DNA of 64,000 nucleotides from Pseudobutyrivibrio sp. Its GTDB lineage: Bacteria; Bacillota; Clostridia; Lachnospirales; Lachnospiraceae. How positions within the stretch are numbered: the first letter of the stretch is position 1; each line of letters begins with the position of its first letter. The notes under the pieces were generated by a model, which was not told where the DNA came from, searched no databases, and was given only the letters and a program-made list of their open reading frames with translations. Of this stretch, positions 1 to 64,000 are shown piece by piece. The DNA lies in NCBI RefSeq assembly GCF_015057185.1, contig NZ_SVEV01000017.1, forward strand, positions 1-64,000. Reading direction: 5' to 3'. Made by a program: the position numbers and the translations under genes.

Positions 1-157
1 CCTTTGAACAATGATTTTTATTAACCGGCAAGTTAACAATCATTATTCTATGAGAGGCACTCATTTTTTACAAACCTGATATTTTTACCCTAACAGGAAT
101 GCTCCTAGCCTTTGGCTATTGGAATATTATCATTAAAATTTAATTGATAATAGAAAA

Positions 158-191
158 ATATGCCATGAAATAGTAATATTTCATGGCATAT
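158..191 (-). terminator. Rho-independent terminator after the DUF6379 gene
   Basis: A near-perfect 15-bp inverted repeat (158-172 with 177-191) is followed on the minus strand by a T-run. It lies 39 bp past the stop of the minus-strand gene at 230. Bases 1-157 hold no open frame I can support. Confidence 0.8.
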
Positions 192-229
192 CCTTCTATA
201 CATTATTTTCCTAAGTAGCCCACAAGAGG

Positions 230-673
230 TTAAACTATTAATAATCGTCTCTCATTAACATGATGTCCAAACTCTGGCATGAATACCATGCTCTCCTTAT
301 CAGGATCCAAACCGTCCTGAATAATTGGTGGCATATAGCTTGAAGTAAAGCAGAATCCATACTTCAGGTCATGATAACCCTGTGCAAGTCCACCTGGCTT
401 TTTCACCTTTAGAACTGCTGGACAGGTTGTTGCCCAATGTGTTTGGAAATCGGTACGCATTTCCTCATTTATGAAATCCTCACCCTTGATGTTCCAGACT
501 ATATCATCCTTCTCAATTTTCTCTCCATCGATGTAAAGAGTTCCCGGACGAATCTGTGAAAGAAAAATTCCCCTATAATATGGAAGTCTTACTTTAAATT
601 GAAATCCTGTAATATTTCCATTTTCATCTTTTGTATTTCTAAATCCTACTGATTGAATAACCTGCTTTTCCAT
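230..673 (-). CDS. C-glycoside deglycosidase beta subunit-like protein (DUF6379)
   Basis: A 147-residue protein matching the small subunit of C-glycoside deglycosidases (DfgB, CarC and DgpC type, DUF6379). The family hallmarks are visible: SVGFRN near the start, GFQFKVRLPYYRG around residues 23-35, and KKPGGLAQGYH around 91-101. In characterised systems this subunit pairs with a TIM-barrel subunit to cleave the C-C bond between a 3-oxidised sugar and an aromatic aglycone. Here it lies 10 bp downstream of just such a gene, so the two are very likely one enzyme. No signal peptide, so cytoplasmic. The family call is by recognition; the substrate is not deducible. It could act on O-glycosides or another 3-keto sugar. 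Confidence 0.82.
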   Translation of the reverse strand: MEKQVIQSVGFRNTKDENGNITGFQFKVRLPYYRGIFLSQIRPGTLYIDGEKIEKDDIVWNIKGEDFINEEMRTDFQTHWATTCPAVLKVKKPGGLAQGYHDLKYGFCFTSSYMPPIIQDGLDPDKESMVFMPEFGHHVNERRLLIV

Positions 674-683
674 TGTCTACCTC

Positions 684-1556
684 CTAATCGCCCAAAAGAT
701 TCTTCAACATAATGTGGTGTTTTCTAAGTGTCTGACCAACCTCATAGCCATCATCATATTTGTCAGCACCTTCATATTCACTGAGCAAATATCCATCATA
801 GCCATTATCCTGCATTACCTTGATGATTTCTGGATAAGGAATTGTTGTCTCTTCAAAATCATCACTCATATTGATGAATTTTGCATGGCAGCAATAAATA
901 TAAGGAAGTAATGGAATAATATCCTCTGGCTCATTAGGTGTGTAAAGTGGATCTCTCCACTCGCCCTCTTTGAAACCAGTTCTAAATACAGAGAAATCTA
1001 TATTTAAACCAAAGTTCTTTGTGCCTGTTTCCTTAATAAAATCTACAAAATCTGTAACAAGCTTTCCTTTTAAATTAGAAGGAGTATGAATCTCAGGGCA
1101 CATTTTGATGCCAAGCTCCTCTGCTAATGGAAGTGCGTCCTTGATAATCTCTCTCCAATTTGTCACAGGCTCAAGCAAGTCATTAATAACCGGCATTTTT
1201 GTTCGCATAACTGTAAATCCAAGTCTGTGAGCAAGGCGAATATCTCGCTTTAACATTTCCACAGACTCCTCCGTTGTCAGGTCTCTATCACCAAGCACAT
1301 GAGAGTCTATCCAGTTTCCATATTCTAATGGAACGATTTCATACTTATCGCAAAGTCTCCACCAATTTTCTACCCATTCGTCTGTTGGATAAGGGTAATT
1401 CTCGATGTGAGTGTTAGCAAGGATTTCTATACCATGAGCACCCATGTCATGAATATCCTCAAAGCAATCCTCAAGTGTTTTTGTAAGACCAAATTCGGCT
1501 GAGTAACTATAAAGAGCCACACCACGCTTAGGTCCCGTCTTGTTGTACTGATACAT
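684..1556 (-). CDS. TIM-barrel sugar isomerase/epimerase family, likely C-glycoside deglycosidase alpha subunit
   Basis: A 290-residue xylose-isomerase-like TIM barrel starting with [12 protein letters not shown]. The expected metal ligands are present: Glu in CPEIHTP, Asp in NIDFSVF, His in CCHAKF and Glu in LLSEYEG. A preceding AAGGAG supports the start. It is followed 10 bp later by the DUF6379 gene, the arrangement of the alpha and beta subunits of C-glycoside deglycosidases (DfgA/DfgB of Eubacterium cellulosolvens, CarB/CarC, DgpB/DgpC). It would act in the cytoplasm on a 3-oxo-glycoside made by a separate dehydrogenase; the Gfo/Idh/MocA gene at 15,655 is a candidate. An isomerase or epimerase of a free sugar remains possible. 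Confidence 0.78.
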
Positions 1557-1890
1557 AATAATTCTCCTTTTTCTTATAGTGTGTTAATGTTCTCTAATCA
1601 CTCCAGCCGGCTATTTACCGGCGAGCTGTTCTACTAAGATGTCTAGGGATATTCTATGGGAGAAACCCGAATGAAGCTTTAAACTATTTACTATGAATCT
1701 GCCATTTTATTGCAATTTTTCACATCTAAATCCAAGTTTTGCAACAATTTAGATAATATTATTGCGACCTCGTTCATTTTAAATGCAAATTTAACTTTCA
1801 CGCTTTAATGTGTTAATACATCAAATTGCAAACACTTTAAAGTGAAGGTATAATTGGTTCATTCTGTAATTTAGAAAAGGAGAAAATGTA
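1557..1890. other. Divergent intergenic control region
   Basis: 334 bp between the deglycosidase-like pair (minus) and the OPT gene (plus). It holds the OPT promoter with an operator in its spacer (listed separately) and a small GCCGG/CCGGC hairpin at 1605-1621 that would lie in the minus-strand leader. The rest is AT-rich. I see no additional gene and no recognisable riboswitch. Confidence 0.6.
1826..1854 (+). promoter_or_regulatory. OPT gene promoter with palindromic operator in the spacer
   Basis: A -35 box TTGCAA (1826-1831) and a -10 box TATAAT (1849-1854) are 17 bp apart. The perfect palindrome CACTTTAAAGTG (1833-1844) fills the spacer, where a bound repressor would block RNA polymerase. 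The same 12-bp core forms the centre of the 20-bp palindrome at 23,034-23,053, upstream of the catabolic operon and its regulator. Function is inferred from position and identity. Confidence 0.7.
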
Positions 1891-3771
1891 ATGAACGAAG
1901 AATTCAAACCTTACATCCCTGCGGATAAGGTTACTCCTGAGATTACTCCAGCTTCTATTATTATTGGTTTACTCTTAGCAGTAATCTTCGGTGCTGCTAA
2001 CGCATACCTTGGACTTAAAGTTGGTATGACAATTTCAGCTTCTATTCCAGCAGCTGTTATTTCAATGGCAGTTATCCGCATCATCATGAAAAAGGATTCA
2101 ATCCTTGAAAGCAACATGGTTCAGACAATTGGTTCCGCTGGTGAATCACTTGCTGCAGGTGCAATCTTTACAATGCCTGCACTTTTCATCTGGGCTAGAG
2201 AGGGCGTTATGGAAATGCCTTCACTTATCACAATCACTGTAATCGCTCTTTTCGGAGGACTTCTTGGTGTATTCTTTATGGTACCACTTAGAAGCGCTCT
2301 TATCGTACAGGAGCATGGTACTCTTCCTTATCCAGAAGGAACTGCTTGTGCAGAGGTTCTTCTTGCTGGTGAAGAGGGTGGTTCATCTGCAAAGTCAGTA
2401 TTCCTTGGAATGGGAATCGGTGCCGTTGTTAAGTTCATCGTTGATGGCTTCCACTTAGTATCAGACGCTTGTGTGTTTACAATCAACTCATTTAAAACAG
2501 CATTTTCTGCTCAGGTTTATCCTTCACTTGTTTCAGTAGGTTACATCTGTGGCGCTCGTATTTCAGCATACATGTTTGCCGGTGGTATTATTGGCTGGTT
2601 TGTACTCATTCCAGCAATCGTTACTTTCGGTAGCGACATCACATTATATCCAGCATCTGTTTCTATTGCTGAGTTATATGCAACTGGTGGTGCTAGTGCT
2701 ATCTGGTCAAACTACATCAAGTACATTGGTGCTGGTGCAGTAGCTTCAGCTGGTATCATCAGTCTTATCAAGACATTACCACTTATCGTTAGAACATTTA
2801 CAGACTCAATCAAGAGTATCTCTCAGAAGACTGCAAAGTCATTCGAGCGTACTGCTTTAGACTTAGACATCAGAGTTGTACTTATTGGTATTGCCTTACT
2901 CATCCTTGCTATCTGGCTTGTACCTTTCGTACCTGTTACACTTCCAGGTGCAATCCTTATCGTAATCTTCGGTTTCTTCTTTAGTGCCGTAAGCTCACGT
3001 ATGGTTGGTCTTGTAGGTAGCTCAAACAACCCAGTTTCTGGTATGACAATTGCTACAATCCTTATTGCAACAATCTGCCTTAAGGTTCTCGGCGACACAG
3101 GCGCTCACGGTATGAAGGGTGCTATCGCAATCGGTTCTGTTATCTGTATTGCAGCTTGTATGGCTGGTGATACATCACAGGATTTAAAGACAGGTTACAT
3201 TCTTGGTGCTACACCTAAGAAGCAGCAGATTGGTGAGATCATGGGTACTATCGCAGCAGCTCTTGCTATCGGCGGTGTTATGATTCTTCTTGATAAGGCA
3301 TATAGTTTTGGTTCAGGAGCTCTTGCTGCTCCACAGGCTACAATGATGAAGATGATCATCGAAGGTGTTATGAATGGAAACCTTCCATGGAACTTAATTT
3401 TCATCGGTGCATTTATTTCAATCGCTGTTGAGATCCTTGGTATTGCAGCCCTTCCTGTTTCAATTGGTTTATACCTTCCACTTGAGCTTTCATCAACAAT
3501 TATGATTGGTGGTCTTATCAGAAAGTTCACAGACAGCTACAGCAAAAAGCGCCACGGAAAAGAAGGACAGGGTGTTCTCTTCTGCTCAGGTCTTATTGCT
3601 GGTGAAGGTTTAGTTGGTGTTATCATTGCTATTTTTACAGTTACAGGTGTTACAGGCTACATTGATCTTTCTTCAAAGGTTCCTACTGGTAATACTTCTG
3701 TAATCATTGTATTAGTATTAATCGCAGCAGCTGTAATTAAAGCAGCAGTAGACAAAGGAAATGAAAAATAA
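1891..3771 (+). CDS. OPT family transporter
   Basis: A 626-residue polytopic membrane protein of the oligopeptide transporter (OPT) family. Strongly hydrophobic segments run the whole length; visible family features include GLLLAVIFGAANAYLGLKVG near the N terminus and EHGTLPYPEGTACAEVL around residues 140-157. Members carry peptides or metal chelates with protons across the inner membrane; the substrate here cannot be read. An AAAAGGAG ribosome site precedes the start. The gene overlaps the following PqqD-like gene by 11 bp, so the two should be translationally coupled. It is probably regulated through the spacer operator at 1833-1844, which would place it in the same regulon as the operon at 15.6-23 kb. 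Confidence 0.9.
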   Translation: MNEEFKPYIPADKVTPEITPASIIIGLLLAVIFGAANAYLGLKVGMTISASIPAAVISMAVIRIIMKKDSILESNMVQTIGSAGESLAAGAIFTMPALFIWAREGVMEMPSLITITVIALFGGLLGVFFMVPLRSALIVQEHGTLPYPEGTACAEVLLAGEEGGSSAKSVFLGMGIGAVVKFIVDGFHLVSDACVFTINSFKTAFSAQVYPSLVSVGYICGARISAYMFAGGIIGWFVLIPAIVTFGSDITLYPASVSIAELYATGGASAIWSNYIKYIGAGAVASAGIISLIKTLPLIVRTFTDSIKSISQKTAKSFERTALDLDIRVVLIGIALLILAIWLVPFVPVTLPGAILIVIFGFFFSAVSSRMVGLVGSSNNPVSGMTIATILIATICLKVLGDTGAHGMKGAIAIGSVICIAACMAGDTSQDLKTGYILGATPKKQQIGEIMGTIAAALAIGGVMILLDKAYSFGSGALAAPQATMMKMIIEGVMNGNLPWNLIFIGAFISIAVEILGIAALPVSIGLYLPLELSSTIMIGGLIRKFTDSYSKKRHGKEGQGVLFCSGLIAGEGLVGVIIAIFTVTGVTGYIDLSSKVPTGNTSVIIVLVLIAAAVIKAAVDKGNEK

Positions 3772-4096
3772 TCAAAACTTTTTAGACTATGTATTCAAAA
3801 TAAATGATGACCTTGTTTGGAAACAGGACGAAAACGGACAGGTCACAGTAGATATGGAAAACAAAGGTTTCACAAATAGAATTGCTCAGAAATTCTTTAA
3901 GAAGCCTGCTGTTTCCCATATAGAACTTGAAGGCATGGGAAGCTTCATATTTACCTGCATCGATGGAAAACGTAGTGTGTACGACATCGGATTATTACTC
4001 CATGACAAATTCGGAGACGAAGCCGAACCACTTTACGAACGCCTCAGCGTTTACATGAAGCACCTCGAAAATGTAGGATTTATACGTAAGGTATAA
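3761..4096 (+). CDS. PqqD-family small protein
   Basis: 111 residues resembling PqqD-type peptide-binding chaperones (winged-helix fold). It has a VTVDMENKG strand, a hydrophobic GSFIFTCIDGKRSVYDIG motif around residues 61-78 and a C-terminal helix ending in LENVGFIRKV, typical of the family. PqqD relatives present ribosomal peptides to radical-SAM enzymes, but none is encoded here, so its role beside a transporter is unclear. Overlap of 11 bp with the OPT gene implies a shared transcript. No membrane segment. Confidence 0.75.
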   Translation: MKNNQNFLDYVFKINDDLVWKQDENGQVTVDMENKGFTNRIAQKFFKKPAVSHIELEGMGSFIFTCIDGKRSVYDIGLLLHDKFGDEAEPLYERLSVYMKHLENVGFIRKV

Positions 4097-4098
4097 AA

Positions 4099-4191
4099 AT
4101 ACCCCGTTACGCTCTCAAGCCTGAGATATTGTCTTAGTGCACTAACACGTGCACTGCCGACAACACTCAGAGCTTGATAGCTACGGGGTAT
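4099..4191. terminator. Unusually long hairpin, bidirectional terminator between convergent genes
   Basis: The outer arms ATACCCCGT and ACGGGGTAT (4099-4107, 4183-4191) are flanked by T-runs on both strands, as expected for a terminator between convergent genes. Inside, further helices stack in order: 4111-4120 with 4172-4181, 4121-4125 with 4166-4170, 4129-4133 with 4159-4163, and 4136-4142 with 4149-4155. The result is a single roughly 93-nt rod, far longer than a normal terminator. Confidence 0.75.
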
Positions 4192-4211
4192 TTTTTTGCT
4201 TAAATTATATA

Positions 4212-5378
4212 TTATCTAAGAATTTTATTGACTCCTTCTCTTAGACGACTTAAGCCGTCTTCTAGGGTAGCTTTTGTGCAAGCCACATTCATACGAAGGA
4301 AGTATCTACCTGCCTCACCATATTCAACACCCTCAGTGATATATAAGCCAGTTTCTTTTCTAATGAAATGGGCTACTTCATCACTGGTTTTGCCAAGACC
4401 GCTTATGTCTAACCATACAAGGTAAGTTGCCTCGGCCTTTACTACCTTAATCTCAGGAATCTCTTTTTCAACAAACTCCTCTACTCTATGTCTGTTGGCA
4501 AATACATACTCACGCATCTCATCAAGCCACTGTCCACCCTCATTGAAGGCTGCAATAGTGACTACCTGAGCAAATGCATTTGGCTCTGCTACCTCATCAG
4601 TATTAAGGGCTCTCCAGACCTTATGTCTAATGAATTTATTAGGAATAACAACTGCTGATGTCTGCATGCCTGCAATGTTGAATGCCTTTGTAGGAGCAAT
4701 ACATGTAATACTAATATCCTTACAAGTATCAGATACACTGGCAAAAGGAACGTAATCCTTGCCTGGTGCTGTTATGTCGCAGTGAATCTCATCAGATACC
4801 ACTGTAACACCGTATTTCTCAGCCAGCTGACCTACCTTTTCAAGAGTATCTCTGTCCCATATATTTCCGGCAGGATTCTGCGGATTACAGAGAATCATAA
4901 GTGATGCCTGAGGGTCAGACATTTTCTCTTCTAGGTCTTCTAAATCCATAGAGTACTCACCATTCTCATATTTGAGCGGACTCTCCAGTGGTCTGCAACC
5001 ATTATTGATAATGCTGTTAAAGAATATATTATATACAGGTGTCTGTATAATTACCTTTTCGTTAGGAGTTGTAAGCTTTCTAACTATAGAAGAAATAGAT
5101 GGGATAACACCTGTAGAAAAAACAAGCCACTCCTTTTGAATATCAAATCCATGGCGAGTTTTCCACCAATTCTGATAAGCCTTGTACCAGTCATCCACAA
5201 TATCTGAATAACCAAAAACCCCGTGTTCTAATTTCTTTGCAATAGCAGCCCTAATCTCTGGGGCAGCCTGAAAATCCATATCAGCCACCCACATTGGAAG
5301 CTCATTTGCTGCCACATCCCATTTTAACGAATCAGTACCACGTCGATTAATATCTACATCAAAATTGTATTTTCCCAT
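4212..5378 (-). CDS. MalY/PatB-family PLP aminotransferase (putative C-S beta-lyase)
   Basis: A 388-residue fold-type I PLP enzyme. It begins FDVDINRRGTDSLKWD, has the MWVADMDFQAAPEI segment typical of MalY/PatB, a DEIHCDI aspartate block and the PLP lysine in APTKAFNIAG. The family cleaves cystathionine or cysteine conjugates to pyruvate, ammonia and a thiol. The ATG at 5378 is chosen because a TTGGAG ribosome site sits just upstream; a TTG codon at 5390 would absorb that site. It follows the DUF3737 gene by 14 bp and shares its transcript. Cytoplasmic. Confidence 0.85.
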   Translation of the reverse strand: MGKYNFDVDINRRGTDSLKWDVAANELPMWVADMDFQAAPEIRAAIAKKLEHGVFGYSDIVDDWYKAYQNWWKTRHGFDIQKEWLVFSTGVIPSISSIVRKLTTPNEKVIIQTPVYNIFFNSIINNGCRPLESPLKYENGEYSMDLEDLEEKMSDPQASLMILCNPQNPAGNIWDRDTLEKVGQLAEKYGVTVVSDEIHCDITAPGKDYVPFASVSDTCKDISITCIAPTKAFNIAGMQTSAVVIPNKFIRHKVWRALNTDEVAEPNAFAQVVTIAAFNEGGQWLDEMREYVFANRHRVEEFVEKEIPEIKVVKAEATYLVWLDISGLGKTSDEVAHFIRKETGLYITEGVEYGEAGRYFLRMNVACTKATLEDGLSRLREGVNKILR

Positions 5379-5392
5379 TTTTTTCTCCAAAA

Positions 5393-6277
5393 CTAGTTAT
5401 TTCTACGCCACTCTACAACTTCCTGCTTTTCTCCAACTGCCTTGCAGACAATCTTTGTAAGGCTAGGATCTACCATATCCTTTTCTACAATTAGTGTCTC
5501 AATCTCAGGAGCTGAAATTGTACCACTGATTGGATTGAACACACTATCTACCTTGCTTGTAATCTCTGCGTCAATGTTTTTAGCATATTCAAATGAAAGG
5601 GTTGTATTGATAAGCTTGCAGTTTTTCATTGTAAGATTATCAATGTAGCAAAGTCCCTGTAAGCTCTCAATTGTACAATTTACAAATGTGACATTCTTAG
5701 AATTCCAGCCTAAGTACTCTCCACAAATATATGAATCATAAACTGTAACATTCTCTGTATTCCAGAAAGCATCCTTTGACAATAATACGGAATTACGAAT
5801 TGTGATATTCTTAGCTCCGTCAAAAGAATAGTTGCCATCTAATCTAAGACCGTCAACCTCAATATTCTCCGAGTTCATAGCAAAGTAATGTCCCTTTGCT
5901 GTAACCTGCTTGATATTGATGTTTTTGCAATTCCAGAAGGTCTCCTCTGCATTTGTAAGGTCAACATTTTCAAGGGTAACTCCATCACAACGTCTGAAAT
6001 TCTTAGGGGCAGTAATGAGAGAATCCCTGATAGTGATATTGTTAGTGTACCAAACGCCTGAACGTGCCATCTCGAACCAGTTACAATTCTCTACTAAGAC
6101 GTTGTTAGAATACCAAATAGGATACTTCCATTTGAACTGAGAACCATAAACCTCAATGTTCTTGCTCTCCTTTAATGGTGACTCTCCATCATCAAAAATA
6201 GAATCATATATTTTGGCACCATCTACTGCATATAGTGCTCTCTCGCCTTTGAAAAATTCTTGTCTATACTCGTTCAT
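5393..6277 (-). CDS. DUF3737 right-handed beta-helix protein
   Basis: 294 residues built of short beta-helix repeats of the form NxxVxNxxxx, for example NITIRDSLI, NVTVYDSYI and NVTFVNCTI, one every 18-21 residues from about 40 to 235. This matches the DUF3737 family, often found beside PatB-type aminotransferases in Firmicutes. There is no signal peptide, which argues against an extracellular pectinase. Biochemical function unknown. It lies 14 bp upstream of the PatB-like gene. Confidence 0.8.
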   Translation of the reverse strand: MNEYRQEFFKGERALYAVDGAKIYDSIFDDGESPLKESKNIEVYGSQFKWKYPIWYSNNVLVENCNWFEMARSGVWYTNNITIRDSLITAPKNFRRCDGVTLENVDLTNAEETFWNCKNINIKQVTAKGHYFAMNSENIEVDGLRLDGNYSFDGAKNITIRNSVLLSKDAFWNTENVTVYDSYICGEYLGWNSKNVTFVNCTIESLQGLCYIDNLTMKNCKLINTTLSFEYAKNIDAEITSKVDSVFNPISGTISAPEIETLIVEKDMVDPSLTKIVCKAVGEKQEVVEWRRNN

Positions 6278-6347
6278 TTAAAATAACCTCCATAATCAAA
6301 TCCAGACGTTATTGTATCACCGAAATTTAATTTTGTAAAATTAAATT

Positions 6348-6701
6348 TTACGGCATAGAGTCTGACTCTACTGGCTGTAGGACGTCCCAATGCTCTGCAA
6401 GTTTTCCATCTACAAGTCTATATATATCAACTACCCTACAGCGAGTATCACCGTTTGGAGCAGTATTTTTCAGATAAACTGCCACCATATTATCCTCTTC
6501 AATCATAAATTTAATTTGAAGATGAAACTCTGGATTTTCCTTGAATTTATCCTCAAATGCATCCATGAGTGCTTGACGCCCCTGTCCAACACCAGGATTG
6601 TGCTGGATATAATCTTCTCTAACGTATTTTTCTGCTGCACTTATAATGTGATCATTAAAAAATTCCTGATAAAAATTTCTAATAACTTCTTTGTTTGTCA
6701 T
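6348..6701 (-). CDS. SnoaL/NTF2-like small protein
   Basis: A 117-residue cone-shaped NTF2-like fold of the SnoaL group. Recognisable are NFYQEFFNDH, EDYIQHNPGVGQGRQAL, NMVAVYLKNTAPNGD and DGKLAEHWDVLQPV. Relatives are small isomerases, cyclases or hydrolases acting on ring or lipophilic substrates; many have no known role. It stands alone, 70 bp upstream of the DUF3737 gene and separated from the preceding gene by a hairpin. Confidence 0.75.
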   Translation of the reverse strand: MTNKEVIRNFYQEFFNDHIISAAEKYVREDYIQHNPGVGQGRQALMDAFEDKFKENPEFHLQIKFMIEEDNMVAVYLKNTAPNGDTRCRVVDIYRLVDGKLAEHWDVLQPVESDSMP

Positions 6702-6845
6702 TTTAATTTCTCCTAATAATATTAATTTTTATTATAACCGATATTTGTCTTATGTCTTACAACTAAAAAGTTTTTTCACATATTTCACACAAAGTTGCAA
6801 AATTTTAAAAAGAACTAAAATAAAAATAACCTCTAAAATCCACAA

Positions 6846-6880
6846 GGTGCAGCCAAGTTAATGGCTGCACCCTTTTTTTT
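6846..6880 (+). terminator. Terminator-like hairpin
   Basis: A perfect 9-bp stem GGTGCAGCC/GGCTGCACC is followed on the plus strand by eight T. Its T-tract overlaps the stop codon of the minus-strand gene at 6879. On the minus strand the trailing T content is poor, so it may work mainly against plus-strand transcription, or as a weak bidirectional terminator. Confidence 0.55.
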
Positions 6881-7118
6881 ATGACTCTACTGGTACCAGA
6901 TATTCTTTGATGTACTGAAAATCATCAATGTTGTAACACACGATTTCATACTCAGTAATCTCTGGATTAGAAAAAATACCTGTGAGAGCAATGAATTGTG
7001 TAAGCTTTGATGCAAGGTTAAGAACATCCTTTTCATCAGTGATAAGCTCTACTCTACCTGTACATTTTTCCAACGCCTTAAAAAATCCATCAATGTTTTG
7101 TATTTCTTTTACTCTCAT
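6879..7118 (-). CDS. Small protein of unknown function
   Basis: A 79-residue acidic protein, not recognised. It contains RVELITDEKDVLNLASKLTQF and ends EYLVPVES; no membrane segment, signal or cysteine pair is apparent. A GGAGG sequence lies a few bases before the ATG and the gene follows the flavodoxin gene by 14 bp, so translation is likely. Confidence 0.6.
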   Translation of the reverse strand: MRVKEIQNIDGFFKALEKCTGRVELITDEKDVLNLASKLTQFIALTGIFSNPEITEYEIVCYNIDDFQYIKEYLVPVES

Positions 7119-7132
7119 GGTTTCCTCCTAAA

Positions 7133-8119
7133 CTATGCATTGATTGTAGAATCAAAATTCTTAATTCTTTCATTCATAAGCTTATCAAGCTTTTCCTTAT
7201 TTGCCATAATCTTTGGACCACAAATTGCACCAAATCCTTGAATTTCCAGTGTGTGCTCTCTAAGCCCCTTGAATGTACCACGCGCACGCTCCTGCTCTTC
7301 TTTTGTAAACTCTACCTGGATTCCATCATTAACAATTGAAAGCTGACCATGAATTCCACAGATTGGGCATGTTACTGTTGTAGAACCTGGGTTAACCATA
7401 AGAAGTCTCTGATGACATACTGGACAAACCTCTTCAGGCTTTCCTTCTGGACGGAAGAACTCAACTGAGTCATCCTCAAGACCAAGAACTGTTCTCTTAC
7501 CCATCTCGTGCATATTCTCAATAAGCTTGTCATCAAGGTATGGATTTCCTGTTGTACCCATGCAATTAGCATTGTAATTGCCCATTACCTTCATCATTGG
7601 AGGGAATCCAAAGATATGAAGTGTTGCTGTACCCATTGATGTCCAATCGTCTGTGATAGCTCCACCAATCGAAATATATGATACAGTTCTCTTCTTGAGT
7701 CGCTCCATTGGAAAATCATCAGCATTTCCTGGGAGCTCACCATTTCTTCTCTTATCGAGAACATAAGTAATTGCAGAATAATCATGTCGGCATGAAAATC
7801 TGTCAATAAAATCCTTTAGCTGACCTACTGGCTGAAGAGCGTATACTGGGGCACCAAGAATAATTGCGTCAGCCTCACGAATTTTATCCTCAAGAGCTTG
7901 AAAATCATCTTGGAAAATACATACATTATCTTTTCCCTTCTCAAGAGCTGTGGAGCAAGCACCACAGCCACGGCATCTACCTATGTTCATGTTTATCGTA
8001 TTTACGAATTCGATTATTGCATCCGGCTTAGCGGACTTTGCACCAAAAAGAGCCTCTTTTACTAATATATCTGAGTTTCCATTCTTTCTACCAAAAGAAA
8101 TACCTAAAACTTTCATCAT
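7133..8119 (-). CDS. Flavodoxin-like NADPH-dependent FMN reductase with C-terminal zinc ribbon
   Basis: 328 residues. The N-terminal half is a multimeric flavodoxin/FMN-reductase fold (MKVLGISFGRKNGNSD) with the ferredoxin-like RCRGCGACSTAL cluster seen in iron-sulfur flavoproteins. The second half carries a Cys4 zinc ribbon, CPVCHQRLL followed by CPICGIHG. It probably shuttles electrons from NAD(P)H to a reductase or acceptor. A second ATG three bases in is equally usable. It is 12 bp downstream of the importer ATPase gene, suggesting it belongs to the same catabolic operon. It contains one CGTAAATACG motif (7997-8006). Confidence 0.8.
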   Translation of the reverse strand: MMKVLGISFGRKNGNSDILVKEALFGAKSAKPDAIIEFVNTINMNIGRCRGCGACSTALEKGKDNVCIFQDDFQALEDKIREADAIILGAPVYALQPVGQLKDFIDRFSCRHDYSAITYVLDKRRNGELPGNADDFPMERLKKRTVSYISIGGAITDDWTSMGTATLHIFGFPPMMKVMGNYNANCMGTTGNPYLDDKLIENMHEMGKRTVLGLEDDSVEFFRPEGKPEEVCPVCHQRLLMVNPGSTTVTCPICGIHGQLSIVNDGIQVEFTKEEQERARGTFKGLREHTLEIQGFGAICGPKIMANKEKLDKLMNERIKNFDSTINA

Positions 8120-8131
8120 CTTTCTCCATTT

Positions 8132-9094
8132 CTATATAAATTGTTCTGCATAGTGACAAGCCACAACGTGATTTGGCTTCATTTCCCTAAGCTTTGGTTC
8201 CTCTGCATAGCATTTTTCTGTTGCATAAGGACATCGAGCTGCGAATCGACAGCAAGGCTTTGGATCGATTGGCGATGTAAGTTCTCCTTTTAACACCATT
8301 CTCTCATGTTTTGCATGTACATCAGGAATAGGTATAGCACTAAGCAATGCCTGTGAATATGGATGAATAGTGTGTTTAAATATTTCATCCGCAGGACATT
8401 TCTCAATCATCTGACCTAAGTACATAACTACAATGTCATCTGAGATATGTTTAACAACTGACATATCGTGAGTGATAAACATGTATGTGAGGCCTCTTTC
8501 CTCCTGTAAATCCTGAAGTAGATTTAAAATCTGTGCTTGAATAGAGACATCAAGAGCGGATACCGGCTCATCACAAACAATGAACTCAGGGTTAAGTGAT
8601 AGGGCTCTGGCAATGCCTATACGCTGACGACGTCCGCCGTCAAGTTCATGAGGGTAAACGCCCTCTAGTCTCTTTGCAAGCCCAACAAGTTCCATCATCT
8701 CTTTGGCCTTTGCAGTAACCTCAGATTTTGACATTCCCTTGTTGTTAGTTTTAATAGGTTCCTCAACAAGCTGAAGAACGTTCATTCTTGGATCCAAGCT
8801 GGCATATGGATCCTGGAATATCATCTGTATATTTGCACGATATTTTTTCTTAAATTCTTTAATTGGCATATTTGCAATATCTACGCCGTTATATAATACT
8901 TCTCCTGATGTTGGCTCATGAAGTCTCATGAGAGTTTTTCCAAGTGTGGATTTACCACAACCTGACTCACCAACAACACCTACTGTTTTTCCTTTTTCAA
9001 TACTTAAAGATACATTATCTACTGCATGAAGGGTTCCTCGAGGAGTAGAAAAATATTTCTTCAGGTTTTTAATCTCTAATAAATTCTCTGCCAT
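8132..9094 (-). CDS. Peptide-type ABC importer ATPase, OppF/DppF class
   Basis: A 320-residue cytoplasmic ATPase. Walker A GESGCGKST, Walker B IVCDEPVSALD and the H-loop ITHD are intact. The signature reads LDGGRRQRIG instead of the usual LSGGQRQR, a variant known in some clostridial OppF proteins. The C-terminal oligopeptide-ABC domain has the typical CCRFAARCP cysteines. Its ATG overlaps the stop of the OppD-class gene (TAATG), so the two ATPases are coupled. It would power uptake through the permeases at 10-12 kb. Confidence 0.92.
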   Translation of the reverse strand: MAENLLEIKNLKKYFSTPRGTLHAVDNVSLSIEKGKTVGVVGESGCGKSTLGKTLMRLHEPTSGEVLYNGVDIANMPIKEFKKKYRANIQMIFQDPYASLDPRMNVLQLVEEPIKTNNKGMSKSEVTAKAKEMMELVGLAKRLEGVYPHELDGGRRQRIGIARALSLNPEFIVCDEPVSALDVSIQAQILNLLQDLQEERGLTYMFITHDMSVVKHISDDIVVMYLGQMIEKCPADEIFKHTIHPYSQALLSAIPIPDVHAKHERMVLKGELTSPIDPKPCCRFAARCPYATEKCYAEEPKLREMKPNHVVACHYAEQFI

Positions 9095-10083
9095 TATTTT
9101 TCTTCCTCCACTTTTTCTCTTGCCTGATATTTAAGGCATTTAACCACATGACCATCTGAGATTTCATATGGTGTTGGGTCGTGAAGCTTGCATGCATCAC
9201 ATTTTTCATCACATCTGTCATAGAAGCTACAGTGGCTTGGCAAATCTGATGGGTCACAAACCATTCCTGGGATAACATGTAGACGCTCCACCTCTTTGTC
9301 TAATGAAGGAATTGATTTGTATAATGCCTTTGTGTAAGGATGCTTTGGATTATCAAAAATTTCCTCCAAAGTTCCATATTCAACAATTTCACCAGCGTAC
9401 ATTACTGCACAGTGGTCACACATTTCTGCTACAACACCAAGGTCATGAGTGATAAGTATTGTTGATGTGTTGTGCTTTTTTTGAAGAGCACGCATCATAT
9501 CAAGAATCTGGGCCTGAATAGTAACGTCAAGTGCTGTAGTAGGCTCATCTGCTATAAGCAGCTCTGGCTCGCAGGCAAGTGCTATGGCAATTACGATACG
9601 CTGCTTCATTCCGCCTGAGAACTGATGAGGATAATCCTTATATCTTTCTGGAACGATTCCTACAAGAGCAAGCATATCCTGAGCGCGCTTTAATGCCTCT
9701 GCCTTAGAGCATTTGTCATGTAACAAGATAACCTCTGCTATCTGGTCACCTACTGTTTTAACCGGATTAAGAGCTGTCATTGGGTCTTGGAAAATCATTG
9801 AGATTTTCTTACCTCTTACTGCCCTCATTTCTCTTTTTGATTTCTCTAAAAGGTTTTCACCCTGGAATTTTATTTTTCCTTTTTTGATAGCTCCAACTCT
9901 CTCTGGAAGAAGTCCCATGATTGCCAGAGCAGTTGTTGTCTTACCTGCACCTGTCTCCCCAACAAGTCCAAGGATTTCCCCTTTTTTCATGGTAAGCTTT
10001 ATATTATTTACAGCCTCTACTACCTCATCTTCTGTTTCGTAGTGAACAACCAAATCTTCTATCTCTAAAATATTTTCGTCCAT
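9094..10083 (-). CDS. Peptide-type ABC importer ATPase, OppD/DppD class
   Basis: 329 residues with Walker A GETGAGKTT, signature FSGGMKQR, Walker B LLIADEPTTALD and a C-terminal cysteine-rich tail (HCSFYDRCDEKCDACK). The ATG at 10,083 is preferred because GAGGAG lies six bases upstream; the ATG at 10,101 has no good site. It is co-transcribed with the permeases and OppF-class gene. The true substrate may be a peptide, an oligosaccharide or a glycoside, since this transporter family serves all of them. Confidence 0.92.
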   Translation of the reverse strand: MDENILEIEDLVVHYETEDEVVEAVNNIKLTMKKGEILGLVGETGAGKTTTALAIMGLLPERVGAIKKGKIKFQGENLLEKSKREMRAVRGKKISMIFQDPMTALNPVKTVGDQIAEVILLHDKCSKAEALKRAQDMLALVGIVPERYKDYPHQFSGGMKQRIVIAIALACEPELLIADEPTTALDVTIQAQILDMMRALQKKHNTSTILITHDLGVVAEMCDHCAVMYAGEIVEYGTLEEIFDNPKHPYTKALYKSIPSLDKEVERLHVIPGMVCDPSDLPSHCSFYDRCDEKCDACKLHDPTPYEISDGHVVKCLKYQAREKVEEEK

Positions 10084-10101
10084 CTCTAACTCCTCTAACA
10101 T

Positions 10102-11010
10102 TTACTTCGACTTAGGATCAAATGCGTCACGCAAGCCATCACCTAAAAGGTTGAAGGCGAAGCATGTAATCATAATCATAAGAGCTGGGAAAAGCATCAT
10201 GTATGGACTACTTGTGAGATAAGATTTGCCATCATTAAGGATAAGTCCCCACTCTGGTGTAGGTGCAGCCAAACCAACTCCGATGTAACTCATTGAAGAC
10301 ATCATCATGATTGATACTGCAAGGAATCCTACAAAATAGATAATCATTACACCTGCTGCATTTGGAATCATGTGTTTGAAAATCATTTTCATCTGGCCAA
10401 CACCGATTGCCTCTGAAGATTCGATATAATCACAGCCACGAACACGAAGAATTGCCGCGCGGTTGTTTCTAGCCATTGTAGGCATTGATGCAAACATTAC
10501 TGCTGCAACAAGTTGTGGAATACCATTTCCTAATACAGAAACGATACACATTGCCATCATAATCATTGGAATAGACTGGAAAATATCCATAATTCTCATG
10601 ATTATTGTATCTACCTTTCCACCACAGTAGCCTGCAATAATTCCAAGCAAACCACCGGAAAAAAGTGCTGCGATTGTACAGAACAACGCAATAAATAGTG
10701 AGTATCTAGCGCCGTAAACACATCGGCTAAAAATATCTCGGCCAAACTGGTCTGTGCCAAATAAATGAGCACTGCTTGGCTTTTGCATCATTGCTGTGTA
10801 GTCCTGAGCCTGATAATCATATGGTGCTATAAAATTAGCGAATAATGCTACTAGGATAAGAAGGCCTACAACTATAAGACCAATGATCGCTGTTTTATTT
10901 CTTCTAAATCTTTTCCATGCTTCATAAGCTGGAGTTGATTTAATAGGTTTGTTTCTCTTTGCCTTTTTCTTTGCTATTTTCTCCATCTCTGGAGTGTACA
11001 TTTTTGCCAT
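10102..11010 (-). CDS. Peptide-type ABC importer permease, OppC/DppC class
   Basis: An inner-membrane permease of about 302 residues with a basic N terminus, one early helix (IIGLIVVGLLILVALF), the GTDQFGRDIFSR motif typical of OppC/DppC, and the EAA-type loop near ESSEAIGVGQ. GGAGGAG lies just before the ATG at 11,010, favouring it over the ATG at 11,028. It pairs with the permease encoded immediately upstream. Confidence 0.92.
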   Translation of the reverse strand: MAKMYTPEMEKIAKKKAKRNKPIKSTPAYEAWKRFRRNKTAIIGLIVVGLLILVALFANFIAPYDYQAQDYTAMMQKPSSAHLFGTDQFGRDIFSRCVYGARYSLFIALFCTIAALFSGGLLGIIAGYCGGKVDTIIMRIMDIFQSIPMIMMAMCIVSVLGNGIPQLVAAVMFASMPTMARNNRAAILRVRGCDYIESSEAIGVGQMKMIFKHMIPNAAGVMIIYFVGFLAVSIMMMSSMSYIGVGLAAPTPEWGLILNDGKSYLTSSPYMMLFPALMIMITCFAFNLLGDGLRDAFDPKSK

Positions 11011-11034
11011 TTCTTTCTCCTCCGTCAATGAATA

Positions 11035-11997
11035 TTAAGCTACTTTTTTTACTTTCTTTTTACCACCAGAAATAATGGTAGTTTTAAGTCTTGGATCAAT
11101 GATGATGAAGCTTATATCAACTAGCAAATTGATTACCGTAAGTACGATAGCTATGATAAGGGCTCCACCAAGAACTGATGGGTAATTACGCTGTGTAATT
11201 GAATCCGTAATGTACTTACCAACACCAGGAACACCAAATACTGTTTCAAGAACCATAGCACCACCAATGGAATTTCCAAGGTTTGTTCCTATTGACTGAG
11301 CAACTGGAATCATTGCATTTCTAAGGGCATGGTGCTTTGTGATGTTTCGCTCTGTCTGTCCCTTTGCTCTAGCTGTTCTGATGTAATCCTCTGAAAGCAC
11401 CTCAAGCATTGATGAACGAGTGATACGTGTGTAGCTTGCTACCGATGAAAGTCCGATACAAAGCATTGGCATAATATATCCTGCTGCTGTCTCAATTCCG
11501 TTTGAAGGAAGCAAGTGATAAGTTACGGCAAATATAAAAATCAATACCAAACCAACAACGAACTCTGGCACTGATTGGAAAAACATAGAAATGACAAGTA
11601 CTAACGAGTCAATCCATGTGTATTTTCGAAGTGCAGATATAATACCTAAAATAATACCGATGATAGCACCAATGGCCACCGCTCCAAGTGTAATAAGACC
11701 TGATGTCTTTAGTCTTGGAAGAATCTCTGATAATACTGAATTTCCTGTTCTATAGGAATCTCCAAAATCTCCTCTTGTTACAATACCTTTTATATAGTTT
11801 CCATACTGAATAATAACCGGATCATTAAGACCTAATTCTTCACGTTTTGCCTCTACCTGTTCTTGAGTAGCATCGTTACCTAGAATTACTCTGGCTGGAT
11901 CGCCAGGAGTAAATGTTTTTAGTGCAAAAATAATTGCTGACACTCCAAGCATTATAGGAATGAGATACAAAATTCTCTTGATAATATATTTAATCAT
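11035..11997 (-). CDS. Peptide-type ABC importer permease, OppB/DppB class
   Basis: A 320-residue inner-membrane protein: N-terminal helix LYLIPIMLGVSAIIFAL, the family motif FTPGDPARVILG, five more helices and the cytoplasmic EAA loop DYIRTARAKGQ. A GGGAG site precedes the start. The gene is separated from the upstream binding-protein gene by three hairpins, a common way to give more binding protein than membrane subunits. Confidence 0.92.
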   Translation of the reverse strand: MIKYIIKRILYLIPIMLGVSAIIFALKTFTPGDPARVILGNDATQEQVEAKREELGLNDPVIIQYGNYIKGIVTRGDFGDSYRTGNSVLSEILPRLKTSGLITLGAVAIGAIIGIILGIISALRKYTWIDSLVLVISMFFQSVPEFVVGLVLIFIFAVTYHLLPSNGIETAAGYIMPMLCIGLSSVASYTRITRSSMLEVLSEDYIRTARAKGQTERNITKHHALRNAMIPVAQSIGTNLGNSIGGAMVLETVFGVPGVGKYITDSITQRNYPSVLGGALIIAIVLTVINLLVDISFIIIDPRLKTTIISGGKKKVKKVA

Positions 11998-12024
11998 CGC
12001 ATTCTCCCATAATTTAATAATCTT

Positions 12025-12111
12025 TTCCCTTTCGGGAAGAACCGCCTATCGAAGACCTCGCAGGCTCGGAAGGCGGTTCGTGGTAAACAATTTCTTGCTC
12101 AGCAAGAAATT
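12025..12111 (-). promoter_or_regulatory. Three tandem intercistronic hairpins
   Basis: Between the binding-protein stop and the permease start lie three stems: TTCCC/GGGAA (12025-12038), ACCGCCT/AGGCGGT (12041-12077) and an 11-bp perfect stem around 12089-12111 with a single-base centre. None is followed by a clear T-run on the minus strand, so they more likely protect the upstream mRNA or attenuate partially than terminate fully. Confidence 0.6.
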
Positions 12112-12113
12112 AT

Positions 12114-13739
12114 TTACTCCCTGTAGAAATTAGTTACATCAAGGAATCCTCTTTCTCTTGTTGTAAGTCCCTTAATATCTGTCTGAGTAATAACAGCCTT
12201 CATTTCTGGGCAAAGGTTAAGTACTAATGTGTCCTTCTTGAAAAGCTCTTCAAGCTCTGCAACCTTTTCTTTAGCCTCATCATTGTCCTTAGCCTGAATT
12301 ACTGCCTCAACTGCTGCTTCGATTTCAGGTGTTGTATACTTGTCACCACCGATATTGAATGTATCAATTGACTCCTGATCAAAGAATACCCAAGCTGATG
12401 GATTTCTTGAATCAAGGTACTCACCTACGATAATTACATCATAGTCGCCACCATTAGCACCCTGTACAAATGTTGGAATGTCAACTGTGTTGATTTCAAG
12501 TGTGATACCAACCTGTGCAAGCTGTGCCTGCATTACTGTGTACAAACCTTCTGTATCCTGAGCACCAAGTGCTGTGATTGTAAGTCCATCACCATAACCA
12601 GCTTCTTCAAGAAGTGCCTTAGCACCTTCAATATCCTGTGCTCTTTCCTCTGTTGTATAGTAATCAACTGCAAATGGTACATCTGCATCAATATAGCCAA
12701 GTGACTGTGTTCCCTGTCCACCAGTCTGGTATGCAGCAATTGCGTCGTAATCAAATGCCTTATCAATTGCTTCTCTTACTCTTACGTCCTGCATTGGCTT
12801 AGAATCACGAATGTTCATCCAAAGGTGCATTACCTGACCAAAGCTGTAGAATGAAGTCTTTACATTCTCATTGCTTACATATGTTGATGCCTGAGCAACT
12901 GAGATATCATAAGCTACTGTTGCATCACCAGCTTCAACTGCCATTTCACGGCTTGCAGCATCCTGAGTGAATGTAAACTTGATTTCTTTGAAGTATCCAG
13001 CGTAATCTGGGTTCCAATAATCTTCATTTCTCTCAAGGAGTACATACTGTCCCTGAACCCATTCCTTAAATTTGTACTTACCAGAACCAATAACTGGATT
13101 CTTAGAAGCAGCTTCATATCCGCCACATGCTTCAACTTCTTCCTCTGAGAAAATACCAAATGGAGTCCATGTAAGCATTGTGATAATATCTGGAGCAATA
13201 GTATTAAATCCAAGGATTACTGTATGCTCATCAACAACCTCGTTCTTTGAAGGATCAAGGAACTTACCACCATCATTGTTGCCTGACTGAGAAGCAAGTG
13301 TCTCAAATGTGTAAACAACATCTTCTGGTGTCATTGTTGAACCGTCTGTCATTTTTACATCATCACGAAGTGTGAACTGTAATCTGTAATCATCAACCCA
13401 TTCCCAGGCTGTAGCAAGGTTAGGAATAATCTCACCAGTTGTCTGATCCTGAGCTACAAGTGTATCAAGCATAGCGCCAGAAATGATACTAGACTCATTT
13501 TCTGACTGGCCAACAAGTGTTGGTGCAAGTGATGATGGTTCAGAAGCAAGTGCAACCACGAGAGTTTCATCAGTTTTTTCTGTGTTTGCAGCGTCTGTGT
13601 TAGCTGTATTTTCAGCTACAACCTTTTCGCCTTCACCAGAAGCTGTGTTCTGGCTTCCTGAATCAGAGCCGCCGCAGGCAACCATTGAAAGTGCCATTAC
13701 TGCAGCAAGACCAGTACTAACTAATCTCTTCAATTTCAT
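12114..13739 (-). CDS. Extracellular solute-binding lipoprotein, peptide-type ABC importer (family 5)
   Basis: About 541 residues. A lipoprotein signal peptide (basic start, hydrophobic core, lipobox ALSMVACGG) is followed by an acidic Ser/Gly linker and a family 5 binding domain, with motifs such as YRLQFTLRDDVKMTDGS and GSGKYKFKEWVQGQYVLLERN. It captures ligand outside the membrane for the permeases just downstream. The ATG at 13,739 has AAGGAG seven bases upstream. It is a clear paralogue of the gene at 13,984, so one importer may be fed by two receptors. Confidence 0.92.
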   Translation of the reverse strand: MKLKRLVSTGLAAVMALSMVACGGSDSGSQNTASGEGEKVVAENTANTDAANTEKTDETLVVALASEPSSLAPTLVGQSENESSIISGAMLDTLVAQDQTTGEIIPNLATAWEWVDDYRLQFTLRDDVKMTDGSTMTPEDVVYTFETLASQSGNNDGGKFLDPSKNEVVDEHTVILGFNTIAPDIITMLTWTPFGIFSEEEVEACGGYEAASKNPVIGSGKYKFKEWVQGQYVLLERNEDYWNPDYAGYFKEIKFTFTQDAASREMAVEAGDATVAYDISVAQASTYVSNENVKTSFYSFGQVMHLWMNIRDSKPMQDVRVREAIDKAFDYDAIAAYQTGGQGTQSLGYIDADVPFAVDYYTTEERAQDIEGAKALLEEAGYGDGLTITALGAQDTEGLYTVMQAQLAQVGITLEINTVDIPTFVQGANGGDYDVIIVGEYLDSRNPSAWVFFDQESIDTFNIGGDKYTTPEIEAAVEAVIQAKDNDEAKEKVAELEELFKKDTLVLNLCPEMKAVITQTDIKGLTTRERGFLDVTNFYRE

Positions 13740-13914
13740 TTTTCTTCTCCTTTTCAATCCCTAATTCTTTCAAGTGTTTTTTACCCAATACTAACTACTT
13801 GATGTATTAATTTTAGCGATTAAGGAGTTTCGAAAATATTTCGTTTTTGTCCAAATTGTGAACAAAACACATCAAAAATAGCCTGATGTTAATAATAATT
13901 TTTATCAAATAGTC

Positions 13915-13953
13915 ATATAGGTCAAAAATCAAATATGGATTTTTGACCTATAT
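13915..13953. terminator. Perfect 16-bp inverted repeat
   Basis: Arms 13915-13930 and 13938-13953 match perfectly around a 7-nt loop. It lies 31 bp past the minus-strand stop at 13,984. The better T-run (CTTTTTATTC) is on the plus strand, where there is no gene; on the minus strand the tail is only AT-rich. It may act bidirectionally or as a partial terminator between the two binding-protein genes. Confidence 0.55.
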
Positions 13954-13983
13954 CTTTTTATTCATGTGTATATCAAACTTGAT

Positions 13984-15624
13984 TTACTTATAAAGACTAG
14001 TAATATCGATATAACCTCTTTCAAGAGTCTTATATCCCTTGATATCCTTTGATGTCATATTTGCATACATCTCTGGGAAGGTATTTGAAAATGGCATACT
14101 CTCTTTTACTAGATCTTCAAATTCTTTTGCATATTCCTTTGCCTTTGTCTCATCTGGCTCCTGAATCAGCTTGTCCAAAATCTCTTCGATTTCAGGTGTT
14201 GTCCACTTTGCACCACCGATGCAGAATGTATCAATACTAGACTGTCTAAAGAATGTGCAAATAGCAGGATATCTAGCATCAACCATATCACCTACATGAA
14301 TCAAATCGTAATCACCACTGTTAGCAGCGCCTACAAATGCAGGAGTATCTAAGATTTCAATTGTGACATTGATGCCAACTTGACTAAGGTTATCCTGAAT
14401 AACAGTAAATACCTGTTCCTGATCCTGCATTCCTACTAATGTAAGATCAAGACCATCGCCGTAGCCTGCTTCCTCAAGAAGTGCCTTAGCTCCCTCAATA
14501 TCTACTGCTCTTTCCTCTGCTGTAAATGTTTCATTATAGTATATGCTGTCATCTGGGAAATAACCATGGACTTCTGTTCCAAAGCCACCGGTTCCTACCT
14601 GGGCAATAGCATCAAAATTTAAAGCCTTATCAATAGCTTGACGAACTCTAATATCACTTGTTGCACCAGCATTTGGTCCCATGTTGTACCACAATCTTGT
14701 ATTCTGACCAAAGCCATGAACAATAAGATTGATTTCCTCGTTTCCAGCATATGTAGCAGCTGTATTTATAGGCATGTTATAGGCTACCTGTGCGTCTCCT
14801 GAAAGGATAGACATTGCACGTGCAGCTGGGTCCTGGATAAATACAAGTTTTATCTCTTTGAAATATCCTACATAATTGTCATCCCAGTAATCATCATTTC
14901 TCTCAAGTAAAATGTACTGACCATTTACCCATTCCTTGAAACGATATTTTCCTGAACCCATAACAGGATTTTTATCTGCAGCTTCATAGCCACCTAAAGC
15001 ATTTACCTCGTCCTCACTAACAATTCCAAAGTTACCCCAAGCAAGCAGATTCAAAAAATCTGGTGCTGTTGTATTAAACTCAATTGTTACAGTATGCTCA
15101 TCATCTGCTACTGCTCCAGAAAGGAATCTTCCTGTATCAGTATTTGGACTCTGCTGCATCCATGTATTAACACAGTACACAACATCATCTGCTACAAGTG
15201 GTGAACCATCAGACATAATTACATCATCACGAAGTGTAAATTTGCAATGTGTATCATCAATCCATTCCCACTCACTAGCTAAAGCAGGAAGAACATCACC
15301 TGTGTTTCTGTCAACGTGAACTAAAGTATCAAACAATGCAGAACCGATAATTACGCACTCGTTTTCCTGCTTTCCAGTACCACCTGCCCACAGGCCTGAT
15401 GGCTCAGAGGTAAGCTGAATAACAATCTGTTCATCCGATTTTTCTGTATTATCAGGATCAACATTTGCATCGAATATATTCGATGCAGTAGGTGCTGTAG
15501 AAGCCTCACCAGTCTCTCCAGCTGTGTTTGTATTATCAGTAGTACCTGAATTACTCCCACATGCTACCATTGCAAAGGTTGTAATAACCGTAAGCCCCAA
15601 TGCAACCATTTTTCTTAACTTCAT
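13984..15624 (-). CDS. Extracellular solute-binding lipoprotein (family 5), second paralogue
   Basis: 546 residues: lipoprotein signal with lipobox FAMVACGSN, a Thr/Asn/Gly-rich linker to about residue 50, then a family 5 ligand-binding domain (HCKFTLRDDVIMSDGS; GSGKYRFKEWVNGQYILLERN). A GAAGGAGG site precedes the ATG. Closely similar blocks at matching places in the neighbouring binding protein show tandem duplication and divergence. It follows the Gfo/Idh/MocA gene by 30 bp, linking uptake to the catabolic enzymes. Confidence 0.92.
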   Translation of the reverse strand: MKLRKMVALGLTVITTFAMVACGSNSGTTDNTNTAGETGEASTAPTASNIFDANVDPDNTEKSDEQIVIQLTSEPSGLWAGGTGKQENECVIIGSALFDTLVHVDRNTGDVLPALASEWEWIDDTHCKFTLRDDVIMSDGSPLVADDVVYCVNTWMQQSPNTDTGRFLSGAVADDEHTVTIEFNTTAPDFLNLLAWGNFGIVSEDEVNALGGYEAADKNPVMGSGKYRFKEWVNGQYILLERNDDYWDDNYVGYFKEIKLVFIQDPAARAMSILSGDAQVAYNMPINTAATYAGNEEINLIVHGFGQNTRLWYNMGPNAGATSDIRVRQAIDKALNFDAIAQVGTGGFGTEVHGYFPDDSIYYNETFTAEERAVDIEGAKALLEEAGYGDGLDLTLVGMQDQEQVFTVIQDNLSQVGINVTIEILDTPAFVGAANSGDYDLIHVGDMVDARYPAICTFFRQSSIDTFCIGGAKWTTPEIEEILDKLIQEPDETKAKEYAKEFEDLVKESMPFSNTFPEMYANMTSKDIKGYKTLERGYIDITSLYK

Positions 15625-15654
15625 AAAAATCCTCCTTCTCCATAAGAGTTTATT

Positions 15655-16803
15655 TTATATTGTTACCCATGCTGCATCCTGATTACTGCTTTCCACACAT
15701 GCATGTGTAAATTTAACCCCATGTACACCTGCATCTACCGTTGGAAAATCGTAGTCCTTCTCTGTTAATTTTTCCCCATTCTTTTTCTTTAGGAGCGCCT
15801 TTGCCCATACTTTGTACATATTAGCAAATGCTACATATAATCCTTCAGGATGTCCTGATGGTAACCTATTTAGCTCGGCAGCATACTCTGACATATATGC
15901 CATTCCTCTGTGGCAAACCTGAGTAGGCTGACCCTTTTTAGTAACATATAAAACATTAGGATTCTCTTGCTGCCATTCGATAGCACCCTTTGTACCGAAT
16001 ATTCTCACCACCAGACCATTCATATGTCCTACACACACTTGTGATGAGCAAAATACGCCATGGGCTCCATTATCAAACTCAACGAGAATATTTGCATTTA
16101 AATCTAGAGGCTGATTAAAATAATCAAGCTTTGCTGCAACTCTTTTTACAGTAAGTCCTGTCATATAAGAAACTGTATGTTCAATATGAGTGCCAATATC
16201 ACCAACACAGTTTGATATACCAGCAACCTTAGGATCCTTTCTCCATACAGAAAGCTTATTCATGGTGTCCTCGCCAGCTTCCACGTCATCAATTAACCAT
16301 TCCTGAAGGTATTCCGCATTTACGTTAATAACCTCTCCTATTTCGCCACTAAGGATTCTCTCCCTAGCTTCTTTAACCATTACATTTCCAGAATATGAAT
16401 AGTTAACACCAAAAAGTAATCCCTTTTCAGCTGCGATTTTTTTCAATTCTTCTGCTTCGTATTCTTCAAAGCAAAGAGGCTTCTCACAGAAAACGTGAAT
16501 ACCATTTTCAAGGAAAACCTTTGCCACACTATAGTGGACTCTATTTGGAGCTGCGATGGTTACAAAATCAATTCCATCCTCTCTAGCTCCTTCCTTGATA
16601 GCCATATCCTCATAGCTGTCATAAACACGCTCATCATCCAGTTCATAAAACTCTTTACAGGCTTTATTTTTCTCTGGGTTTGTACTAAATGCGCCTGCAA
16701 CAAGGACACAGGTTTTATCAAACTCTGCAGCGATTCTATGAACATTACCTATGAACGAATCAAGGCCTGCTCCTACAACACCATATCTAAGCTGTTTCAC
16801 CAT
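15655..16803 (-). CDS. Gfo/Idh/MocA family NAD(P)-dependent sugar oxidoreductase
   Basis: About 382 residues. The N-terminal Rossmann fold has YGVVGAGLDSFIG, the family Lys lies in FCEKPL near residue 120, and DIGTHIEH around 205-212 supplies the Asp/His pair. Members oxidise hydroxyls of sugars, inositols or glycosides; DgpA, which 3-oxidises C-glycosides before deglycosidase cleavage, belongs to this family. With the TIM barrel downstream of its promoter and the deglycosidase-like pair at 0.2-1.6 kb, 3-dehydrogenation of a glycoside is a plausible role. The ATG at 16,803 follows GGGGGA; the upstream in-frame start is a TTG. It holds a CGTAAATGCG variant motif (16315-16324). Confidence 0.85.
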   Translation of the reverse strand: MVKQLRYGVVGAGLDSFIGNVHRIAAEFDKTCVLVAGAFSTNPEKNKACKEFYELDDERVYDSYEDMAIKEGAREDGIDFVTIAAPNRVHYSVAKVFLENGIHVFCEKPLCFEEYEAEELKKIAAEKGLLFGVNYSYSGNVMVKEARERILSGEIGEVINVNAEYLQEWLIDDVEAGEDTMNKLSVWRKDPKVAGISNCVGDIGTHIEHTVSYMTGLTVKRVAAKLDYFNQPLDLNANILVEFDNGAHGVFCSSQVCVGHMNGLVVRIFGTKGAIEWQQENPNVLYVTKKGQPTQVCHRGMAYMSEYAAELNRLPSGHPEGLYVAFANMYKVWAKALLKKKNGEKLTEKDYDFPTVDAGVHGVKFTHACVESSNQDAAWVTI

Positions 16804-16818
16804 AATCAAATCCCCCTA

Positions 16819-17811
16819 TTAATTAGTTGCAATAGCTGCGTCAAAAGCTACATCAGAAGGAGCAAAATCTACCTTTCTGACAAAGGCTGCAGCCTCTGTT
16901 CCGCCAGCAACACGCTCCATTCCAGAATCCTCCCATTCTACTGAAAGAGGTCCCTGATAATTTACAGCATTGAGAACTCTAATGATTTCCTCAAAATTAA
17001 CATCGCCATGACCAAGGGAACGGAAATTCCAACCTCTTCTTAAGTCACCAAAATCAATGTGCGAACCAAGTAGTCCACTTCTGCCATCAAGAGTAACTGC
17101 TGCATCCTTCATATGAACGTGATAAACCCTATCTGCAAAATCCTTTAGGAATAAATGAGGAGTGATTCCCTGCCAAATCAAATGACTTGGATCAAAGTTA
17201 AGACCAAACTCAGGTCTATTCTCAAATTTCTTTAAAAGTCTTTCTGTAGAATAATAATCAAATGCTATTTCACCTGGATGAACCTCAAGTGCAAATACAC
17301 AATCATTTTTCTTGAACTCATCTAGGATTGGACACCATAATTTATAGATTTCATCAAATCCAACAGCAATCATTTCCTCTGTTGTCTGAGGGAATGAATA
17401 TAAATATTTCCAAATTGGGGAACCTACAAAGCCTGTGATAATTTTTACACCAAGTTTTTTTGCAACAACTGGTGCGTATTTCATCTGCTGAATTGCCCAG
17501 GCTCTAATCTCATCTTTTTTACCAGCAAGCTCTGCTGGAGCAAAATTATCAAGTCGAGGATCATTGTAATCGCCTACGCATTGTCCAATTACATGTGTAG
17601 CTAATGCCTTGCAAACAAGTCCATTATCTTTTAGATTTTTTTTAATTTCTTCTACATATGCATCATCCTTGATAGCACGCTGCAAATCTAAATGACTGCC
17701 CCAGCAAGCAATCTCAAGACCGTCATAGCCCATTTGCTTTGCCAATTTACACATTTCCTCGAATGGTAAATCAGCCCACTGACCTGTCATTAAAGTTACT
17801 AATCTTCCCAT
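16819..17811 (-). CDS. TIM-barrel sugar phosphate isomerase/epimerase family
   Basis: 330 residues of xylose-isomerase-like TIM barrel. The metal site is complete: Glu in ALEVHPGE, Asp in NFDPSHL, His in YHVHMKD and Glu in SVEWED. Such proteins are habitual partners of Gfo/Idh/MocA dehydrogenases, and here the dehydrogenase gene follows by 15 bp. The reaction could be isomerisation, epimerisation or lyase cleavage of a keto sugar. It ends in an Ala-rich tail. Starts 1 bp after the DUF35 gene stop. Confidence 0.82.
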   Translation of the reverse strand: MGRLVTLMTGQWADLPFEEMCKLAKQMGYDGLEIACWGSHLDLQRAIKDDAYVEEIKKNLKDNGLVCKALATHVIGQCVGDYNDPRLDNFAPAELAGKKDEIRAWAIQQMKYAPVVAKKLGVKIITGFVGSPIWKYLYSFPQTTEEMIAVGFDEIYKLWCPILDEFKKNDCVFALEVHPGEIAFDYYSTERLLKKFENRPEFGLNFDPSHLIWQGITPHLFLKDFADRVYHVHMKDAAVTLDGRSGLLGSHIDFGDLRRGWNFRSLGHGDVNFEEIIRVLNAVNYQGPLSVEWEDSGMERVAGGTEAAAFVRKVDFAPSDVAFDAAIATN

Positions 17812-17812
17812 G

Positions 17813-18223
17813 TTATTCGCCCTCCTTATCTACTTCAAAAAACATTGTTGTAAATCCATCTCGTTCTACAAATATTGCATGAACTGGAAGCGGGAGCTTA
17901 GTGCGATATTCCTTAGCAGTCTTTTTACTTACCCCAAAAACAGTGGCGTTAAACTTTACTCCCTCTTCTAATTCCACTATTCCATAGCAGTATGGTCCTA
18001 TTTTTGAATTCCATGGATCAGCATTTAATGTAGCTGGAATGATTATGCTGTGTAGCTTGCCCTTGCCTGACAGCTCTACCCATTCAGTCTCATGATAGCC
18101 ACAGGTATTACATGCATATCTAGGCGGAAACTCGATAGCTCCACATTCCTTACATTTTCTTGCCAGGATTTTGTGATTCTCAAGGCCTTCATAAAATGGG
18201 GCGACAATTTTTTCAATCTTCAT
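17813..18223 (-). CDS. DUF35 OB-fold zinc-ribbon protein, partner of the thiolase
   Basis: 136 residues: N-terminal helix, Cys4 zinc ribbon (CKECGAIEFPPRYACNTCG, residues 24-42), then an OB fold starting with GKGKLHSIIIP. DUF35 proteins form complexes with SCP-x-type thiolases, as in PhlB with PhlC or ChsH2 with Ltp2, and help bind acyl-CoA substrates. It is encoded 12 bp after the thiolase gene, so a complex is expected. No KAS III-like third subunit (PhlA type) is nearby. Confidence 0.85.
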   Translation of the reverse strand: MKIEKIVAPFYEGLENHKILARKCKECGAIEFPPRYACNTCGYHETEWVELSGKGKLHSIIIPATLNADPWNSKIGPYCYGIVELEEGVKFNATVFGVSKKTAKEYRTKLPLPVHAIFVERDGFTTMFFEVDKEGE

Positions 18224-18235
18224 TTTTCTCCCTCC

Positions 18236-19519
18236 TTAATCAACTGCCTTTAGAATTGGAATACAGCAGTTTTGTCCACCGCCGAATCCTCTAAGCATTG
18301 CTGTCTTTGGATTATTCTTTACCTGTCTAGGACCTGCCTGACCTCTAAGCTGTAAAACAGCCTCATAAACATCAGCCATTCCAGATGCGCCAAAGGCATG
18401 TCCGTAAGAAGTTCTTCCTCCATGTGGATTGATTGGCTTATCACCATCAAATGCTGTACGTCCTTCCAGTACCCATTTCCAGCCCTCACCTCTTGGTAAA
18501 TAACCTACCTCTTCTGCTGCAAGTAACTGAGATGGTAGTACAAAATCATTTACTAATAGAAGATCAATATCCTCTGGTTTATAGCCTGTAGACTCATAAA
18601 CCTGTCTTGCTGCTTCTTTTGTTATTTCCATTTCATTGTGTGGTCTCATAAGTTCTAAACAAGATGAACCTATGCCAACTACCTGAATCGGTTTTTGCTT
18701 AAACTTTTTAGCCATTTCAAGAGGGCAAACGATACAACATGCGGCGCCATCAGCGCCTGGAGCATTACCGGTAACACGAAGATACTGAGTTGTTTTTGGA
18801 TTGAATGGAGATCTAAGATATTCCATTGGATCATCCATGCCTGCTCTTTTTGCCGCCTCTTCGAATGGCTCTCTATACATTGCAAGTGGATTGAGTGCTG
18901 CTGCACGTCTTCCGTGATAAGACATAGTGTTTAATACTTCATCAACCTGCTCATCTGTCAGACCGTATGTATTTTTATATAAATCAATCCAATCATCCTG
19001 ACCTATATGACCGCCACCTAATGCTCTAGTGTAGGCTCTGTCCATAATTGCTTCCAAATCTGGAACAAGCTCCTCTAATGTAAGAGGGGTTCTAATATGA
19101 GCTGGCTTACCTTTTACCGGCATGCCATTTGCCATTTCAACTGCACCTGTAAGTACAATGTCATGGGCTCCGCTGGCTACATCCTCAACTGCCTCCTGCA
19201 ATGCAACATATCCGCTGCAACATGCTTCTGAATGGTGGACTGAGCCTTTACCTCTCACTCCAAACCATTCAGCAACTTGCATGTTAGGAGTAGCAGCATT
19301 ATTAAAGAATTTAGGATTTGCAGAAGCGTGATAGAAGAATTCAATATCTCTTGGCTCCAACCCAGCATCTGCTATAGCCTGCAGTGCTGCTGTGCCAAAG
19401 AATTCTCCCTCTGTTAGACCCTGTAATTCTGGATCATCATTAATATTGCAAAATGGTGTTGCCCCAATACCTATAATTGCAACTTCACGATTATATTTAC
19501 CTACTCTCCCTGGGACCAT
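18236..19519 (-). CDS. SCP-x/PhlC-type thiolase-superfamily protein
   Basis: 427 residues. The thiolase fold is clear: nucleophile region HHSEACCSGYVALQEA (about 95-110), the NPHGGRTSYGHAFGASG block with its His, and a C-terminal RGFGGGQNCC. The family makes or breaks C-C bonds next to a carbonyl: thiolytic cleavage, retro-aldol, or C-acylation of phenols as in PhlACB. Being coupled to a DUF35 gene and set among sugar/phenol enzymes rather than beta-oxidation genes, cleavage or transfer of an acyl group on an aromatic product is possible. That is inference. GGAGG precedes the ATG. Confidence 0.85.
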   Translation of the reverse strand: MVPGRVGKYNREVAIIGIGATPFCNINDDPELQGLTEGEFFGTAALQAIADAGLEPRDIEFFYHASANPKFFNNAATPNMQVAEWFGVRGKGSVHHSEACCSGYVALQEAVEDVASGAHDIVLTGAVEMANGMPVKGKPAHIRTPLTLEELVPDLEAIMDRAYTRALGGGHIGQDDWIDLYKNTYGLTDEQVDEVLNTMSYHGRRAAALNPLAMYREPFEEAAKRAGMDDPMEYLRSPFNPKTTQYLRVTGNAPGADGAACCIVCPLEMAKKFKQKPIQVVGIGSSCLELMRPHNEMEITKEAARQVYESTGYKPEDIDLLLVNDFVLPSQLLAAEEVGYLPRGEGWKWVLEGRTAFDGDKPINPHGGRTSYGHAFGASGMADVYEAVLQLRGQAGPRQVKNNPKTAMLRGFGGGQNCCIPILKAVD

Positions 19520-19529
19520 AACTGTCCTC

Positions 19530-20495
19530 CTATTTTCTACTGTCAGCCTTAAGTTCCAAATATAAAACTTCCTGTGGTGTTAGCTTAACGTTTAATGCAC
19601 CAAGTGAAGATTCAATCTCACTTCTGTTAGCTGCACCAATAATTGGAAATGCATTAAGAGGACTATCAAGAACATATGCCATAGCTACCTGTGGAATTGT
19701 GCAGCCCTTCTCCTCTGCGATTTCCTTGCATCTATCAAGTCTTACGAAGTTTTCTTCATAGCAGTATCCAATTCTGCAGAACTGATCAATTGCCTCTGGG
19801 TCATTTGCAAGAAGCTCTCTTGTAATACGTCCTGAGAATAATCCACGTGCAAGTGATGAGTATGCTAAAACTGGCATTTGATTTTTTGTGTACCACTCCT
19901 GTGCTTCTGCATTCTTGTTGCCTGCGATTGTTACACAACCTGGTGCAAATGGATTCTTAACCTGCTCAGCCAAGCTAAAGTTTGGAGAAGACACAGACAT
20001 CGGTGTGAGATTATGAGCGTATGCATACTCATTTGCCTCTTCCAATCTCTGGTGTGTCCAGTTAGAGCCACCAAATATTTTGATACGTCCTGCAGCCTGA
20101 TGCTCATTTAACTTTTCTACAATTGGACCTACTGGAAGCTCTGTGTTATCTCTGTGTAACAGATAGATATCAAGATAATCCGTCTGAAGTTCTGCAAGTG
20201 TTTCTGCAAGGTCAGAATCAATATCATATGGTGTCACACGCTGGCGATAATCTGTTGGGTGTGCGCCCTTTGATAAAAGTACGATATTCTCTCTTACACC
20301 ACGTGTCTTAATCCACTCACCTACAGTTGGCTCAGAATCATATGCTCTAGCTGTATCAATAGCTGTAATTCCTAAATCATATGCAGCGTCTAGTGTCTGA
20401 AAATGCTTTTCCTTGTTGTCTGGAAACATTCCGAATGTTCCCATGAAAAATTTACTAACCTTCTTGTCGATTCCATCAAACTTTACATATTCCAT
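19530..20495 (-). CDS. Aldo/keto reductase
   Basis: A 321-residue (beta/alpha)8 NADPH-dependent reductase. The catalytic set is visible: Asp in DTARAYDSEP, Tyr four residues later, Lys in LLSKGAHP and His in YLLHRDN. The cofactor region near the C terminus reads IIGAANRSEIESS. It would interconvert a carbonyl and an alcohol of a sugar or aglycone. It is 10 bp upstream of the thiolase gene and in the same transcript. Confidence 0.88.
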   Translation of the reverse strand: MEYVKFDGIDKKVSKFFMGTFGMFPDNKEKHFQTLDAAYDLGITAIDTARAYDSEPTVGEWIKTRGVRENIVLLSKGAHPTDYRQRVTPYDIDSDLAETLAELQTDYLDIYLLHRDNTELPVGPIVEKLNEHQAAGRIKIFGGSNWTHQRLEEANEYAYAHNLTPMSVSSPNFSLAEQVKNPFAPGCVTIAGNKNAEAQEWYTKNQMPVLAYSSLARGLFSGRITRELLANDPEAIDQFCRIGYCYEENFVRLDRCKEIAEEKGCTIPQVAMAYVLDSPLNAFPIIGAANRSEIESSLGALNVKLTPQEVLYLELKADSRK

Positions 20496-20519
20496 AATTT
20501 CTTTCTCCTTTAATTAATT

Positions 20520-20529
20520 CGTATTTACG
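20520..20529 (-). repeat. CGTAAATACG dispersed motif (intergenic copy)
   Basis: The only intergenic member of nine perfect copies. The others are at 7997-8006, 22298-22307, 27126-27135, 29850-29859, 31628-31637, 40829-40838, 50939-50948 and 55575-55584; one-base variants CGTAAATGCG lie at 16315-16324, 22931-22940 and 57980-57989. All read in this orientation along the sense strand of their gene, including the single plus-strand case at 40,829. It is an interrupted palindrome, CGTA-AA-TACG. Confidence 0.75.
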
Positions 20530-20531
20530 TA

Positions 20532-21017
20532 TTAGCTAACCTTGAAATTGGCATCTAAACCGCCAGTTTTCTCCTCGTTGTAGACCTCAAGGAAAAGACC
20601 TGTCTCCTTGTGTAAATCAAGATATGCAAACTCCATACCGATTTCTGGATCCTTGCACCACAGCCATGGGTCCCTACCTGTGAGCTTCTTGTGCTCTTCG
20701 ATTACCTTTCCAAAATCATCTCTTGTGATTACTGCAATGTGATGCATTCCTGGGCCATGTTCCTCAAGCCAACTCTTATATGGGCTATCGCTGATAGGCT
20801 GAATAAGCTCAATTTCAAATCCCCAGCAATTGCAGAATGCCATGATTGTCTGAAGTCTTTCTCTCTTACCATTTAATGTGAAATCAGGGAACTCATTTGA
20901 ATCAAGTGGGCTAACTCTCCATGGTCCAATGCCAAGCTTTTCATAGTTCTTGATTGACTCCTCAACATCCTCAACGATAATTCCAATCTGTAAAAATTTT
21001 GCAAGTTGTGTATCCAT
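20532..21017 (-). CDS. VOC (glyoxalase/epimerase-like) family protein
   Basis: 161 residues with two beta-alpha-beta-beta-beta modules: FLQIGIIVEDVEESIKNYEK at the start, HHIAVITRDDF near 90 and a C-terminal GLFLEVYNEE. The likely metal ligands are His in HHIAV and Glu in LEVY. Members include methylmalonyl-CoA epimerase, glyoxalases and ring-cleaving dioxygenases. In this operon a keto-sugar or acyl-CoA epimerase is a reasonable guess, no more. Confidence 0.8.
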   Translation of the reverse strand: MDTQLAKFLQIGIIVEDVEESIKNYEKLGIGPWRVSPLDSNEFPDFTLNGKRERLQTIMAFCNCWGFEIELIQPISDSPYKSWLEEHGPGMHHIAVITRDDFGKVIEEHKKLTGRDPWLWCKDPEIGMEFAYLDLHKETGLFLEVYNEEKTGGLDANFKVS

Positions 21018-21038
21018 TTTTATTCCTCCTAAAATTTG

Positions 21039-21974
21039 TTATTTGTATATTGGATCTAGCACTGTGTCTATATAATTTTTTGTAAGTAATATGGTTGCAA
21101 GTGGCTCAGGTGTTCCATCAGATTCGATTCCAACCCAGCCCTTGTGATTGTGCTTTTTCATAAGCTCCCACAAGCCTTCAAAGTCAAGGACTCCACCACC
21201 TGGCTCCCAGAACCATCTGCCACCTTTTTCATCAAACTCTGCACCTGGACCAAATCGCTTTTTATCAGGTGCATTAACATAAGTTGTATCCTTAATGTGG
21301 AAATACTGAACTCTATCATGATAAGCATCATAGAATTTCAAAATATCCTTACCCATGATTGCTACCTGTGCAGTATCCAAACAGTAGTAAACATATCTTG
21401 GATCAGTCATCTCTAAGAATTTCTCATGGTCATATTTATTTACTGCGCACCAAAACTCATTATGGATTGATACTGCCAGTCCTTTTTCTGCACACATGCG
21501 ACCAACTGTATTCATACACTCTGCCACATTTTTAAGTCCTTCTTCATCAAGAGGCCCTGTTCCATAGTATTGACCTGCTGGCTGAACAATTAAATTTATT
21601 CCACCACACTCAGCCAAGGCATCTATGGCCTGCCGTTCGTACACATAAATTGCTTCGTGGTTTCTCTTGTCTTGTGAACCAACATGATGAGAAAACATTC
21701 CTGTAATTCGTTCAATGCCTCTTTCTTTAGCAAAATCCTTGAAGTTTTTCATAGAGCCAAAGGCATTTTGAATACTAGGTACAGAAAAGACCATTATCTC
21801 TATTCCCTTAAAGCCTGCTCCTGCAAAATATCTAAGGATTTTATCCCAGTCCTGATAGTAATAGGCATTTCCAAAATCACCCATGTACCACTCGTTGAAA
21901 TTATTTATTTTCTTGTAGTTAATGTTTCCCCAAAGGTTGGTCATATATGAGTAATTAATATTTCTCTCTTCCAT
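21039..21974 (-). CDS. TIM-barrel isomerase/epimerase family protein
   Basis: 311 residues of the xylose-isomerase-like TIM barrel. The metal ligands are complete: Glu in SIHNEFWC, Asp in YCLDTAQVA, His in YFHIKDT and Glu in VGIESDGT. The start codon overlaps the stop of the preceding gene (TAATG), so the two related proteins are made in step and may form a heteromer. A product of sugar oxidation is the probable substrate. Confidence 0.8.
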   Translation of the reverse strand: MEERNINYSYMTNLWGNINYKKINNFNEWYMGDFGNAYYYQDWDKILRYFAGAGFKGIEIMVFSVPSIQNAFGSMKNFKDFAKERGIERITGMFSHHVGSQDKRNHEAIYVYERQAIDALAECGGINLIVQPAGQYYGTGPLDEEGLKNVAECMNTVGRMCAEKGLAVSIHNEFWCAVNKYDHEKFLEMTDPRYVYYCLDTAQVAIMGKDILKFYDAYHDRVQYFHIKDTTYVNAPDKKRFGPGAEFDEKGGRWFWEPGGGVLDFEGLWELMKKHNHKGWVGIESDGTPEPLATILLTKNYIDTVLDPIYK

Positions 21975-22966
21975 TACTTATCCCTCCCTTTGGTGTATTC
22001 TTTTTCCAATCTATTCCAGAAGGTTCTAAGTCGAAGTATTCCTTTAGGAATGTCTAGAGAATATTTAGATTCAAGAATTACAGGACCATCAAAGCCTGCT
22101 TCTTTCAAAGTTTTGTACAAACCGTTAAAGTCTATGTCACCATAGCCTAAATCCCAGTAAACTCTTTGGTTTTCACCGTCCTGAGGAAACTCTGGAGAAA
22201 TAGTAGCTCTCACATTTGCCTCGTCCTTGAATTTGGAATCAGTGAAATATGCCACCTGTAGCTGGTTTGCATACTTTTTCATGTAAACCTTGTAATCCGT
22301 ATTTACGATATATAAATGTGCTGGATCTGGAGTGTAACTAATTAGGTTTTTATCTAGCTTTTCAATAAAAGCATCTACCAAATCACCTGCCATAGTCGTC
22401 CAAAATTCATTTCTCACTACAGCATTAATTCCTAGTTCCCTACATTTTTCTCCAATTCGATTAACACATGCTGCCATTTCATCTTGAAATTTCAAGATTT
22501 TACCTTCGTCATCACCAAATTCCTGTTTTAGAAATCCAGCGCCAGGTGTCGGCGAAATAACAAGAGTACTGCCTTTTAATTCTTTTAATGCTTGTGCAGC
22601 ATCAACCGCATACTGGTAAAATCCATCAGCATATTTATCCATTGTCAGTCCAGTTTCAAAAAGGCTGTTATACATAGCCTGAGCTGAAACTGACACAGCT
22701 TCTACATTCTCAATTCCCTTGTCATTAAGATAATCAAGATATCCTGCTGGGGAGCCAAAGCGAGTCCTTATTGATGCTGTGCATATTGGCGCACCATTAC
22801 GGGAAACATTTTCCGTATTAGGTACAAGTGGTATCATCACAGAAGTAAACCCTGCTGCCGCAAACATATCAGTAAGTTCATCCCAATACCATTTTGCTGC
22901 TCTTAAGAATGCTCCTGGTCCGCTAGTATCCGCATTTACGATACCGTAGCTTGCAACTGGCTTCAT
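21974..22966 (-). CDS. TIM-barrel isomerase-like protein with altered metal site
   Basis: 330 residues, first gene of the catabolic operon, with GGAGG before the ATG. The fold matches the next gene, and Glu (VVRNEFWT), Asp (YTPDPAHLY) and Glu (ILESKYS) are kept, but the strand carrying the metal His in its relatives (YFHIKD) here reads AYFTDSKF with no His. It may therefore be a non-catalytic partner of the 21,039 product, or use another ligand. It contains one CGTAAATACG and one CGTAAATGCG motif. Confidence 0.78.
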   Translation of the reverse strand: MKPVASYGIVNADTSGPGAFLRAAKWYWDELTDMFAAAGFTSVMIPLVPNTENVSRNGAPICTASIRTRFGSPAGYLDYLNDKGIENVEAVSVSAQAMYNSLFETGLTMDKYADGFYQYAVDAAQALKELKGSTLVISPTPGAGFLKQEFGDDEGKILKFQDEMAACVNRIGEKCRELGINAVVRNEFWTTMAGDLVDAFIEKLDKNLISYTPDPAHLYIVNTDYKVYMKKYANQLQVAYFTDSKFKDEANVRATISPEFPQDGENQRVYWDLGYGDIDFNGLYKTLKEAGFDGPVILESKYSLDIPKGILRLRTFWNRLEKEYTKGRDK

Positions 22967-23033
22967 ATCATTTTCCCTCCTTCATTTGATGACTTAATGT
23001 TAATTGAGACACATTTTCGTCACAATCTATGTA

Positions 23034-23053
23034 TTTCCACTTTAAAGTGGAAA
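23034..23053. promoter_or_regulatory. 20-bp perfect palindrome, operator between operon and regulator
   Basis: TTTCCACTTTAAAGTGGAAA is a perfect inverted repeat in the 138-bp gap between the catabolic operon (minus, start 22,966) and the regulator gene (plus, start 23,105). Its core equals the 12-bp palindrome inside the OPT promoter at 1833-1844. The product of the adjacent regulator gene is the obvious candidate ligand, but this is inferred. Confidence 0.7.
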
Positions 23054-23104
23054 ATATAAATGATATCATTTCATTTATGGGAAAGTATTTTAGGGGGATT
23101 TCAT

Positions 23105-25039
23105 ATGGACTCATTAGCTTTTACTCTTAGACAGCGTAAAATTCTATATTTGATTCAAAATAGTTCTGATTTTATCACTAGTGGAGAAGTGGCAACGGCA
23201 TTGAATGTCTCGTCAAGGACTGTTCGCAATGACATTAATGTAATGAACGACATTATGGCGCCATACAACGCTAGAATCATTTCTACAAATAGTAAGGGAT
23301 TTATCTTCGAAGCTGATGATCCTCAGCTGATTAGACAGATAAGTCAAATAGATGTGGCTTTTTTTACAAGAGAGGATCGAGTACGCTATTTGGCATTTCG
23401 TTTATGCGAATCTAAAAAACCCCTTGATTTATATGACTTAGAGGAAGAAATATTTATTAGTCATTCAGCACTAATATCTGATATTCAAAGTCTTAAAAAG
23501 AAATATAGCTACGGCGAACCTAACATTAGAATAAACATTCATGGAGATAGTATCTCACTGGAGCAAAATGAATTTAAAATCCGTCTTTTGCTTTTGAACC
23601 TTTTCCATCACGACTGGGATTATGACTCAGATATTAACGCTTACTATAATCATGACTTTTTAGATGGAGATTTGTTAAATATCATTATGACAAAAACACC
23701 TGCTATATTGATAAATCACGGCCTTCAGCTGGATGATCCTACTCTAAAGGCACTAGAGCTGTCTCTTGCCATAATGCATAAAAGATACTGTGACAATCAC
23801 ATATTACCAGATGTACTACCACCCTATAATCCAAAGTCAAATACCGGATTTATTGTTCAAGAATTATTTGAAATAATAGAGAATCATACAGATATATGTT
23901 ACGTTGAAAGCGAGAAAAACAGAATTGCACAGTTCATTTCAAATGTTAGTCTCGCACCACAAAAATGGTCAATAGCAGATGATAGCAATCAACTTATATC
24001 TCCTTTTACAATCAAAGAAACCCATAAATATTTAGATTTTATCAATGAATTTTATTATGTGGATTTTTCTAAGGACAAGGAGTTTGTTGGGATTCTGCAG
24101 ATTTTTTTACAACAGCTTTTGTCAGGTCACACAACTTTCCAACAGTTTCAAAGCTCATACTCACCTAAAGAAACACTTACGGCTGAATATGAATTGGCAT
24201 GGCTGTTTCAATATCTATCAGTTGATTATATGAATCGATATCTACAGGAATCTGAGCTAAGTAGCTTGGCTGTTTGCTTTAGTGGAGCCATTAGACATTA
24301 TTTACAGGAGCATCCTAATAGAAAATTAAAAGCAGTATTATTTAGTCATAGAAATATGACTTCTGCCTGGGCATTGAAGAGACACATTCTAGAGTCTTTC
24401 CAGCTTTATCTGGATATAATTGACATATTGCCATTGAACTACATTGATAACTACGATTTTTCCGGATTAGATATAGTTTTTACAACTATACATAAACCAA
24501 TTTCTAATAAGTATAGAATCAAACAAATTATTATTAATGACAGTCTAGATGTTGAAACAGTTGCTGATGTAAAAAATATAAAGTTGCTTTCTTTCAATAA
24601 TATTTGGCCTAAAACATCTTCCATTAATTATTTATTGATTAATGCTTTCTTTCATGAAAATGTAGATATTAAAGATGAGCTTCGACTAATAGAAATTATG
24701 ATGCAAGATTTTATAACAGATGGAATCGCTACAGAGGAACACCTCCTAGATATTACAAAGAGAGAGGCGATATCTTCATTTGGAATAAAACCTGGCTTGT
24801 TTTTTGTCTACAGTGTTTTACCTGCGCGAAAAACAAAGCTTTCAATTATGACACTAAAACATCGTATGCGCTGGAATGGATACAGAGTTTCCACCATAGT
24901 CATGGGAACTTTCTCGAAAGAAGACTCTACCCTGTTATTTCATCTAAAACTTCTTTTGTGCAACAGAGATTATGATTGCGAACTACTAAGACAGTTAAAA
25001 AGTAAAAATCAAATCATTGAATATCTATTAAAACAATAA
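23105..25039 (+). CDS. Multidomain HTH transcriptional regulator (BglG/Mga-like, PRD-type)
   Basis: About 644 residues. The N terminus is an HTH_11 winged helix (RQRKILYLIQ; EVATALNVSSRTVRNDINVM), followed by a second HTH-like segment (DLYDLEEEIFISHSALISDI) and long helical regions resembling PRD domains, ending in an EII-like portion. This is the layout of BglG/LicR/Mga-type regulators, which sense sugar status. A paralogue lies at 60,269. The ATG at 23,105 is preferred over one at 23,060 because AGGGGG lies seven bases upstream. Divergent from the catabolic operon with a palindrome between, it is probably its specific regulator. Confidence 0.8.
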   Translation: MDSLAFTLRQRKILYLIQNSSDFITSGEVATALNVSSRTVRNDINVMNDIMAPYNARIISTNSKGFIFEADDPQLIRQISQIDVAFFTREDRVRYLAFRLCESKKPLDLYDLEEEIFISHSALISDIQSLKKKYSYGEPNIRINIHGDSISLEQNEFKIRLLLLNLFHHDWDYDSDINAYYNHDFLDGDLLNIIMTKTPAILINHGLQLDDPTLKALELSLAIMHKRYCDNHILPDVLPPYNPKSNTGFIVQELFEIIENHTDICYVESEKNRIAQFISNVSLAPQKWSIADDSNQLISPFTIKETHKYLDFINEFYYVDFSKDKEFVGILQIFLQQLLSGHTTFQQFQSSYSPKETLTAEYELAWLFQYLSVDYMNRYLQESELSSLAVCFSGAIRHYLQEHPNRKLKAVLFSHRNMTSAWALKRHILESFQLYLDIIDILPLNYIDNYDFSGLDIVFTTIHKPISNKYRIKQIIINDSLDVETVADVKNIKLLSFNNIWPKTSSINYLLINAFFHENVDIKDELRLIEIMMQDFITDGIATEEHLLDITKREAISSFGIKPGLFFVYSVLPARKTKLSIMTLKHRMRWNGYRVSTIVMGTFSKEDSTLLFHLKLLLCNRDYDCELLRQLKSKNQIIEYLLKQ

Positions 25040-25050
25040 TGTCAAAAAAA

Positions 25051-25070
25051 TAGCCGCCAAATGGCGGCTA
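25051..25070 (-). terminator. Terminator between convergent genes
   Basis: A perfect 9-bp stem TAGCCGCCA/TGGCGGCTA with a 2-nt centre is followed on the minus strand by seven T. It ends the AraC-GH39 gene and may also serve the plus-strand regulator gene that stops at 25,039. Confidence 0.8.
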
Positions 25071-25079
25071 ATTCTACCT

Positions 25080-27494
25080 TTAAGAATTTTTCTTTACACT
25101 AATGCATGCAAACTCATTTGATTTTAATTTCACTGAGAACTTCAGGACGTTATCCTGAGCTTCTTCTGTTGAAATTGTAAGTCCCGGTTCACATACTCTT
25201 CTACAAAATTTGATGTCATTTTTCGAAAGTGATTTTTCAAAATCAAGACTCTTCCAAATGCCGAGAATACTTCCATGGTCCTCATTGACACGATATACTC
25301 TGGCTTTGTATTTGCCATCATCAATATTTGATATTTCAAAATTAATATCAAGAGAATCATTGTCTTCGTAATATTTCCAAAGCTCTTTTTTATTAATGTC
25401 CCCTTCGTTAGTTAAATAATAACTATAATTTAGTTTCTTTTGATTATGGCAGAGGATAATCATGCTACCATTCTCGTCAATGGTAATGATATAGTTTTTC
25501 CCCTGACCTACTACCTTTGGCTTGAGCCTGTTCATAAAATCAAATGCAAATGCTGAAGGCTTGAATATACTATCTTTTGTAATAAGCCCAGAGCCACCAA
25601 AAAGCAGCTCATTAGTGTCAGAAAACTCAACTAGTCTGTCACTGGCTATAAAGTAGCCAACTCCCTCTATTTTATCTGCCACCTGCAAAAGATTTTTGAT
25701 TATATATGCCCCCTTAAAGCAGGAATCATTTATTGCGTTTCTATCTGAAAGAGTGGCATTCCATTCGCTGACAAACAGCGGCATATTTGGTGGAAATCCA
25801 GCTTCATTCATACAACCGCGAATCATATCAGTAGCATGGAGCAAGAAATCATTGTCAGTGCTTCGTCTAGAATACAAATCATTTTTTATTTCTCCACTTG
25901 TGTATGGGAAACTAATCATTGATATGAAATCTGGTTGATATGGTTGCTTTCTCCATTCTCCAAGGAAATCTGTAATCCATTCCTTTCCTCTATCATCTCT
26001 AATTCCGCAGCCGCCAAATCGAACCTTTTTATTATGCTTGCGAATAGCCTGAGCTGTTGCATTAAAAATATCATAGTAATTGTAGTTAGGTATTGTTTCC
26101 GAGCGCTCATCATACCACAATTCTACTATCCAAGTGCCGACTTCCTCAGAACCATAATAATCATTGAGATGTAAAAAGAATGCTTCTATTAGCTTTACCC
26201 AAACATCTCTATCATATCGTAAATCCGGATTTAGTGTACAAACAATAGGTTCACTAACATTTTTTATTATCCTTTTAGGCTTGATTCCTAATTCTATTGC
26301 AGGCTTAAGGTTATGCTCTAACACAAAGTCTATGATGCCATCAATTTTTGAAAAGTTATACTGTCCTTCATCATCATCTACAGCTAAAAGCATAGTCTTT
26401 GTAAATAAATTCCAAAACCTCACATATTCAAAATGTAACTGATCCGCAAGCTTTGCAATATGCTCTCTGATTTCAGCCTGCATCATATCATCTGCGCATC
26501 CACCATTAATTGCATTGCGATATCCATGCTTGATAGATTGCAAGCTTTCAAAATCTCGTATTGAATGTTTCGCAATGACTTCATTTGGATTGTCAAACAC
26601 ATCCACTAAATCTGTGAAACCATTTTTTAAAATATATTCCAATTTATCCTGAAGCTTTTTATCTAAGGTTGTACTCTTATTCTTATGTTTACATTCTCGT
26701 TCTTTTCTAACCTCTGATGGTGTCTGACCATACACCTGCTTGAAGCCCTTGTTAAAAAGGGCCACTGTGGAAAATCCATTATTAAATGCCACCTTTGTTA
26801 TAGGATCATCTGTGTACATCAAATCATCATAAGCATGGCTCAAACGCACATTGGTAACATATTTGAGAAAACTCATTCCAAATGTTTTCTTAAAAAATCT
26901 GGATAAATAAGCCTCTGATAAATATAGCTTGTCCGCCAAATCCTTTAGGGATAATTCATTTTTATAATTTCCCATTACATAATTATTAATCTGCGCAATA
27001 CGAGTATCTATTGAATCCTCATTTTTGTATCTAATATCCGAATCTCTCAGAAGAAAATTTATGGTAAGGACATCTAATATCTCATAGCAAATGGAAATAT
27101 GCCCAAAATCAGAAGTAGACCCATTCGTATTTACGTAATGTGTCAAAAGCTTTTTTATTTTGCTTCTAAGTAAATCATATTGTTCTGAATCCCCTAGATT
27201 GCTATTGCATAGAAAACGTACATCCAGCGCTCCTAAAATATCTGCCATAAGACCAAATGAAATAGATATTTTAACAAGAAGTCCATCATCTGAAAGTCTG
27301 ATGCAATGCTTTTTATTTGCATTTACCAAATAGATTCCTTCTTCAAAAAGAGTAATTGTCTCGTTCCCCATTTGAATATCAGCACGCCCTTGCAAAACAT
27401 AGCAGAGCTCCACACTCTGATGAAAATGCTCAGTCTCTATTCGTTTGTCACAAATCTCTATTCGTACACGATCCTTAGCCCTATTTATCTCCAT
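25080..27494 (-). CDS. AraC-type regulator fused to a GH39-like glycosidase domain
   Basis: About 804 residues. Order: cupin sensor domain (TEHFHQSVELCYVLQG), AraC double HTH (LSLKDLADKLYLSEAYLSRFFKK; ITKVAFNNGFSTVALFNKGFK) ending near residue 280, then a long GH39 beta-xylosidase-like (beta/alpha)8 region. The presumed acid/base Glu lies in IVELWYDE and the nucleophile in FVSEWNA. No signal peptide, so the glycosidase part is cytoplasmic and may be a sensor rather than an enzyme. The start at 27,494 is chosen for the GGGGGA site just upstream. It contains a CGTAAATACG copy. Confidence 0.85.
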   Translation of the reverse strand: MEINRAKDRVRIEICDKRIETEHFHQSVELCYVLQGRADIQMGNETITLFEEGIYLVNANKKHCIRLSDDGLLVKISISFGLMADILGALDVRFLCNSNLGDSEQYDLLRSKIKKLLTHYVNTNGSTSDFGHISICYEILDVLTINFLLRDSDIRYKNEDSIDTRIAQINNYVMGNYKNELSLKDLADKLYLSEAYLSRFFKKTFGMSFLKYVTNVRLSHAYDDLMYTDDPITKVAFNNGFSTVALFNKGFKQVYGQTPSEVRKERECKHKNKSTTLDKKLQDKLEYILKNGFTDLVDVFDNPNEVIAKHSIRDFESLQSIKHGYRNAINGGCADDMMQAEIREHIAKLADQLHFEYVRFWNLFTKTMLLAVDDDEGQYNFSKIDGIIDFVLEHNLKPAIELGIKPKRIIKNVSEPIVCTLNPDLRYDRDVWVKLIEAFFLHLNDYYGSEEVGTWIVELWYDERSETIPNYNYYDIFNATAQAIRKHNKKVRFGGCGIRDDRGKEWITDFLGEWRKQPYQPDFISMISFPYTSGEIKNDLYSRRSTDNDFLLHATDMIRGCMNEAGFPPNMPLFVSEWNATLSDRNAINDSCFKGAYIIKNLLQVADKIEGVGYFIASDRLVEFSDTNELLFGGSGLITKDSIFKPSAFAFDFMNRLKPKVVGQGKNYIITIDENGSMIILCHNQKKLNYSYYLTNEGDINKKELWKYYEDNDSLDINFEISNIDDGKYKARVYRVNEDHGSILGIWKSLDFEKSLSKNDIKFCRRVCEPGLTISTEEAQDNVLKFSVKLKSNEFACISVKKNS

Positions 27495-27529
27495 CAAGTC
27501 CCCCATTGTAAAATAATCCAAGCCATTGT

Positions 27530-28060
27530 TTAGATATAGTAAATATAGTTCTCTTTTCTAGGTGCTGCCTCCTTTGGCGGCTCTGCCTCATATCCTAAGC
27601 AACAATGCCCTATACCTTCGTACTCATCACTGATTCCAAGTTTCTTTAAAATCTCCTTGCCAAGTGTCTGCTCAAATTCCTGCTTTGCTCTATGCACCCA
27701 TATGCTTCCAACTCCAAGGGATGCTGCAGCATTGAGAAGATTTCCCATTACAAGTGAGCCATCATAAACATGGTCTGGCATATCCTTTTTGCCTAAAACA
27801 ATAGCTACTACTGGAGCACCGTAAAATACATCAAAGCCCTCTGGTGCACCTGCAATTTTTCCATTTAATGCAGAAAGCTCATCTCTAAGCTCTTTGTCTG
27901 TTACAACTACAATAATAGCGCTTTGTTTTCCACCACCTGATGGTGCAAAAGTACCTGCTCTAAGGATTGCATCAAGCTCCTCTTTTTTAATCATGTCTGG
28001 CTTGAATTTGTGACAGCTTCTTCTTGTTTCCAGTGTTTTTAATGTTTCGTTCATATACAT
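27530..28060 (-). CDS. Nitroreductase family protein
   Basis: A 176-residue FMN-dependent NAD(P)H oxidoreductase. It shows the family start ETRRSCHKFKPDMI, FAPSGGGKQSAIIVVV at the flavin pocket, and GVGSIWVHRAK near 115-125. It reduces nitroaromatics, quinones or enones in other bacteria; the natural substrate here is unknown. Its stop lies 35 bp ahead of the chosen AraC-GH39 start, on the same strand, so co-transcription is likely. Confidence 0.88.
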   Translation of the reverse strand: MYMNETLKTLETRRSCHKFKPDMIKKEELDAILRAGTFAPSGGGKQSAIIVVVTDKELRDELSALNGKIAGAPEGFDVFYGAPVVAIVLGKKDMPDHVYDGSLVMGNLLNAAASLGVGSIWVHRAKQEFEQTLGKEILKKLGISDEYEGIGHCCLGYEAEPPKEAAPRKENYIYYI

Positions 28061-28196
28061 TTTTCTCCCATTTACACATACAATTGTTTTACAACCTATA
28101 GTTACTCCAATTTAACTATTATAGGTTTTATTTTATTAATAATACTACTGAAATAATTCTTCTCCATTTCATATTTCTTATATTTTTTTGCAACTA

Positions 28197-28229
28197 AAAA
28201 CAGACTGCCTACACGAAACAGTCTGTTTT
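28197..28229 (-). terminator. Terminator of the restriction operon
   Basis: AAAACAGACTG pairs perfectly with CAGTCTGTTTT around an 11-nt loop, with a T-run on the minus strand, 16 bp past the helicase stop. The remaining bases up to 28,061 are AT-rich without a gene. Confidence 0.8.
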
Positions 28230-28244
28230 GAAACATTTAGATAT

Positions 28245-31200
28245 TTACTTAAATAATTCATCAATCTTAGCCTGAAGAGTTCCATCTTTTGCATATGGTA
28301 AGGCGTCTACCTGCTTAAAATTATGCTTTGTTATAGTAACATCTTCATCAAATCCCAAGATAAAGCTAGTAGCTATCTTATAAATAATTTCAGTTGGCGC
28401 CAAGCCAAATACCTGCCTTTCAAAGATATGCTTCAGTCTTTCTTCCTTATCAGGAAATAGTTCTTTCATCCTTTCGCTTTGATACAGCCTTTTTACTATT
28501 TCAGTAATATAGAGCCCTGATTTCATATAAAGATCTATAAAAGTTTTATCTGGATTATCAAAACAACCAGGGTTTTCTTCTTCCAGCATATCAACCATCT
28601 TTTTTACAACATCCTTTGGTGTATATATCTGATTTGTCTTCTGCGCAGGGATATAATCAAAAATATCTTCCACACTCTTCTCATCAAAATAATCTGCTAG
28701 CTTCTTTTTTAGATTCAAAAACTCTTTAACTGAATCATCAAATACAACTGAATCAAAAAGATGACCATTAAAATATCTTTCCTCGCCAGTTTCACTATCA
28801 ATATATGGTCCACCATCTCTTAGAAATCTAAACTGTTCCAATGTGATACTAGTTACCTCAAGAAAGACCTTATCCGGGATAATGTTGTCAAAGGTTGCAA
28901 GAGTTACAGTATCATCACCATATGCCATCAAAAATGATGGTATAGTTCTAGAAAAACCACGTAGATGATCTCGAATACCAGCCTCAATCACATCACGTTC
29001 TCTTTCTTTGATTTTTGTATCAACAGTTTTAGCAGTTTCAAGTCTGGATTCTTCTTCAAACTTTGACATTACATCCGCTAGGCCGGTCTGGAATTTTTCT
29101 TGTACATTCTGTTTTCGCTGATTGAATTCTTCATTTATCTCTTCAGTTGACTTTCCAGTTTCATGACGATTTTGCATCGCCTCGATACGTTCTTGCTCTA
29201 AAACGTTTTCCTCGATGGTATAATTGTTTACTGCCCTTTCAACTACTCTTTCAACATCAGAATTAAGTTTTGATTCTAATTGTCTAACATCAGATTTTTT
29301 CAAATCATCTTTATAGCTTTCCCTTGTAGATTCTACTATATTATCGACAATCATCCCCTTTGCATAATCTACTAGAACCCTTGTTAGTTGTTCCTTGCGA
29401 TCAGATTCGTTATTTACAGCCAAATTTTCTATAATTGTTGGTATCTTTTCAGTATCAACAACTTTGTCTCCAAATATATCTTTTGAAAGACCTATCACAT
29501 ACTCTTCTGAAAGTTCCACTTCACCATTATCATTCAAGGACAAATCCTGTTTTACTTCCTCGCTGAGAGAAACATTTCCCTTTGGTTCAGATACAGCTGT
29601 GAATTGTTCTATGATATCCATAACCTCTTTAGGTGCAGAAAAGACATTTCCTATGTTTTGGAAAAGGAAGTTACTCATAAATCCTCGCCTAACTACTTCA
29701 ACTGACTTAATCTTTCTTGGGATACTTAATACCTGCTCTGCATCAAGCTCTACTAGCTCACCGTCTTCATCTTCACCAATTACAGGAAAGAAATTTAGAA
29801 GTTCTCTAATATTCTGTTTTCTAGCAACAATATCACCTCTACCAGATACCGTATTTACGGACAAATCATTAGCAAACTCTTCAAAAATTACAAGTGTTCT
29901 GGCTGGATCAAAATCAAAAACATAAGCATTTTCCTTACGTTTAAACACACCATCCTCATGAAACAGGCATGGATTCTGTGCCCTGAAAGCCGCTTGCATG
30001 TATAGCGATGGTGACTTCATATTAGACAACATCAATACACCAGTCCACTCAGGAATAGTTATACCTGTTGTAAGCTGTCCTACAGATATGGTAATTGTCT
30101 TTTCATAATTAGCTATAGCTTTTACAACTTTGTCATACGACTTTTCATTTTCATCATCATCATCTATCTTGCCATCACCCGCAGCAAGTATAATCTCATA
30201 CTCCGCAAACACTGGATGTTCCTTAAGTTTTTTGGCAAGAGCCTTTGCACTATCAACTCTGTCTAATAACCAGACTGTATGCTTTAATTCATTCCTAAGC
30301 TCTGGAGTAGAAAACGGGAACTTTGTTTGGACTGTGAGTGCATCCAAAAATTTGTCCACTGAAGACTCGTGTACAAAGCTCCCATTATTCGTGCTAAAGA
30401 ATTCGTTCAAGTCGAAGGCATACTCCACCGTCTCTCCCTGAATCTCTATTCCCTGCTTCAACTCATCTTTGATAATTTCAGACATCTGATATGTAAAAAG
30501 ATTAAGCTTTGGCAAATTGATATATGGATTTTCCTGCTCCTCTCCATTATTCCAATCACGCTTTCTTTTCTGCTCATCAGCATATGTATAATTAAAGATT
30601 GCTTCTTCAGAGAACTTATTATTTGCCAATGCTTTGAATGGTGTACCAGAAAGATGTAATGTGAACTTACGGTTAATCTGATCAAATGCAACATCCGTCT
30701 TATATGTATCAACGCCCTCATGAGCCTCGTCAACTACCAGTACATCCCAGGTCATGCCATTGGACTTACTGATTTCTGCCAGCTTGTCATATTGTCCACC
30801 AAAATAGATTGATCCCTTCATATCTTGAAGACTTACAAACTCTATACATCCCTTGTAATTATCTAAGGCTGCCTCTGTAAAAATTGTAGTAAACTCTTGA
30901 CGAGTTAATACTCCTGGGCGATTCTTAAGTGCGTCAACTTCGCTAACAAAATAATAGCCAGAATCTGTACCAATATATTTCATATAATCGCTATACCATG
31001 AGTTAGCGATAGCTGGTCTGTTTGTAACAATAAGCACAGACTGTGCTCCAATAGACTTACAAAAATCATATACAGCCAAAGTTTTTCCAAATCTAGGCTT
31101 GGCATTCCAAAGAAACTCTCCATTTTCGTGAGAGTTATAATAAGCTTTTGTTAAATTAACTGCCTCCTTTTGTTCCTCTCTTAATTGATAAGGAATAATA

Positions 31201-31571
31201 TGGAAAAATGATTTTAGAATACCATGATTCTCTCTAAAATCATTAAAATTACTTTTGGACTCTGGTCCTGTAATTTGAAACCACTCGTTATTTTTACCTT
31301 CCTCTTGCTTTACCCCATCTTTGCGTAAATAAGCATGAAAATCCTTATCTGTAAAACGTTCCTCAGAACCATCGTCAAAAACAGCTCTTCCTCTCCACTC
31401 CTCGTGGAACTCTATATCTGCTGTATGAGTCTGCTGCTTTATTCTTTCTGTTACATCCTGTTCTGTGTACCCTATCTTTGTCCAACCATTATGTCTAGCT
31501 ACTTCCGGAGTGGTATAAGCATAAATCATTGGCACAACAGGAGCTGTTGATTTTATATTAGGCGTAATCAT
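28245..31571 (-). CDS. Restriction-type helicase with N-terminal GIY-YIG-like domain and C-terminal methyltransferase motifs
   Basis: 1108 residues. Order: a T5orf172/GIY-YIG-like domain (MIYAYTTPEV then WTKIGYTEQDVTERI, residues 15-45); a superfamily 2 helicase with Walker A KPRFGKTLAVYDF, VVDEAHEG, LSGTPF and QAAFRAQNP; a coiled, acidic middle; and at the C terminus (from about 977) an adenine-methyltransferase-like X/I region, IYTPKDVVKKM followed by TFIDLYMKSGLYITEI and VFGLAPTEIIYKIA. The start follows directly after the stop of the NPPY gene. It should be the DNA-translocating and cutting component of a restriction system. It carries a CGTAAATACG copy (29850-29859). Confidence 0.82.
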   Translation of the reverse strand: MITPNIKSTAPVVPMIYAYTTPEVARHNGWTKIGYTEQDVTERIKQQTHTADIEFHEEWRGRAVFDDGSEERFTDKDFHAYLRKDGVKQEEGKNNEWFQITGPESKSNFNDFRENHGILKSFFHIIPYQLREEQKEAVNLTKAYYNSHENGEFLWNAKPRFGKTLAVYDFCKSIGAQSVLIVTNRPAIANSWYSDYMKYIGTDSGYYFVSEVDALKNRPGVLTRQEFTTIFTEAALDNYKGCIEFVSLQDMKGSIYFGGQYDKLAEISKSNGMTWDVLVVDEAHEGVDTYKTDVAFDQINRKFTLHLSGTPFKALANNKFSEEAIFNYTYADEQKRKRDWNNGEEQENPYINLPKLNLFTYQMSEIIKDELKQGIEIQGETVEYAFDLNEFFSTNNGSFVHESSVDKFLDALTVQTKFPFSTPELRNELKHTVWLLDRVDSAKALAKKLKEHPVFAEYEIILAAGDGKIDDDDENEKSYDKVVKAIANYEKTITISVGQLTTGITIPEWTGVLMLSNMKSPSLYMQAAFRAQNPCLFHEDGVFKRKENAYVFDFDPARTLVIFEEFANDLSVNTVSGRGDIVARKQNIRELLNFFPVIGEDEDGELVELDAEQVLSIPRKIKSVEVVRRGFMSNFLFQNIGNVFSAPKEVMDIIEQFTAVSEPKGNVSLSEEVKQDLSLNDNGEVELSEEYVIGLSKDIFGDKVVDTEKIPTIIENLAVNNESDRKEQLTRVLVDYAKGMIVDNIVESTRESYKDDLKKSDVRQLESKLNSDVERVVERAVNNYTIEENVLEQERIEAMQNRHETGKSTEEINEEFNQRKQNVQEKFQTGLADVMSKFEEESRLETAKTVDTKIKERERDVIEAGIRDHLRGFSRTIPSFLMAYGDDTVTLATFDNIIPDKVFLEVTSITLEQFRFLRDGGPYIDSETGEERYFNGHLFDSVVFDDSVKEFLNLKKKLADYFDEKSVEDIFDYIPAQKTNQIYTPKDVVKKMVDMLEEENPGCFDNPDKTFIDLYMKSGLYITEIVKRLYQSERMKELFPDKEERLKHIFERQVFGLAPTEIIYKIATSFILGFDEDVTITKHNFKQVDALPYAKDGTLQAKIDELFK

Positions 31572-32639
31572 TTATACCATCTCCTTTACATTGGTTTCTA
31601 TGAATTCTATCTCTTCTTGTGTTAATCCGTATTTACGATACAGTTGTTGATCTATTTCTTGGATTGATTTCGACCAGTCTATATCTGAGGATGGGGTGAA
31701 GTCTTGAAGTGGGACATATTTAAAATTACCCGGTGTCATATTTTGAGTTTTTTTCAAAATAGATAATAAAGACCTAGAAAATCTTCCTTTAAGATACTTC
31801 AACAAATTATCTGCTTCTTCCTTACTTTTATAATTTCCAATGCTAAAAAAAGTTTCAGTATGTCCCATTCCAGGTTCTGCCACAATTGATGGACCAAGAG
31901 TTTCTCCAAATTCTCCTATTCCACTTGCTTTAGGAATTAAAACTTTATATAAATTCAAATTCTTAACTTCATTTATATATTCTTTTTTTACAAATTTCAC
32001 AACACGCTCATTATTAACACGTCCTACTATTTTTATAAATTCACATTTTGGATCATTTAATTTATCCAAAAAAATCATCGGCAATTTATTTATTACATTA
32101 GATTTTAAATCGTATTCATGCCCCTTACTCAATAAAGGTTTTTCCTTGCCGTTCTCATAAATTTTTGTAGTTTTTATTTCAGGAAAGTCCATATGCATTT
32201 TTTCAGTAAAATGATAAGCATATCCAGATACAGCAATAGTATCTATCCCAACAAAACCTTTACTTTTAAGAACCTTTTGTAATACAGTATTCATTTCTTT
32301 ATACTCAACAAATACCCCAATTGGTGTGAATTTGTTTATTGCATCATAATATGTGATAGCTACTCCACCTTTTATATCAGTATTAGAAAAAATATTAGTA
32401 CAATCACTCTCATAATCTAACACCTTGAAATGCTCATCATTCAGCATTTTTTCGTTCCATGATTTGGGTGTCGATCCTGCATTAAACAAAAATCTGGCAG
32501 GATGTATTAATTCAACTTTTGTTGCTATTTCACACGCTGCGTCAATAAACTTGTCATACACCGGTGGTGCAAACCCCTCATTGTCCCCCAGCGTATTATC
32601 TTGATAAGGCGGATTCCCAATAGCAAAATCAAACTTCAT
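31572..32639 (-). CDS. Eco57I-like adenine methyltransferase fragment (motif IV plus recognition region)
   Basis: About 355 residues. The catalytic motif NPPYQ occurs at residues 9-13, so the S-adenosylmethionine-binding motif that normally precedes it is absent from this polypeptide. The rest (KVLDYESDCTNIF, GGVAITYYD) matches the motif V-VIII and target-recognition part of Eco57I-type N6-adenine methylases. The ATG at 32,639 is preferred (AAGGAG upstream) over a GTG at 32,666 that lies inside an operator. The X/I motifs could come from the end of the helicase or from the protein at 33,548. One CGTAAATACG copy is at 31628-31637. Confidence 0.82.
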   Translation of the reverse strand: MKFDFAIGNPPYQDNTLGDNEGFAPPVYDKFIDAACEIATKVELIHPARFLFNAGSTPKSWNEKMLNDEHFKVLDYESDCTNIFSNTDIKGGVAITYYDAINKFTPIGVFVEYKEMNTVLQKVLKSKGFVGIDTIAVSGYAYHFTEKMHMDFPEIKTTKIYENGKEKPLLSKGHEYDLKSNVINKLPMIFLDKLNDPKCEFIKIVGRVNNERVVKFVKKEYINEVKNLNLYKVLIPKASGIGEFGETLGPSIVAEPGMGHTETFFSIGNYKSKEEADNLLKYLKGRFSRSLLSILKKTQNMTPGNFKYVPLQDFTPSSDIDWSKSIQEIDQQLYRKYGLTQEEIEFIETNVKEMV

Positions 32640-32656
32640 ATCATCATTCTCCTTTT

Positions 32657-32675
32657 TGACATTCACTAGATGTCA
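32657..32675. promoter_or_regulatory. 19-bp operator upstream of the NPPY methyltransferase gene
   Basis: TGACATTCACTAGATGTCA, an inverted repeat with TGACAT/ATGTCA arms, one of five related sites around this restriction locus. It sits directly ahead of the ribosome site of the gene starting at 32,639. Confidence 0.75.
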
Positions 32676-32760
32676 TTCTAAGCAAAATAAAAACGCTTAA
32701 TTAAGCGCATATTCTTGAATTCAGCTCAGACTCTATACAAATTAATAAAATATCAGACTT

Positions 32761-32779
32761 TGACATTTAGTGAATGTTA
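32761..32779. promoter_or_regulatory. 19-bp operator, distal site of the controller gene
   Basis: TGACATTTAGTGAATGTTA; the last arm has one mismatch. Its centre is 52 bp, about five helical turns, from the centre of the proximal site at 32,813. Confidence 0.7.
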
Positions 32780-32812
32780 ATCTTCTTAAAATATACCTCA
32801 AAATCAAAGCTG

Positions 32813-32831
32813 TGACAATCATAGAATGTCA
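32813..32831. promoter_or_regulatory. 19-bp operator, proximal site of the controller gene
   Basis: TGACAATCATAGAATGTCA ends just before the AGGAGG ribosome site of the controller gene, so occupancy would repress it. The arms TGACA/TGTCA match the other four sites; the centre is diverged. Confidence 0.7.
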
Positions 32832-32842
32832 CAGGAGGTCAT

Positions 32843-33085
32843 ATGTTTATTAACAAAACTCAATCTGGAAAATGTAATATCTGCGGTCCAAATGTCAAAA
32901 TCCGCCGCAAAGAAAAAGACCTATCTCAAAGGCAGTTTGCGGAGAAACTCCAACTGCTCGGTCTTGAAATTGATAAGAATGCCATTCAGCGTATAGAATG
33001 CGGAAAAAGATTTGTCATCGATACAGAACTAAAAACTATAGCAAAAGCATTAGACTGTTCTGTTGCAGATTTATTAGAAGAGTAA
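32843..33085 (+). CDS. XRE-family controller protein of the restriction system
   Basis: 80 residues. The HTH reads IRRKEKDLSQRQFAEKLQLL followed by KNAIQRIECGKRFV, and ends with KALDCSVADLLEE. The first 20 residues carry CNICG. An AGGAGG site fixes the ATG. It is transcribed against the methyltransferase and helicase genes and is flanked by copies of the 19-bp operator, the arrangement expected for a C-protein that times restriction after methylation. Binding is inferred. Confidence 0.85.
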   Translation: MFINKTQSGKCNICGPNVKIRRKEKDLSQRQFAEKLQLLGLEIDKNAIQRIECGKRFVIDTELKTIAKALDCSVADLLEE

Positions 33086-33090
33086 TTACA

Positions 33091-33123
33091 AAAGGCACCA
33101 CTCAAAATCTGAGCGGCGCCTTT
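33091..33123 (+). terminator. Terminator of the controller gene
   Basis: An imperfect stem (AAAGGC with GCCTTT outside, CTC with GAG inside) lies 6 bp past the stop at 33,085. The T-tract is short. Confidence 0.55.
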
Positions 33124-33313
33124 AAATCAGCATATTCCACAAGTCAAAAGTATCTATTTCCGAATATTTGTTCGATATATCAATAGTTTATTTTACCTAT
33201 TTCCTGTATAGTATTGATTGAGCACTCGTGTTTCAAGGTGCGGTTAATCTCCCTAGTTAGTTACTTGTATTGCATGTATTACACAACACTCAAACTAAAC
33301 GGGAGGTGGTGCA

Positions 33314-33409
33314 ATGGATACTTATGAAGTTCTTTCTTTGTTATTCTTTGCAGGGACATTCCTGCTTGCATTGCTTACCTACATCGATAGGAATAATAAG
33401 CGAAAATAA
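33314..33409 (+). CDS. Holin-like type I toxin peptide
   Basis: A 31-residue peptide beginning MDTYEVLSLLFFAGTFLLAL, with one membrane segment (about residues 7-22) and a basic tail DRNNKRK. This is the pattern of the TxpA/holin-like toxins of Firmicutes. A strong GGGAGGTGG site precedes the ATG. The mRNA probably begins near 33,219, seven bases past a TATAGT box (33207-33212). A 10-nt segment there (33219-33228) is complementary to 33485-33494 downstream, which could close the mRNA into an untranslated form. The antisense RNA on the other strand overlaps the 3' end. Confidence 0.78.
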   Translation: MDTYEVLSLLFFAGTFLLALLTYIDRNNKRK

Positions 33410-33501
33410 AAATAGCCTATCCTTGTACTTTGGCGAGTCCGAATAGGCTATCGTACTATCTAGGGCGCTAACCCACCTTGTGGGCGAGTGCTCATTTATT
33501 T
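33403..33501 (-). ncRNA. Antisense RNA antitoxin opposite the toxin mRNA 3' end
   Basis: A minus-strand promoter (TTGACA at 33536-33531, 17 bp, TAATAT at 33513-33508) would start a transcript near 33,501. A 9-bp stem (33443-33451 with 33412-33420) followed by a T-rich tail ends it near 33,403, giving an RNA of about 100 nt. It overlaps the last codons and 3' UTR of the toxin gene, as RatA overlaps txpA. Its 5' region repeats the sequence TGAGCACTCG found at the toxin mRNA 5' end. Confidence 0.72.
33412..33451 (-). terminator. Terminator of the antisense RNA
   Basis: ATAGCCTAT and ATAGGCTAT pair perfectly; on the minus strand they are followed by TTTTTATTTT. On the plus strand there is no T-run, so the toxin transcript can read through. 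Confidence 0.75.
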
Positions 33502-33507
33502 ATATAA

Positions 33508-33536
33508 ATATTAAGCCCTACACTATTATTTGTCAA
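33508..33536 (-). promoter_or_regulatory. Promoter of the antisense RNA
   Basis: Read on the minus strand: TTGACA, 17-bp spacer, TAATAT. It is the closest match to a consensus housekeeping promoter that I found in the window, and no protein gene lies directly behind it. Confidence 0.78.
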
Positions 33537-33547
33537 ATTGATCTTGA

Positions 33548-34459
33548 TTATCCCCTTATACTTCTATAAGATACTTCTTCCCCTTTTGTCCAATCATAAA
33601 TCTTACAGTCTAATTGTTCAGGTTCGGTATCGTTTATTCCCTGTTCAAAATCCCAAAATGTCATTTGATGAAACTCCTCTTGAGGCTTGCCAAATGGAAC
33701 TGTTCCTGTTATTCCATCCATCTGCCAAAAATTCCACACGATAATTTTAACAATCTTATTTAATTCTGAAGCAGTCGGTTTTCTTTCCCATCTATCCTGA
33801 AGATAATCCACAAAAGTATATAACAAGTTTACCCTAGCTATGAGTAAATTATCTCCTTGAAACTCATATCCATAAACACTTTGATACGCCTGGTAAATCC
33901 ATTTAAGCCATTCTTTTTCTGAATCAGTATTTTCATTGATTATCCTAAGCTTTCTATCCAGAATTCCTATTCTCTTTTCAATAGGAATAATTTCTCCTGT
34001 AGCAGCATCATATCTTGAAACTATATACGGAGCTTCTCCGCAAGTAATTTCCAGTCTTTTAGACAAAACATAATCTTGCCACGTTTTGTTATCTGGAAAA
34101 AGAATTTTTTTGTAAATAGGATTCCAACTCTGTTCATCCTCTACATTAAATATATTTTCTCGTCCAAACCATTCAGCATCACAATGATTATTCATCTTGT
34201 TGCATATCCACGATGGCGTAAACACTTCAGCTTTCGCTCTTGTTCTATCATTCTGCACTTCTCTATTCTTTTCGACCCTCGGACAAATATCATATGCTGC
34301 CCTACTAGACAGCACATACTCCTCAGTTATTTCATCCTTTGAATTTCCAGTATATATGTCGGTAGCAAATATAATGTTCTTCCCTGTTGTCATATCTTGT
34401 AATAACTTTTTTAACAAACCTCTAATAGGTTCTTCTCTTAAATTTATTAAATTTGACAT
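33548..34459 (-). CDS. Restriction-modification methyltransferase-like subunit
   Basis: 303 residues. It has the adenine-methylase N-terminal hallmark AEVFTPSWICNKMN (about residues 77-90), then RLEITCGEAPYIVSRYD and GYEFQGDNLLIARVNLLYTF, which resembles the motif II/III region, but no NPPY. It looks like the N-terminal part of an Eco57I-type methylase whose catalytic part would be the product at 31,572. The controller gene and the toxin locus lie between the two. Two operator copies stand upstream. An exact role (methylase, specificity or nuclease part) cannot be fixed. Confidence 0.7.
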   Translation of the reverse strand: MSNLINLREEPIRGLLKKLLQDMTTGKNIIFATDIYTGNSKDEITEEYVLSSRAAYDICPRVEKNREVQNDRTRAKAEVFTPSWICNKMNNHCDAEWFGRENIFNVEDEQSWNPIYKKILFPDNKTWQDYVLSKRLEITCGEAPYIVSRYDAATGEIIPIEKRIGILDRKLRIINENTDSEKEWLKWIYQAYQSVYGYEFQGDNLLIARVNLLYTFVDYLQDRWERKPTASELNKIVKIIVWNFWQMDGITGTVPFGKPQEEFHQMTFWDFEQGINDTEPEQLDCKIYDWTKGEEVSYRSIRG

Positions 34460-34476
34460 ATAGCCATCCTTCTCAT

Positions 34477-34495
34477 TGACATTTAGTGAATGTCA
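34477..34495. promoter_or_regulatory. 19-bp operator upstream of the methyltransferase-like gene, proximal
   Basis: TGACATTTAGTGAATGTCA lies 18 bp before the start codon at 34,459. It is the best-conserved copy, with 7-bp arms TGACATT/AATGTCA. Confidence 0.78.
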
Positions 34496-34513
34496 TTTTA
34501 AATATAAAATTAA

Positions 34514-34532
34514 TGACATTTAGTAAATGTCA
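34514..34532. promoter_or_regulatory. 19-bp operator, distal
   Basis: TGACATTTAGTAAATGTCA differs from the proximal site by one central base. Centre-to-centre distance is 37 bp, about 3.5 helical turns. Confidence 0.78.
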
Positions 34533-34564
34533 TTAATTTCCACTATACATCAAATTCTTATAAC

Positions 34565-34600
34565 AAAAAAGTCCCAAACCTAAGGGCTTAGAACTTTTTT
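34565..34600 (-). terminator. Terminator of the MFS gene
   Basis: AAAAAAGT and ACTTTTTT arms flank a short GC-containing stem, 26 bp past the stop at 34,626. On the minus strand it ends in six T. Confidence 0.6.
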
Positions 34601-34625
34601 AACACATCAAAACTCTAGTTATTAT

Positions 34626-35792
34626 TTAAAAACCTCTTTTCCTCAAATTCAAAAACAATGAATATACCGCCACAGCCTCAATTACTATACCTGCAAAAAT
34701 AAATTTAACTGCGACCCCATCACCAATTATCCCAGCGCAGAAGTTAACCAAGATTGGCGAAAAGGCACCACCAAGATTAATAAGCGCAAGATAAACAGAT
34801 ACCGTAAATGCGTTAGTCTCAGGTCTAGTATTCTGAGCCAACAGATATGTACCTGCTGCATTAAACAAGGCAAAGCCATAGCCTACGAATAGACTACCTA
34901 TTATTATAGCTACAAAATGGTGAATCAAAAATGGAATTATAAATCCTATTCCAACAATTGCTAAGGTAACTGTCTCGATATGATTTCTAGTCTTCATCAC
35001 GATTCCCCTAAACATGGCACCACCCACAATTCCACCTAAGGTGTTAACCATAGTTACAAGGCTTGCTACAGATGCACCCTTGCCAAGAACATCTGCAACA
35101 TATGCTGAGGAGTTTGTATTAAATGCATTTTGAATTGCAAAATAAATGATTCCAATGATGAAAATTCCTAAAATGTAAGGATTCATCTCAAACTGACTTG
35201 ATTGTTTTGAGTCAGTTATCTCAGAGGCAGCGTGTTTCTGAGGCTCGCCCTTTGGCATACAGATGGCAACCATAACAATAATTACAACTACTAAGGTAAA
35301 TACTAAGTATGTATATCTCCAACCAAATCTAGCCAGCTGTCCACCCATAAAAATAAATGAAAGAGCCCCAAGAGCTGTGCAGGTAGCATTTAATCCCATA
35401 AGAGATGCCTGTTCTTCTTTTTCAAAATACTGGACAATGAAGCCATTAATTAGTGGCATCATAAAACCAGAGCCAAGTCCAATAATTGCGCTGCCAACAA
35501 GTAATTGCCATATATTAGAATTAAAGAAAAATGGAAACAATCCACCTACCAAATAACAACAAAGTGATGCCAATGCGATTGTCTTTTTGTTTACATATCC
35601 CATTATGTATCCACTAATTGGAGAACTTACAATAAACAATAGATTAGGCAAAGTAATTATCATTTGCACCATTGTTTCACTGACACCGCTGAATTCACGA
35701 CCTATGTCTGCCAAAACTGGAGAAAGTGCCATATATGAAAGTGCAACTGCACAAATAGACAGTACACCTACTTTGATTTTTGTTTTAGACAT
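34626..35792 (-). CDS. MFS transporter (drug/metabolite efflux type)
   Basis: About 388 residues with twelve hydrophobic segments. The loop between helices 2 and 3 reads GYIMGYVNKKTIALAS, a degenerate form of the MFS motif A, and helix 5 has GALSFIFMGGQLARFGWRYTYLVF, typical of 12-helix exporters. AGAGGTGG precedes the ATG at 35,792; the in-frame GTG at 35,801 lies within that site. It sits between the restriction genes and the toxin-antitoxin pair with no obvious partner. Confidence 0.85.
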   Translation of the reverse strand: MSKTKIKVGVLSICAVALSYMALSPVLADIGREFSGVSETMVQMIITLPNLLFIVSSPISGYIMGYVNKKTIALASLCCYLVGGLFPFFFNSNIWQLLVGSAIIGLGSGFMMPLINGFIVQYFEKEEQASLMGLNATCTALGALSFIFMGGQLARFGWRYTYLVFTLVVVIIVMVAICMPKGEPQKHAASEITDSKQSSQFEMNPYILGIFIIGIIYFAIQNAFNTNSSAYVADVLGKGASVASLVTMVNTLGGIVGGAMFRGIVMKTRNHIETVTLAIVGIGFIIPFLIHHFVAIIIGSLFVGYGFALFNAAGTYLLAQNTRPETNAFTVSVYLALINLGGAFSPILVNFCAGIIGDGVAVKFIFAGIVIEAVAVYSLFLNLRKRGF

Positions 35793-35894
35793 AAAAACCA
35801 CCTCTTATCAATTTATTACATACTACAATTCTAGTAAATATTGGCGTTTGAATAAAACAACTGTTTTCAAGATTATGATAAATTTTTGCAAAAA

Positions 35895-35927
35895 GAAGGT
35901 GAACTGACATTTTTTCAGTTCACCTTC
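35895..35927 (-). terminator. Strong terminator after a tiny gene
   Basis: A perfect 13-bp stem (35895-35907 with 35915-35927) is followed on the minus strand by CTTTTTGC. No annotated gene but the small one at 35,989 ends nearby upstream. Confidence 0.8.
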
Positions 35928-35988
35928 TGCAATAATTATAAGCACAATATATTACCATTCTTCTCTTATCTTATTGAAATCAATTGTC

Positions 35989-36087
35989 TTACCCACTTTT
36001 TTCCCTTTTTATCATTCTCATATAGAGAACTCCCAAAATTCCCGTAGTGATTAACCCTGCAATTACTTGTTGAATAATAGTGATCAT
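35989..36087 (-). CDS. Putative 32-residue membrane peptide
   Basis: A short frame beginning MITIIQQVIAGLITTGILGV, with one hydrophobic segment and a basic C-terminal tail (RMIKREKSG). A GGGGGG ribosome site lies seven bases upstream and a strong terminator follows 62 bp past the stop, so it is very likely a real transcription unit. Size, helix and basic tail recall type I toxins, but no antisense promoter stands out. The rest of 35,793-36,228 is AT-rich and holds no other gene. Confidence 0.55.
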   Translation of the reverse strand: MITIIQQVIAGLITTGILGVLYMRMIKREKSG

Positions 36088-36200
36088 TCTTATACCCCCC
36101 TATTCTACAGTTACATACTAAAGTGTATAAAACTTGTATGTTGAAAATGTGTAAATATAAAAAGTACGGTACAGCTTACGCTTATCTAAATTCTATTTTA

Positions 36201-36209
36201 TGCTATAAT
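36201..36209 (+). promoter_or_regulatory. Extended -10 promoter of the mntA-hepT pair
   Basis: TGCTATAAT, an extended -10 element (TG-N-TATAAT), ends 20 bp before the mntA start. No good -35 box is present, as often with extended -10 promoters. Confidence 0.55.
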
Positions 36210-36228
36210 ACTTGTGGAGGGATTTGTA

Positions 36229-36519
36229 ATGATTCAACACAAAACTATGCCAATATCAGAAATAATTGATAGAGTCACAGCTATCGCTCGAAAGTATAAT
36301 GTAAAGCGATTGGATTTATTTGGCTCTTTTGCTTACGGGAATGCTTCTGAACGTAGCGATATTGACTTTATTATACGTGGATGCGAAGACTTCAATTCAT
36401 TCATTGAAGAAATTGATGAAATCCCCACCCTACGCAGAATAGACATTTTTAACTACGATGAAGTTTGTAGTGATTTACTCAGAGAGGATATGGACAAATA
36501 TGGAAAACAAATATTTTAA
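36229..36519 (+). CDS. mntA: MntA-type nucleotidyltransferase antitoxin
   Basis: 96 residues of minimal nucleotidyltransferase. The signature GSFAYGNASERSDIDF (residues 31-46) fits GSX10DXD exactly; a third acidic residue is in RRIDIFNYDE. In MntA/HepT systems the antitoxin adds AMP to a tyrosine of the HEPN toxin. GGAGGG precedes the ATG at 36,229; the GTG at 36,214 lies in that site. It overlaps the toxin gene by 20 bp. Confidence 0.88.
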   Translation: MIQHKTMPISEIIDRVTAIARKYNVKRLDLFGSFAYGNASERSDIDFIIRGCEDFNSFIEEIDEIPTLRRIDIFNYDEVCSDLLREDMDKYGKQIF

Positions 36520-36904
36520 TAGATACCAAAGTCTATGCAAAAGCTTAGCTAATCTGCAACTCTCTAGAGGGGCCGACATAGATGCTCCTTTTGTACTACC
36601 TGCTACTGTACAGAATTTCAACCTAACTTTTGACTTATCATGGAAAGTTTTAAAAGAACTTGTTACTCAAGAATTTGGAATGACCGATTTTGCTTCCGGT
36701 TCTCCTAGAGAATGTTTAAAAGCAGCTTTTTCTGTCGGATTAATTGACGACGATAAATGGATGGATATGTTGAAAGTACGTAATACCTTAGCCCATGATT
36801 ATGATGGTCAGGTAGCACTTAGATATTATGACAACATCATTGGTGATTACTATATTTTATTCGAAACTATGGTTCGTGGAATTGAAAAATATTATAAAGC
36901 ATAA
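36500..36904 (+). CDS. hepT: HepT-type HEPN toxin
   Basis: 134 residues, all-helical. The HEPN active motif RNTLAHDY matches RX4HXY, the ribonuclease site whose tyrosine is the AMP-acceptor. The N-terminal part (VQNFNLTFDLSWKVLKELV) is typical of the HI0074/HepT family of nucleotidyltransferase partners. The ATG at 36,500 lies inside the end of mntA; an upstream ATG at 36,458 would need a long overlap. Together they form a type VII toxin-antitoxin pair, in a defence-rich stretch. Confidence 0.88.
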   Translation: MENKYFNRYQSLCKSLANLQLSRGADIDAPFVLPATVQNFNLTFDLSWKVLKELVTQEFGMTDFASGSPRECLKAAFSVGLIDDDKWMDMLKVRNTLAHDYDGQVALRYYDNIIGDYYILFETMVRGIEKYYKA

Positions 36905-36905
36905 T

Positions 36906-36936
36906 AAAAGCGGGACAGCTGAGAGCTGTCCCTTTT
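36906..36936 (+). terminator. Terminator of mntA-hepT
   Basis: GGGACAGCT/AGCTGTCCC with a 3-nt loop, flanked by AAAAG and TTTTGCTTTT. Confidence 0.85.
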
Positions 36937-36960
36937 GCTTTTAATTGTAATTAAATTATT

Positions 36961-38829
36961 TTATCTAGTGAGAGTATCGGTTCCAAATAGCTCCTGGTAG
37001 GTAAATTCATATTCCATAAAGCCATCTGCATAGGATGCCAAATCATATGGATAGAAGTACACAATCACTGAATCCTCATTAAACTGGATATTATTTGTGT
37101 CCAATGTAATCTCATCATACACCTGCTGATATAATTCGTTTTGAGAGGATGCAAAATATGGTGGGTAATCATCATCCTCATAGGAGATATAATCAGCCTT
37201 TACCTTTTCTGCAACAAGAGTCTTAAATTCTTCCTCTGTGCCCTTGTAGAAATCCGAAAATCTCAACTGCTCACCTGTAGTTAGATCGAAAACATATTGA
37301 TCTCTGCCAGGATATCCATGGGCACCGCCGCCATACCAGTAGCCTGACATATTAACAAGCAAGAATCTGTCATTAAGAATATTTACATCATCTACATAAG
37401 TCTCGTTAGTCTCACAATATTGATCTGGATATTCCAAATGCCATTCACAATTATCTCCAGAGGTATCTACCTCACCTGAAGACCCTAATGCATTTTCCTT
37501 AATGGTTTCTAGTGTGCCATTAATTAAATAAGCATAGTCAGAATATGAATCATCTAAAATAAAGTATTCCTCATAAACCTTGTAAAGTGGAGTGCTGCAA
37601 TTTGGACAAACCTCCTCTGCAGTACCGTAGCTTACATACCCATACTTGTATGCATTGACAGTTTTTACTGTTGCATCTATATCCACAGCTGTTTTTGAAT
37701 CATCGATAAGATACCACTTTATGGCTTCCCCATCTAAATTCTTAAAATAGAGATTTCCACCTGATATATAATAAAAGCCATAATTAATACCGGTACCAGG
37801 TGTACTATCAAATGATTGCACAAGGCTTGATACACAGTTATCTAAATCATAGCTATATAGTTCATAGGTATTTACATCGTAATCAACAGATTGGGTTTTT
37901 ATATAGTAAAAATCGTTATTTTTTACACCTACATAATTAGTCAAATCAGGTTCATCAATAACTATAGACTCATTTGTTTTAAAATCCATTTGATAATAGT
38001 CTGTTCTTGAGTCGCCATCATCATCGTTATATGTATACTCATAATACACAAGGTAATCACTGCTGTACCCTATGATCCCAATGGTCCTGTCGGCAAGTGA
38101 GTCAATCTCCTTAATATTTCCATTTCCAGTATAGATTGCAAATTTTTCACCTACCTCATAAAAAGATTCTACCAGGATAAATCCCATTTCATCTAATCCA
38201 CGAGCAACGCTAAAATAGCAACCATTGGCATTCTTAGTTGCATAATAGTCCTCTATCTTTATTGTGGCTTTAGAATCCTTCTCATATGTACCATCCTCAG
38301 ACTTAGTGTATCCCCACTCATAGAATATATTTTTATCTGAGTTAATCCCATCAACATAGATTTCTCCATTGTAAAAATCCACAGATGACAAATCTACACC
38401 ATTTGGAGCATCCAATACTGTCGTAACACTTCCTGATGCTGTATCAATAGCTACAAGAGTTCTTTTTGTCTCATTCCCACTATAATCAACTATTTCGGCA
38501 TAAATAAGCCCATCATCAACACCCATAATATAAGGGTACTCGTCCTTATAGCCTGCGCCTGACATAGCTGATGTGATATCAGCGTATTTGTATTCGTTTA
38601 CTTTATTGCCATCCTCGTCAACAGAAAATAGCACCTCATCTTCACTGTCAGTTGAAATCAAATATTCGTTTTCATATTCATGTTTAGGTAAATATCCATC
38701 TACTTCCTGATACTCCTCTGAACTTTCGGTAGCTTTCTCATCAGGTTCGTCAGCACTATCTTTCCCACAGCCAATTAATGCAAAACTGCTTATGCTAAAA
38801 AGCAAAAGACATAGTATCTTCTTTTTCAT
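36961..38829 (-). CDS. Cell-surface lipoprotein with DUF3298-type C-terminal domain
   Basis: 622 residues. A lipoprotein signal (MKKKILCLLLF, lipobox ALIGCGKD) is followed by an acidic linker and a long region of short beta strands that looks like a propeller (repeats such as LIYAEIVDYSGN). A zinc-type CPNCSTPLY lies near residue 405. The C-terminal third matches DUF3298/RsiV-like domains (GGGAHGYPGRDQYVFDLTTG). It is probably anchored outside the membrane. Function unknown; RsiV relatives bind lysozyme, but there is no sigma factor gene here. Confidence 0.78.
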   Translation of the reverse strand: MKKKILCLLLFSISSFALIGCGKDSADEPDEKATESSEEYQEVDGYLPKHEYENEYLISTDSEDEVLFSVDEDGNKVNEYKYADITSAMSGAGYKDEYPYIMGVDDGLIYAEIVDYSGNETKRTLVAIDTASGSVTTVLDAPNGVDLSSVDFYNGEIYVDGINSDKNIFYEWGYTKSEDGTYEKDSKATIKIEDYYATKNANGCYFSVARGLDEMGFILVESFYEVGEKFAIYTGNGNIKEIDSLADRTIGIIGYSSDYLVYYEYTYNDDDGDSRTDYYQMDFKTNESIVIDEPDLTNYVGVKNNDFYYIKTQSVDYDVNTYELYSYDLDNCVSSLVQSFDSTPGTGINYGFYYISGGNLYFKNLDGEAIKWYLIDDSKTAVDIDATVKTVNAYKYGYVSYGTAEEVCPNCSTPLYKVYEEYFILDDSYSDYAYLINGTLETIKENALGSSGEVDTSGDNCEWHLEYPDQYCETNETYVDDVNILNDRFLLVNMSGYWYGGGAHGYPGRDQYVFDLTTGEQLRFSDFYKGTEEEFKTLVAEKVKADYISYEDDDYPPYFASSQNELYQQVYDEITLDTNNIQFNEDSVIVYFYPYDLASYADGFMEYEFTYQELFGTDTLTR

Positions 38830-38899
38830 GTATATCTCCTTTCGAATACCTACATTTTGATACTATGCCTTTTATACTCATAAATCAATATGATGTTGT

Positions 38900-40522
38900 C
38901 TATTGTTGTAACATGAACCAATCAAACTCTGCACAGTTGTCAACATCCTGACCGTTTCCTGTTGCAAACATTCCAATTAAAGTTCCTGTCATGCAGCCTA
39001 CCTTTTCAGGGTTAATAATGTGTCCATCAACCTTGCAAAGCTCCTTCAAGGAATTCTCATCAGTACCGTAAAGGACCGTGAAATCCTCACCCTTGATATC
39101 AAGCCCAAGTACAATATCCTGATTATCCCACTCTACAGTACCTACTACCTGTCTGTTTGTAGTACTTGTAAAGCCTGGAATATATGGTGGCAAATCGTAA
39201 TCTGCTGTCACAAGGATTGCCTGTAAAACCTGCTTGCCATCTACAAGAGCTCTTTCAATGTGAAGCTGGTGATTCATAGCCTGAACAAGTGCAAGACCTG
39301 CCACTTCACCTGCCTTTGGAACAAAGCTCATTTTGCATGTTGCCTTTGTGTCAATCTGACACTGTCTGCGACCTACAAATGCAACGTAATTATCATCAGA
39401 AAGATTTACCTCAAAGCTTTCTGGTCTAATATCATCCTCAAGCTTTTGTCGAATGCACTTAAGTGATAATTTTGAATCATGAATAGAGCACATTCCCTCT
39501 GCTGGTGCTCCCCAGAATATATAATCAAGAGGAAGCTTATCGCTATCAAAATCTTCCTTTTCAGGTGTCTTAGGAAATACTGTTTCCTGAAGAGACTCTG
39601 GACCATCATAGCTCCATTCTACCTTGCCTGTTTCTGGTGAAAAAAGCGGCCAGTCACGCTCCCAAATCACTGGACAAATAAATGTCTCACGACCAAGGTT
39701 TTTGCACTGTCCATCAATAAGTCTTGATGCTAAAAATACTGCATACCAGCTGCCATCCTTGAGCTGCACAATATCTGCATGACCAACATTGATAATAGGA
39801 GCTTTAAATCCCATATGTCTGTGTGTCAAAACTGGGTTTGCAGGATTGCCTTCGAAAAAGCTGAAAAGCTCCTTTGAACGAGCTACTGCAACTGAGTGGT
39901 AGTGCTCTGTACCGCCCTCGGCAATAATCAAATAATAGTAATCTCCAATATGATAAAGATGTGGAGCCTCTGGAGAACCTGCACCTCTAAGGGCACTATT
40001 GAAAATAGTGAAAGGCTCGCCCTTTAATTTATAGTTTTCGATATCAAATTCTGCTACCCAGATACCTCTTTCCATCTGGCCAGCACCATTATCCCAGCAA
40101 TCGCCTGTGCCCATGATGTAGCATTTGTCGTCATCATCAAAGAAAATAGATGCATCAATACCTGGAACATCATCAAGCCAATGAGGCTCAGACCAAGGGC
40201 CAGCTGGGTCCTTTGCTGTGATAATGTAATTACCCTTGTCAGCAAAATTAGTATTAATAATATAATATGTTCCCTTGTGATAACGAATTGTTGGTGCCAT
40301 AAGTCCACCAACACCACTATTTTTTTCCATATGAAGACCATTTTCTGGTCCAATAGCATTAGCTATCTGCTCCCAGTTTGCCAAGTCCTTGCTATGGAAA
40401 ATTGGAAGACCTGGACTCATTTCAAAGCTGGAGCATGCCAAATAAAAATCATCTTCAACTCGAATAATAGATGGATCAGGATAATATCCTGAAATTATCG
40501 GATTAGTAAGTTTATAGCTCAT
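38900..40522 (-). CDS. GH43 beta-xylosidase/alpha-arabinofuranosidase
   Basis: 540 residues without a signal peptide, so it acts on imported xylo-oligosaccharides. The five-bladed propeller has the base Asp in YYPDPSI (residue 16), the pKa-modulating Asp in GIDASIFFDDD and the acid Glu in GSPEAPHLY. The C-terminal 200 residues form a beta-sandwich typical of larger GH43 xylosidases. The gene lies divergent from an AraC regulator gene (138-bp gap), which may control it. Confidence 0.92.
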   Translation of the reverse strand: MSYKLTNPIISGYYPDPSIIRVEDDFYLACSSFEMSPGLPIFHSKDLANWEQIANAIGPENGLHMEKNSGVGGLMAPTIRYHKGTYYIINTNFADKGNYIITAKDPAGPWSEPHWLDDVPGIDASIFFDDDDKCYIMGTGDCWDNGAGQMERGIWVAEFDIENYKLKGEPFTIFNSALRGAGSPEAPHLYHIGDYYYLIIAEGGTEHYHSVAVARSKELFSFFEGNPANPVLTHRHMGFKAPIINVGHADIVQLKDGSWYAVFLASRLIDGQCKNLGRETFICPVIWERDWPLFSPETGKVEWSYDGPESLQETVFPKTPEKEDFDSDKLPLDYIFWGAPAEGMCSIHDSKLSLKCIRQKLEDDIRPESFEVNLSDDNYVAFVGRRQCQIDTKATCKMSFVPKAGEVAGLALVQAMNHQLHIERALVDGKQVLQAILVTADYDLPPYIPGFTSTTNRQVVGTVEWDNQDIVLGLDIKGEDFTVLYGTDENSLKELCKVDGHIINPEKVGCMTGTLIGMFATGNGQDVDNCAEFDWFMLQQ

Positions 40523-40660
40523 AAAAAACCTCCCTAAATTGTTTCCTTAATTAAGTATAAAAACAGGATTCACTATCAACAATATTAGTAATATAATATT
40601 CATATAATTATATTAATAAATCGTCTACCTATTTTTAACAATTTATAGAGGGAATAATTA

Positions 40661-41485
40661 ATGCTTAATTCGATTCAATACAAGAAAAATGAATACAACA
40701 GACTTCCTTTGATGGTTGTATTATTGGGACTTGACCATAATCAAGAGCCAGTATATCGTCCCCATGGTGTGCCTATGTATCAGGTGCTATATTGTAAAAA
40801 TGGACGTGGCGAATTGGTGGTTAATAATCGTAAATACGTTATTGATAAAGGTCAATGCTTCGTTATTCAAAAGGATACTCCCCATGAATATCACAGCACC
40901 AGCGATGAATGGATAGTTAATATTGTAGGCTTCACTGGAATAATAGTACCAACTCTTTTACGCAGTCTCAAAATAGAATCATCCGGCGCATACCTACTTA
41001 AAAGTAATGGATTTTTCAATGCTCATGTTCACCGATTAAATGAGCTTGCAAAAGAAAAAAAACAGCGCACCAAGCTAGAGCTGTCCCAAGAGCTATATTG
41101 TCTGCTTACTGATTTGTCCAACGAACTAACTCAGATTAAATCTAACGCTGCAGACTACGGAAATCCTACCATCACTCAGGTAATCGAATATATCGAATCA
41201 AATTACTCAGAGGATATAGCGCTTTTAAAGCTGGCGGAAATATCCTCCCGCACACCAGAATACCTGTGTAGTGTTTTCAAAAAGCACACCGGATTAACAA
41301 TCGTAAACTATATTAATAACATTCGTTTGCTACATGCTTCCCTTACTTTAATCGAGGACCCTTCTGCTCCAATAAATGAGGTAGCTATTTCCTGCGGTTT
41401 TAGAAGTCCTAGCTACTTTGGCAAGCTTTTTCACAGTAGATTTAAAATGACACCACAGCAATATAGGCTGAAACATATCATGTAA
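40661..41485 (+). CDS. AraC-family transcriptional regulator
   Basis: 274 residues: an N-terminal cupin (PMYQVLYCKNGRGELVVNNRKY) and a C-terminal AraC double HTH (ALLKLAEISSRTPEYLCSVFKK; INEVAISCGFRSPSYFGKLF). It probably senses a sugar and controls the divergent GH43 gene and perhaps the GH35-like gene downstream. It contains the one plus-strand CGTAAATACG (40829-40838), encoding Arg-Lys-Tyr. Confidence 0.88.
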   Translation: MLNSIQYKKNEYNRLPLMVVLLGLDHNQEPVYRPHGVPMYQVLYCKNGRGELVVNNRKYVIDKGQCFVIQKDTPHEYHSTSDEWIVNIVGFTGIIVPTLLRSLKIESSGAYLLKSNGFFNAHVHRLNELAKEKKQRTKLELSQELYCLLTDLSNELTQIKSNAADYGNPTITQVIEYIESNYSEDIALLKLAEISSRTPEYLCSVFKKHTGLTIVNYINNIRLLHASLTLIEDPSAPINEVAISCGFRSPSYFGKLFHSRFKMTPQQYRLKHIM

Positions 41486-41554
41486 TTATTATAAGTACAA
41501 TTTTCGTTCAATTCCTTAATATTGTTATAGTGTACTTATATAAATAATATTTAT

Positions 41555-41602
41555 AAACCTCCAGTTAAACTCTACAATAGAGTTATCAACTAACGGAGGT
41601 TT
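41555..41602 (+). promoter_or_regulatory. Hairpin sequestering the ribosome site of the GH35-like gene
   Basis: AAACCTCC (41555-41562) pairs with GGAGGTTT (41595-41602), which contains the ribosome site GGAGG of the gene starting at 41,607. GTTA/TAAC and a 7-bp inner stem (41568-41574 with 41578-41584) extend it. With a T-run right after, it could also act as terminator of the upstream araC-type gene. Confidence 0.65.
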
Positions 41603-41606
41603 TTAT

Positions 41607-43148
41607 ATGTGTAAATCTATAGTAAAAAAAGATGAAAAAGGCATAACCACATTATTTGTTGATGGTAAGCCATTTTTCATGCGTTCTGGAGAGATTCATA
41701 ATTCCAGCGCATGTACACTTGAAGTTATGGAAAAAGAAATTTGGCCACAGGTTCGCCAGTTAAATCTTAACTCGCTTATAGTGCCAATTTATTGGGAGTG
41801 CATTGAAAAAGAGGAAGGAAAATTTGATTTTGCTTTAGTAGACGGAATAATAAATCAGGCTCGCAAAGAAGGATTAAAGCTTGTTTTCCTTTGGTTTGGT
41901 CTTTGGAAAAACGCTGAGTCTATGTATGTTCCAGCATGGATTAAAACAGATTCTAAAAAATATTTCAGAGCTGAAAAAGTAAATGGAGACAGAATCAATA
42001 CTGTTTCTCCACTCTGCAAGGAAGCTGTTGAAGCTGACAAAAAGGCTTTTTCTACCATCATGGCTCATATTAAATCCATTGATGAGGACCAGTGCACCGT
42101 CATTGGTATGCAGGTAGAAAACGAAATCGGCTTACTTGGAACTCCAAGAGATTATTCTGCAAAGGCAAATGAGCTTTTTGAGTCAAAGGTTCCTGAAGAA
42201 ATCGGAAAACTCTATGATGTAAGTAGCACATGGAAGGAAGCATTTAAGGATGATGCCGAGGAATTCTTTATGGCATATCATTTTGCAAAGGCTGTTGAGG
42301 AAATCACAGAAGCTGGTCAGAAGGAATACAATCTTCCATGCTATGCCAACGCATGGCTCAAGCAATATCCATGGATTGCTGGCACTTATCCATCAGGTGG
42401 CCCTAACAGAAGCGTCCACAAAATTTGGAAGGCTATGGCACCATCACTTTTCGCTTTAGCTCCTGATGTTTACGTTCCATTCTGTGCCGATGTTATGGAT
42501 GAATATGCTTACGAGGACAATGCTTTATTCATTCCTGAAATCAGAAAGGATGCAGTTGCTTCGTCATATGCTCTTTATGCTACACTTCATCATAATGCAC
42601 TTTGCTTCTCTCCATTTGGAATTGAGGAGTTAGCTCTTAATCCTGAACTAGTGGACAAACCACCAATGGAGGTTATGATTGCCCTTAACATTGATCCATC
42701 GGCATTTGATACTCGTGGTAGCAAGGAAGCACTTGCCGCTACCTATAAGCTGTTAGACGAGCTGGAGCCATTATATTTACAGTATCGTGGTACAGACAAG
42801 CTTCAGTCCTATGTACGTCACGGCGAATATGACTATGGTTGTCTCGCTCGTTGCAAGGAATATGACTTTAAAATCGGTTACTCACCAAGAACATCTGGTA
42901 AGCCGCTTGGAAGCTTCTCAGTATTTGAGCTTAGCGATAACAAGTTCTTATTAATCGGTTTAGAGTGCTCTGTAAGCTTTAATGTAAAGGCTGGTGAAAA
43001 CAAAACAGCTGAAATTGTTAGTCTTCAGGCTGGTCACATTGAAAATGGTCAGTTTGTCTCTGACAAGCTATTGAATGGCGATGAAAAAATGGCTCTCCGC
43101 TTCGGTGCTATGCCAGCAGTATTTATGCTTGAGTTATTTAAATACTAA
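41607..43148 (+). CDS. GH35-like beta-galactosidase (DUF5597-type)
   Basis: 513 residues, cytoplasmic. The (beta/alpha)8 start LFVDGKPFFMRSGEIHNSS is GH35-like; the acid/base Glu lies in MQVENEIGLLG and the nucleophile probably in FIPEIRKD. The remaining C-terminal part corresponds to DUF5597. It probably cleaves beta-galactosides, or a related substituent on hemicellulose. The ATG is fixed by GGAGG seven bases upstream, which is buried in a hairpin. Confidence 0.85.
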   Translation: MCKSIVKKDEKGITTLFVDGKPFFMRSGEIHNSSACTLEVMEKEIWPQVRQLNLNSLIVPIYWECIEKEEGKFDFALVDGIINQARKEGLKLVFLWFGLWKNAESMYVPAWIKTDSKKYFRAEKVNGDRINTVSPLCKEAVEADKKAFSTIMAHIKSIDEDQCTVIGMQVENEIGLLGTPRDYSAKANELFESKVPEEIGKLYDVSSTWKEAFKDDAEEFFMAYHFAKAVEEITEAGQKEYNLPCYANAWLKQYPWIAGTYPSGGPNRSVHKIWKAMAPSLFALAPDVYVPFCADVMDEYAYEDNALFIPEIRKDAVASSYALYATLHHNALCFSPFGIEELALNPELVDKPPMEVMIALNIDPSAFDTRGSKEALAATYKLLDELEPLYLQYRGTDKLQSYVRHGEYDYGCLARCKEYDFKIGYSPRTSGKPLGSFSVFELSDNKFLLIGLECSVSFNVKAGENKTAEIVSLQAGHIENGQFVSDKLLNGDEKMALRFGAMPAVFMLELFKY

Positions 43149-43151
43149 AAC

Positions 43152-43187
43152 AAAAACGGATGACATCCCTGATGCCATCCGTTTTTT
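43152..43187 (+). terminator. Terminator of the GH35-like gene
   Basis: AAAAACGGATG pairs with CATCCGTTTTT; the plus strand ends in six T. The minus strand T-run also allows it to end the convergent MFS gene. Confidence 0.85.
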
Positions 43188-43204
43188 ACTCAATAGGTTA
43201 TTTT

Positions 43205-44500
43205 TTAAGCAATCTCTGTCTTCACTTTTTTCTTTGCAGCTGAGGTAATCCCCTCAGTTTCATATTTTGCTTCCTCTGCTTTTACAAAACCTGGTTTGCA
43301 TGCAAATAGATAAATAAGTAAACCAACAAGCATAAGAATACCACCACATACATATGGAATTCTATAGCTACCTGTAAGTCCATAGAATAATGCAAAGAAT
43401 GCAGGTCCTACAGCGCCAACGCATTGAATCATTGGTTGAATAATTCCATATCCATTTGCAAAACTATCGCCAAATTCTTCAACACAAAGAGATGCTGGCC
43501 AGTTTGCTGCACCACCAACTACCATACCAATACAAACAAGTGAAATCCATACACCTGCTGTTGTACCTGTAAGATTTGCTGCCATTGCAATCATGCCAAA
43601 TACATATGATGTGCAGGCTGCTTTACGAGCACCAATTTTTGAATCAATAACACCACAGATGTAAGAACCAGGAAGTGCAAGAAGTCCTGAAGCTAACATC
43701 ATTAGTCCGGCTGTATCTGGGGTGAAGCCAATTTCAAGTAATCGTGGGAACAACTGAACCATCAAACCTGATGCGAAAAGTAATTGTAATCCAAGTGCAA
43801 TACTATGTATCCAAACCTGTGGAGTTTTTAACAGCTTTGAGGTTGTCCAAATGCTCTCAGTGTTAACTCCAGTTTCTTCTTTGTCCTCTACAGCAACTCC
43901 ATTATCAGGAATATATCCACAATCTGCTGGATTTTCTTTGATGAATAACAAAAGAATTACAAGGGCAACAGCTGCAATACCAATAAATGGTAAAAATCCG
44001 CCAAGAGAACCCATTGCGCTATAGCCTTTCTGATAAATCATTGTTGCAACACCTGCGCAAAGAGGAATTCCCATTGTAACGATTCCCATAACAATTCCTT
44101 TTCTCTTAGGGAACCATTTTGAAAACATTACAGGTCCTAACTGATAACCTATACCACAAGAAATTCCGTTTGCTAAAATCAGACAAACTGCAAACACTGC
44201 AAGATTTGTAGTTACGCCTAAGCCGACCATTACAAGCCCATAGATTATGAAACAGATTACACTAAGTGTCTTTGCAGATCGTTTTGCAGCAAGTTTACCA
44301 AGTACAAAGCATGCAACTATATTTGCTAAACTTCCAAGGGAAATAAAGCTTGTTAAGAGTGCTGCCTCCCAGCCTCTTAACTCCGCTAATGTGCCTGCTG
44401 CTGCATTCATTGCACTACCTACTGCTGTGGCTGTGAAATATGCTAAGAACCCATAGATAATCAACAGCCATCCTTTTCCAAATCCTTTTTTCTCCTTCAT
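43205..44500 (-). CDS. MFS transporter (oxalate/formate antiporter-like)
   Basis: 431 residues and twelve predicted helices. The order of motifs (LGKLAAKRSAKTL between helices 2 and 3, GIGYQLGPVMFSKWFPKRKG near helix 4-5) resembles the OFA family carrying organic acids. As last gene of an operon with aldolase and dehydrogenases, import of a sugar acid or export of an organic acid is plausible. A related transporter is encoded at 49,466. Confidence 0.85.
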   Translation of the reverse strand: MKEKKGFGKGWLLIIYGFLAYFTATAVGSAMNAAAGTLAELRGWEAALLTSFISLGSLANIVACFVLGKLAAKRSAKTLSVICFIIYGLVMVGLGVTTNLAVFAVCLILANGISCGIGYQLGPVMFSKWFPKRKGIVMGIVTMGIPLCAGVATMIYQKGYSAMGSLGGFLPFIGIAAVALVILLLFIKENPADCGYIPDNGVAVEDKEETGVNTESIWTTSKLLKTPQVWIHSIALGLQLLFASGLMVQLFPRLLEIGFTPDTAGLMMLASGLLALPGSYICGVIDSKIGARKAACTSYVFGMIAMAANLTGTTAGVWISLVCIGMVVGGAANWPASLCVEEFGDSFANGYGIIQPMIQCVGAVGPAFFALFYGLTGSYRIPYVCGGILMLVGLLIYLFACKPGFVKAEEAKYETEGITSAAKKKVKTEIA

Positions 44501-44536
44501 AAAATACCCTCTCCTTTAATATGCTATATTTAAAAC

Positions 44537-44634
44537 AGGAAAGCGGTGTCCATGCAAATTGCCTTCGGCAATGGACCCGCTGTGGCAGATGGGCAACTCC
44601 CACTAAAGTGTGACCCTCCAGTCTGCATTTCCCG
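44537..44634 (-). repeat. Structured intercistronic element, copy A
   Basis: About 98 bp between the ThuA-like stop and the MFS start, homologous to the element at 46,555. It has a central hairpin ATTGCC/GGCAAT (44558-44572) enclosed by a stem GCGGTGTCC/GGACCCGC (44543-44551, 44573-44580, one bulge), a conserved GCTGTGGCA and a CCCAC/GTG hairpin. It contains no frame. Confidence 0.7.
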
Positions 44635-44641
44635 TCTTCTT

Positions 44642-45472
44642 TTAATAATAAGGAAACAATTTCAGGCGATTATCTCCGCTTCTATTTGGTCTTTCAAGTG
44701 TAACCTGACCAGAAGCGGCCCACTCTGTTCCTCGAACAAGCATGGTGATGAAGTTAAATCTATCTAATGCTTCCCAGTGACCAATTGAAGTAACAAAAAC
44801 CCTCCCCTTACCATACTCATTGGTCCAAATAACTGGTGTATACTCATTTACTCCCGGCATGTTCTCTAATTTTCCATCTGGAATATCTACCGGATGATGC
44901 TTTGGTGGCCAACCAGGAATTCTATAGTTTTCCACATCATCATAGATGGAGCAAAGTACATGCATTTTTGCTTCAGGATGAACAATAACCTGTGTAAATA
45001 AATCATCAAAAACATTCATCCATTTTTCATCAATGTCCTTGGTAATCGGGCTATTCTTATCAGTAACCTCAACGAAATGATCATCCTTTGGGCAGCGTCT
45101 ACAGCCCTTGTCCATTGCACAATATCCACCAAGGAGCTTTCTCCACTCATCTGGCCAATCTGGATCTACCCAAATAGATGAATGGTAGAAAACAATGCCC
45201 TTGCCCTTGGCAACGAAATCATAAATTGCAGCTTCTGTCTGCTCTCCAAATCTCCTTGCATGTTCTGTAGGCCACTTCTTACCATCATAGTTTATAAATA
45301 GTGCATCATATGGCTCCAAGTATGCAGGGGTGATATTACGCAATTCCTCAGTAATAACTACCTCAAATCTGCCTGTAGCCTCTAGAAGTTCTCTCAACCT
45401 CTGGGCAATAGCTCGACCCTGGTGCTCCGCAGTCACAAGGCCTGTAACAAATAAAATATTTAGTTTATCCAT
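44642..45472 (-). CDS. ThuA-like domain protein
   Basis: 276 residues with a class I glutamine amidotransferase-like fold of the ThuA group: LNILFVTGLVTAEHQGR at the start, GKGIVFYHSSIWVD, PVIWTNEYGKGRVFVTSIGHW near the end. ThuA proteins take part in 3-keto-sugar metabolism (trehalose utilisation in rhizobia). A longer frame exists upstream, but the ATG at 45,472 sits just after the preceding stop and starts the conserved domain. A 4-bp-scale spacing implies coupling with the dehydrogenase gene. Confidence 0.82.
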   Translation of the reverse strand: MDKLNILFVTGLVTAEHQGRAIAQRLRELLEATGRFEVVITEELRNITPAYLEPYDALFINYDGKKWPTEHARRFGEQTEAAIYDFVAKGKGIVFYHSSIWVDPDWPDEWRKLLGGYCAMDKGCRRCPKDDHFVEVTDKNSPITKDIDEKWMNVFDDLFTQVIVHPEAKMHVLCSIYDDVENYRIPGWPPKHHPVDIPDGKLENMPGVNEYTPVIWTNEYGKGRVFVTSIGHWEALDRFNFITMLVRGTEWAASGQVTLERPNRSGDNRLKLFPYY

Positions 45473-45473
45473 A

Positions 45474-46520
45474 TTATTTACTCCAAACGTAAGGCAACTT
45501 CTCACCTGCCAGGTATGCGTTGACGTTTTCTGCCATCTTGCGTCCTGACCAGCCGTCAACATCTGTTGTAAGACCTGCAAAGTGTGGTGAGCAAAGCACA
45601 TTCTTCATCTTGAGAAGTGGATGATTTGCTGGAACTGGCTCCTGCCAATATACATCAACTGCTGCACCTGCAATTGTTTTGTTCTCAAGTGCCTCTACGA
45701 AATCTCTTTGATCAATAACTGCTGCACGAGCTGTATTGATAACAAATGCTGTAGGCTTCATCTTTGAGAACCAATCCTTATTTACAATGCCGCGTGTTGA
45801 TGGAACAACTGGAAGGTGAATACTGACGATGTCTGACTCTGCAAGCATAGTATCCAAATCAACAGCCCTTGCTCCTGTCTCCTCAATCTTTGCTGCATCA
45901 AGATATGGGTCATAGGCTAAGATTTCCATACCAAATGCCATAGCACGTTTTGCTACCTCACGGCCAATTGCGCCATATCCTGCAAGACCAAGCTTCTTTC
46001 CATAAAGCTCAAAACCAATGCCGTAATCTGTATAAGGATGATTCTCATCAAGTGGTCCCCAGATTACATTTTTTACATCAGGAACATCATATATATCATC
46101 TACTGGTGCACCAAGGTGCTCACCCATAAGAAGTCCTGCAACGGCTCTTGTCATGAAACGAGTTGATGCAATCATCATACCCATGCAGTACTCAGCAACT
46201 GCCACTGCATTTCTACCTGGTGTGTATGTAAGCTGGATACCAGCTGCCTTAAGAGCCTCATTATCAACTGTTACTGGAGTGCCCTTTGCAACACCAATAA
46301 ACTTCATTCCTGACTCAATCCAAGCGTTAATTGTATCTGTGCCGGCAACCTCATCACCAAGTACTACAATCTCTGCTCCCATACACTCTTCGCGAGTCAT
46401 TTCCTCTGTAACATTACCTTTACCGTGCTTGAGCTCGCCGCAGATGGTAACCTCGCACTCTTTCTTTATTTTCTCAAGCTCCGCTTCTGGAAGCGAAGTA
46501 CATAATGCTAATTTTTTCAT
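45474..46520 (-). CDS. D-2-hydroxyacid dehydrogenase
   Basis: 348 residues of NAD-dependent dehydrogenase. The Rossmann motif GLAGYGAIGREVAKRA is near residue 180; Arg, Glu and His of the family lie in NTARAAVID, DVYWQEP and CSPHFAG. Relatives act on phosphoglycerate, glyoxylate or sugar acids. The frame stays open to 46,778 but those residues cross element B and a neighbouring gene; the ATG at 46,520, with GGAGG upstream, begins the conserved protein. Confidence 0.85.
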   Translation of the reverse strand: MKKLALCTSLPEAELEKIKKECEVTICGELKHGKGNVTEEMTREECMGAEIVVLGDEVAGTDTINAWIESGMKFIGVAKGTPVTVDNEALKAAGIQLTYTPGRNAVAVAEYCMGMMIASTRFMTRAVAGLLMGEHLGAPVDDIYDVPDVKNVIWGPLDENHPYTDYGIGFELYGKKLGLAGYGAIGREVAKRAMAFGMEILAYDPYLDAAKIEETGARAVDLDTMLAESDIVSIHLPVVPSTRGIVNKDWFSKMKPTAFVINTARAAVIDQRDFVEALENKTIAGAAVDVYWQEPVPANHPLLKMKNVLCSPHFAGLTTDVDGWSGRKMAENVNAYLAGEKLPYVWSK

Positions 46521-46554
46521 CTTATTTTTTAACCTCCATTTTTCTAAGCCCCAC

Positions 46555-46649
46555 GGGAAAGCACAGCCATTTATGATTGCCTTCGGCAATGGGCTGTGCT
46601 GTGGCAAGCAGGTTCTCCCCACTCCGTGGGTCCCCCCTACTTGCGTTTT
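46555..46649 (-). repeat. Structured intercistronic element, copy B
   Basis: Homologue of the element at 44,537, between the aldolase stop and the hydroxyacid dehydrogenase start. The enclosing stem is GCACAGCC/GGCTGTGC (46561-46568, 46592-46599): different bases from copy A yet still paired, which supports a real RNA or DNA structure. The ATTGCCTTCGGCAATGG core is identical in both. Confidence 0.72.
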
Positions 46650-47307
46650 AAACAGCCTTATCTGCTGCGATGAGTGCCTGCATTGCCTCTTCGGCTTCGC
46701 GAGGCATTGGCTCGTATGTGCCGAGAGTCTTTGCGATAACTGTTGTCTGTGCCATTTCTTCTGTGTAAATTGTTGCATGCATTGCCTGCTTCATGTTTTC
46801 TCCACAAGTGAACATACCGTGGTTCTTAATGAGGCATACAAGTCCTTTGTCGCCAAGTGTTGTAGCAACCTTGTCAGCAACTTCATTTGAGCCAGGCATT
46901 GTGAAGCCTACGATTTTAACTGGTGTAAACTCACACTGTGGTGGTGTGATTGGACGAAGTTCTGGATTCTCACCCATTGCACAGATTGTTGCATTCATGC
47001 TGTGTGTGTGAACAGTTGCATTGATTTCTGGACGACGTCTAAGCACCTCTGAGTGCATTGGAAGTTCTGATGATGGCTTGAAGTTTCCTTCGATCCACTC
47101 GTTCTTTCCATCCTCATGCATTTTTACAACTGCGATGTCTTCTGCAGTCATTCCTGAATATGAAATACCAGATGGTGTGATGCAGCAAATTGTTGGATCC
47201 TCTGGTGTTCTCATGCAGATGTTTCCTGATGTTCCGTTGATAAGGCCCTTGTCTACTGCCTCAAGGATTGCCTCTAATACTGTCTGTCTTGTTTTTTCGT
47301 AATTCAT
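46648..47307 (-). CDS. Class II aldolase/adducin family protein
   Basis: 219 residues, like L-fuculose-phosphate aldolase or L-ribulose-5-phosphate 4-epimerase. Zinc ligands are visible in HTHSMNATICA and KNHGMFTCG, and the third His near the C-terminal MHATIYTEEMA; the phosphate loop is NGTSGNICMR. It would cleave or epimerise a sugar phosphate, feeding the Fe-alcohol dehydrogenase encoded just upstream. GGAGG precedes the ATG. Confidence 0.88.
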   Translation of the reverse strand: MNYEKTRQTVLEAILEAVDKGLINGTSGNICMRTPEDPTICCITPSGISYSGMTAEDIAVVKMHEDGKNEWIEGNFKPSSELPMHSEVLRRRPEINATVHTHSMNATICAMGENPELRPITPPQCEFTPVKIVGFTMPGSNEVADKVATTLGDKGLVCLIKNHGMFTCGENMKQAMHATIYTEEMAQTTVIAKTLGTYEPMPREAEEAMQALIAADKAV

Positions 47308-47329
47308 TTTTATATCCTCCCTAATACAA

Positions 47330-48478
47330 TTAAAATGCTTGTTTCAAAATATTAATGATGTCTTCTTTTGTGATTCCCTGACGTGGGTTAAAGCCTAATA
47401 CTGGCTCCTTCAACACATCCTCAGCCAACATATCAAAGTCACTTTCTTTGATTCCCTGCTCTGAAAGAGTCTTAATTCCAAGAGCCTTTGTCATATTAAG
47501 AAGCTCCTTTGAAAGTGCCAAAATATCTTCATCTTCATTTCCTGTAAGTGGCAAATCGATTGCTTGAGCAAGCTCTATCATTTCCTTTTTACAGCTTGGT
47601 GCGTTAAAAGCAATTACGTATGGAAGCACGCATGCATTTGCCATGCCATGTGGCAATCCGAAATGAGCACTAAGTGTATGTGCAATGCCATGAACAAATC
47701 CAAGGTTTGCATTTGAAAAACCAAAGCCTGTGATGATACATCCAAGCATCATCTGCTCTCTAGCTTCCATGTCCTCACCATTTTCTACAGCTCTCTGAAG
47801 ATACTTGTGGAAAATCTTAAGTCCTTCTATTGAGTTGTACTTTGTAAGTGGGTTGGACATATTTGAAATATATGACTCAACTGCATGTGTGATTGCATCC
47901 ATACCAGTTGCAGCTGTTACTGACTTTGGCATTGTGCGTGTAAATTCTGGATCAGCAATTACATGTGTTGGTGTAATCTTGTTGTCAATAACTACGTATT
48001 TGCATACAGCCTCGGTATCTGTAAGAGCTGTAACGTTTGTTATTTCGCTTGAAGTACCAGCAGTTGTTGGAATTGCGATAAGTGGTAAAACATTTTCCTT
48101 TACCAATCCGATTCCGCCGTACTGACCAATTGGTCCCTCATTTGTCATAAGAACATTTACTGCCTTTGCAGAATCAATTGATGAACCGCCGCCGATAGCA
48201 ACAAATCCTTGAACCTCTTCTGCCTTTGCTATTCCGTAAATTTTTTCAATAAGTCCATTTGATGGATTAGGCTCTACACCGTCGAATACAGAAACTGTAA
48301 GGCCTTTTACCTTATTCATTTCCTGTAAAACCTTTTGAGCAATTCCAGCTGCCTTTACACCAGCATCATAGATAACAAGTACTTTCTTGATGCCTTCAGC
48401 TTCGATTATTTCAGGCAAAGCTTCAATAGCGTCTTTACCGAATGTTAAATCTGTATGTACAAAAAAATTGTATGACAT
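47330..48478 (-). CDS. Iron-containing alcohol dehydrogenase
   Basis: 382 residues. NAD site IGGGSSIDSAKAVNVL (about 95-110), and metal ligands in AITHAVESYIS and FVHGIAHTLSAHFGLPHG are complete. It is probably a lactaldehyde or 1,3-propanediol-type reductase, consistent with the aldolase next to it. The frame extends to 48,625, but GGAGGA before the ATG at 48,478 and the conserved N terminus fix the start. First gene of a five-gene operon ending at 43,205. Confidence 0.9.
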   Translation of the reverse strand: MSYNFFVHTDLTFGKDAIEALPEIIEAEGIKKVLVIYDAGVKAAGIAQKVLQEMNKVKGLTVSVFDGVEPNPSNGLIEKIYGIAKAEEVQGFVAIGGGSSIDSAKAVNVLMTNEGPIGQYGGIGLVKENVLPLIAIPTTAGTSSEITNVTALTDTEAVCKYVVIDNKITPTHVIADPEFTRTMPKSVTAATGMDAITHAVESYISNMSNPLTKYNSIEGLKIFHKYLQRAVENGEDMEAREQMMLGCIITGFGFSNANLGFVHGIAHTLSAHFGLPHGMANACVLPYVIAFNAPSCKKEMIELAQAIDLPLTGNEDEDILALSKELLNMTKALGIKTLSEQGIKESDFDMLAEDVLKEPVLGFNPRQGITKEDIINILKQAF

Positions 48479-48780
48479 TATTCTTCCTCCAATTCCCTTC
48501 TCTTCTGCAAAGCTTTGTTCTGTATCAACATTAACTTTTATAAGCGGCACTATCAATTTGGATATTTCCGCTAGTATGCGGCAAAGGTTAATCTTTAACG
48601 TGTAAAATTCATAATTTTTACACACTTTTAGAGCCTATTTATTGTGTCTTTTTCTACTATTAATGCAATTGGCAATCTGTTAATATTAGCTTTGGAAGTT
48701 TTTTATGGGCTATTTATGTAATATGTCCATATGATTACTAATACAAATTCAATGTATTCTATTTTTGTATAGGAGTTGTT
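48479..48780. other. Divergent intergenic region
   Basis: 302 bp between the Fe-alcohol dehydrogenase operon and the PAP2 gene. It holds a dyad TTTCCGCT-N5-GCGG (48565-48581) with a close relative at 52,747, and AT-rich DNA otherwise. No small gene or known RNA was recognised. Confidence 0.5.
48565..48581. promoter_or_regulatory. Candidate operator TTTCCGCT-N5-GCGG
   Basis: Same first eight bases and spacing as the dyad at 52,747 between the old-yellow-enzyme and FGGY kinase genes. It lies 87 bp upstream of the operon start. Confidence 0.4.
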
Positions 48781-49500
48781 ATGAATTATCTTAAGAATTT
48801 GATATCTAACTGTAAGCGCAAGAATCACGTTCCAGTTCTTACTCTTGCAGTTCTTTCTCTAAGCACCAACATGCTTACATACTTTGGCACTCGAGTTTTC
48901 ACTAAATATTTCCAGCATCACGATATGACACTAGAATTTGATACAAATACACCATTCATTCCTTGGACTGTGGCTATTTATTTGGGATGCTACTTGTTTT
49001 GGATTGTTAATTACATTCTTGGATGTTTTCAGGATGATGAAGAAACCATGCGCTTCTGGTGTGCAGATTTTTTTGCGAAGTTAGTTTGTTTAGCATTTTT
49101 CGTTTTACTACCTACAACTAATATTCGACCAATTATTACAGATACAGATATTTGGAGCAAAGGAATGCTATGGTTATATCGTAATGATCCAGCAAACAAC
49201 CTTTTCCCATCTATCCACTGCCTTACTAGCTGGTTCTGTGTTATTGCCATTCGCAAGCAGAAAAACATACCATCTTGGTATCAGGCTGTTTCAGTTATCA
49301 TAGCATTGTCAATTTGCATCTCTACACTTACTACAAAGCAGCATGTTGTAGTTGATGTATTTGCTGGAATATTCCTTGCTGAATTTGCTTATTGGTTCGT
49401 ACAAAAAAGCGGCTTCATTAACTTTTACAAGAAAATGATAACCGCTATCAATAATATATTCAGTCCTATTCCATCTCCGTCTCAGCCTTCAGAGTCATAG
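48781..49500 (+). CDS. PAP2-superfamily membrane phosphatase
   Basis: 239 residues with about six helices. The phosphatase motifs are NLFPSIHCLTSW and KQHVVVDVFAG, containing the catalytic His residues; the first motif (KxxxxxxRP) is reduced to TNIRPII. It probably removes phosphate from a lipid at the membrane. AGGAG precedes the ATG. Its last 35 bp overlap the end of the convergent MFS gene. Confidence 0.85.
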   Translation: MNYLKNLISNCKRKNHVPVLTLAVLSLSTNMLTYFGTRVFTKYFQHHDMTLEFDTNTPFIPWTVAIYLGCYLFWIVNYILGCFQDDEETMRFWCADFFAKLVCLAFFVLLPTTNIRPIITDTDIWSKGMLWLYRNDPANNLFPSIHCLTSWFCVIAIRKQKNIPSWYQAVSVIIALSICISTLTTKQHVVVDVFAGIFLAEFAYWFVQKSGFINFYKKMITAINNIFSPIPSPSQPSES

Positions 49501-50701
49501 CAAGCATTACTGTTAGAATCAGTAGCAGAGCAAATACCATATAGGCTGATCTGACTTCACCAAATAGCTTTATACACAAAGCTATTACTAAAAAGGCTGC
49601 TTGTCCACACATACATGCCACTGGGAATATTAAACTGTTTACTTTTTTGAAATTATCTCGTCCAAATACAGTGATTTCAAACGCTGGCATGTAAATTTGG
49701 AACAATGTAATACACAATCCAAACATTGGAACTGATAAATACATAAGAGGCAAAACATTTGTAAAATTAAGGATAAACGCTGTTGCAAAAATAGTTGCTA
49801 GCAGTGAGTATCCTTTTTTTGTGCCCAATTTATTCTCTAGATATCCGGCAACAACACTACCGAATATTCCAACTACGGCACAAATAGACATAAGCATAGC
49901 TGCTTTTGTTTCTGAAAAACCACTACTTGTATATCTTACAAGCCATTGAGCCATAAGACCTGTCAGACACATATTACAGATTCCAACAATCAATAGAATT
50001 GCCCAGAAATCCTTTTTCCTTAATAACTCTTTGGTTGAAAGTGTTGCTGTTGCTTCACCCTCTTCTATCTTTTCATACTCGGCCACCGGCAAATTATCAG
50101 GGGTGCAGCCAACCTCCTCAGGAGTATTCTTTACGGCAAATGCACAAACTACTGCCATAAGAATTAATGCTGCGCAAATAGTATATATTCCACCATTAAC
50201 TCCATTTTTATTGATTATATGGTTCAAAACAGAAACCATGATAATAGTTGAGGTCGGTGGTCCAATGGTAATGAGTCCCATTGCAAGGCCCTTTTTCTTT
50301 GGAAACCAGTTTGCCACTACAGAATTAGCACCAAAAAATGAGATGGACTGACCACAGCTTATAGTACCTATAAGACCGATGACAAATACTCCAAGACTCT
50401 TAGAGGTTCCGTAGATATATGCAAAAACTGCTGCGGAGAGTAACCCGAATATAATAGAGAACTTTCCACCGAATTTCTCACATAACTTTCCAAGGATAAT
50501 ATTTCCTATAACAGTACTTACACCGGCAACTGTTGCCAGTGTAAGCACAAGACTGTAATCCCAATTATTTTGAGCTGACAGTTTTGGAAGAATAACATTC
50601 TCAGAATCAGTTGTTACTGCTGTTGCAATTAAAAACAACAGATAGCAAAGGAATATTACTCCCCAATGTTTCTTACTAAAACTATATTTATTATTACTCA
50701 T
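49466..50701 (-). CDS. MFS transporter
   Basis: 411 residues and twelve helices. GKLCEKFGGKFSIIFG lies between helices 2 and 3, and NSVVANWFPKKKGLAMG in helix 4-5 resembles oxalate/formate-type carriers and the transporter at 43,205. It follows the old-yellow-enzyme-type reductase gene by only 9 bp on the minus strand, so it may carry that enzyme's substrate or product. Confidence 0.85.
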   Translation of the reverse strand: MSNNKYSFSKKHWGVIFLCYLLFLIATAVTTDSENVILPKLSAQNNWDYSLVLTLATVAGVSTVIGNIILGKLCEKFGGKFSIIFGLLSAAVFAYIYGTSKSLGVFVIGLIGTISCGQSISFFGANSVVANWFPKKKGLAMGLITIGPPTSTIIMVSVLNHIINKNGVNGGIYTICAALILMAVVCAFAVKNTPEEVGCTPDNLPVAEYEKIEEGEATATLSTKELLRKKDFWAILLIVGICNMCLTGLMAQWLVRYTSSGFSETKAAMLMSICAVVGIFGSVVAGYLENKLGTKKGYSLLATIFATAFILNFTNVLPLMYLSVPMFGLCITLFQIYMPAFEITVFGRDNFKKVNSLIFPVACMCGQAAFLVIALCIKLFGEVRSAYMVFALLLILTVMLAMTLKAETEME

Positions 50702-50710
50702 GTTGCTAAT

Positions 50711-52678
50711 TTAGACCCTTCTAGCTGCGTGATATCCAGCATCCATTGCCTGGTAAATCATTGCGACTTTATTACAATCGCCAATTATATAATATTCATC
50801 AACCAAATCACAAAGTTCATCCACCTGAGCAGACTTAGGTCTAAAACCAAGAGCACATACTACGCTATCAGCCTCAACCAAGAAGCTTCCCTTCTCATTT
50901 TCAACCATAACGCCCTTATCTGTTATTTCAGTTACCTTCGTATTTACGTATAAAGTTGCACTCTCTTTTACATGTGGCATGAGACCGCCTCTGTAGAATG
51001 AGTTAACCTCCATTGCCACATCAGGCTTCATTTCGATAATAGAAACTTCATGGCCTTCTGCTTTAAATGAGCAAGCTGCCTCGGCACCTACGAGTCCACC
51101 ACCCATGATTGCAACCTTCTTGCCAAGCTTTTCTGGATGAAGCTCTGCTTCGATTGCCATAACAACATTATCACCATCAATACCCTTGATTGGTGGACGA
51201 AGCTCATTAGAACCAATTGCTACAAAAAGTGCATCTGGAGCGAATTCCTTTACATACTCAGGAGTAACCTCTGTGTTAAGGACAACCTTTACACCAGCTT
51301 TTTCTACTCTGCGCTCAAGTACGCTGCAAAGCTTCTTAATATCCTCCTTGAAGAAAGCAGAACCTGCTGGATGAAGATTTCCACCTAAACGTCCTTCCTT
51401 TTCTACAAGAGTTACATCATGACCGCGCTTTGCTGCTGTGATTGCAGCTTCCATACCAGCTGGGCCACCACCAGCAACGAGAATCTTTTTCTTGAATTCC
51501 GGCTCTGGATAACCATGCTTTTCCTCAAGCTGCTGACCCTGGCATGGGTTAACAGTACATTTAATCATCTCAAGCTGACCTGTTGCTCCAAAGCATTCAT
51601 AGCATCTCAAGCATGGGCTAATATCATCTGCTCTACCCTCTAATGCTTTCTTTGGAAGATATGGATCTGCCACAAGAGCACGACCAATTTCAACCATATC
51701 AGCCTGACCACTAGCAATAATCTCTTCCATCTGAGCTGGATCATTAAGAGAACCTACACAGGCTACTGGCTTGTTAACATGCTTTTTAATCTCAGCCGCA
51801 AGATAAACATTCACACCTCTTGGGAAAAATGAATTTGGATGAGTTCTACAGAACATTGCAGGATCCTCATGATTTCCACATGAGATGTTGAACATATCAA
51901 CCTTATCCTCAACCATCTTTGCAATTTCCACATAATCTGAAAGTGTAAGTCCACCTTCCTGGAAATCATCACCGTTCATACGAAGCTCAATTGCCACTGT
52001 AGGACCAACTTTTTTTCTAACAGCATCAAGAGCAAGTGACAAGAAGCGCACTCTATTTTCTAATGAACCACCAAACTCATCAGTTCTATGGTTGAAAAGT
52101 GGCGACATAAACTGGTTGAACAACCAACCATGAGCAGCGTGAACCTGAACCATATCATATCCAACGTCCTTGCAAAGAGCTGCTGCTTTACCATAGGCTT
52201 CAACTATTTCATATATTAATTCCTTTGGCATCTCATAAACATGACCTGCTGGCATTTCCATCTCACTAGGTCCATATGCCTTTTCATCCTTGCCGATATC
52301 GCCGCCTACTGATGTAAGACCACCATACATTCCACCATGTGAAAGCTGAATATTTGCAAGTCCTCCTGCATTGTGAATCATACGAGTTGATTCTGTTAAC
52401 CCCTGTCTGACACCAAATGCATCCAACTGAAGCTGCTTATTATGGCTCTTTCCTGTTTTGCTATGAGGAATAGCCTCACCATAAGTAACAACTGCGCAGC
52501 CACCAAGAGCTTTCTCCTCTAAGTAAGCTGCCATCTCAGGCGTAAACAATCCCTCTGTTGTAATCATGCTTGGACTTGTTGGTGCTGCGATTATTCTGTT
52601 TTTTAATCTAATATTTCCTATTCTAATTGGTTTAAATAGGTTTGGATATAAATCCTTGCCTGGGAATCTATCTGACAT
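50711..52678 (-). CDS. Old-yellow-enzyme/2,4-dienoyl-CoA reductase family flavoprotein
   Basis: 655 residues. An FMN TIM barrel (LFKPIRIGNIRLKNRIIAAP; HAAHGWLFNQFMSP) is followed by a 4Fe-4S cysteine set (CLRCYECFG then KCTVNPCQG) and an FAD/NAD(P) half with VAGGGPAGMEAA and AIMGGGLVGAEAA. This is the layout of FadH, BaiCD/BaiH and of gut enzymes reducing enoates or plant phenolics. AGGAGG fixes the ATG at 52,678. Divergent from the FGGY kinase. It has a CGTAAATACG copy near 50,939. Confidence 0.88.
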   Translation of the reverse strand: MSDRFPGKDLYPNLFKPIRIGNIRLKNRIIAAPTSPSMITTEGLFTPEMAAYLEEKALGGCAVVTYGEAIPHSKTGKSHNKQLQLDAFGVRQGLTESTRMIHNAGGLANIQLSHGGMYGGLTSVGGDIGKDEKAYGPSEMEMPAGHVYEMPKELIYEIVEAYGKAAALCKDVGYDMVQVHAAHGWLFNQFMSPLFNHRTDEFGGSLENRVRFLSLALDAVRKKVGPTVAIELRMNGDDFQEGGLTLSDYVEIAKMVEDKVDMFNISCGNHEDPAMFCRTHPNSFFPRGVNVYLAAEIKKHVNKPVACVGSLNDPAQMEEIIASGQADMVEIGRALVADPYLPKKALEGRADDISPCLRCYECFGATGQLEMIKCTVNPCQGQQLEEKHGYPEPEFKKKILVAGGGPAGMEAAITAAKRGHDVTLVEKEGRLGGNLHPAGSAFFKEDIKKLCSVLERRVEKAGVKVVLNTEVTPEYVKEFAPDALFVAIGSNELRPPIKGIDGDNVVMAIEAELHPEKLGKKVAIMGGGLVGAEAACSFKAEGHEVSIIEMKPDVAMEVNSFYRGGLMPHVKESATLYVNTKVTEITDKGVMVENEKGSFLVEADSVVCALGFRPKSAQVDELCDLVDEYYIIGDCNKVAMIYQAMDAGYHAARRV

Positions 52679-52746
52679 AAAACTGCCTCCTAACAAATTT
52701 TCTACATCAACTTTACCGAGATGCCATTAGCGCCGCAATTTTTTTA

Positions 52747-52766
52747 TTTCCGCTTACTAACGGAAA
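52747..52766. promoter_or_regulatory. Candidate operator TTTCCG-N8-CGGAAA
   Basis: A 6-bp perfect dyad in the 170-bp gap between divergent genes. It matches the site at 48,565 in its first eight bases and half spacing. Confidence 0.4.
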
Positions 52767-52848
52767 TCCGCTCCATTTTTTTAGGCTATAAAAGGTGAGA
52801 CAATGTTATCAGAAAAAATTTAGGAAAAATCTATTTGGGAGGTTAATA

Positions 52849-54414
52849 ATGGATTTGAAAGAAAGCTATCTACTTGGCATAGACCTAGGCACAACTAATG
52901 TCAAGGGAAACATAATGAATGGTGAAGGTAAGCTAATTGCAACAGCTTCAAGAAGTCTTGGAAAAATATTTCCTGGGCAAAATATGATTGAACAGGATCC
53001 CGAGAGATGGTGGAACAGTACCATTTCTATCCTAAAGTACATGACAGCGCTCGCTGGGGACGAGGTTGTCTCTAAAATAAAAGGAATATCCATCAGCTCT
53101 CAGTGCCCAACATTTTTACCACTTGATGAAAATGGCGTACCTGTACACAACGCTATCATATACGCTGATGGTCGTGCCGTAGCAGAAACTGATGAAATAA
53201 CAGAAAAATTAGGCTTTGAAAAATTTGTAAACATTGTAGGTGGACAGCCAAGCGTTGCCTTTTTACCAGGCAAATTCCTTTGGTTCAAGCGAAATCTTCC
53301 AGATGAATTCGAAAGAACAGCCACAATCATGCAGGCCAACAGCTACCTGAACTACAAGCTCACAGGTGAACTTACAATAGACATAGACACTGCATCCCGC
53401 ACTCAGCTAATGAATTTAAGCACCCTTAAATGGTCCAAGGAAATTGGTGATGCCATTGGCGTAGACCTAGACTCATTAATGCCACCAGTAAAGAAATGCA
53501 CTGACATTATCGGAACAGTTACAAAGGCTGCCGCTGAACAAACTGGATTAGCAGAAGGCACACCTGTAGTGGCAGGCTGCTCTGATGCCATGGCCTCTAT
53601 GTATGCCATCGGACTTTCAAAGCTAGGGGATGCTGGTGAAAGTGCCGGCACCTCATCTTTAATATTTGCCAGTGCACCAAGGGCTAGCGCCAGCGACGTT
53701 CCTGTGGTCACACGCCCTGTGGGTCTGGAAACTATGCCATTCGTCTATGACGGCCCTATCGGAACCACCGGTGCCGCCCTCAGGTGGTACGTTGAACAAA
53801 TGGGTGAAGCCGATATTGCCAGCTCCATTGAAGCCGGCAAAAACATTTACGACTACATGAACAAGGTAGCCCTTACCATAAACCCTGGCTCAGATGGACT
53901 ATACTTCTTTCCATACATGGCTGGCGGTGAGCGTGCACCAATTTGGAACTCTCATGCCAGAGGCATGTTTATAGGACTAAACCTCACAACCGACAGAGCC
54001 CACATCATCCGCTCAATATTCGAAGGCACTGCATTCGCCCTTCGCCACGTTATGGATGCCATCAAGGACGCTGGCGGCGTAGCCGAAAACCTTCGCATCA
54101 CCGGAGGCGGCTCAAAATCAATGACCTGGAACAAAATAAAGGCATCCATGCTCCACATGCCGGTCTACGTACTAGACGACATCTCTGGAGACGTACCTTT
54201 CGGCGACATCCTTCTCGCCGGACACGCCGTAGGCATCTACCCAGACCTATCAGAAGCCGTAACCAAAATGGTCAAAATCAAAGAAGTCGTAGAGCCTATC
54301 CCAGAATGGGAAGCTGCCTACGACAAGCTCTACCCTTACTACGTGGAAATGTACAAGCACTTAGATGCCGATTTGAAGGGACTCCAAAGCACCGTTACCT
54401 CACTCTGCTCATAA
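52849..54414 (+). CDS. xylB: FGGY-family carbohydrate kinase (xylulokinase type)
   Basis: 521 residues. ATP-binding start LLGIDLGTTNVKGN, the second phosphate loop ITGGGSKSMTWNKI and GTSSLIFA are family marks; the catalytic Asp should be in SDAMASMYAIG or nearby. It phosphorylates a keto-pentose such as xylulose, consistent with the xylosidases in the window, though another pentulose is possible. The ATG at 52,849 follows GGGAGG; the frame opens at 52,795. The C-terminal part has more C-rich third codon positions than the neighbours. Confidence 0.85.
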   Translation: MDLKESYLLGIDLGTTNVKGNIMNGEGKLIATASRSLGKIFPGQNMIEQDPERWWNSTISILKYMTALAGDEVVSKIKGISISSQCPTFLPLDENGVPVHNAIIYADGRAVAETDEITEKLGFEKFVNIVGGQPSVAFLPGKFLWFKRNLPDEFERTATIMQANSYLNYKLTGELTIDIDTASRTQLMNLSTLKWSKEIGDAIGVDLDSLMPPVKKCTDIIGTVTKAAAEQTGLAEGTPVVAGCSDAMASMYAIGLSKLGDAGESAGTSSLIFASAPRASASDVPVVTRPVGLETMPFVYDGPIGTTGAALRWYVEQMGEADIASSIEAGKNIYDYMNKVALTINPGSDGLYFFPYMAGGERAPIWNSHARGMFIGLNLTTDRAHIIRSIFEGTAFALRHVMDAIKDAGGVAENLRITGGGSKSMTWNKIKASMLHMPVYVLDDISGDVPFGDILLAGHAVGIYPDLSEAVTKMVKIKEVVEPIPEWEAAYDKLYPYYVEMYKHLDADLKGLQSTVTSLCS

Positions 54415-54468
54415 GCCTGTACTACCCACAGTGCCCTTTGACACCCCAGAGATATTTTATAAGTAAAA

Positions 54469-54488
54469 TGGCGGAGAAATCTCCGCCA
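54469..54488. terminator. Terminator between convergent genes
   Basis: TGGCGGAGA/TCTCCGCCA, perfect 9-bp stem with two central bases and short T-runs on both sides, 54 bp after the FGGY kinase stop. Confidence 0.75.
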
Positions 54489-54516
54489 AATGTTTTATCT
54501 ATATACAATTCAATAT

Positions 54517-55944
54517 CTAAGCAAGGTTGAATTTATCAGGATAAGCGTCGGTATTTGGAATAGAAACATAGCCTGAACTTGTAAGCATATTAAGATGCCA
54601 GTCTGGCATGGCTATCATTGGCTCTGCATAGAAATCTTCTATATACCATTTTCCCTCTATTTTTACAAATCGATGAACGTATTTGTTTACAAATATCATA
54701 TAGTCAACCTGCCCTGGCGAATTTTGCTTTTCTCCCAAGTTAGTGGTGCCACAATCAAACCAAGTGCCTACGACATGATTCTCATCATTATCGAAAGCTA
54801 TTACAGGTGTTGTGGGCGCATGAAATGTATAAAATCTATTCTTATATAATGCTGTCATTCCATTAGTTTTCTCACGAATAGCTTCTATGTTTTCTAAAAC
54901 TGGAGTCTTATTACCAAAACTTCTGATCAGCATTCTCACATTTCCCTGATGGTCAAAATAGCGAGATACATACTCTGGTAACTCCCCTCGTCTACATCCA
55001 TATACCCAACCATTTATTATATTTTCAATTTCCATGGCAGTCTTTATGTTAATTCGACTATCATCCACTTGATCAACAGACCATGGCTCATCACTCTGAC
55101 CGCATTTATCATATCTCAGGTCGTTTCGATATTGGTTGATTGGCAATTCAACAATTGAAGAAATTGTCATTGTAAAAATTTTCCATGCACCATTCTCTTT
55201 AATGTAAGTAGATTCCAAGACACACAATTGTCTGTGGAGCGTCCAATTTGATTTATTTTTATCCTCCGCATCAATTCGGTACATTTGAACAGTAAATATT
55301 CCCCTTGCTGAATTACCATCTTCATTTATTTCAATAATAGGCGCTCCACTTATTCCCAAAAATTTGTAGCAATGATTATTTAACCGTTCACTATTAATTA
55401 TTCTATTTACCTCTTGTCTAATGGCATCTCTACCATGAACGGTTCCATCAGTAACATTTTCAATATTCAAAGTTGCCCCATCCGAAATAGAAAAGAGAAT
55501 ATCTACCCCATGTAGTCTATGTTCAAAAAATTTATTCTGAAGATTTCTAATTGCTAGAATCTCTTCAGAATTACCGTATTTACGAATTGGAATACTCGGA
55601 TAACAACTTTTAATATTTATCTCTCCCTGATAAAACTCTGGCTCCATCTCCTGAATAGTCATCCATGAGACATCTATCATGGAGATTCCTTTGGAATTTT
55701 CAATAAATCTCCCCTCTAACTTTTTTATGATGACTCTTGCGACTGAATCACCTGCTCTACTACGGACTATTTGCCAAGTGAATGTATCACAAGACATTCC
55801 ACCTTCATTCTCTTTTATCCAGTAGGTAGGTGATGCCCACATTGAAAATTCAAAAACGTCAGTATTATTGTATTCTCTAAGGCTACTCTTGTGGGCTAAA
55901 TGTAGATAACGAGCCATCTCATTTTCAAGTTGTATGTAATCCAT
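54517..55944 (-). CDS. Protein with two SnoaL-like domains
   Basis: 475 residues. Two NTF2/SnoaL modules are visible, about residues 140-270 (DGTVHGRDAIRQEVN; GAWKIFTMTIS) and 310-460 (IENIINGWVYGCRRGELPEYV; EGKWYIEDFYAEPM); the first 130 residues may be a third, diverged copy. No signal peptide. Function unknown; relatives include hydratases and isomerases of lipophilic rings. The ATG at 55,944 follows GAGGA, which lies inside the end of the preceding gene, so the genes are coupled. Confidence 0.7.
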   Translation of the reverse strand: MDYIQLENEMARYLHLAHKSSLREYNNTDVFEFSMWASPTYWIKENEGGMSCDTFTWQIVRSRAGDSVARVIIKKLEGRFIENSKGISMIDVSWMTIQEMEPEFYQGEINIKSCYPSIPIRKYGNSEEILAIRNLQNKFFEHRLHGVDILFSISDGATLNIENVTDGTVHGRDAIRQEVNRIINSERLNNHCYKFLGISGAPIIEINEDGNSARGIFTVQMYRIDAEDKNKSNWTLHRQLCVLESTYIKENGAWKIFTMTISSIVELPINQYRNDLRYDKCGQSDEPWSVDQVDDSRINIKTAMEIENIINGWVYGCRRGELPEYVSRYFDHQGNVRMLIRSFGNKTPVLENIEAIREKTNGMTALYKNRFYTFHAPTTPVIAFDNDENHVVGTWFDCGTTNLGEKQNSPGQVDYMIFVNKYVHRFVKIEGKWYIEDFYAEPMIAMPDWHLNMLTSSGYVSIPNTDAYPDKFNLA

Positions 55945-55948
55945 AGAA

Positions 55949-57805
55949 TTAGTCCTCAATCATAAATTCTGGCTTTTTGCCATACTTTCTAATAAGCTCT
56001 TGCAGCTCTGTATCCGAGTCCATAAGTCTCATTCTTGAATTAGACATAATAATCGTACAGCCTTTGCTGCCCTCATATGGAGGCCAACTATCAAAGCCAT
56101 CCCCGTCTGGCTTTCCATGTCGAGCAAAATTCATCCATATTTCTGCCATACTATTTTCCAAATCCTTAGCACCTTTAAAATTACAAACCGGCACCTTGTC
56201 AGTATTATGGAAAATGAAAGGAATCTCTGAACAATGCCATGCATTCTTTCCTCCGTTGTATGGAAATACTGGCGCAAAAATATAAGAATAACATTCACAC
56301 TTGGCTTCCCTTGAAAAAGCATTCATAAAGCTCAATGCTTCTCCCCTAATCATGCTGTCTAAATATAGTAAATCAATTGACTTTCTCTCAGGCCACAACC
56401 GCTTGTATATTGGAAGGATTTGTTCTAGTCCTTCCTTTGAAAACTTCTCCTCAAGCAATTGCTGTACTTTATTATCTAACAATTCATTCTTATCTGGTAT
56501 TTCTTCTCCAAATGAAATCTCTGCATAAGTAGTTCCACATAAAACTGGAATCTCCTTTGCAAAGCTGGAGAATCCTTTTATTCTTGGATCCCCTATGTAA
56601 TAATCATTTGGAATTGGTCTATTTCCAGTACAAGGAATCCCTTTGATTCTGCATTCTTTTTTCGATTCTAAATACACTTTCACCAAATCATGATAATCAG
56701 CTTGAATGAGAGAATTTATATCTCCTCCAAGCTTTTCCATCATAAGTTTGGCTAAAACTTTATTTCCGTTTTTTAAATCCACATCTAACGTATTATCTAT
56801 TGGAAGAACACCACTTTGAATAATCGCCCTATGAAACAGACCTTCTGCTGCTGGGATTTGCATCAGACTGATAATTTTGTCTCCCCCTCCAGACTGTCCA
56901 AATAGAGTTACATTATCTGGATTTCCACCAAAACGTTTTCCATTTTCCCTTATCCATCTCAAAGCTTCGACCAAATCAGTCATTCCATCATTTTCAGTCT
57001 GACTTTTATCTGTCTTTATCGAATTTTCATTTCGATATTCTGATGGAGTTGTTCCTATATATTTAAGGAACAGCTTGTTCATGGCAGATGGGCTGCCAAA
57101 GCCCACATTCAAAGCTATTTCAGTAATAGAATCCCCTGTTGTTTCTAGTAACTCTTTTGCCTTATTAAGTCGCAGTGTCCTGACATAATCTCCAAACTTT
57201 ACACCTGTAGCATCATAGAAGACACGAGATGCTGTAGGTGTCGAAATAAAAAGACTACCTGCTACTTCATCCAGGGAAATGTGCTTTCTATAATTCATAT
57301 GGATGTAGCGAAGCATTTTTGTTCCATAATCATCTAAAGAGTCTTTAGAAATCGGATTTTTTACAACATAATGCTTTAGCAAGTCATCCATCAGCGTATA
57401 ATACGCCCCCATTTCACCAAAACCATCTCTGGAATTACCATCTGCCCTAACAGCCCAAAAGGTCTTGATTAAATCAGCTGTATGAGCCTGTCTATTGTGT
57501 TCAGGAGATTTTCCTTCAAGAGAAAGAAAAATATTTTGCTTTCCACTTTGGGCATGAAGGATTCCTGAATCAATTTTTAGATTTAGGATTACGCTTTCCT
57601 TCTGCCAGTGAAGCCTTGCCGATTCTGATGGATTTAAAAAGAAAAAATCCCCTTTTTCACATCTATGTAGCTGCCCCTGTAAGGTGATAGAAACACTGCC
57701 TCGGACTATATACAGCACAAAATAGTCTTCTCTTGAACTGATAGTATTTCCATTTTCTTTAGTTAAAATTTCTGTTGTATATTCACTGGACATAGATTGT
57801 TTCAC
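55949..57805 (-). CDS. AraC-type regulator fused to the C-terminal part of a type B carboxylesterase
   Basis: About 618 residues. The first 270 form an AraC regulator: cupin (YFVLYIVRGSVSITLQGQ) and double HTH (ISLDEVAGSLFISTPTASRVF; ITEIALNVGFGSPSAMNKLF). Near 57,000 the frame passes without a stop into the NxGLxDQ-like point of a type B carboxylesterase (NDGMTDLVEALRWIREN), with nucleophile GQSGGG and His in WHCSEIPFIFHN. The first 130-150 residues of the esterase, including the oxyanion HGGG, are absent. A gene fusion by deletion is likely. The GTG at 57,805, eight bases after AAGGA, is the best start; ATG 57,793 is possible. Confidence 0.75.
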   Translation of the reverse strand: MKQSMSSEYTTEILTKENGNTISSREDYFVLYIVRGSVSITLQGQLHRCEKGDFFFLNPSESARLHWQKESVILNLKIDSGILHAQSGKQNIFLSLEGKSPEHNRQAHTADLIKTFWAVRADGNSRDGFGEMGAYYTLMDDLLKHYVVKNPISKDSLDDYGTKMLRYIHMNYRKHISLDEVAGSLFISTPTASRVFYDATGVKFGDYVRTLRLNKAKELLETTGDSITEIALNVGFGSPSAMNKLFLKYIGTTPSEYRNENSIKTDKSQTENDGMTDLVEALRWIRENGKRFGGNPDNVTLFGQSGGGDKIISLMQIPAAEGLFHRAIIQSGVLPIDNTLDVDLKNGNKVLAKLMMEKLGGDINSLIQADYHDLVKVYLESKKECRIKGIPCTGNRPIPNDYYIGDPRIKGFSSFAKEIPVLCGTTYAEISFGEEIPDKNELLDNKVQQLLEEKFSKEGLEQILPIYKRLWPERKSIDLLYLDSMIRGEALSFMNAFSREAKCECYSYIFAPVFPYNGGKNAWHCSEIPFIFHNTDKVPVCNFKGAKDLENSMAEIWMNFARHGKPDGDGFDSWPPYEGSKGCTIIMSNSRMRLMDSDTELQELIRKYGKKPEFMIED

Positions 57806-57860
57806 TTTTTTATTCCTTATAGCAAAATAAGTGGCAGAAAGACTCTGCCACTTATAACAT

Positions 57861-60068
57861 TTATTTAAACTGAATTCGGATTTCCTCTTCAAGAGTATCT
57901 CTTGAATTACCACCTACGTATATACGGAATAAGCCATCCTCGCATATGTACTTACCGGCGTTATTATAGAAGCCCATATCGCATTTACGAAGTGAAAGTG
58001 TAAGCTGCTTTTCCTCGCCAGAATTAAGTTCAACTCTTGCATAATTCTTGAGCTCTCTAACTGGACGAACCAGGCTTGCTGTCACATCCTGCATGTAAAG
58101 CTGTGTAACCTCTGTACCAGCCACATTCCCTGTGTTTTTAAGAGTAAATGTAGCCTTTATTTCATCAGCTGTCTCTGTGAGCTTTAAGTCACTATATTCA
58201 AAAGTGGTATAAGATAAACCATATCCAAATGGGAAGCATGGCTCAATAGGTGCATCTAAATATTTAGATGTGAATTTGCTCTTTGAACCTGGACGACCGG
58301 TGTTTGGATGATTGTAATAAAGTGGCTCCTGACCATTTACTGATGAAAATGTGCTTGCGAGCTTTCCTGATGGATTAACTTCACCAAAGATTACCTTTGT
58401 GATAGCATTTCCCATCTGAATTCCAAGATGCCATCCCTCGATAATTGCAGAGAGCTTTTCTGATTCCCATCCAAGGGCAAGAGGTCTACCGTTCATAAGC
58501 ACTGCAACTACCTTCTTACCGGAAGCCACAAGCTTTTTAAGCATTTCCTGCTGGTGTCCTGGAAGTGTAATATCAGCTTTTGATGACGCTTCGCCGCTCA
58601 TACTTGTGTATTCGCCAACTACCGCAATTACGATATCAGAATCTGCATCTATAGCGGCCTTCAATTCTTCAGAATTAAGCTCACCTTCTGGACCACATAC
58701 AGGATAATACTCAAATTTTGCACCTGCGGCCTCAAGTCCTGCCTTGATTGAAACACAATCATCCTTTTCCCATGCAAGTGACCATGCACCAACTACCTCA
58801 TCAGGTCTATCTGCAAGTTCGCCTACAAGAGTTATCTTATTTGCTTTGTTAAGTGGAAGAAGCTTGTCTTCGTTTTTAAGTAATACGATTGATTTTTCAG
58901 CAGCTTCCTGGCAAAGAGCAATATGCTCTACTGGAAGGCTCTCTTTGTATGCTTCGATAGTCGCCTCATCCACATATGGATTTTCAAATAATCCCAGCCA
59001 TACCTTTACACTAAGGATTCTTCTGACTGCATCATCAACCGTTTCCATTGAAACCTTGCCATCCTTTACAGCCTTTGCAATATGGTTGTAGAAGATTCTT
59101 GTGCCCATGTCCATATCTAGGCCAGCATTTAATGCCTGAATTCCAGCATCCACATCATCCTCTGCTATACCATGAGTTACGCATTCACGAATTCCATTTG
59201 CATCACTTACAACAAATCCTTCCAGGCCAAATTCCCCCTTGAGAATGTCTCTTAAAGTGTATGAATTTACTGTACAAGGAACTCCATTCAAGTCATTGAA
59301 GGAAGCCATAGCAGAACATGCCCCCTCTTCCATTGCTGCCTTGAAGGTTGGAAGATATACATTGTAAAGCTGGGTTGTGGACATTGTGGTTGTGTTGTAG
59401 TCACGACCTGCCTCACAGGCTGAGTATGCAACATAATGCTTTGTGCAGGCTGCAACATAGCTGTCTACATTCTCATTGTTGTTTTGAAGTCCCTTGATTT
59501 TTGCTCTAGCAAATCTGCTTGCAAGGAATGGGTCCTCACCTGGGCCTTCAGAAACCCTGCCCCATCTAGAGTCTCTTGCCACATCAAGCATAGGCGCAAA
59601 ATTCCAGTTTATACCGTATGCTCTTGATTCTTTAGCTGCCATCTGCGCAGTGCGCTCCATCAAATCATCATCAAAGCTGCCTGCCTCGGCAATTGCAATT
59701 GGAAATACGCTTCTAAGACCATGGATTACATCAAATCCCATAAGAAGAGGAATACCAAGTCGAGACTCCTCTACTGCAATCTTTTGGAGTTCGTTGGCCT
59801 TAATTGGATCATTTCCCATAAGAGCGCCTACCATGCCAGCTCTAATATCATCTTCATGATAATCTCTTTCTGCGGTAGCCATGATTTTTCCGAATTCCTC
59901 TTGAGAAATTCTGCCATCTGTTAGCATCTCAATTAATTCCTCAAATGGAACATCAAATCCGCCTACAATAGAAGGCGATTCCAAATTGAGCTGGCCAACC
60001 TTTTCCTCAAGTGTCATTTTTTCTAATAATTCATCTATAAATTTTTTCTGTTCAGTTGTTAACTTCAT
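57861..60068 (-). CDS. GH3 beta-glycosidase
   Basis: 735 residues, no signal peptide. The (beta/alpha)8 domain has GFDVIHGLRSVFPI and the nucleophile Asp in FVVSDANGIRECV; the alpha/beta sandwich has VVGEYTSMSGEASSKADI with the probable acid/base Glu; a C-terminal fibronectin-like domain begins after PFGYGLSYTTFEYSDL. It cleaves beta-glucosides or beta-xylosides, perhaps plant glycosides, in the cytoplasm. The ATG at 60,068 follows GGGGG; the frame opens at 60,158. It holds a CGTAAATGCG variant. Confidence 0.9.
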   Translation of the reverse strand: MKLTTEQKKFIDELLEKMTLEEKVGQLNLESPSIVGGFDVPFEELIEMLTDGRISQEEFGKIMATAERDYHEDDIRAGMVGALMGNDPIKANELQKIAVEESRLGIPLLMGFDVIHGLRSVFPIAIAEAGSFDDDLMERTAQMAAKESRAYGINWNFAPMLDVARDSRWGRVSEGPGEDPFLASRFARAKIKGLQNNNENVDSYVAACTKHYVAYSACEAGRDYNTTTMSTTQLYNVYLPTFKAAMEEGACSAMASFNDLNGVPCTVNSYTLRDILKGEFGLEGFVVSDANGIRECVTHGIAEDDVDAGIQALNAGLDMDMGTRIFYNHIAKAVKDGKVSMETVDDAVRRILSVKVWLGLFENPYVDEATIEAYKESLPVEHIALCQEAAEKSIVLLKNEDKLLPLNKANKITLVGELADRPDEVVGAWSLAWEKDDCVSIKAGLEAAGAKFEYYPVCGPEGELNSEELKAAIDADSDIVIAVVGEYTSMSGEASSKADITLPGHQQEMLKKLVASGKKVVAVLMNGRPLALGWESEKLSAIIEGWHLGIQMGNAITKVIFGEVNPSGKLASTFSSVNGQEPLYYNHPNTGRPGSKSKFTSKYLDAPIEPCFPFGYGLSYTTFEYSDLKLTETADEIKATFTLKNTGNVAGTEVTQLYMQDVTASLVRPVRELKNYARVELNSGEEKQLTLSLRKCDMGFYNNAGKYICEDGLFRIYVGGNSRDTLEEEIRIQFK

Positions 60069-60209
60069 TTCAATAACCCCCTGAATTTTCTTACTAAACA
60101 AAGTATAACTTGACCATTTTATGAGCTCAATATTATTATTGTAATATATATAGTACAATTTTAAGATAAGGTAGGACTAAAATACGCTGCGTTCTTTCCA
60201 ATATAAAAA

Positions 60210-60241
60210 GGACTTACAAAGTTATTAAGCTTTGTAAGTCC
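60210..60241 (-). terminator. Terminator of the second multidomain regulator gene
   Basis: GGACTTACAAAG/CTTTGTAAGTCC, a perfect 12-bp stem, then a T-run on the minus strand, 28 bp after the stop at 60,269. Confidence 0.88.
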
Positions 60242-60268
60242 TAAATTATTAAAGGTAAATACATGGAA

Positions 60269-62224
60269 TTATTTTTTTTCTAGTCCTCTACTAATATTAA
60301 TAGATAAATCCTCAACCGATGTCCCATCAAAAACGGATTTTAATTCATGTGGATACCATGCAAGTGCCATAGCCATATAATAGAACCAACCAAGTGTGTG
60401 CATCTCACTTTGAGGCATGAGCATGTACATAACTGTTTTAATATTACGCCTATGTTTACTAGATAGATCCTTTCCAAGATCTACCAGACTGACTACAGTT
60501 TCCCTAATTTCATTACAAATCTGATAGCAGAAAAGGAATCCGTTTGAAAGACTACAGTAATACTGCTCTTCTAAATCAAATGCTTTAAACTGTTTAAGGT
60601 CCAATTCCTGCTTGAGTCTATTTTCTATATAACTTATTGCTGATGTAAGGTTACTTTTGTCTGGGAGCTTATAACACAAATCCTTCCGGAAGTATTCTTC
60701 CATTTGTTTACTTGGCACTTTATATAAATAATGATCTTTTAAGCTTGTCAGGTAAAGATCAATACTTGCCTGATCATTTTCATCTATAAGAGGCGACACT
60801 GTAAGAACTGGAGTGTTGAAGTATTTCTTTAGGGCTTCCATTTTTACTGTGGATAGTATGAGACGGATTTCGTCCTTCTTGATCTGCTCCTTGTCATACA
60901 TGGCGTAAGGACCATCTAATTTGAGGATACCTCCATAGTGGCGGTGGAGCGTCTCCATTAGGTAGTGGGTCATGCTCTCATTGTAATGACTAACCACTGC
61001 AGTTGGTATGCCCTCTCCACGCTTCTTTTTGTATCTAGCTTCCTCGGCAAGCATAATAAATGGCAGTAGGTAGTCCTCTTCTTCTCGTCCTAATGCGATT
61101 TGGCATTTTTCCGACAAACGATTCTTCATGTAATGGGCTATATCACCTAAGAATGGATTCTTTTTGCGAAGCTCATCTCCTAAAACATGGTTCTGTAAAT
61201 GAGGTGCCACGATACCACTTACTAAGGCCTGTACGTGTCTGGTAAGGTCAACGAATAATTTGTCATCCTCTGTAAAATCAATTCCGTATATACGTAGTAA
61301 ATCTGCAAGAAGTTCATTTACTATTTCATGGCAACGTATATCCGTATTGTTTAATACATAGTTTTTAGAATAGGTTTTGAGACATAGGAATACTAGCTGC
61401 TTTTTAATCTGAGAGATATAGCAGTATTCACTTTGGTTCAGCTGTATGCTGTGAGCCTGGGCAAGGCAATCCAAAACCCTTTTAACATCCTCATCAATTT
61501 CCCAGTTGGACTGGCATTCTGTAAGCTCATGACCATTATTTACTCTAAAAAGCATTACCGCAATGCTTAGAGTCAGATATATAAATGCATAATCATCTAA
61601 ATGGGTTTGGGATGCCAAAAATACTGTTCTAATATGATTTTGAATTTCATTTAGCAGGTCTTCTCCAAATTCATCCTGCTTAAGAACAATGCCTTCCTTA
61701 GAATCATAATCCCAATTTTTTGCATAAAAACGAGTGAGCAAATCTCTCTTTTTTTGCTCCTCATCTGCTAATCTGACACAGTTTCCTTTACGCTCAATTT
61801 TAAGATATGGGTGCTGTTCAAAGATGTTTTTGTTAAGGATTTTGATATCCTTTTCCAAGGTTGTATTGCTGACAAACATCTCGTCTTCTAAATCGCCGAT
61901 ATCATACCAATCGTCATGGCGCAAAAGCTTTAGTAATAAAGCTGTCAGTCGGTCTTCCTTTGTTATGTAGTTCTGTTCCTCTGAGAATACTTCAAGCAGA
62001 GTAGCTCTGTCGCCCACCTGAATGGTGTAGCCCTTGCCATGAACGGCAACGACTTGAATGTCGTCACCATTTAAGGCTGAATTTATATGACTTATGTCAC
62101 TTCTGATAGTACGTTCACTAACGCCAATCTGAGTAGATAGTTCCTTGCCTGTAACTATCCCATGCTTGGCGTTTAAAATCGATAATATTTTCTTCTCTCT
62201 AGATGGTATGTTTACCTTGTACAT
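60269..62224 (-). CDS. Multidomain HTH transcriptional regulator (BglG/Mga-like, PRD-type)
   Basis: 651 residues, paralogous to the regulator at 23,105. Winged helix 1: REKKILSILNAKHGI with KELSTQIGVSERTIRSDISHI; second HTH: DIGDLEDEMFVSNTTLEKDI; then helical PRD-like and EII-like regions. Target unknown. It directly follows the response-regulator gene with no gap (62,224/62,225), and may be part of the same signalling cluster as the hybrid kinase. A nearby GH3 gene may be a target. Confidence 0.8.
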   Translation of the reverse strand: MYKVNIPSREKKILSILNAKHGIVTGKELSTQIGVSERTIRSDISHINSALNGDDIQVVAVHGKGYTIQVGDRATLLEVFSEEQNYITKEDRLTALLLKLLRHDDWYDIGDLEDEMFVSNTTLEKDIKILNKNIFEQHPYLKIERKGNCVRLADEEQKKRDLLTRFYAKNWDYDSKEGIVLKQDEFGEDLLNEIQNHIRTVFLASQTHLDDYAFIYLTLSIAVMLFRVNNGHELTECQSNWEIDEDVKRVLDCLAQAHSIQLNQSEYCYISQIKKQLVFLCLKTYSKNYVLNNTDIRCHEIVNELLADLLRIYGIDFTEDDKLFVDLTRHVQALVSGIVAPHLQNHVLGDELRKKNPFLGDIAHYMKNRLSEKCQIALGREEEDYLLPFIMLAEEARYKKKRGEGIPTAVVSHYNESMTHYLMETLHRHYGGILKLDGPYAMYDKEQIKKDEIRLILSTVKMEALKKYFNTPVLTVSPLIDENDQASIDLYLTSLKDHYLYKVPSKQMEEYFRKDLCYKLPDKSNLTSAISYIENRLKQELDLKQFKAFDLEEQYYCSLSNGFLFCYQICNEIRETVVSLVDLGKDLSSKHRRNIKTVMYMLMPQSEMHTLGWFYYMAMALAWYPHELKSVFDGTSVEDLSINISRGLEKK

Positions 62225-62989
62225 TTAAGCCTCATCCTGCTGTATGAAAAATATTTTAATCTTGTTCAAGAACTCATCCTTAGGCATTGTCTTAAGGAAA
62301 TAGCCCTGTGGTTTCAACTCAACAACTGACATTACACTTTCCTTGCTATCATTTCCAGTAAGGAAGATAACAGGAATATCCTTTGTCTCCTCGTCTGCTC
62401 TGAGCATTTCTAGAACCTGAGGTCCCGAGGTAACAGGCATCTCATAGTCCAACAAAATCAAATCTGCTTTATTTTCAGCCAGCCATTTAATAGCACGCAA
62501 ACCAGAGGTAACCATAGAAACCTTGTAATCTGCCACCATCCACTCACGGACTAGACTCATGTAGTTTGGATCATCATCAACGATAAGTATTTTCTTTTTT
62601 AATTCACCAGATGTAATCTGGCTATTGTATTTGTTTACACAAGAAATATAAGCGTCATAGTCCAAAGGTCTTGGCAATTTCTGATAAATCAGATGGCCAG
62701 GGATAACCTCTGCCATACGTTCATTATCAACAGATTCTCCTATGAGAATCATCTTTTTGTCATCATTTTCCAAATTATCAACGAGATAGGTTTTGATATC
62801 GTCAGGAAGGCTCTCGTCCTTTTCCATATAGAAAGTGACAAGGGCAACATCATTCCATACCTCATGGATTTTATTTAAATCCATAGTTGTAAAAACAACA
62901 TCAATGTCTGCATCTGCAAGCTTTTTAAGAAGAACTCTAATGATAAAAGATTCCTTCTCCCCGATAATTAAATTTTTATTCTGTCCCAT
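62225..62989 (-). CDS. Response regulator with pseudo-receiver and receiver domains
   Basis: 254 residues. The C-terminal receiver is canonical: ILIVDDDPNYM, phosphorylation Asp in LILLDYEMP, Thr in IFLTGND and Lys in YFLKTMP. The N-terminal 120 residues look like a second, degenerate receiver without a clear phospho-Asp. There is no DNA-binding output, so it would signal by protein contact. GGAGG precedes the ATG at 62,989. The hybrid-kinase gene lies upstream on the same strand. Confidence 0.85.
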   Translation of the reverse strand: MGQNKNLIIGEKESFIIRVLLKKLADADIDVVFTTMDLNKIHEVWNDVALVTFYMEKDESLPDDIKTYLVDNLENDDKKMILIGESVDNERMAEVIPGHLIYQKLPRPLDYDAYISCVNKYNSQITSGELKKKILIVDDDPNYMSLVREWMVADYKVSMVTSGLRAIKWLAENKADLILLDYEMPVTSGPQVLEMLRADEETKDIPVIFLTGNDSKESVMSVVELKPQGYFLKTMPKDEFLNKIKIFFIQQDEA

Positions 62990-63135
62990 AAAAACCTCCA
63001 AAAAAGGAATCTAAAAATCTCCTTAGTCCTTAATGCCCTACGTTTACTATTATTACCCACTCATTGCTATTTTGATTATATCATTTTTTATCCTATAGAA
63101 ATAGCCTAGATGTAACCATTAATGAAAGCAGCCTA

Positions 63136-64000
63136 TCAGCATTCCTTCAACCATTCTTCCATTGCATCCCAGTCAAACATCTTCAGCATTTTAGAAAGAT
63201 CATAAATTCGCTCTGTATCCTTTTCAGGCAATTTGTATTCCAAAAGTCCATCCACTATCATCTGAACTGCATCGAAATCCATCTGTGGAATTACTTCCTT
63301 TAGAGCTTCATAAGCATCTGCCAATTCATCCTCGGAAATAGGCTCTTTATCCTCGTCAGCTGCCATAGCTCCCTTAATACCCTTAAGCTTTTCTTTAAAT
63401 TCAAGGTATCCTTGAAGGAATTCATGATTATGACCATCAATATATTCTATGTCGTTTCGTTTGCCGGCATCCTCTAATAAGGCAGCCTCTTCAGACAGCT
63501 TGCTTGCTCCAATTATTCTACAAGAGCTCTTGAGAGCATGGACCTTTATTGTATAAAGCCTAATATCCCCTTCTTCGTAAGCTTCTGAGATAACCTTTGC
63601 ATTAGCATCAATAGTGTCATAGAACAAATCCAATGCAAATATAAAGCCTTCTATTCCACCAGAATTCTTTACGCCTTCATCAACTGTGATTCCTTCAGTG
63701 TCGTTTATCCACAACATGTTTTCAGGAAGCTCTTTTAACTCTTCCTTGGCCTCAGTCTCCTCATTTGTTCTAACCATTGACGCTGGAAGATGTCTAAGGA
63801 TAGTTTTCTCCAGAACCTTACTGTCAACTGGCTTTGAAAGATAACCATTAAATCCCTTTGATTTATAGAATTCTTCGCCAGCTGTAGAATTTGCAGTCAA
63901 AGCATATACTGGTAAATCTGGTGCAAACTCACGAATATGCTCTAAGGTTTCTATTCCATCCATGTTTGGCATCATGTGATCCAAAAGAACAACATCAAAA
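63136..64000 (-). CDS. Hybrid sensor histidine kinase, C-terminal part (cut by window end)
   Basis: The visible piece has the end of a receiver domain (phospho-Asp in VVLLDHMMPNMDG, Thr in YALTANS, Lys in YLSKPVDS) and a histidine phosphotransfer domain with the motif KVHALKSSCRIIGA. The frame continues beyond the right edge, where the kinase core should lie. The order receiver-Hpt suggests a phosphorelay that could feed the response regulator encoded next. The 146 bp between the two contain nothing recognisable. Confidence 0.85.
   Translation of the reverse strand, partial: FDVVLLDHMMPNMDGIETLEHIREFAPDLPVYALTANSTAGEEFYKSKGFNGYLSKPVDSKVLEKTILRHLPASMVRTNEETEAKEELKELPENMLWINDTEGITVDEGVKNSGGIEGFIFALDLFYDTIDANAKVISEAYEEGDIRLYTIKVHALKSSCRIIGASKLSEEAALLEDAGKRNDIEYIDGHNHEFLQGYLEFKEKLKGIKGAMAADEDKEPISEDELADAYEALKEVIPQMDFDAVQMIVDGLLEYKLPEKDTERIYDLSKMLKMFDWDAMEEWLKEC

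What the first reader, a model, noticed from the sequence alone, without database searches (positions are those of the whole stretch)
7997..55584. A 10-bp motif, CGTAAATACG, is strongly enriched and always on the sense strand
Seen directly: nine perfect copies (7997, 20520, 22298, 27126, 29850, 31628, 40829, 50939, 55575) plus three CGTAAATGCG variants (16315, 22931, 57980). By base composition I would expect only about 0.1-0.2 copies on both strands. Every copy reads CGTAAATACG along the sense strand of its gene, including the one plus-strand case. The coding copies use two reading frames (Val-Asn-Thr five times, Arg-Lys-Tyr three times), so DNA, not protein, is conserved. Genes carrying it are unrelated. 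This is the pattern of a DNA uptake sequence, a chromosome-organising or recombination motif, or a methylation site.
Basis: partly seen in the sequence, partly recalled or inferred. Interest (0 to 1): 0.75.

Follow-up and report, generated by a model that had tools for sequence, protein, structure and literature searches.

The report
Genus-wide palindromic DNA signal inside genes
In nearly all sampled species of the gut bacterium genus Pseudobutyrivibrio, a 14-letter palindromic DNA word is repeated hundreds of times inside unrelated genes and often preserved between species, which suggests that an unidentified protein reads it along the chromosome.

Summary
CGTAAATACG occurs 9 times in the window (0.01 expected) and 108 times in the 3.25-Mb genome (reversed control 14). 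It is one form of a palindrome, WHCGYAWWTRCGDW: 16 sites in the window, 301 in the genome, 199-436 in 27 of 29 species of the genus (controls 6-19). Nearest named contigs are Pseudobutyrivibrio. Among 297 other-genus genomes of the family the maximum is 33; among 397 others of the phylum sample, 34.

Sites are mostly coding and not explained by codons. They keep their place between species about 5 times more often than permuted palindromes, switching among allowed letters. "Always sense" fails genome-wide, but a bias remains (94:35). Two deep-branching species lack sites.

Best reading: dispersed sites of an unidentified homodimeric DNA-binding protein acting on chromosome scale. DNA uptake and intragenic regulation are not excluded. 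C5-methylases do not track the sites; no second genus-wide ParB/Noc protein was seen. No report of the motif was found.

The parts
7995..8008 (.). palindromic site ATCGTATTTACGAA in an FMN_red-type flavoprotein gene (7133-8119, -); sense FVNTI
16313..16326 (.). site TCCGCATTTACGTT (one arm C) in a GFO/IDH/MocA oxidoreductase gene (15655-16809, -)
20518..20531 (.). site TTCGTATTTACGTA, intergenic between a glyoxalase-like gene and an aldo/keto reductase gene, both -
22296..22309 (.). site TCCGTATTTACGAT in a xylose-isomerase-like gene (21974-22966, -)
22929..22942 (.). site TCCGCATTTACGAT near the start of the same gene (21974-22966, -)
27124..27137 (.). site TTCGTATTTACGTA in an AraC-HTH/GH39 gene (25080-27521, -)
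29848..29861 (.). site ACCGTATTTACGGA in a ResIII/T5orf172 gene (28245-31571, -)
31626..31639 (.). site TCCGTATTTACGAT in an Eco57I-type methylase gene (31572-32666, -)
34801..34814 (.). site ACCGTAAATGCGTT, AA centre antisense, in an MFS transporter gene (34626-35801, -)
40827..40840 (.). site ATCGTAAATACGTT in an AraC-type regulator gene (40661-41485, +)
50937..50950 (.). site TTCGTATTTACGTA in an NADH:flavin oxidoreductase gene (50711-52696, -); core identical at the same place in 4 of 4 Pseudobutyrivibrio-named loci that align there, absent in 3 of 3 other loci given to the call (of 18 fetched)
55573..55586 (.). site ACCGTATTTACGAA in a SnoaL_4 domain gene (54517-55959, -)
57915..57928 (.). 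site TACGTATATACGGA (TA centre) near the end of a GH3 gene (57861-60158, -)
57978..57991 (.). site ATCGCATTTACGAA in the same GH3 gene
58621..58634 (.). site ACCGCAATTACGAT (AT centre) in the same GH3 gene
61283..61296 (.). site TCCGTATATACGTA in an HTH_11/PRD regulator gene (60269-62224, -); a site at the same place in 4 of 5 Pseudobutyrivibrio-named loci, with TA or TT centre

Best explanation
The word is the binding site of a homodimeric, sequence-specific DNA-binding protein that an ancestor of most Pseudobutyrivibrio species gained, or whose specificity changed there. About 200-440 sites per genome, nearly all inside genes, are kept by selection; the protein would bind along gene bodies as a chromosome-organising or nucleoid-associated factor. 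Shown: the genus-wide palindrome, two arms that vary independently, conservation through allowed variants, coding location, clumping over 0.8 Mb of one genome, absence from two deep branches. Inferred: that a dimer reads it, that its role is on chromosome scale, and that there was one gain. The protein is not identified.
For: Symmetric consensus: among 48 exact copies the base before the core is never G and the one after never C, and both arms tolerate the mirrored change. Arm changes look independent: neither/right/left/both 117:42:21:6 (sums), about 7 'both' expected. CGTA-2-TACG is the top gapped palindrome of the sample, 59 against 1.8; the core occurs 93 times against 0-23 for 23 permuted palindromes. 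Same-place retention 266 of 597 pair comparisons against 49 of 533 for permuted palindromes at 76% mean identity, letters swapping within the consensus. 81 of 85 sites coding in 464 kb that is 8% non-coding; 10 of 265 distinct sites intergenic. In 0-820 kb of G250 sites clump: variance/mean 2.67 in 20-kb bins, 0 of 2000 simulations. Peptide-compatible places are used 86/586 in the G000 sample but 9/353 around oriC, 1/92 on one plasmid-like contig and 0/358 in site-less G265. Use falls with codon adaptation in three of four sets. Genus-restricted; the two species without sites lie outside a supported clade of 24 (98/99).
Against: No candidate protein was found. A Noc-like model has no visible protein: a strong Spo0J-type match in 27 of 29 genomes, no second ParB_N match in 9 genomes and none at all in G274, and canonical parS words in all 10 ori regions. 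No ori/ter pattern in G250: 70 exact sites in the ter half, 59 in the ori half plus 7 unlisted. A symmetric protein does not by itself predict the sense bias of the AA centre (94:35), though tolerance of Asn/Lys over Phe/Ile may. Clumping is weak for exact sites: G252 1.19 at 20 kb, P 0.05, not significant at 50-100 kb; G250 1.24 in 50-kb bins, untested. Many places differ wholly between species, and G251 and G252 have no site in a block where G250 has 10. One gain is not shown: only 16% of bootstrap trees join G263 and G265 as one side of a branch.
Confidence: 0.48

Rival explanations
1. A DNA uptake signal: competent cells prefer DNA carrying the word, so it accumulates by uptake-biased recombination as in Neisseria and Pasteurellaceae.
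For: Short, dispersed, mostly coding, genus-specific; ComEC in 29 of 29 species. One-mismatch words relative to shuffles are 1.5-1.8 times more frequent in three site-bearing sets (0.78, 0.83, 0.91) than in site-less G265 (0.51); the ori set is 0.53. Over-representation falling with mismatch load is what passages of PMC1939737 report for uptake words.
Against: Palindromic and degenerate at four core positions, unlike the known uptake words (recalled; the H. influenzae consensus is in a passage). ComEC is also in the two site-less species. Peptide-compatible places near oriC are hardly used (9/353), not expected of a blind drive. No uptake receptor was sought.
Confidence: 0.17
2. Intragenic operators of a global transcription factor that hinder or attenuate transcription within genes.
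For: Operator-like palindrome; sense bias of the AA centre; lower use in codon-adapted genes; retained positions.
Against: No promoter enrichment (10 of 265 intergenic); genes of different families; turnover of many positions between species.
Confidence: 0.2
3. A HIP1-like iterated palindrome made and kept by methylation-linked mismatch repair.
For: Palindromic, clade-limited, absent in some members, like cyanobacterial HIP1 (abstract of PMC4390886).
Against: C5-methylase family PF00145 is absent from G000, G252 and G253, which are site-rich, and present in site-less G265. No replacement palindrome stands out in 329 kb of G265. Other methylase families were not tested.
Confidence: 0.07
4. Codon usage, base composition or chance.
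For: Core sites fall mostly in two reading frames with ordinary peptides.
Against: Dinucleotide, Markov, codon-shuffle, permuted-palindrome and relatives controls do not give it (genus against family).
Confidence: 0.01

Closest known systems
HIP1 (GCGATCGC) of cyanobacteria
   Same: Iterated palindrome of a clade, rare or missing in some members (abstract read).
   Different: Here 14 bp with graded letters, about 93 per Mb in G000, AT centre, no matching C5-methylase distribution.
DNA uptake sequences (DUS/USS) of Neisseriaceae and Pasteurellaceae
   Same: Dispersed, clade-specific over-represented short word.
   Different: Palindromic here; another lineage (Lachnospiraceae); no uptake evidence; low use near oriC at places where synonymous codons would allow it.
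Noc-binding sites of Bacillus subtilis
   Same: Palindrome of similar size scattered around the chromosome (passages of PMC8429893).
   Different: Other sequence; no genus-wide second ParB-type protein at Pfam sensitivity; no ori/ter gradient in G250.
Chi and KOPS-type polar motifs (recalled)
   Same: Over-represented short words, largely in coding DNA.
   Different: Palindromic; AA strand co-oriented with replication in 58 of the 129 listed sites of G250.

Membership tests
DNA uptake sequence | strong genome-wide over-representation limited to a clade | tested here: met
DNA uptake sequence | preferential uptake of DNA carrying the word | not testable with these tools
   needs a transformation assay
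DNA uptake sequence | competence machinery present where the word is and absent where it is not | tested here: inconclusive
   ComEC family in 29 of 29, including site-less G263 and G265
DNA uptake sequence | asymmetric word (recalled as a feature of known ones) | tested here: not met
   palindromic consensus
HIP1-like iterated palindrome | palindrome highly iterated in the genomes of a clade | tested here: met
HIP1-like iterated palindrome | co-occurrence with a methylase specific for the word or its inner part | tested here: inconclusive
   PF00145 does not co-occur; N6/N4 methylase families not tested
Noc/ParB nucleation site | a dedicated ParB-family protein besides Spo0J | tested here: not met
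   9 of 29 genomes have only one ParB_N match and one has none; the weak extra hit was read in G000 only and looks unlike Noc
Noc/ParB nucleation site | uneven ori/ter distribution | tested here: not met
   G250 exact word: 70 ter half, 59 ori half plus 7 unlisted
Transcription factor operator | concentration upstream of genes | tested here: not met
   4 of 85 and 10 of 265 intergenic
Polar motif (Chi, KOPS) | orientation with replication | tested here: not met
   58 of 129 in G250 (7 of 136 sites unlisted), with the caveat on that assembly's gene orientation
C5 methylation site | C5-methylase present in the species with the motif | tested here: not met
   16 of 29 genomes have PF00145; site-rich G000, G252, G253 do not

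The most novel reading that the evidence does not exclude
A chromosome-wide code written inside genes: one bacterial genus gained a DNA-binding protein, and its chromosomes evolved hundreds of gene-internal landing sites, kept through codon choice and less used in highly codon-adapted genes. It would be a lineage-specific bacterial chromosome organiser or self-DNA mark unlike Noc, MatP, HIP1 or uptake sequences.
Probability: 0.4. Interest if true: 0.8.

Novelty: new variant of a known kind. Interest (0 to 1): 0.62.

Why it matters
It is a natural case in which a dispersed DNA signal may have arisen once, low in a genus, with two near relatives lacking it. That makes its origin, its reader protein and its cost to genes directly testable. 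It may also help genetic work on these gut and rumen bacteria, whether the word acts in chromosome organisation or in DNA uptake.

Tried and rejected
Replication polarity: strand runs in the listings were artefacts of the listing cap; with the two lists combined there is no polarity (129 of 136 sites listed, the other 7 inferred to lie beyond 2.90 Mb).

Near-site depletion: one-mismatch words looked depleted against codon shuffles (76 against 97), but site-less G265 shows a stronger deficit (33 against 65), so the shuffle baseline is biased and the claim was dropped. Relative to G265 one-mismatch words are mildly enriched. By the same token shuffle-based enrichments are if anything understated.

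Dialect in G265: no replacement palindrome stood out in 329 kb; G263 was not sampled for this.

Second ParB: the weak ParB_N match, followed up in G000 only, is, as read from its translation, a ParB/sulfiredoxin-like plus HAD-like protein beside a purA-like gene, not Noc.

The first tree mixed strand orientations and was discarded; one search replaces it.

A gene-content look around oriC against 20 kb of G265 showed, by eye, no candidate reader. Equal 1778-bp spacings of two site pairs are not a duplication (only matches of 12-28 bases).

An earlier count said 10 core sites against about 37 expected around oriC; the recount is 9 core (8 full) sites, and the genome averages give about 42.

Sampling caution: the 20 G000 stretches were picked; they and the window hold 48 of the genome's 108 exact copies in 464 kb. 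Statistics from that sample describe a site-rich part; genome-wide counts do not depend on it. The G250 dense and empty stretches were also picked by site density, and the syntenic block starts from a dense stretch.
Full report
OBSERVATION. The nine exact copies and three named variants are present. Dinucleotide shuffles give 0.01 exact copies. The genome (3.25 Mb, 62 contigs) holds 108 copies against 14 of the reversed word. A fourth variant, at 34803, is antisense in its gene, and in 464 kb of the genome exact copies are 34 sense, 12 antisense, 2 intergenic, so 'always sense' is not general.

THE MOTIF IS A PALINDROME. In that sample the core tolerates T or C at position 3, A or G at position 8, and any A/T pair in the centre; next to 48 exact copies there is never G before or C after. 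CGTA-2-TACG is the most over-represented gapped palindrome with 4-base arms (59 against 1.8). Among 24 palindromes built by permuting the half-site the true one occurs 93 times, the others 0 to 23. Pooled arm changes are 117 neither, 42 right, 21 left, 6 both (sums), about what two independent half-sites give. This is what a symmetric dimer would read; that step is inference.

DISTRIBUTION AMONG SPECIES. By one window protein, the nearest named contigs (91-95% amino-acid identity) are Pseudobutyrivibrio; the genus name is inferred from this. Of the 23 loci, the 5 named Pseudobutyrivibrio hold 1-9 sites each and the other 18 hold none. In 29 species of the genus the exact word occurs 62-160 times in 27 and never in G263 and G265; the degenerate palindrome occurs 199-436 times in 27, 0 in G263 and 6 in G265, controls 6-19. 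Among 248 other-genus genomes of the family the exact word occurs 0-27 times. For the palindrome the maximum is 33 among 297 other-genus genomes of the family and 34, in a 7.3-Mb genome, among 397 other genomes of the phylum sample (four of these are family members also). A tree of the parA-spo0J region of 27 species (G261 and G274 not included) puts G263 and G265 outside a supported clade (98/99) of 24 site-bearing species; G266, with sites, is also outside it. One gain followed by maintenance is the simplest reading, but it is not shown: the tree is midpoint-rooted, G263 and G256 are long branches, the label needs two changes on the best tree and one in only 16% of bootstrap trees.

NOT CODONS. 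Within-gene synonymous shuffles give about 5 core sites against 86 observed; 22 of 45 Val-Asn-Thr and 12 of 33 Arg-Lys-Tyr peptides use exactly the motif codons (0.53 and 1.1 expected). That sample is site-rich because I chose stretches. A site-less relative shows that the shuffle overestimates the baseline of one-mismatch words about twofold (33 against 65), so the excesses are conservative.

CONSERVATION. In the window the core at 50939 is identical in 4 of 4 Pseudobutyrivibrio-named loci that align there at 78-82% identity, and absent in the 3 other loci given to the call (of 18 fetched); the site at 61285 is matched by a site in 4 of 5, its centre switching between TA and TT. Most other window sites had no orthologue in those loci. 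Across a syntenic block of 16 genomes (14 with sites in their genomes; G251 and G252 have none in this block), a site is matched by a site at the same place in 266 of 597 pair comparisons, against 49 of 533 for the 16 permuted palindromes with alignable copies (pairs are not independent). Against G263 and G265 it is 0 of 35. The same place shows CGTAATTACG, CGTATTTACG or CGCATTTACG in different species, the mark of selection on a degenerate binding site. Many places also differ wholly between species, so there is turnover.

WHERE SITES LIE. By a simple ORF caller, 81 of 85 sites in 464 kb are coding, with 8% of that DNA non-coding; 10 of 265 distinct sites are intergenic. Genes are of different families. 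In G250, sites over 0-820 kb are clumped (variance/mean 2.67 at 20 kb, 0 of 2000 simulations); the exact word in G252 only weakly (1.19 at 20 kb, P 0.05; not significant at 50 and 100 kb). Around oriC in 10 species (40 kb each) there are 9 core and 8 full sites, at only a few orthologous places; the genome averages would give about 42. Places where the peptide allows a site with synonymous codons are used 86 of 586 in the G000 sample, 29 of 135 in a dense G250 stretch, 5 of 171 in neighbouring sparse stretches, 14 of 193 in stretches of G000 contig 49, 9 of 353 around oriC, 1 of 92, 7 of 79 and 2 of 61 on three plasmid-like contigs, and 0 of 358 in G265. Use falls with codon adaptation in three of four sets and is low around oriC at all levels (the 10 ori regions are orthologous, not independent). 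So peptide sequence alone does not explain the gaps. There is no ori/ter gradient or replication polarity in G250.

SENSE BIAS. Pooled over three sets, the AA centre is sense 94 times and antisense 35 times, while codon shuffles predict about 3.8 to 4.2 (binomial P about 1e-8, treating sites as independent although orthologues repeat). Sites may be gained where Asn or Lys is tolerated more easily than Phe or Ile; a transcription-linked effect is not excluded.

WHAT IT IS NOT, OR NOT SHOWN TO BE. ParB-family search: a strong Spo0J-type match in 27 of 29 genomes, further matches patchy, none beyond the first in 9 genomes and none at all in G274; canonical parS words in all 10 ori regions. ComEC in 29 of 29 species leaves uptake open. 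C5-methylase family in 16 of 29, absent from site-rich G000, G252, G253 and present in site-less G265. Literature: the exact word occurs in 8 papers of the library, by title and start of abstract none on this subject; pattern spellings gave 21 papers, the 20 listed unrelated by title; Pseudobutyrivibrio with 'palindrom' gave 8, none on point by title and start of abstract; a search joining uptake sequence, palindrome and Firmicutes gave none. I read the HIP1 abstract and its section 2.6, and passages of the Noc and uptake-sequence papers.

MECHANISM. Most likely a homodimeric protein binds these sites along the chromosome with a structural or global role. The protein was not found; I could not compare the gene content of the species as a whole.

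Noticed in passing
28245-32666: A ResIII/T5orf172 gene next to an Eco57I-type methylase gene, apparently a restriction-modification locus; both carry a site.
   Followed up: partly
20520, 22298, 29850, 31628: Two pairs of exact copies have the same spacing (1778 bp) and lie 9330 bp apart; the two blocks share only short matches, so this looks like coincidence.
   Followed up: yes
L077 (G250:C1 near 2766389): The Spo0J reading frame of this genome holds an in-frame TAG.
   Followed up: no
L131-L143 (G250 340-520 and 560-640 kb): Most genes, including tuf- and fus-like ones, lie on the minus strand although dnaA/spo0J at about 2.77 Mb would make plus the leading strand; an inversion, unequal replichores or a misassembly.
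   Followed up: no
L174-L186: Plasmid-like contigs differ: 1 full site in 100 kb (G252 C2), 7 in 83 kb (G276 C2), 1 in 60 kb (G276 C3).
   Followed up: partly
L101 7552-8439: A ParB/sulfiredoxin-like plus HAD-like protein near a purA-like gene gives the weak second ParB_N match of G000 (fold names from reading the sequence).
   Followed up: partly
L141 503-4340: Type IV pilus-like genes (PilT/PilC/pilin-like by eye) in G250.
   Followed up: no
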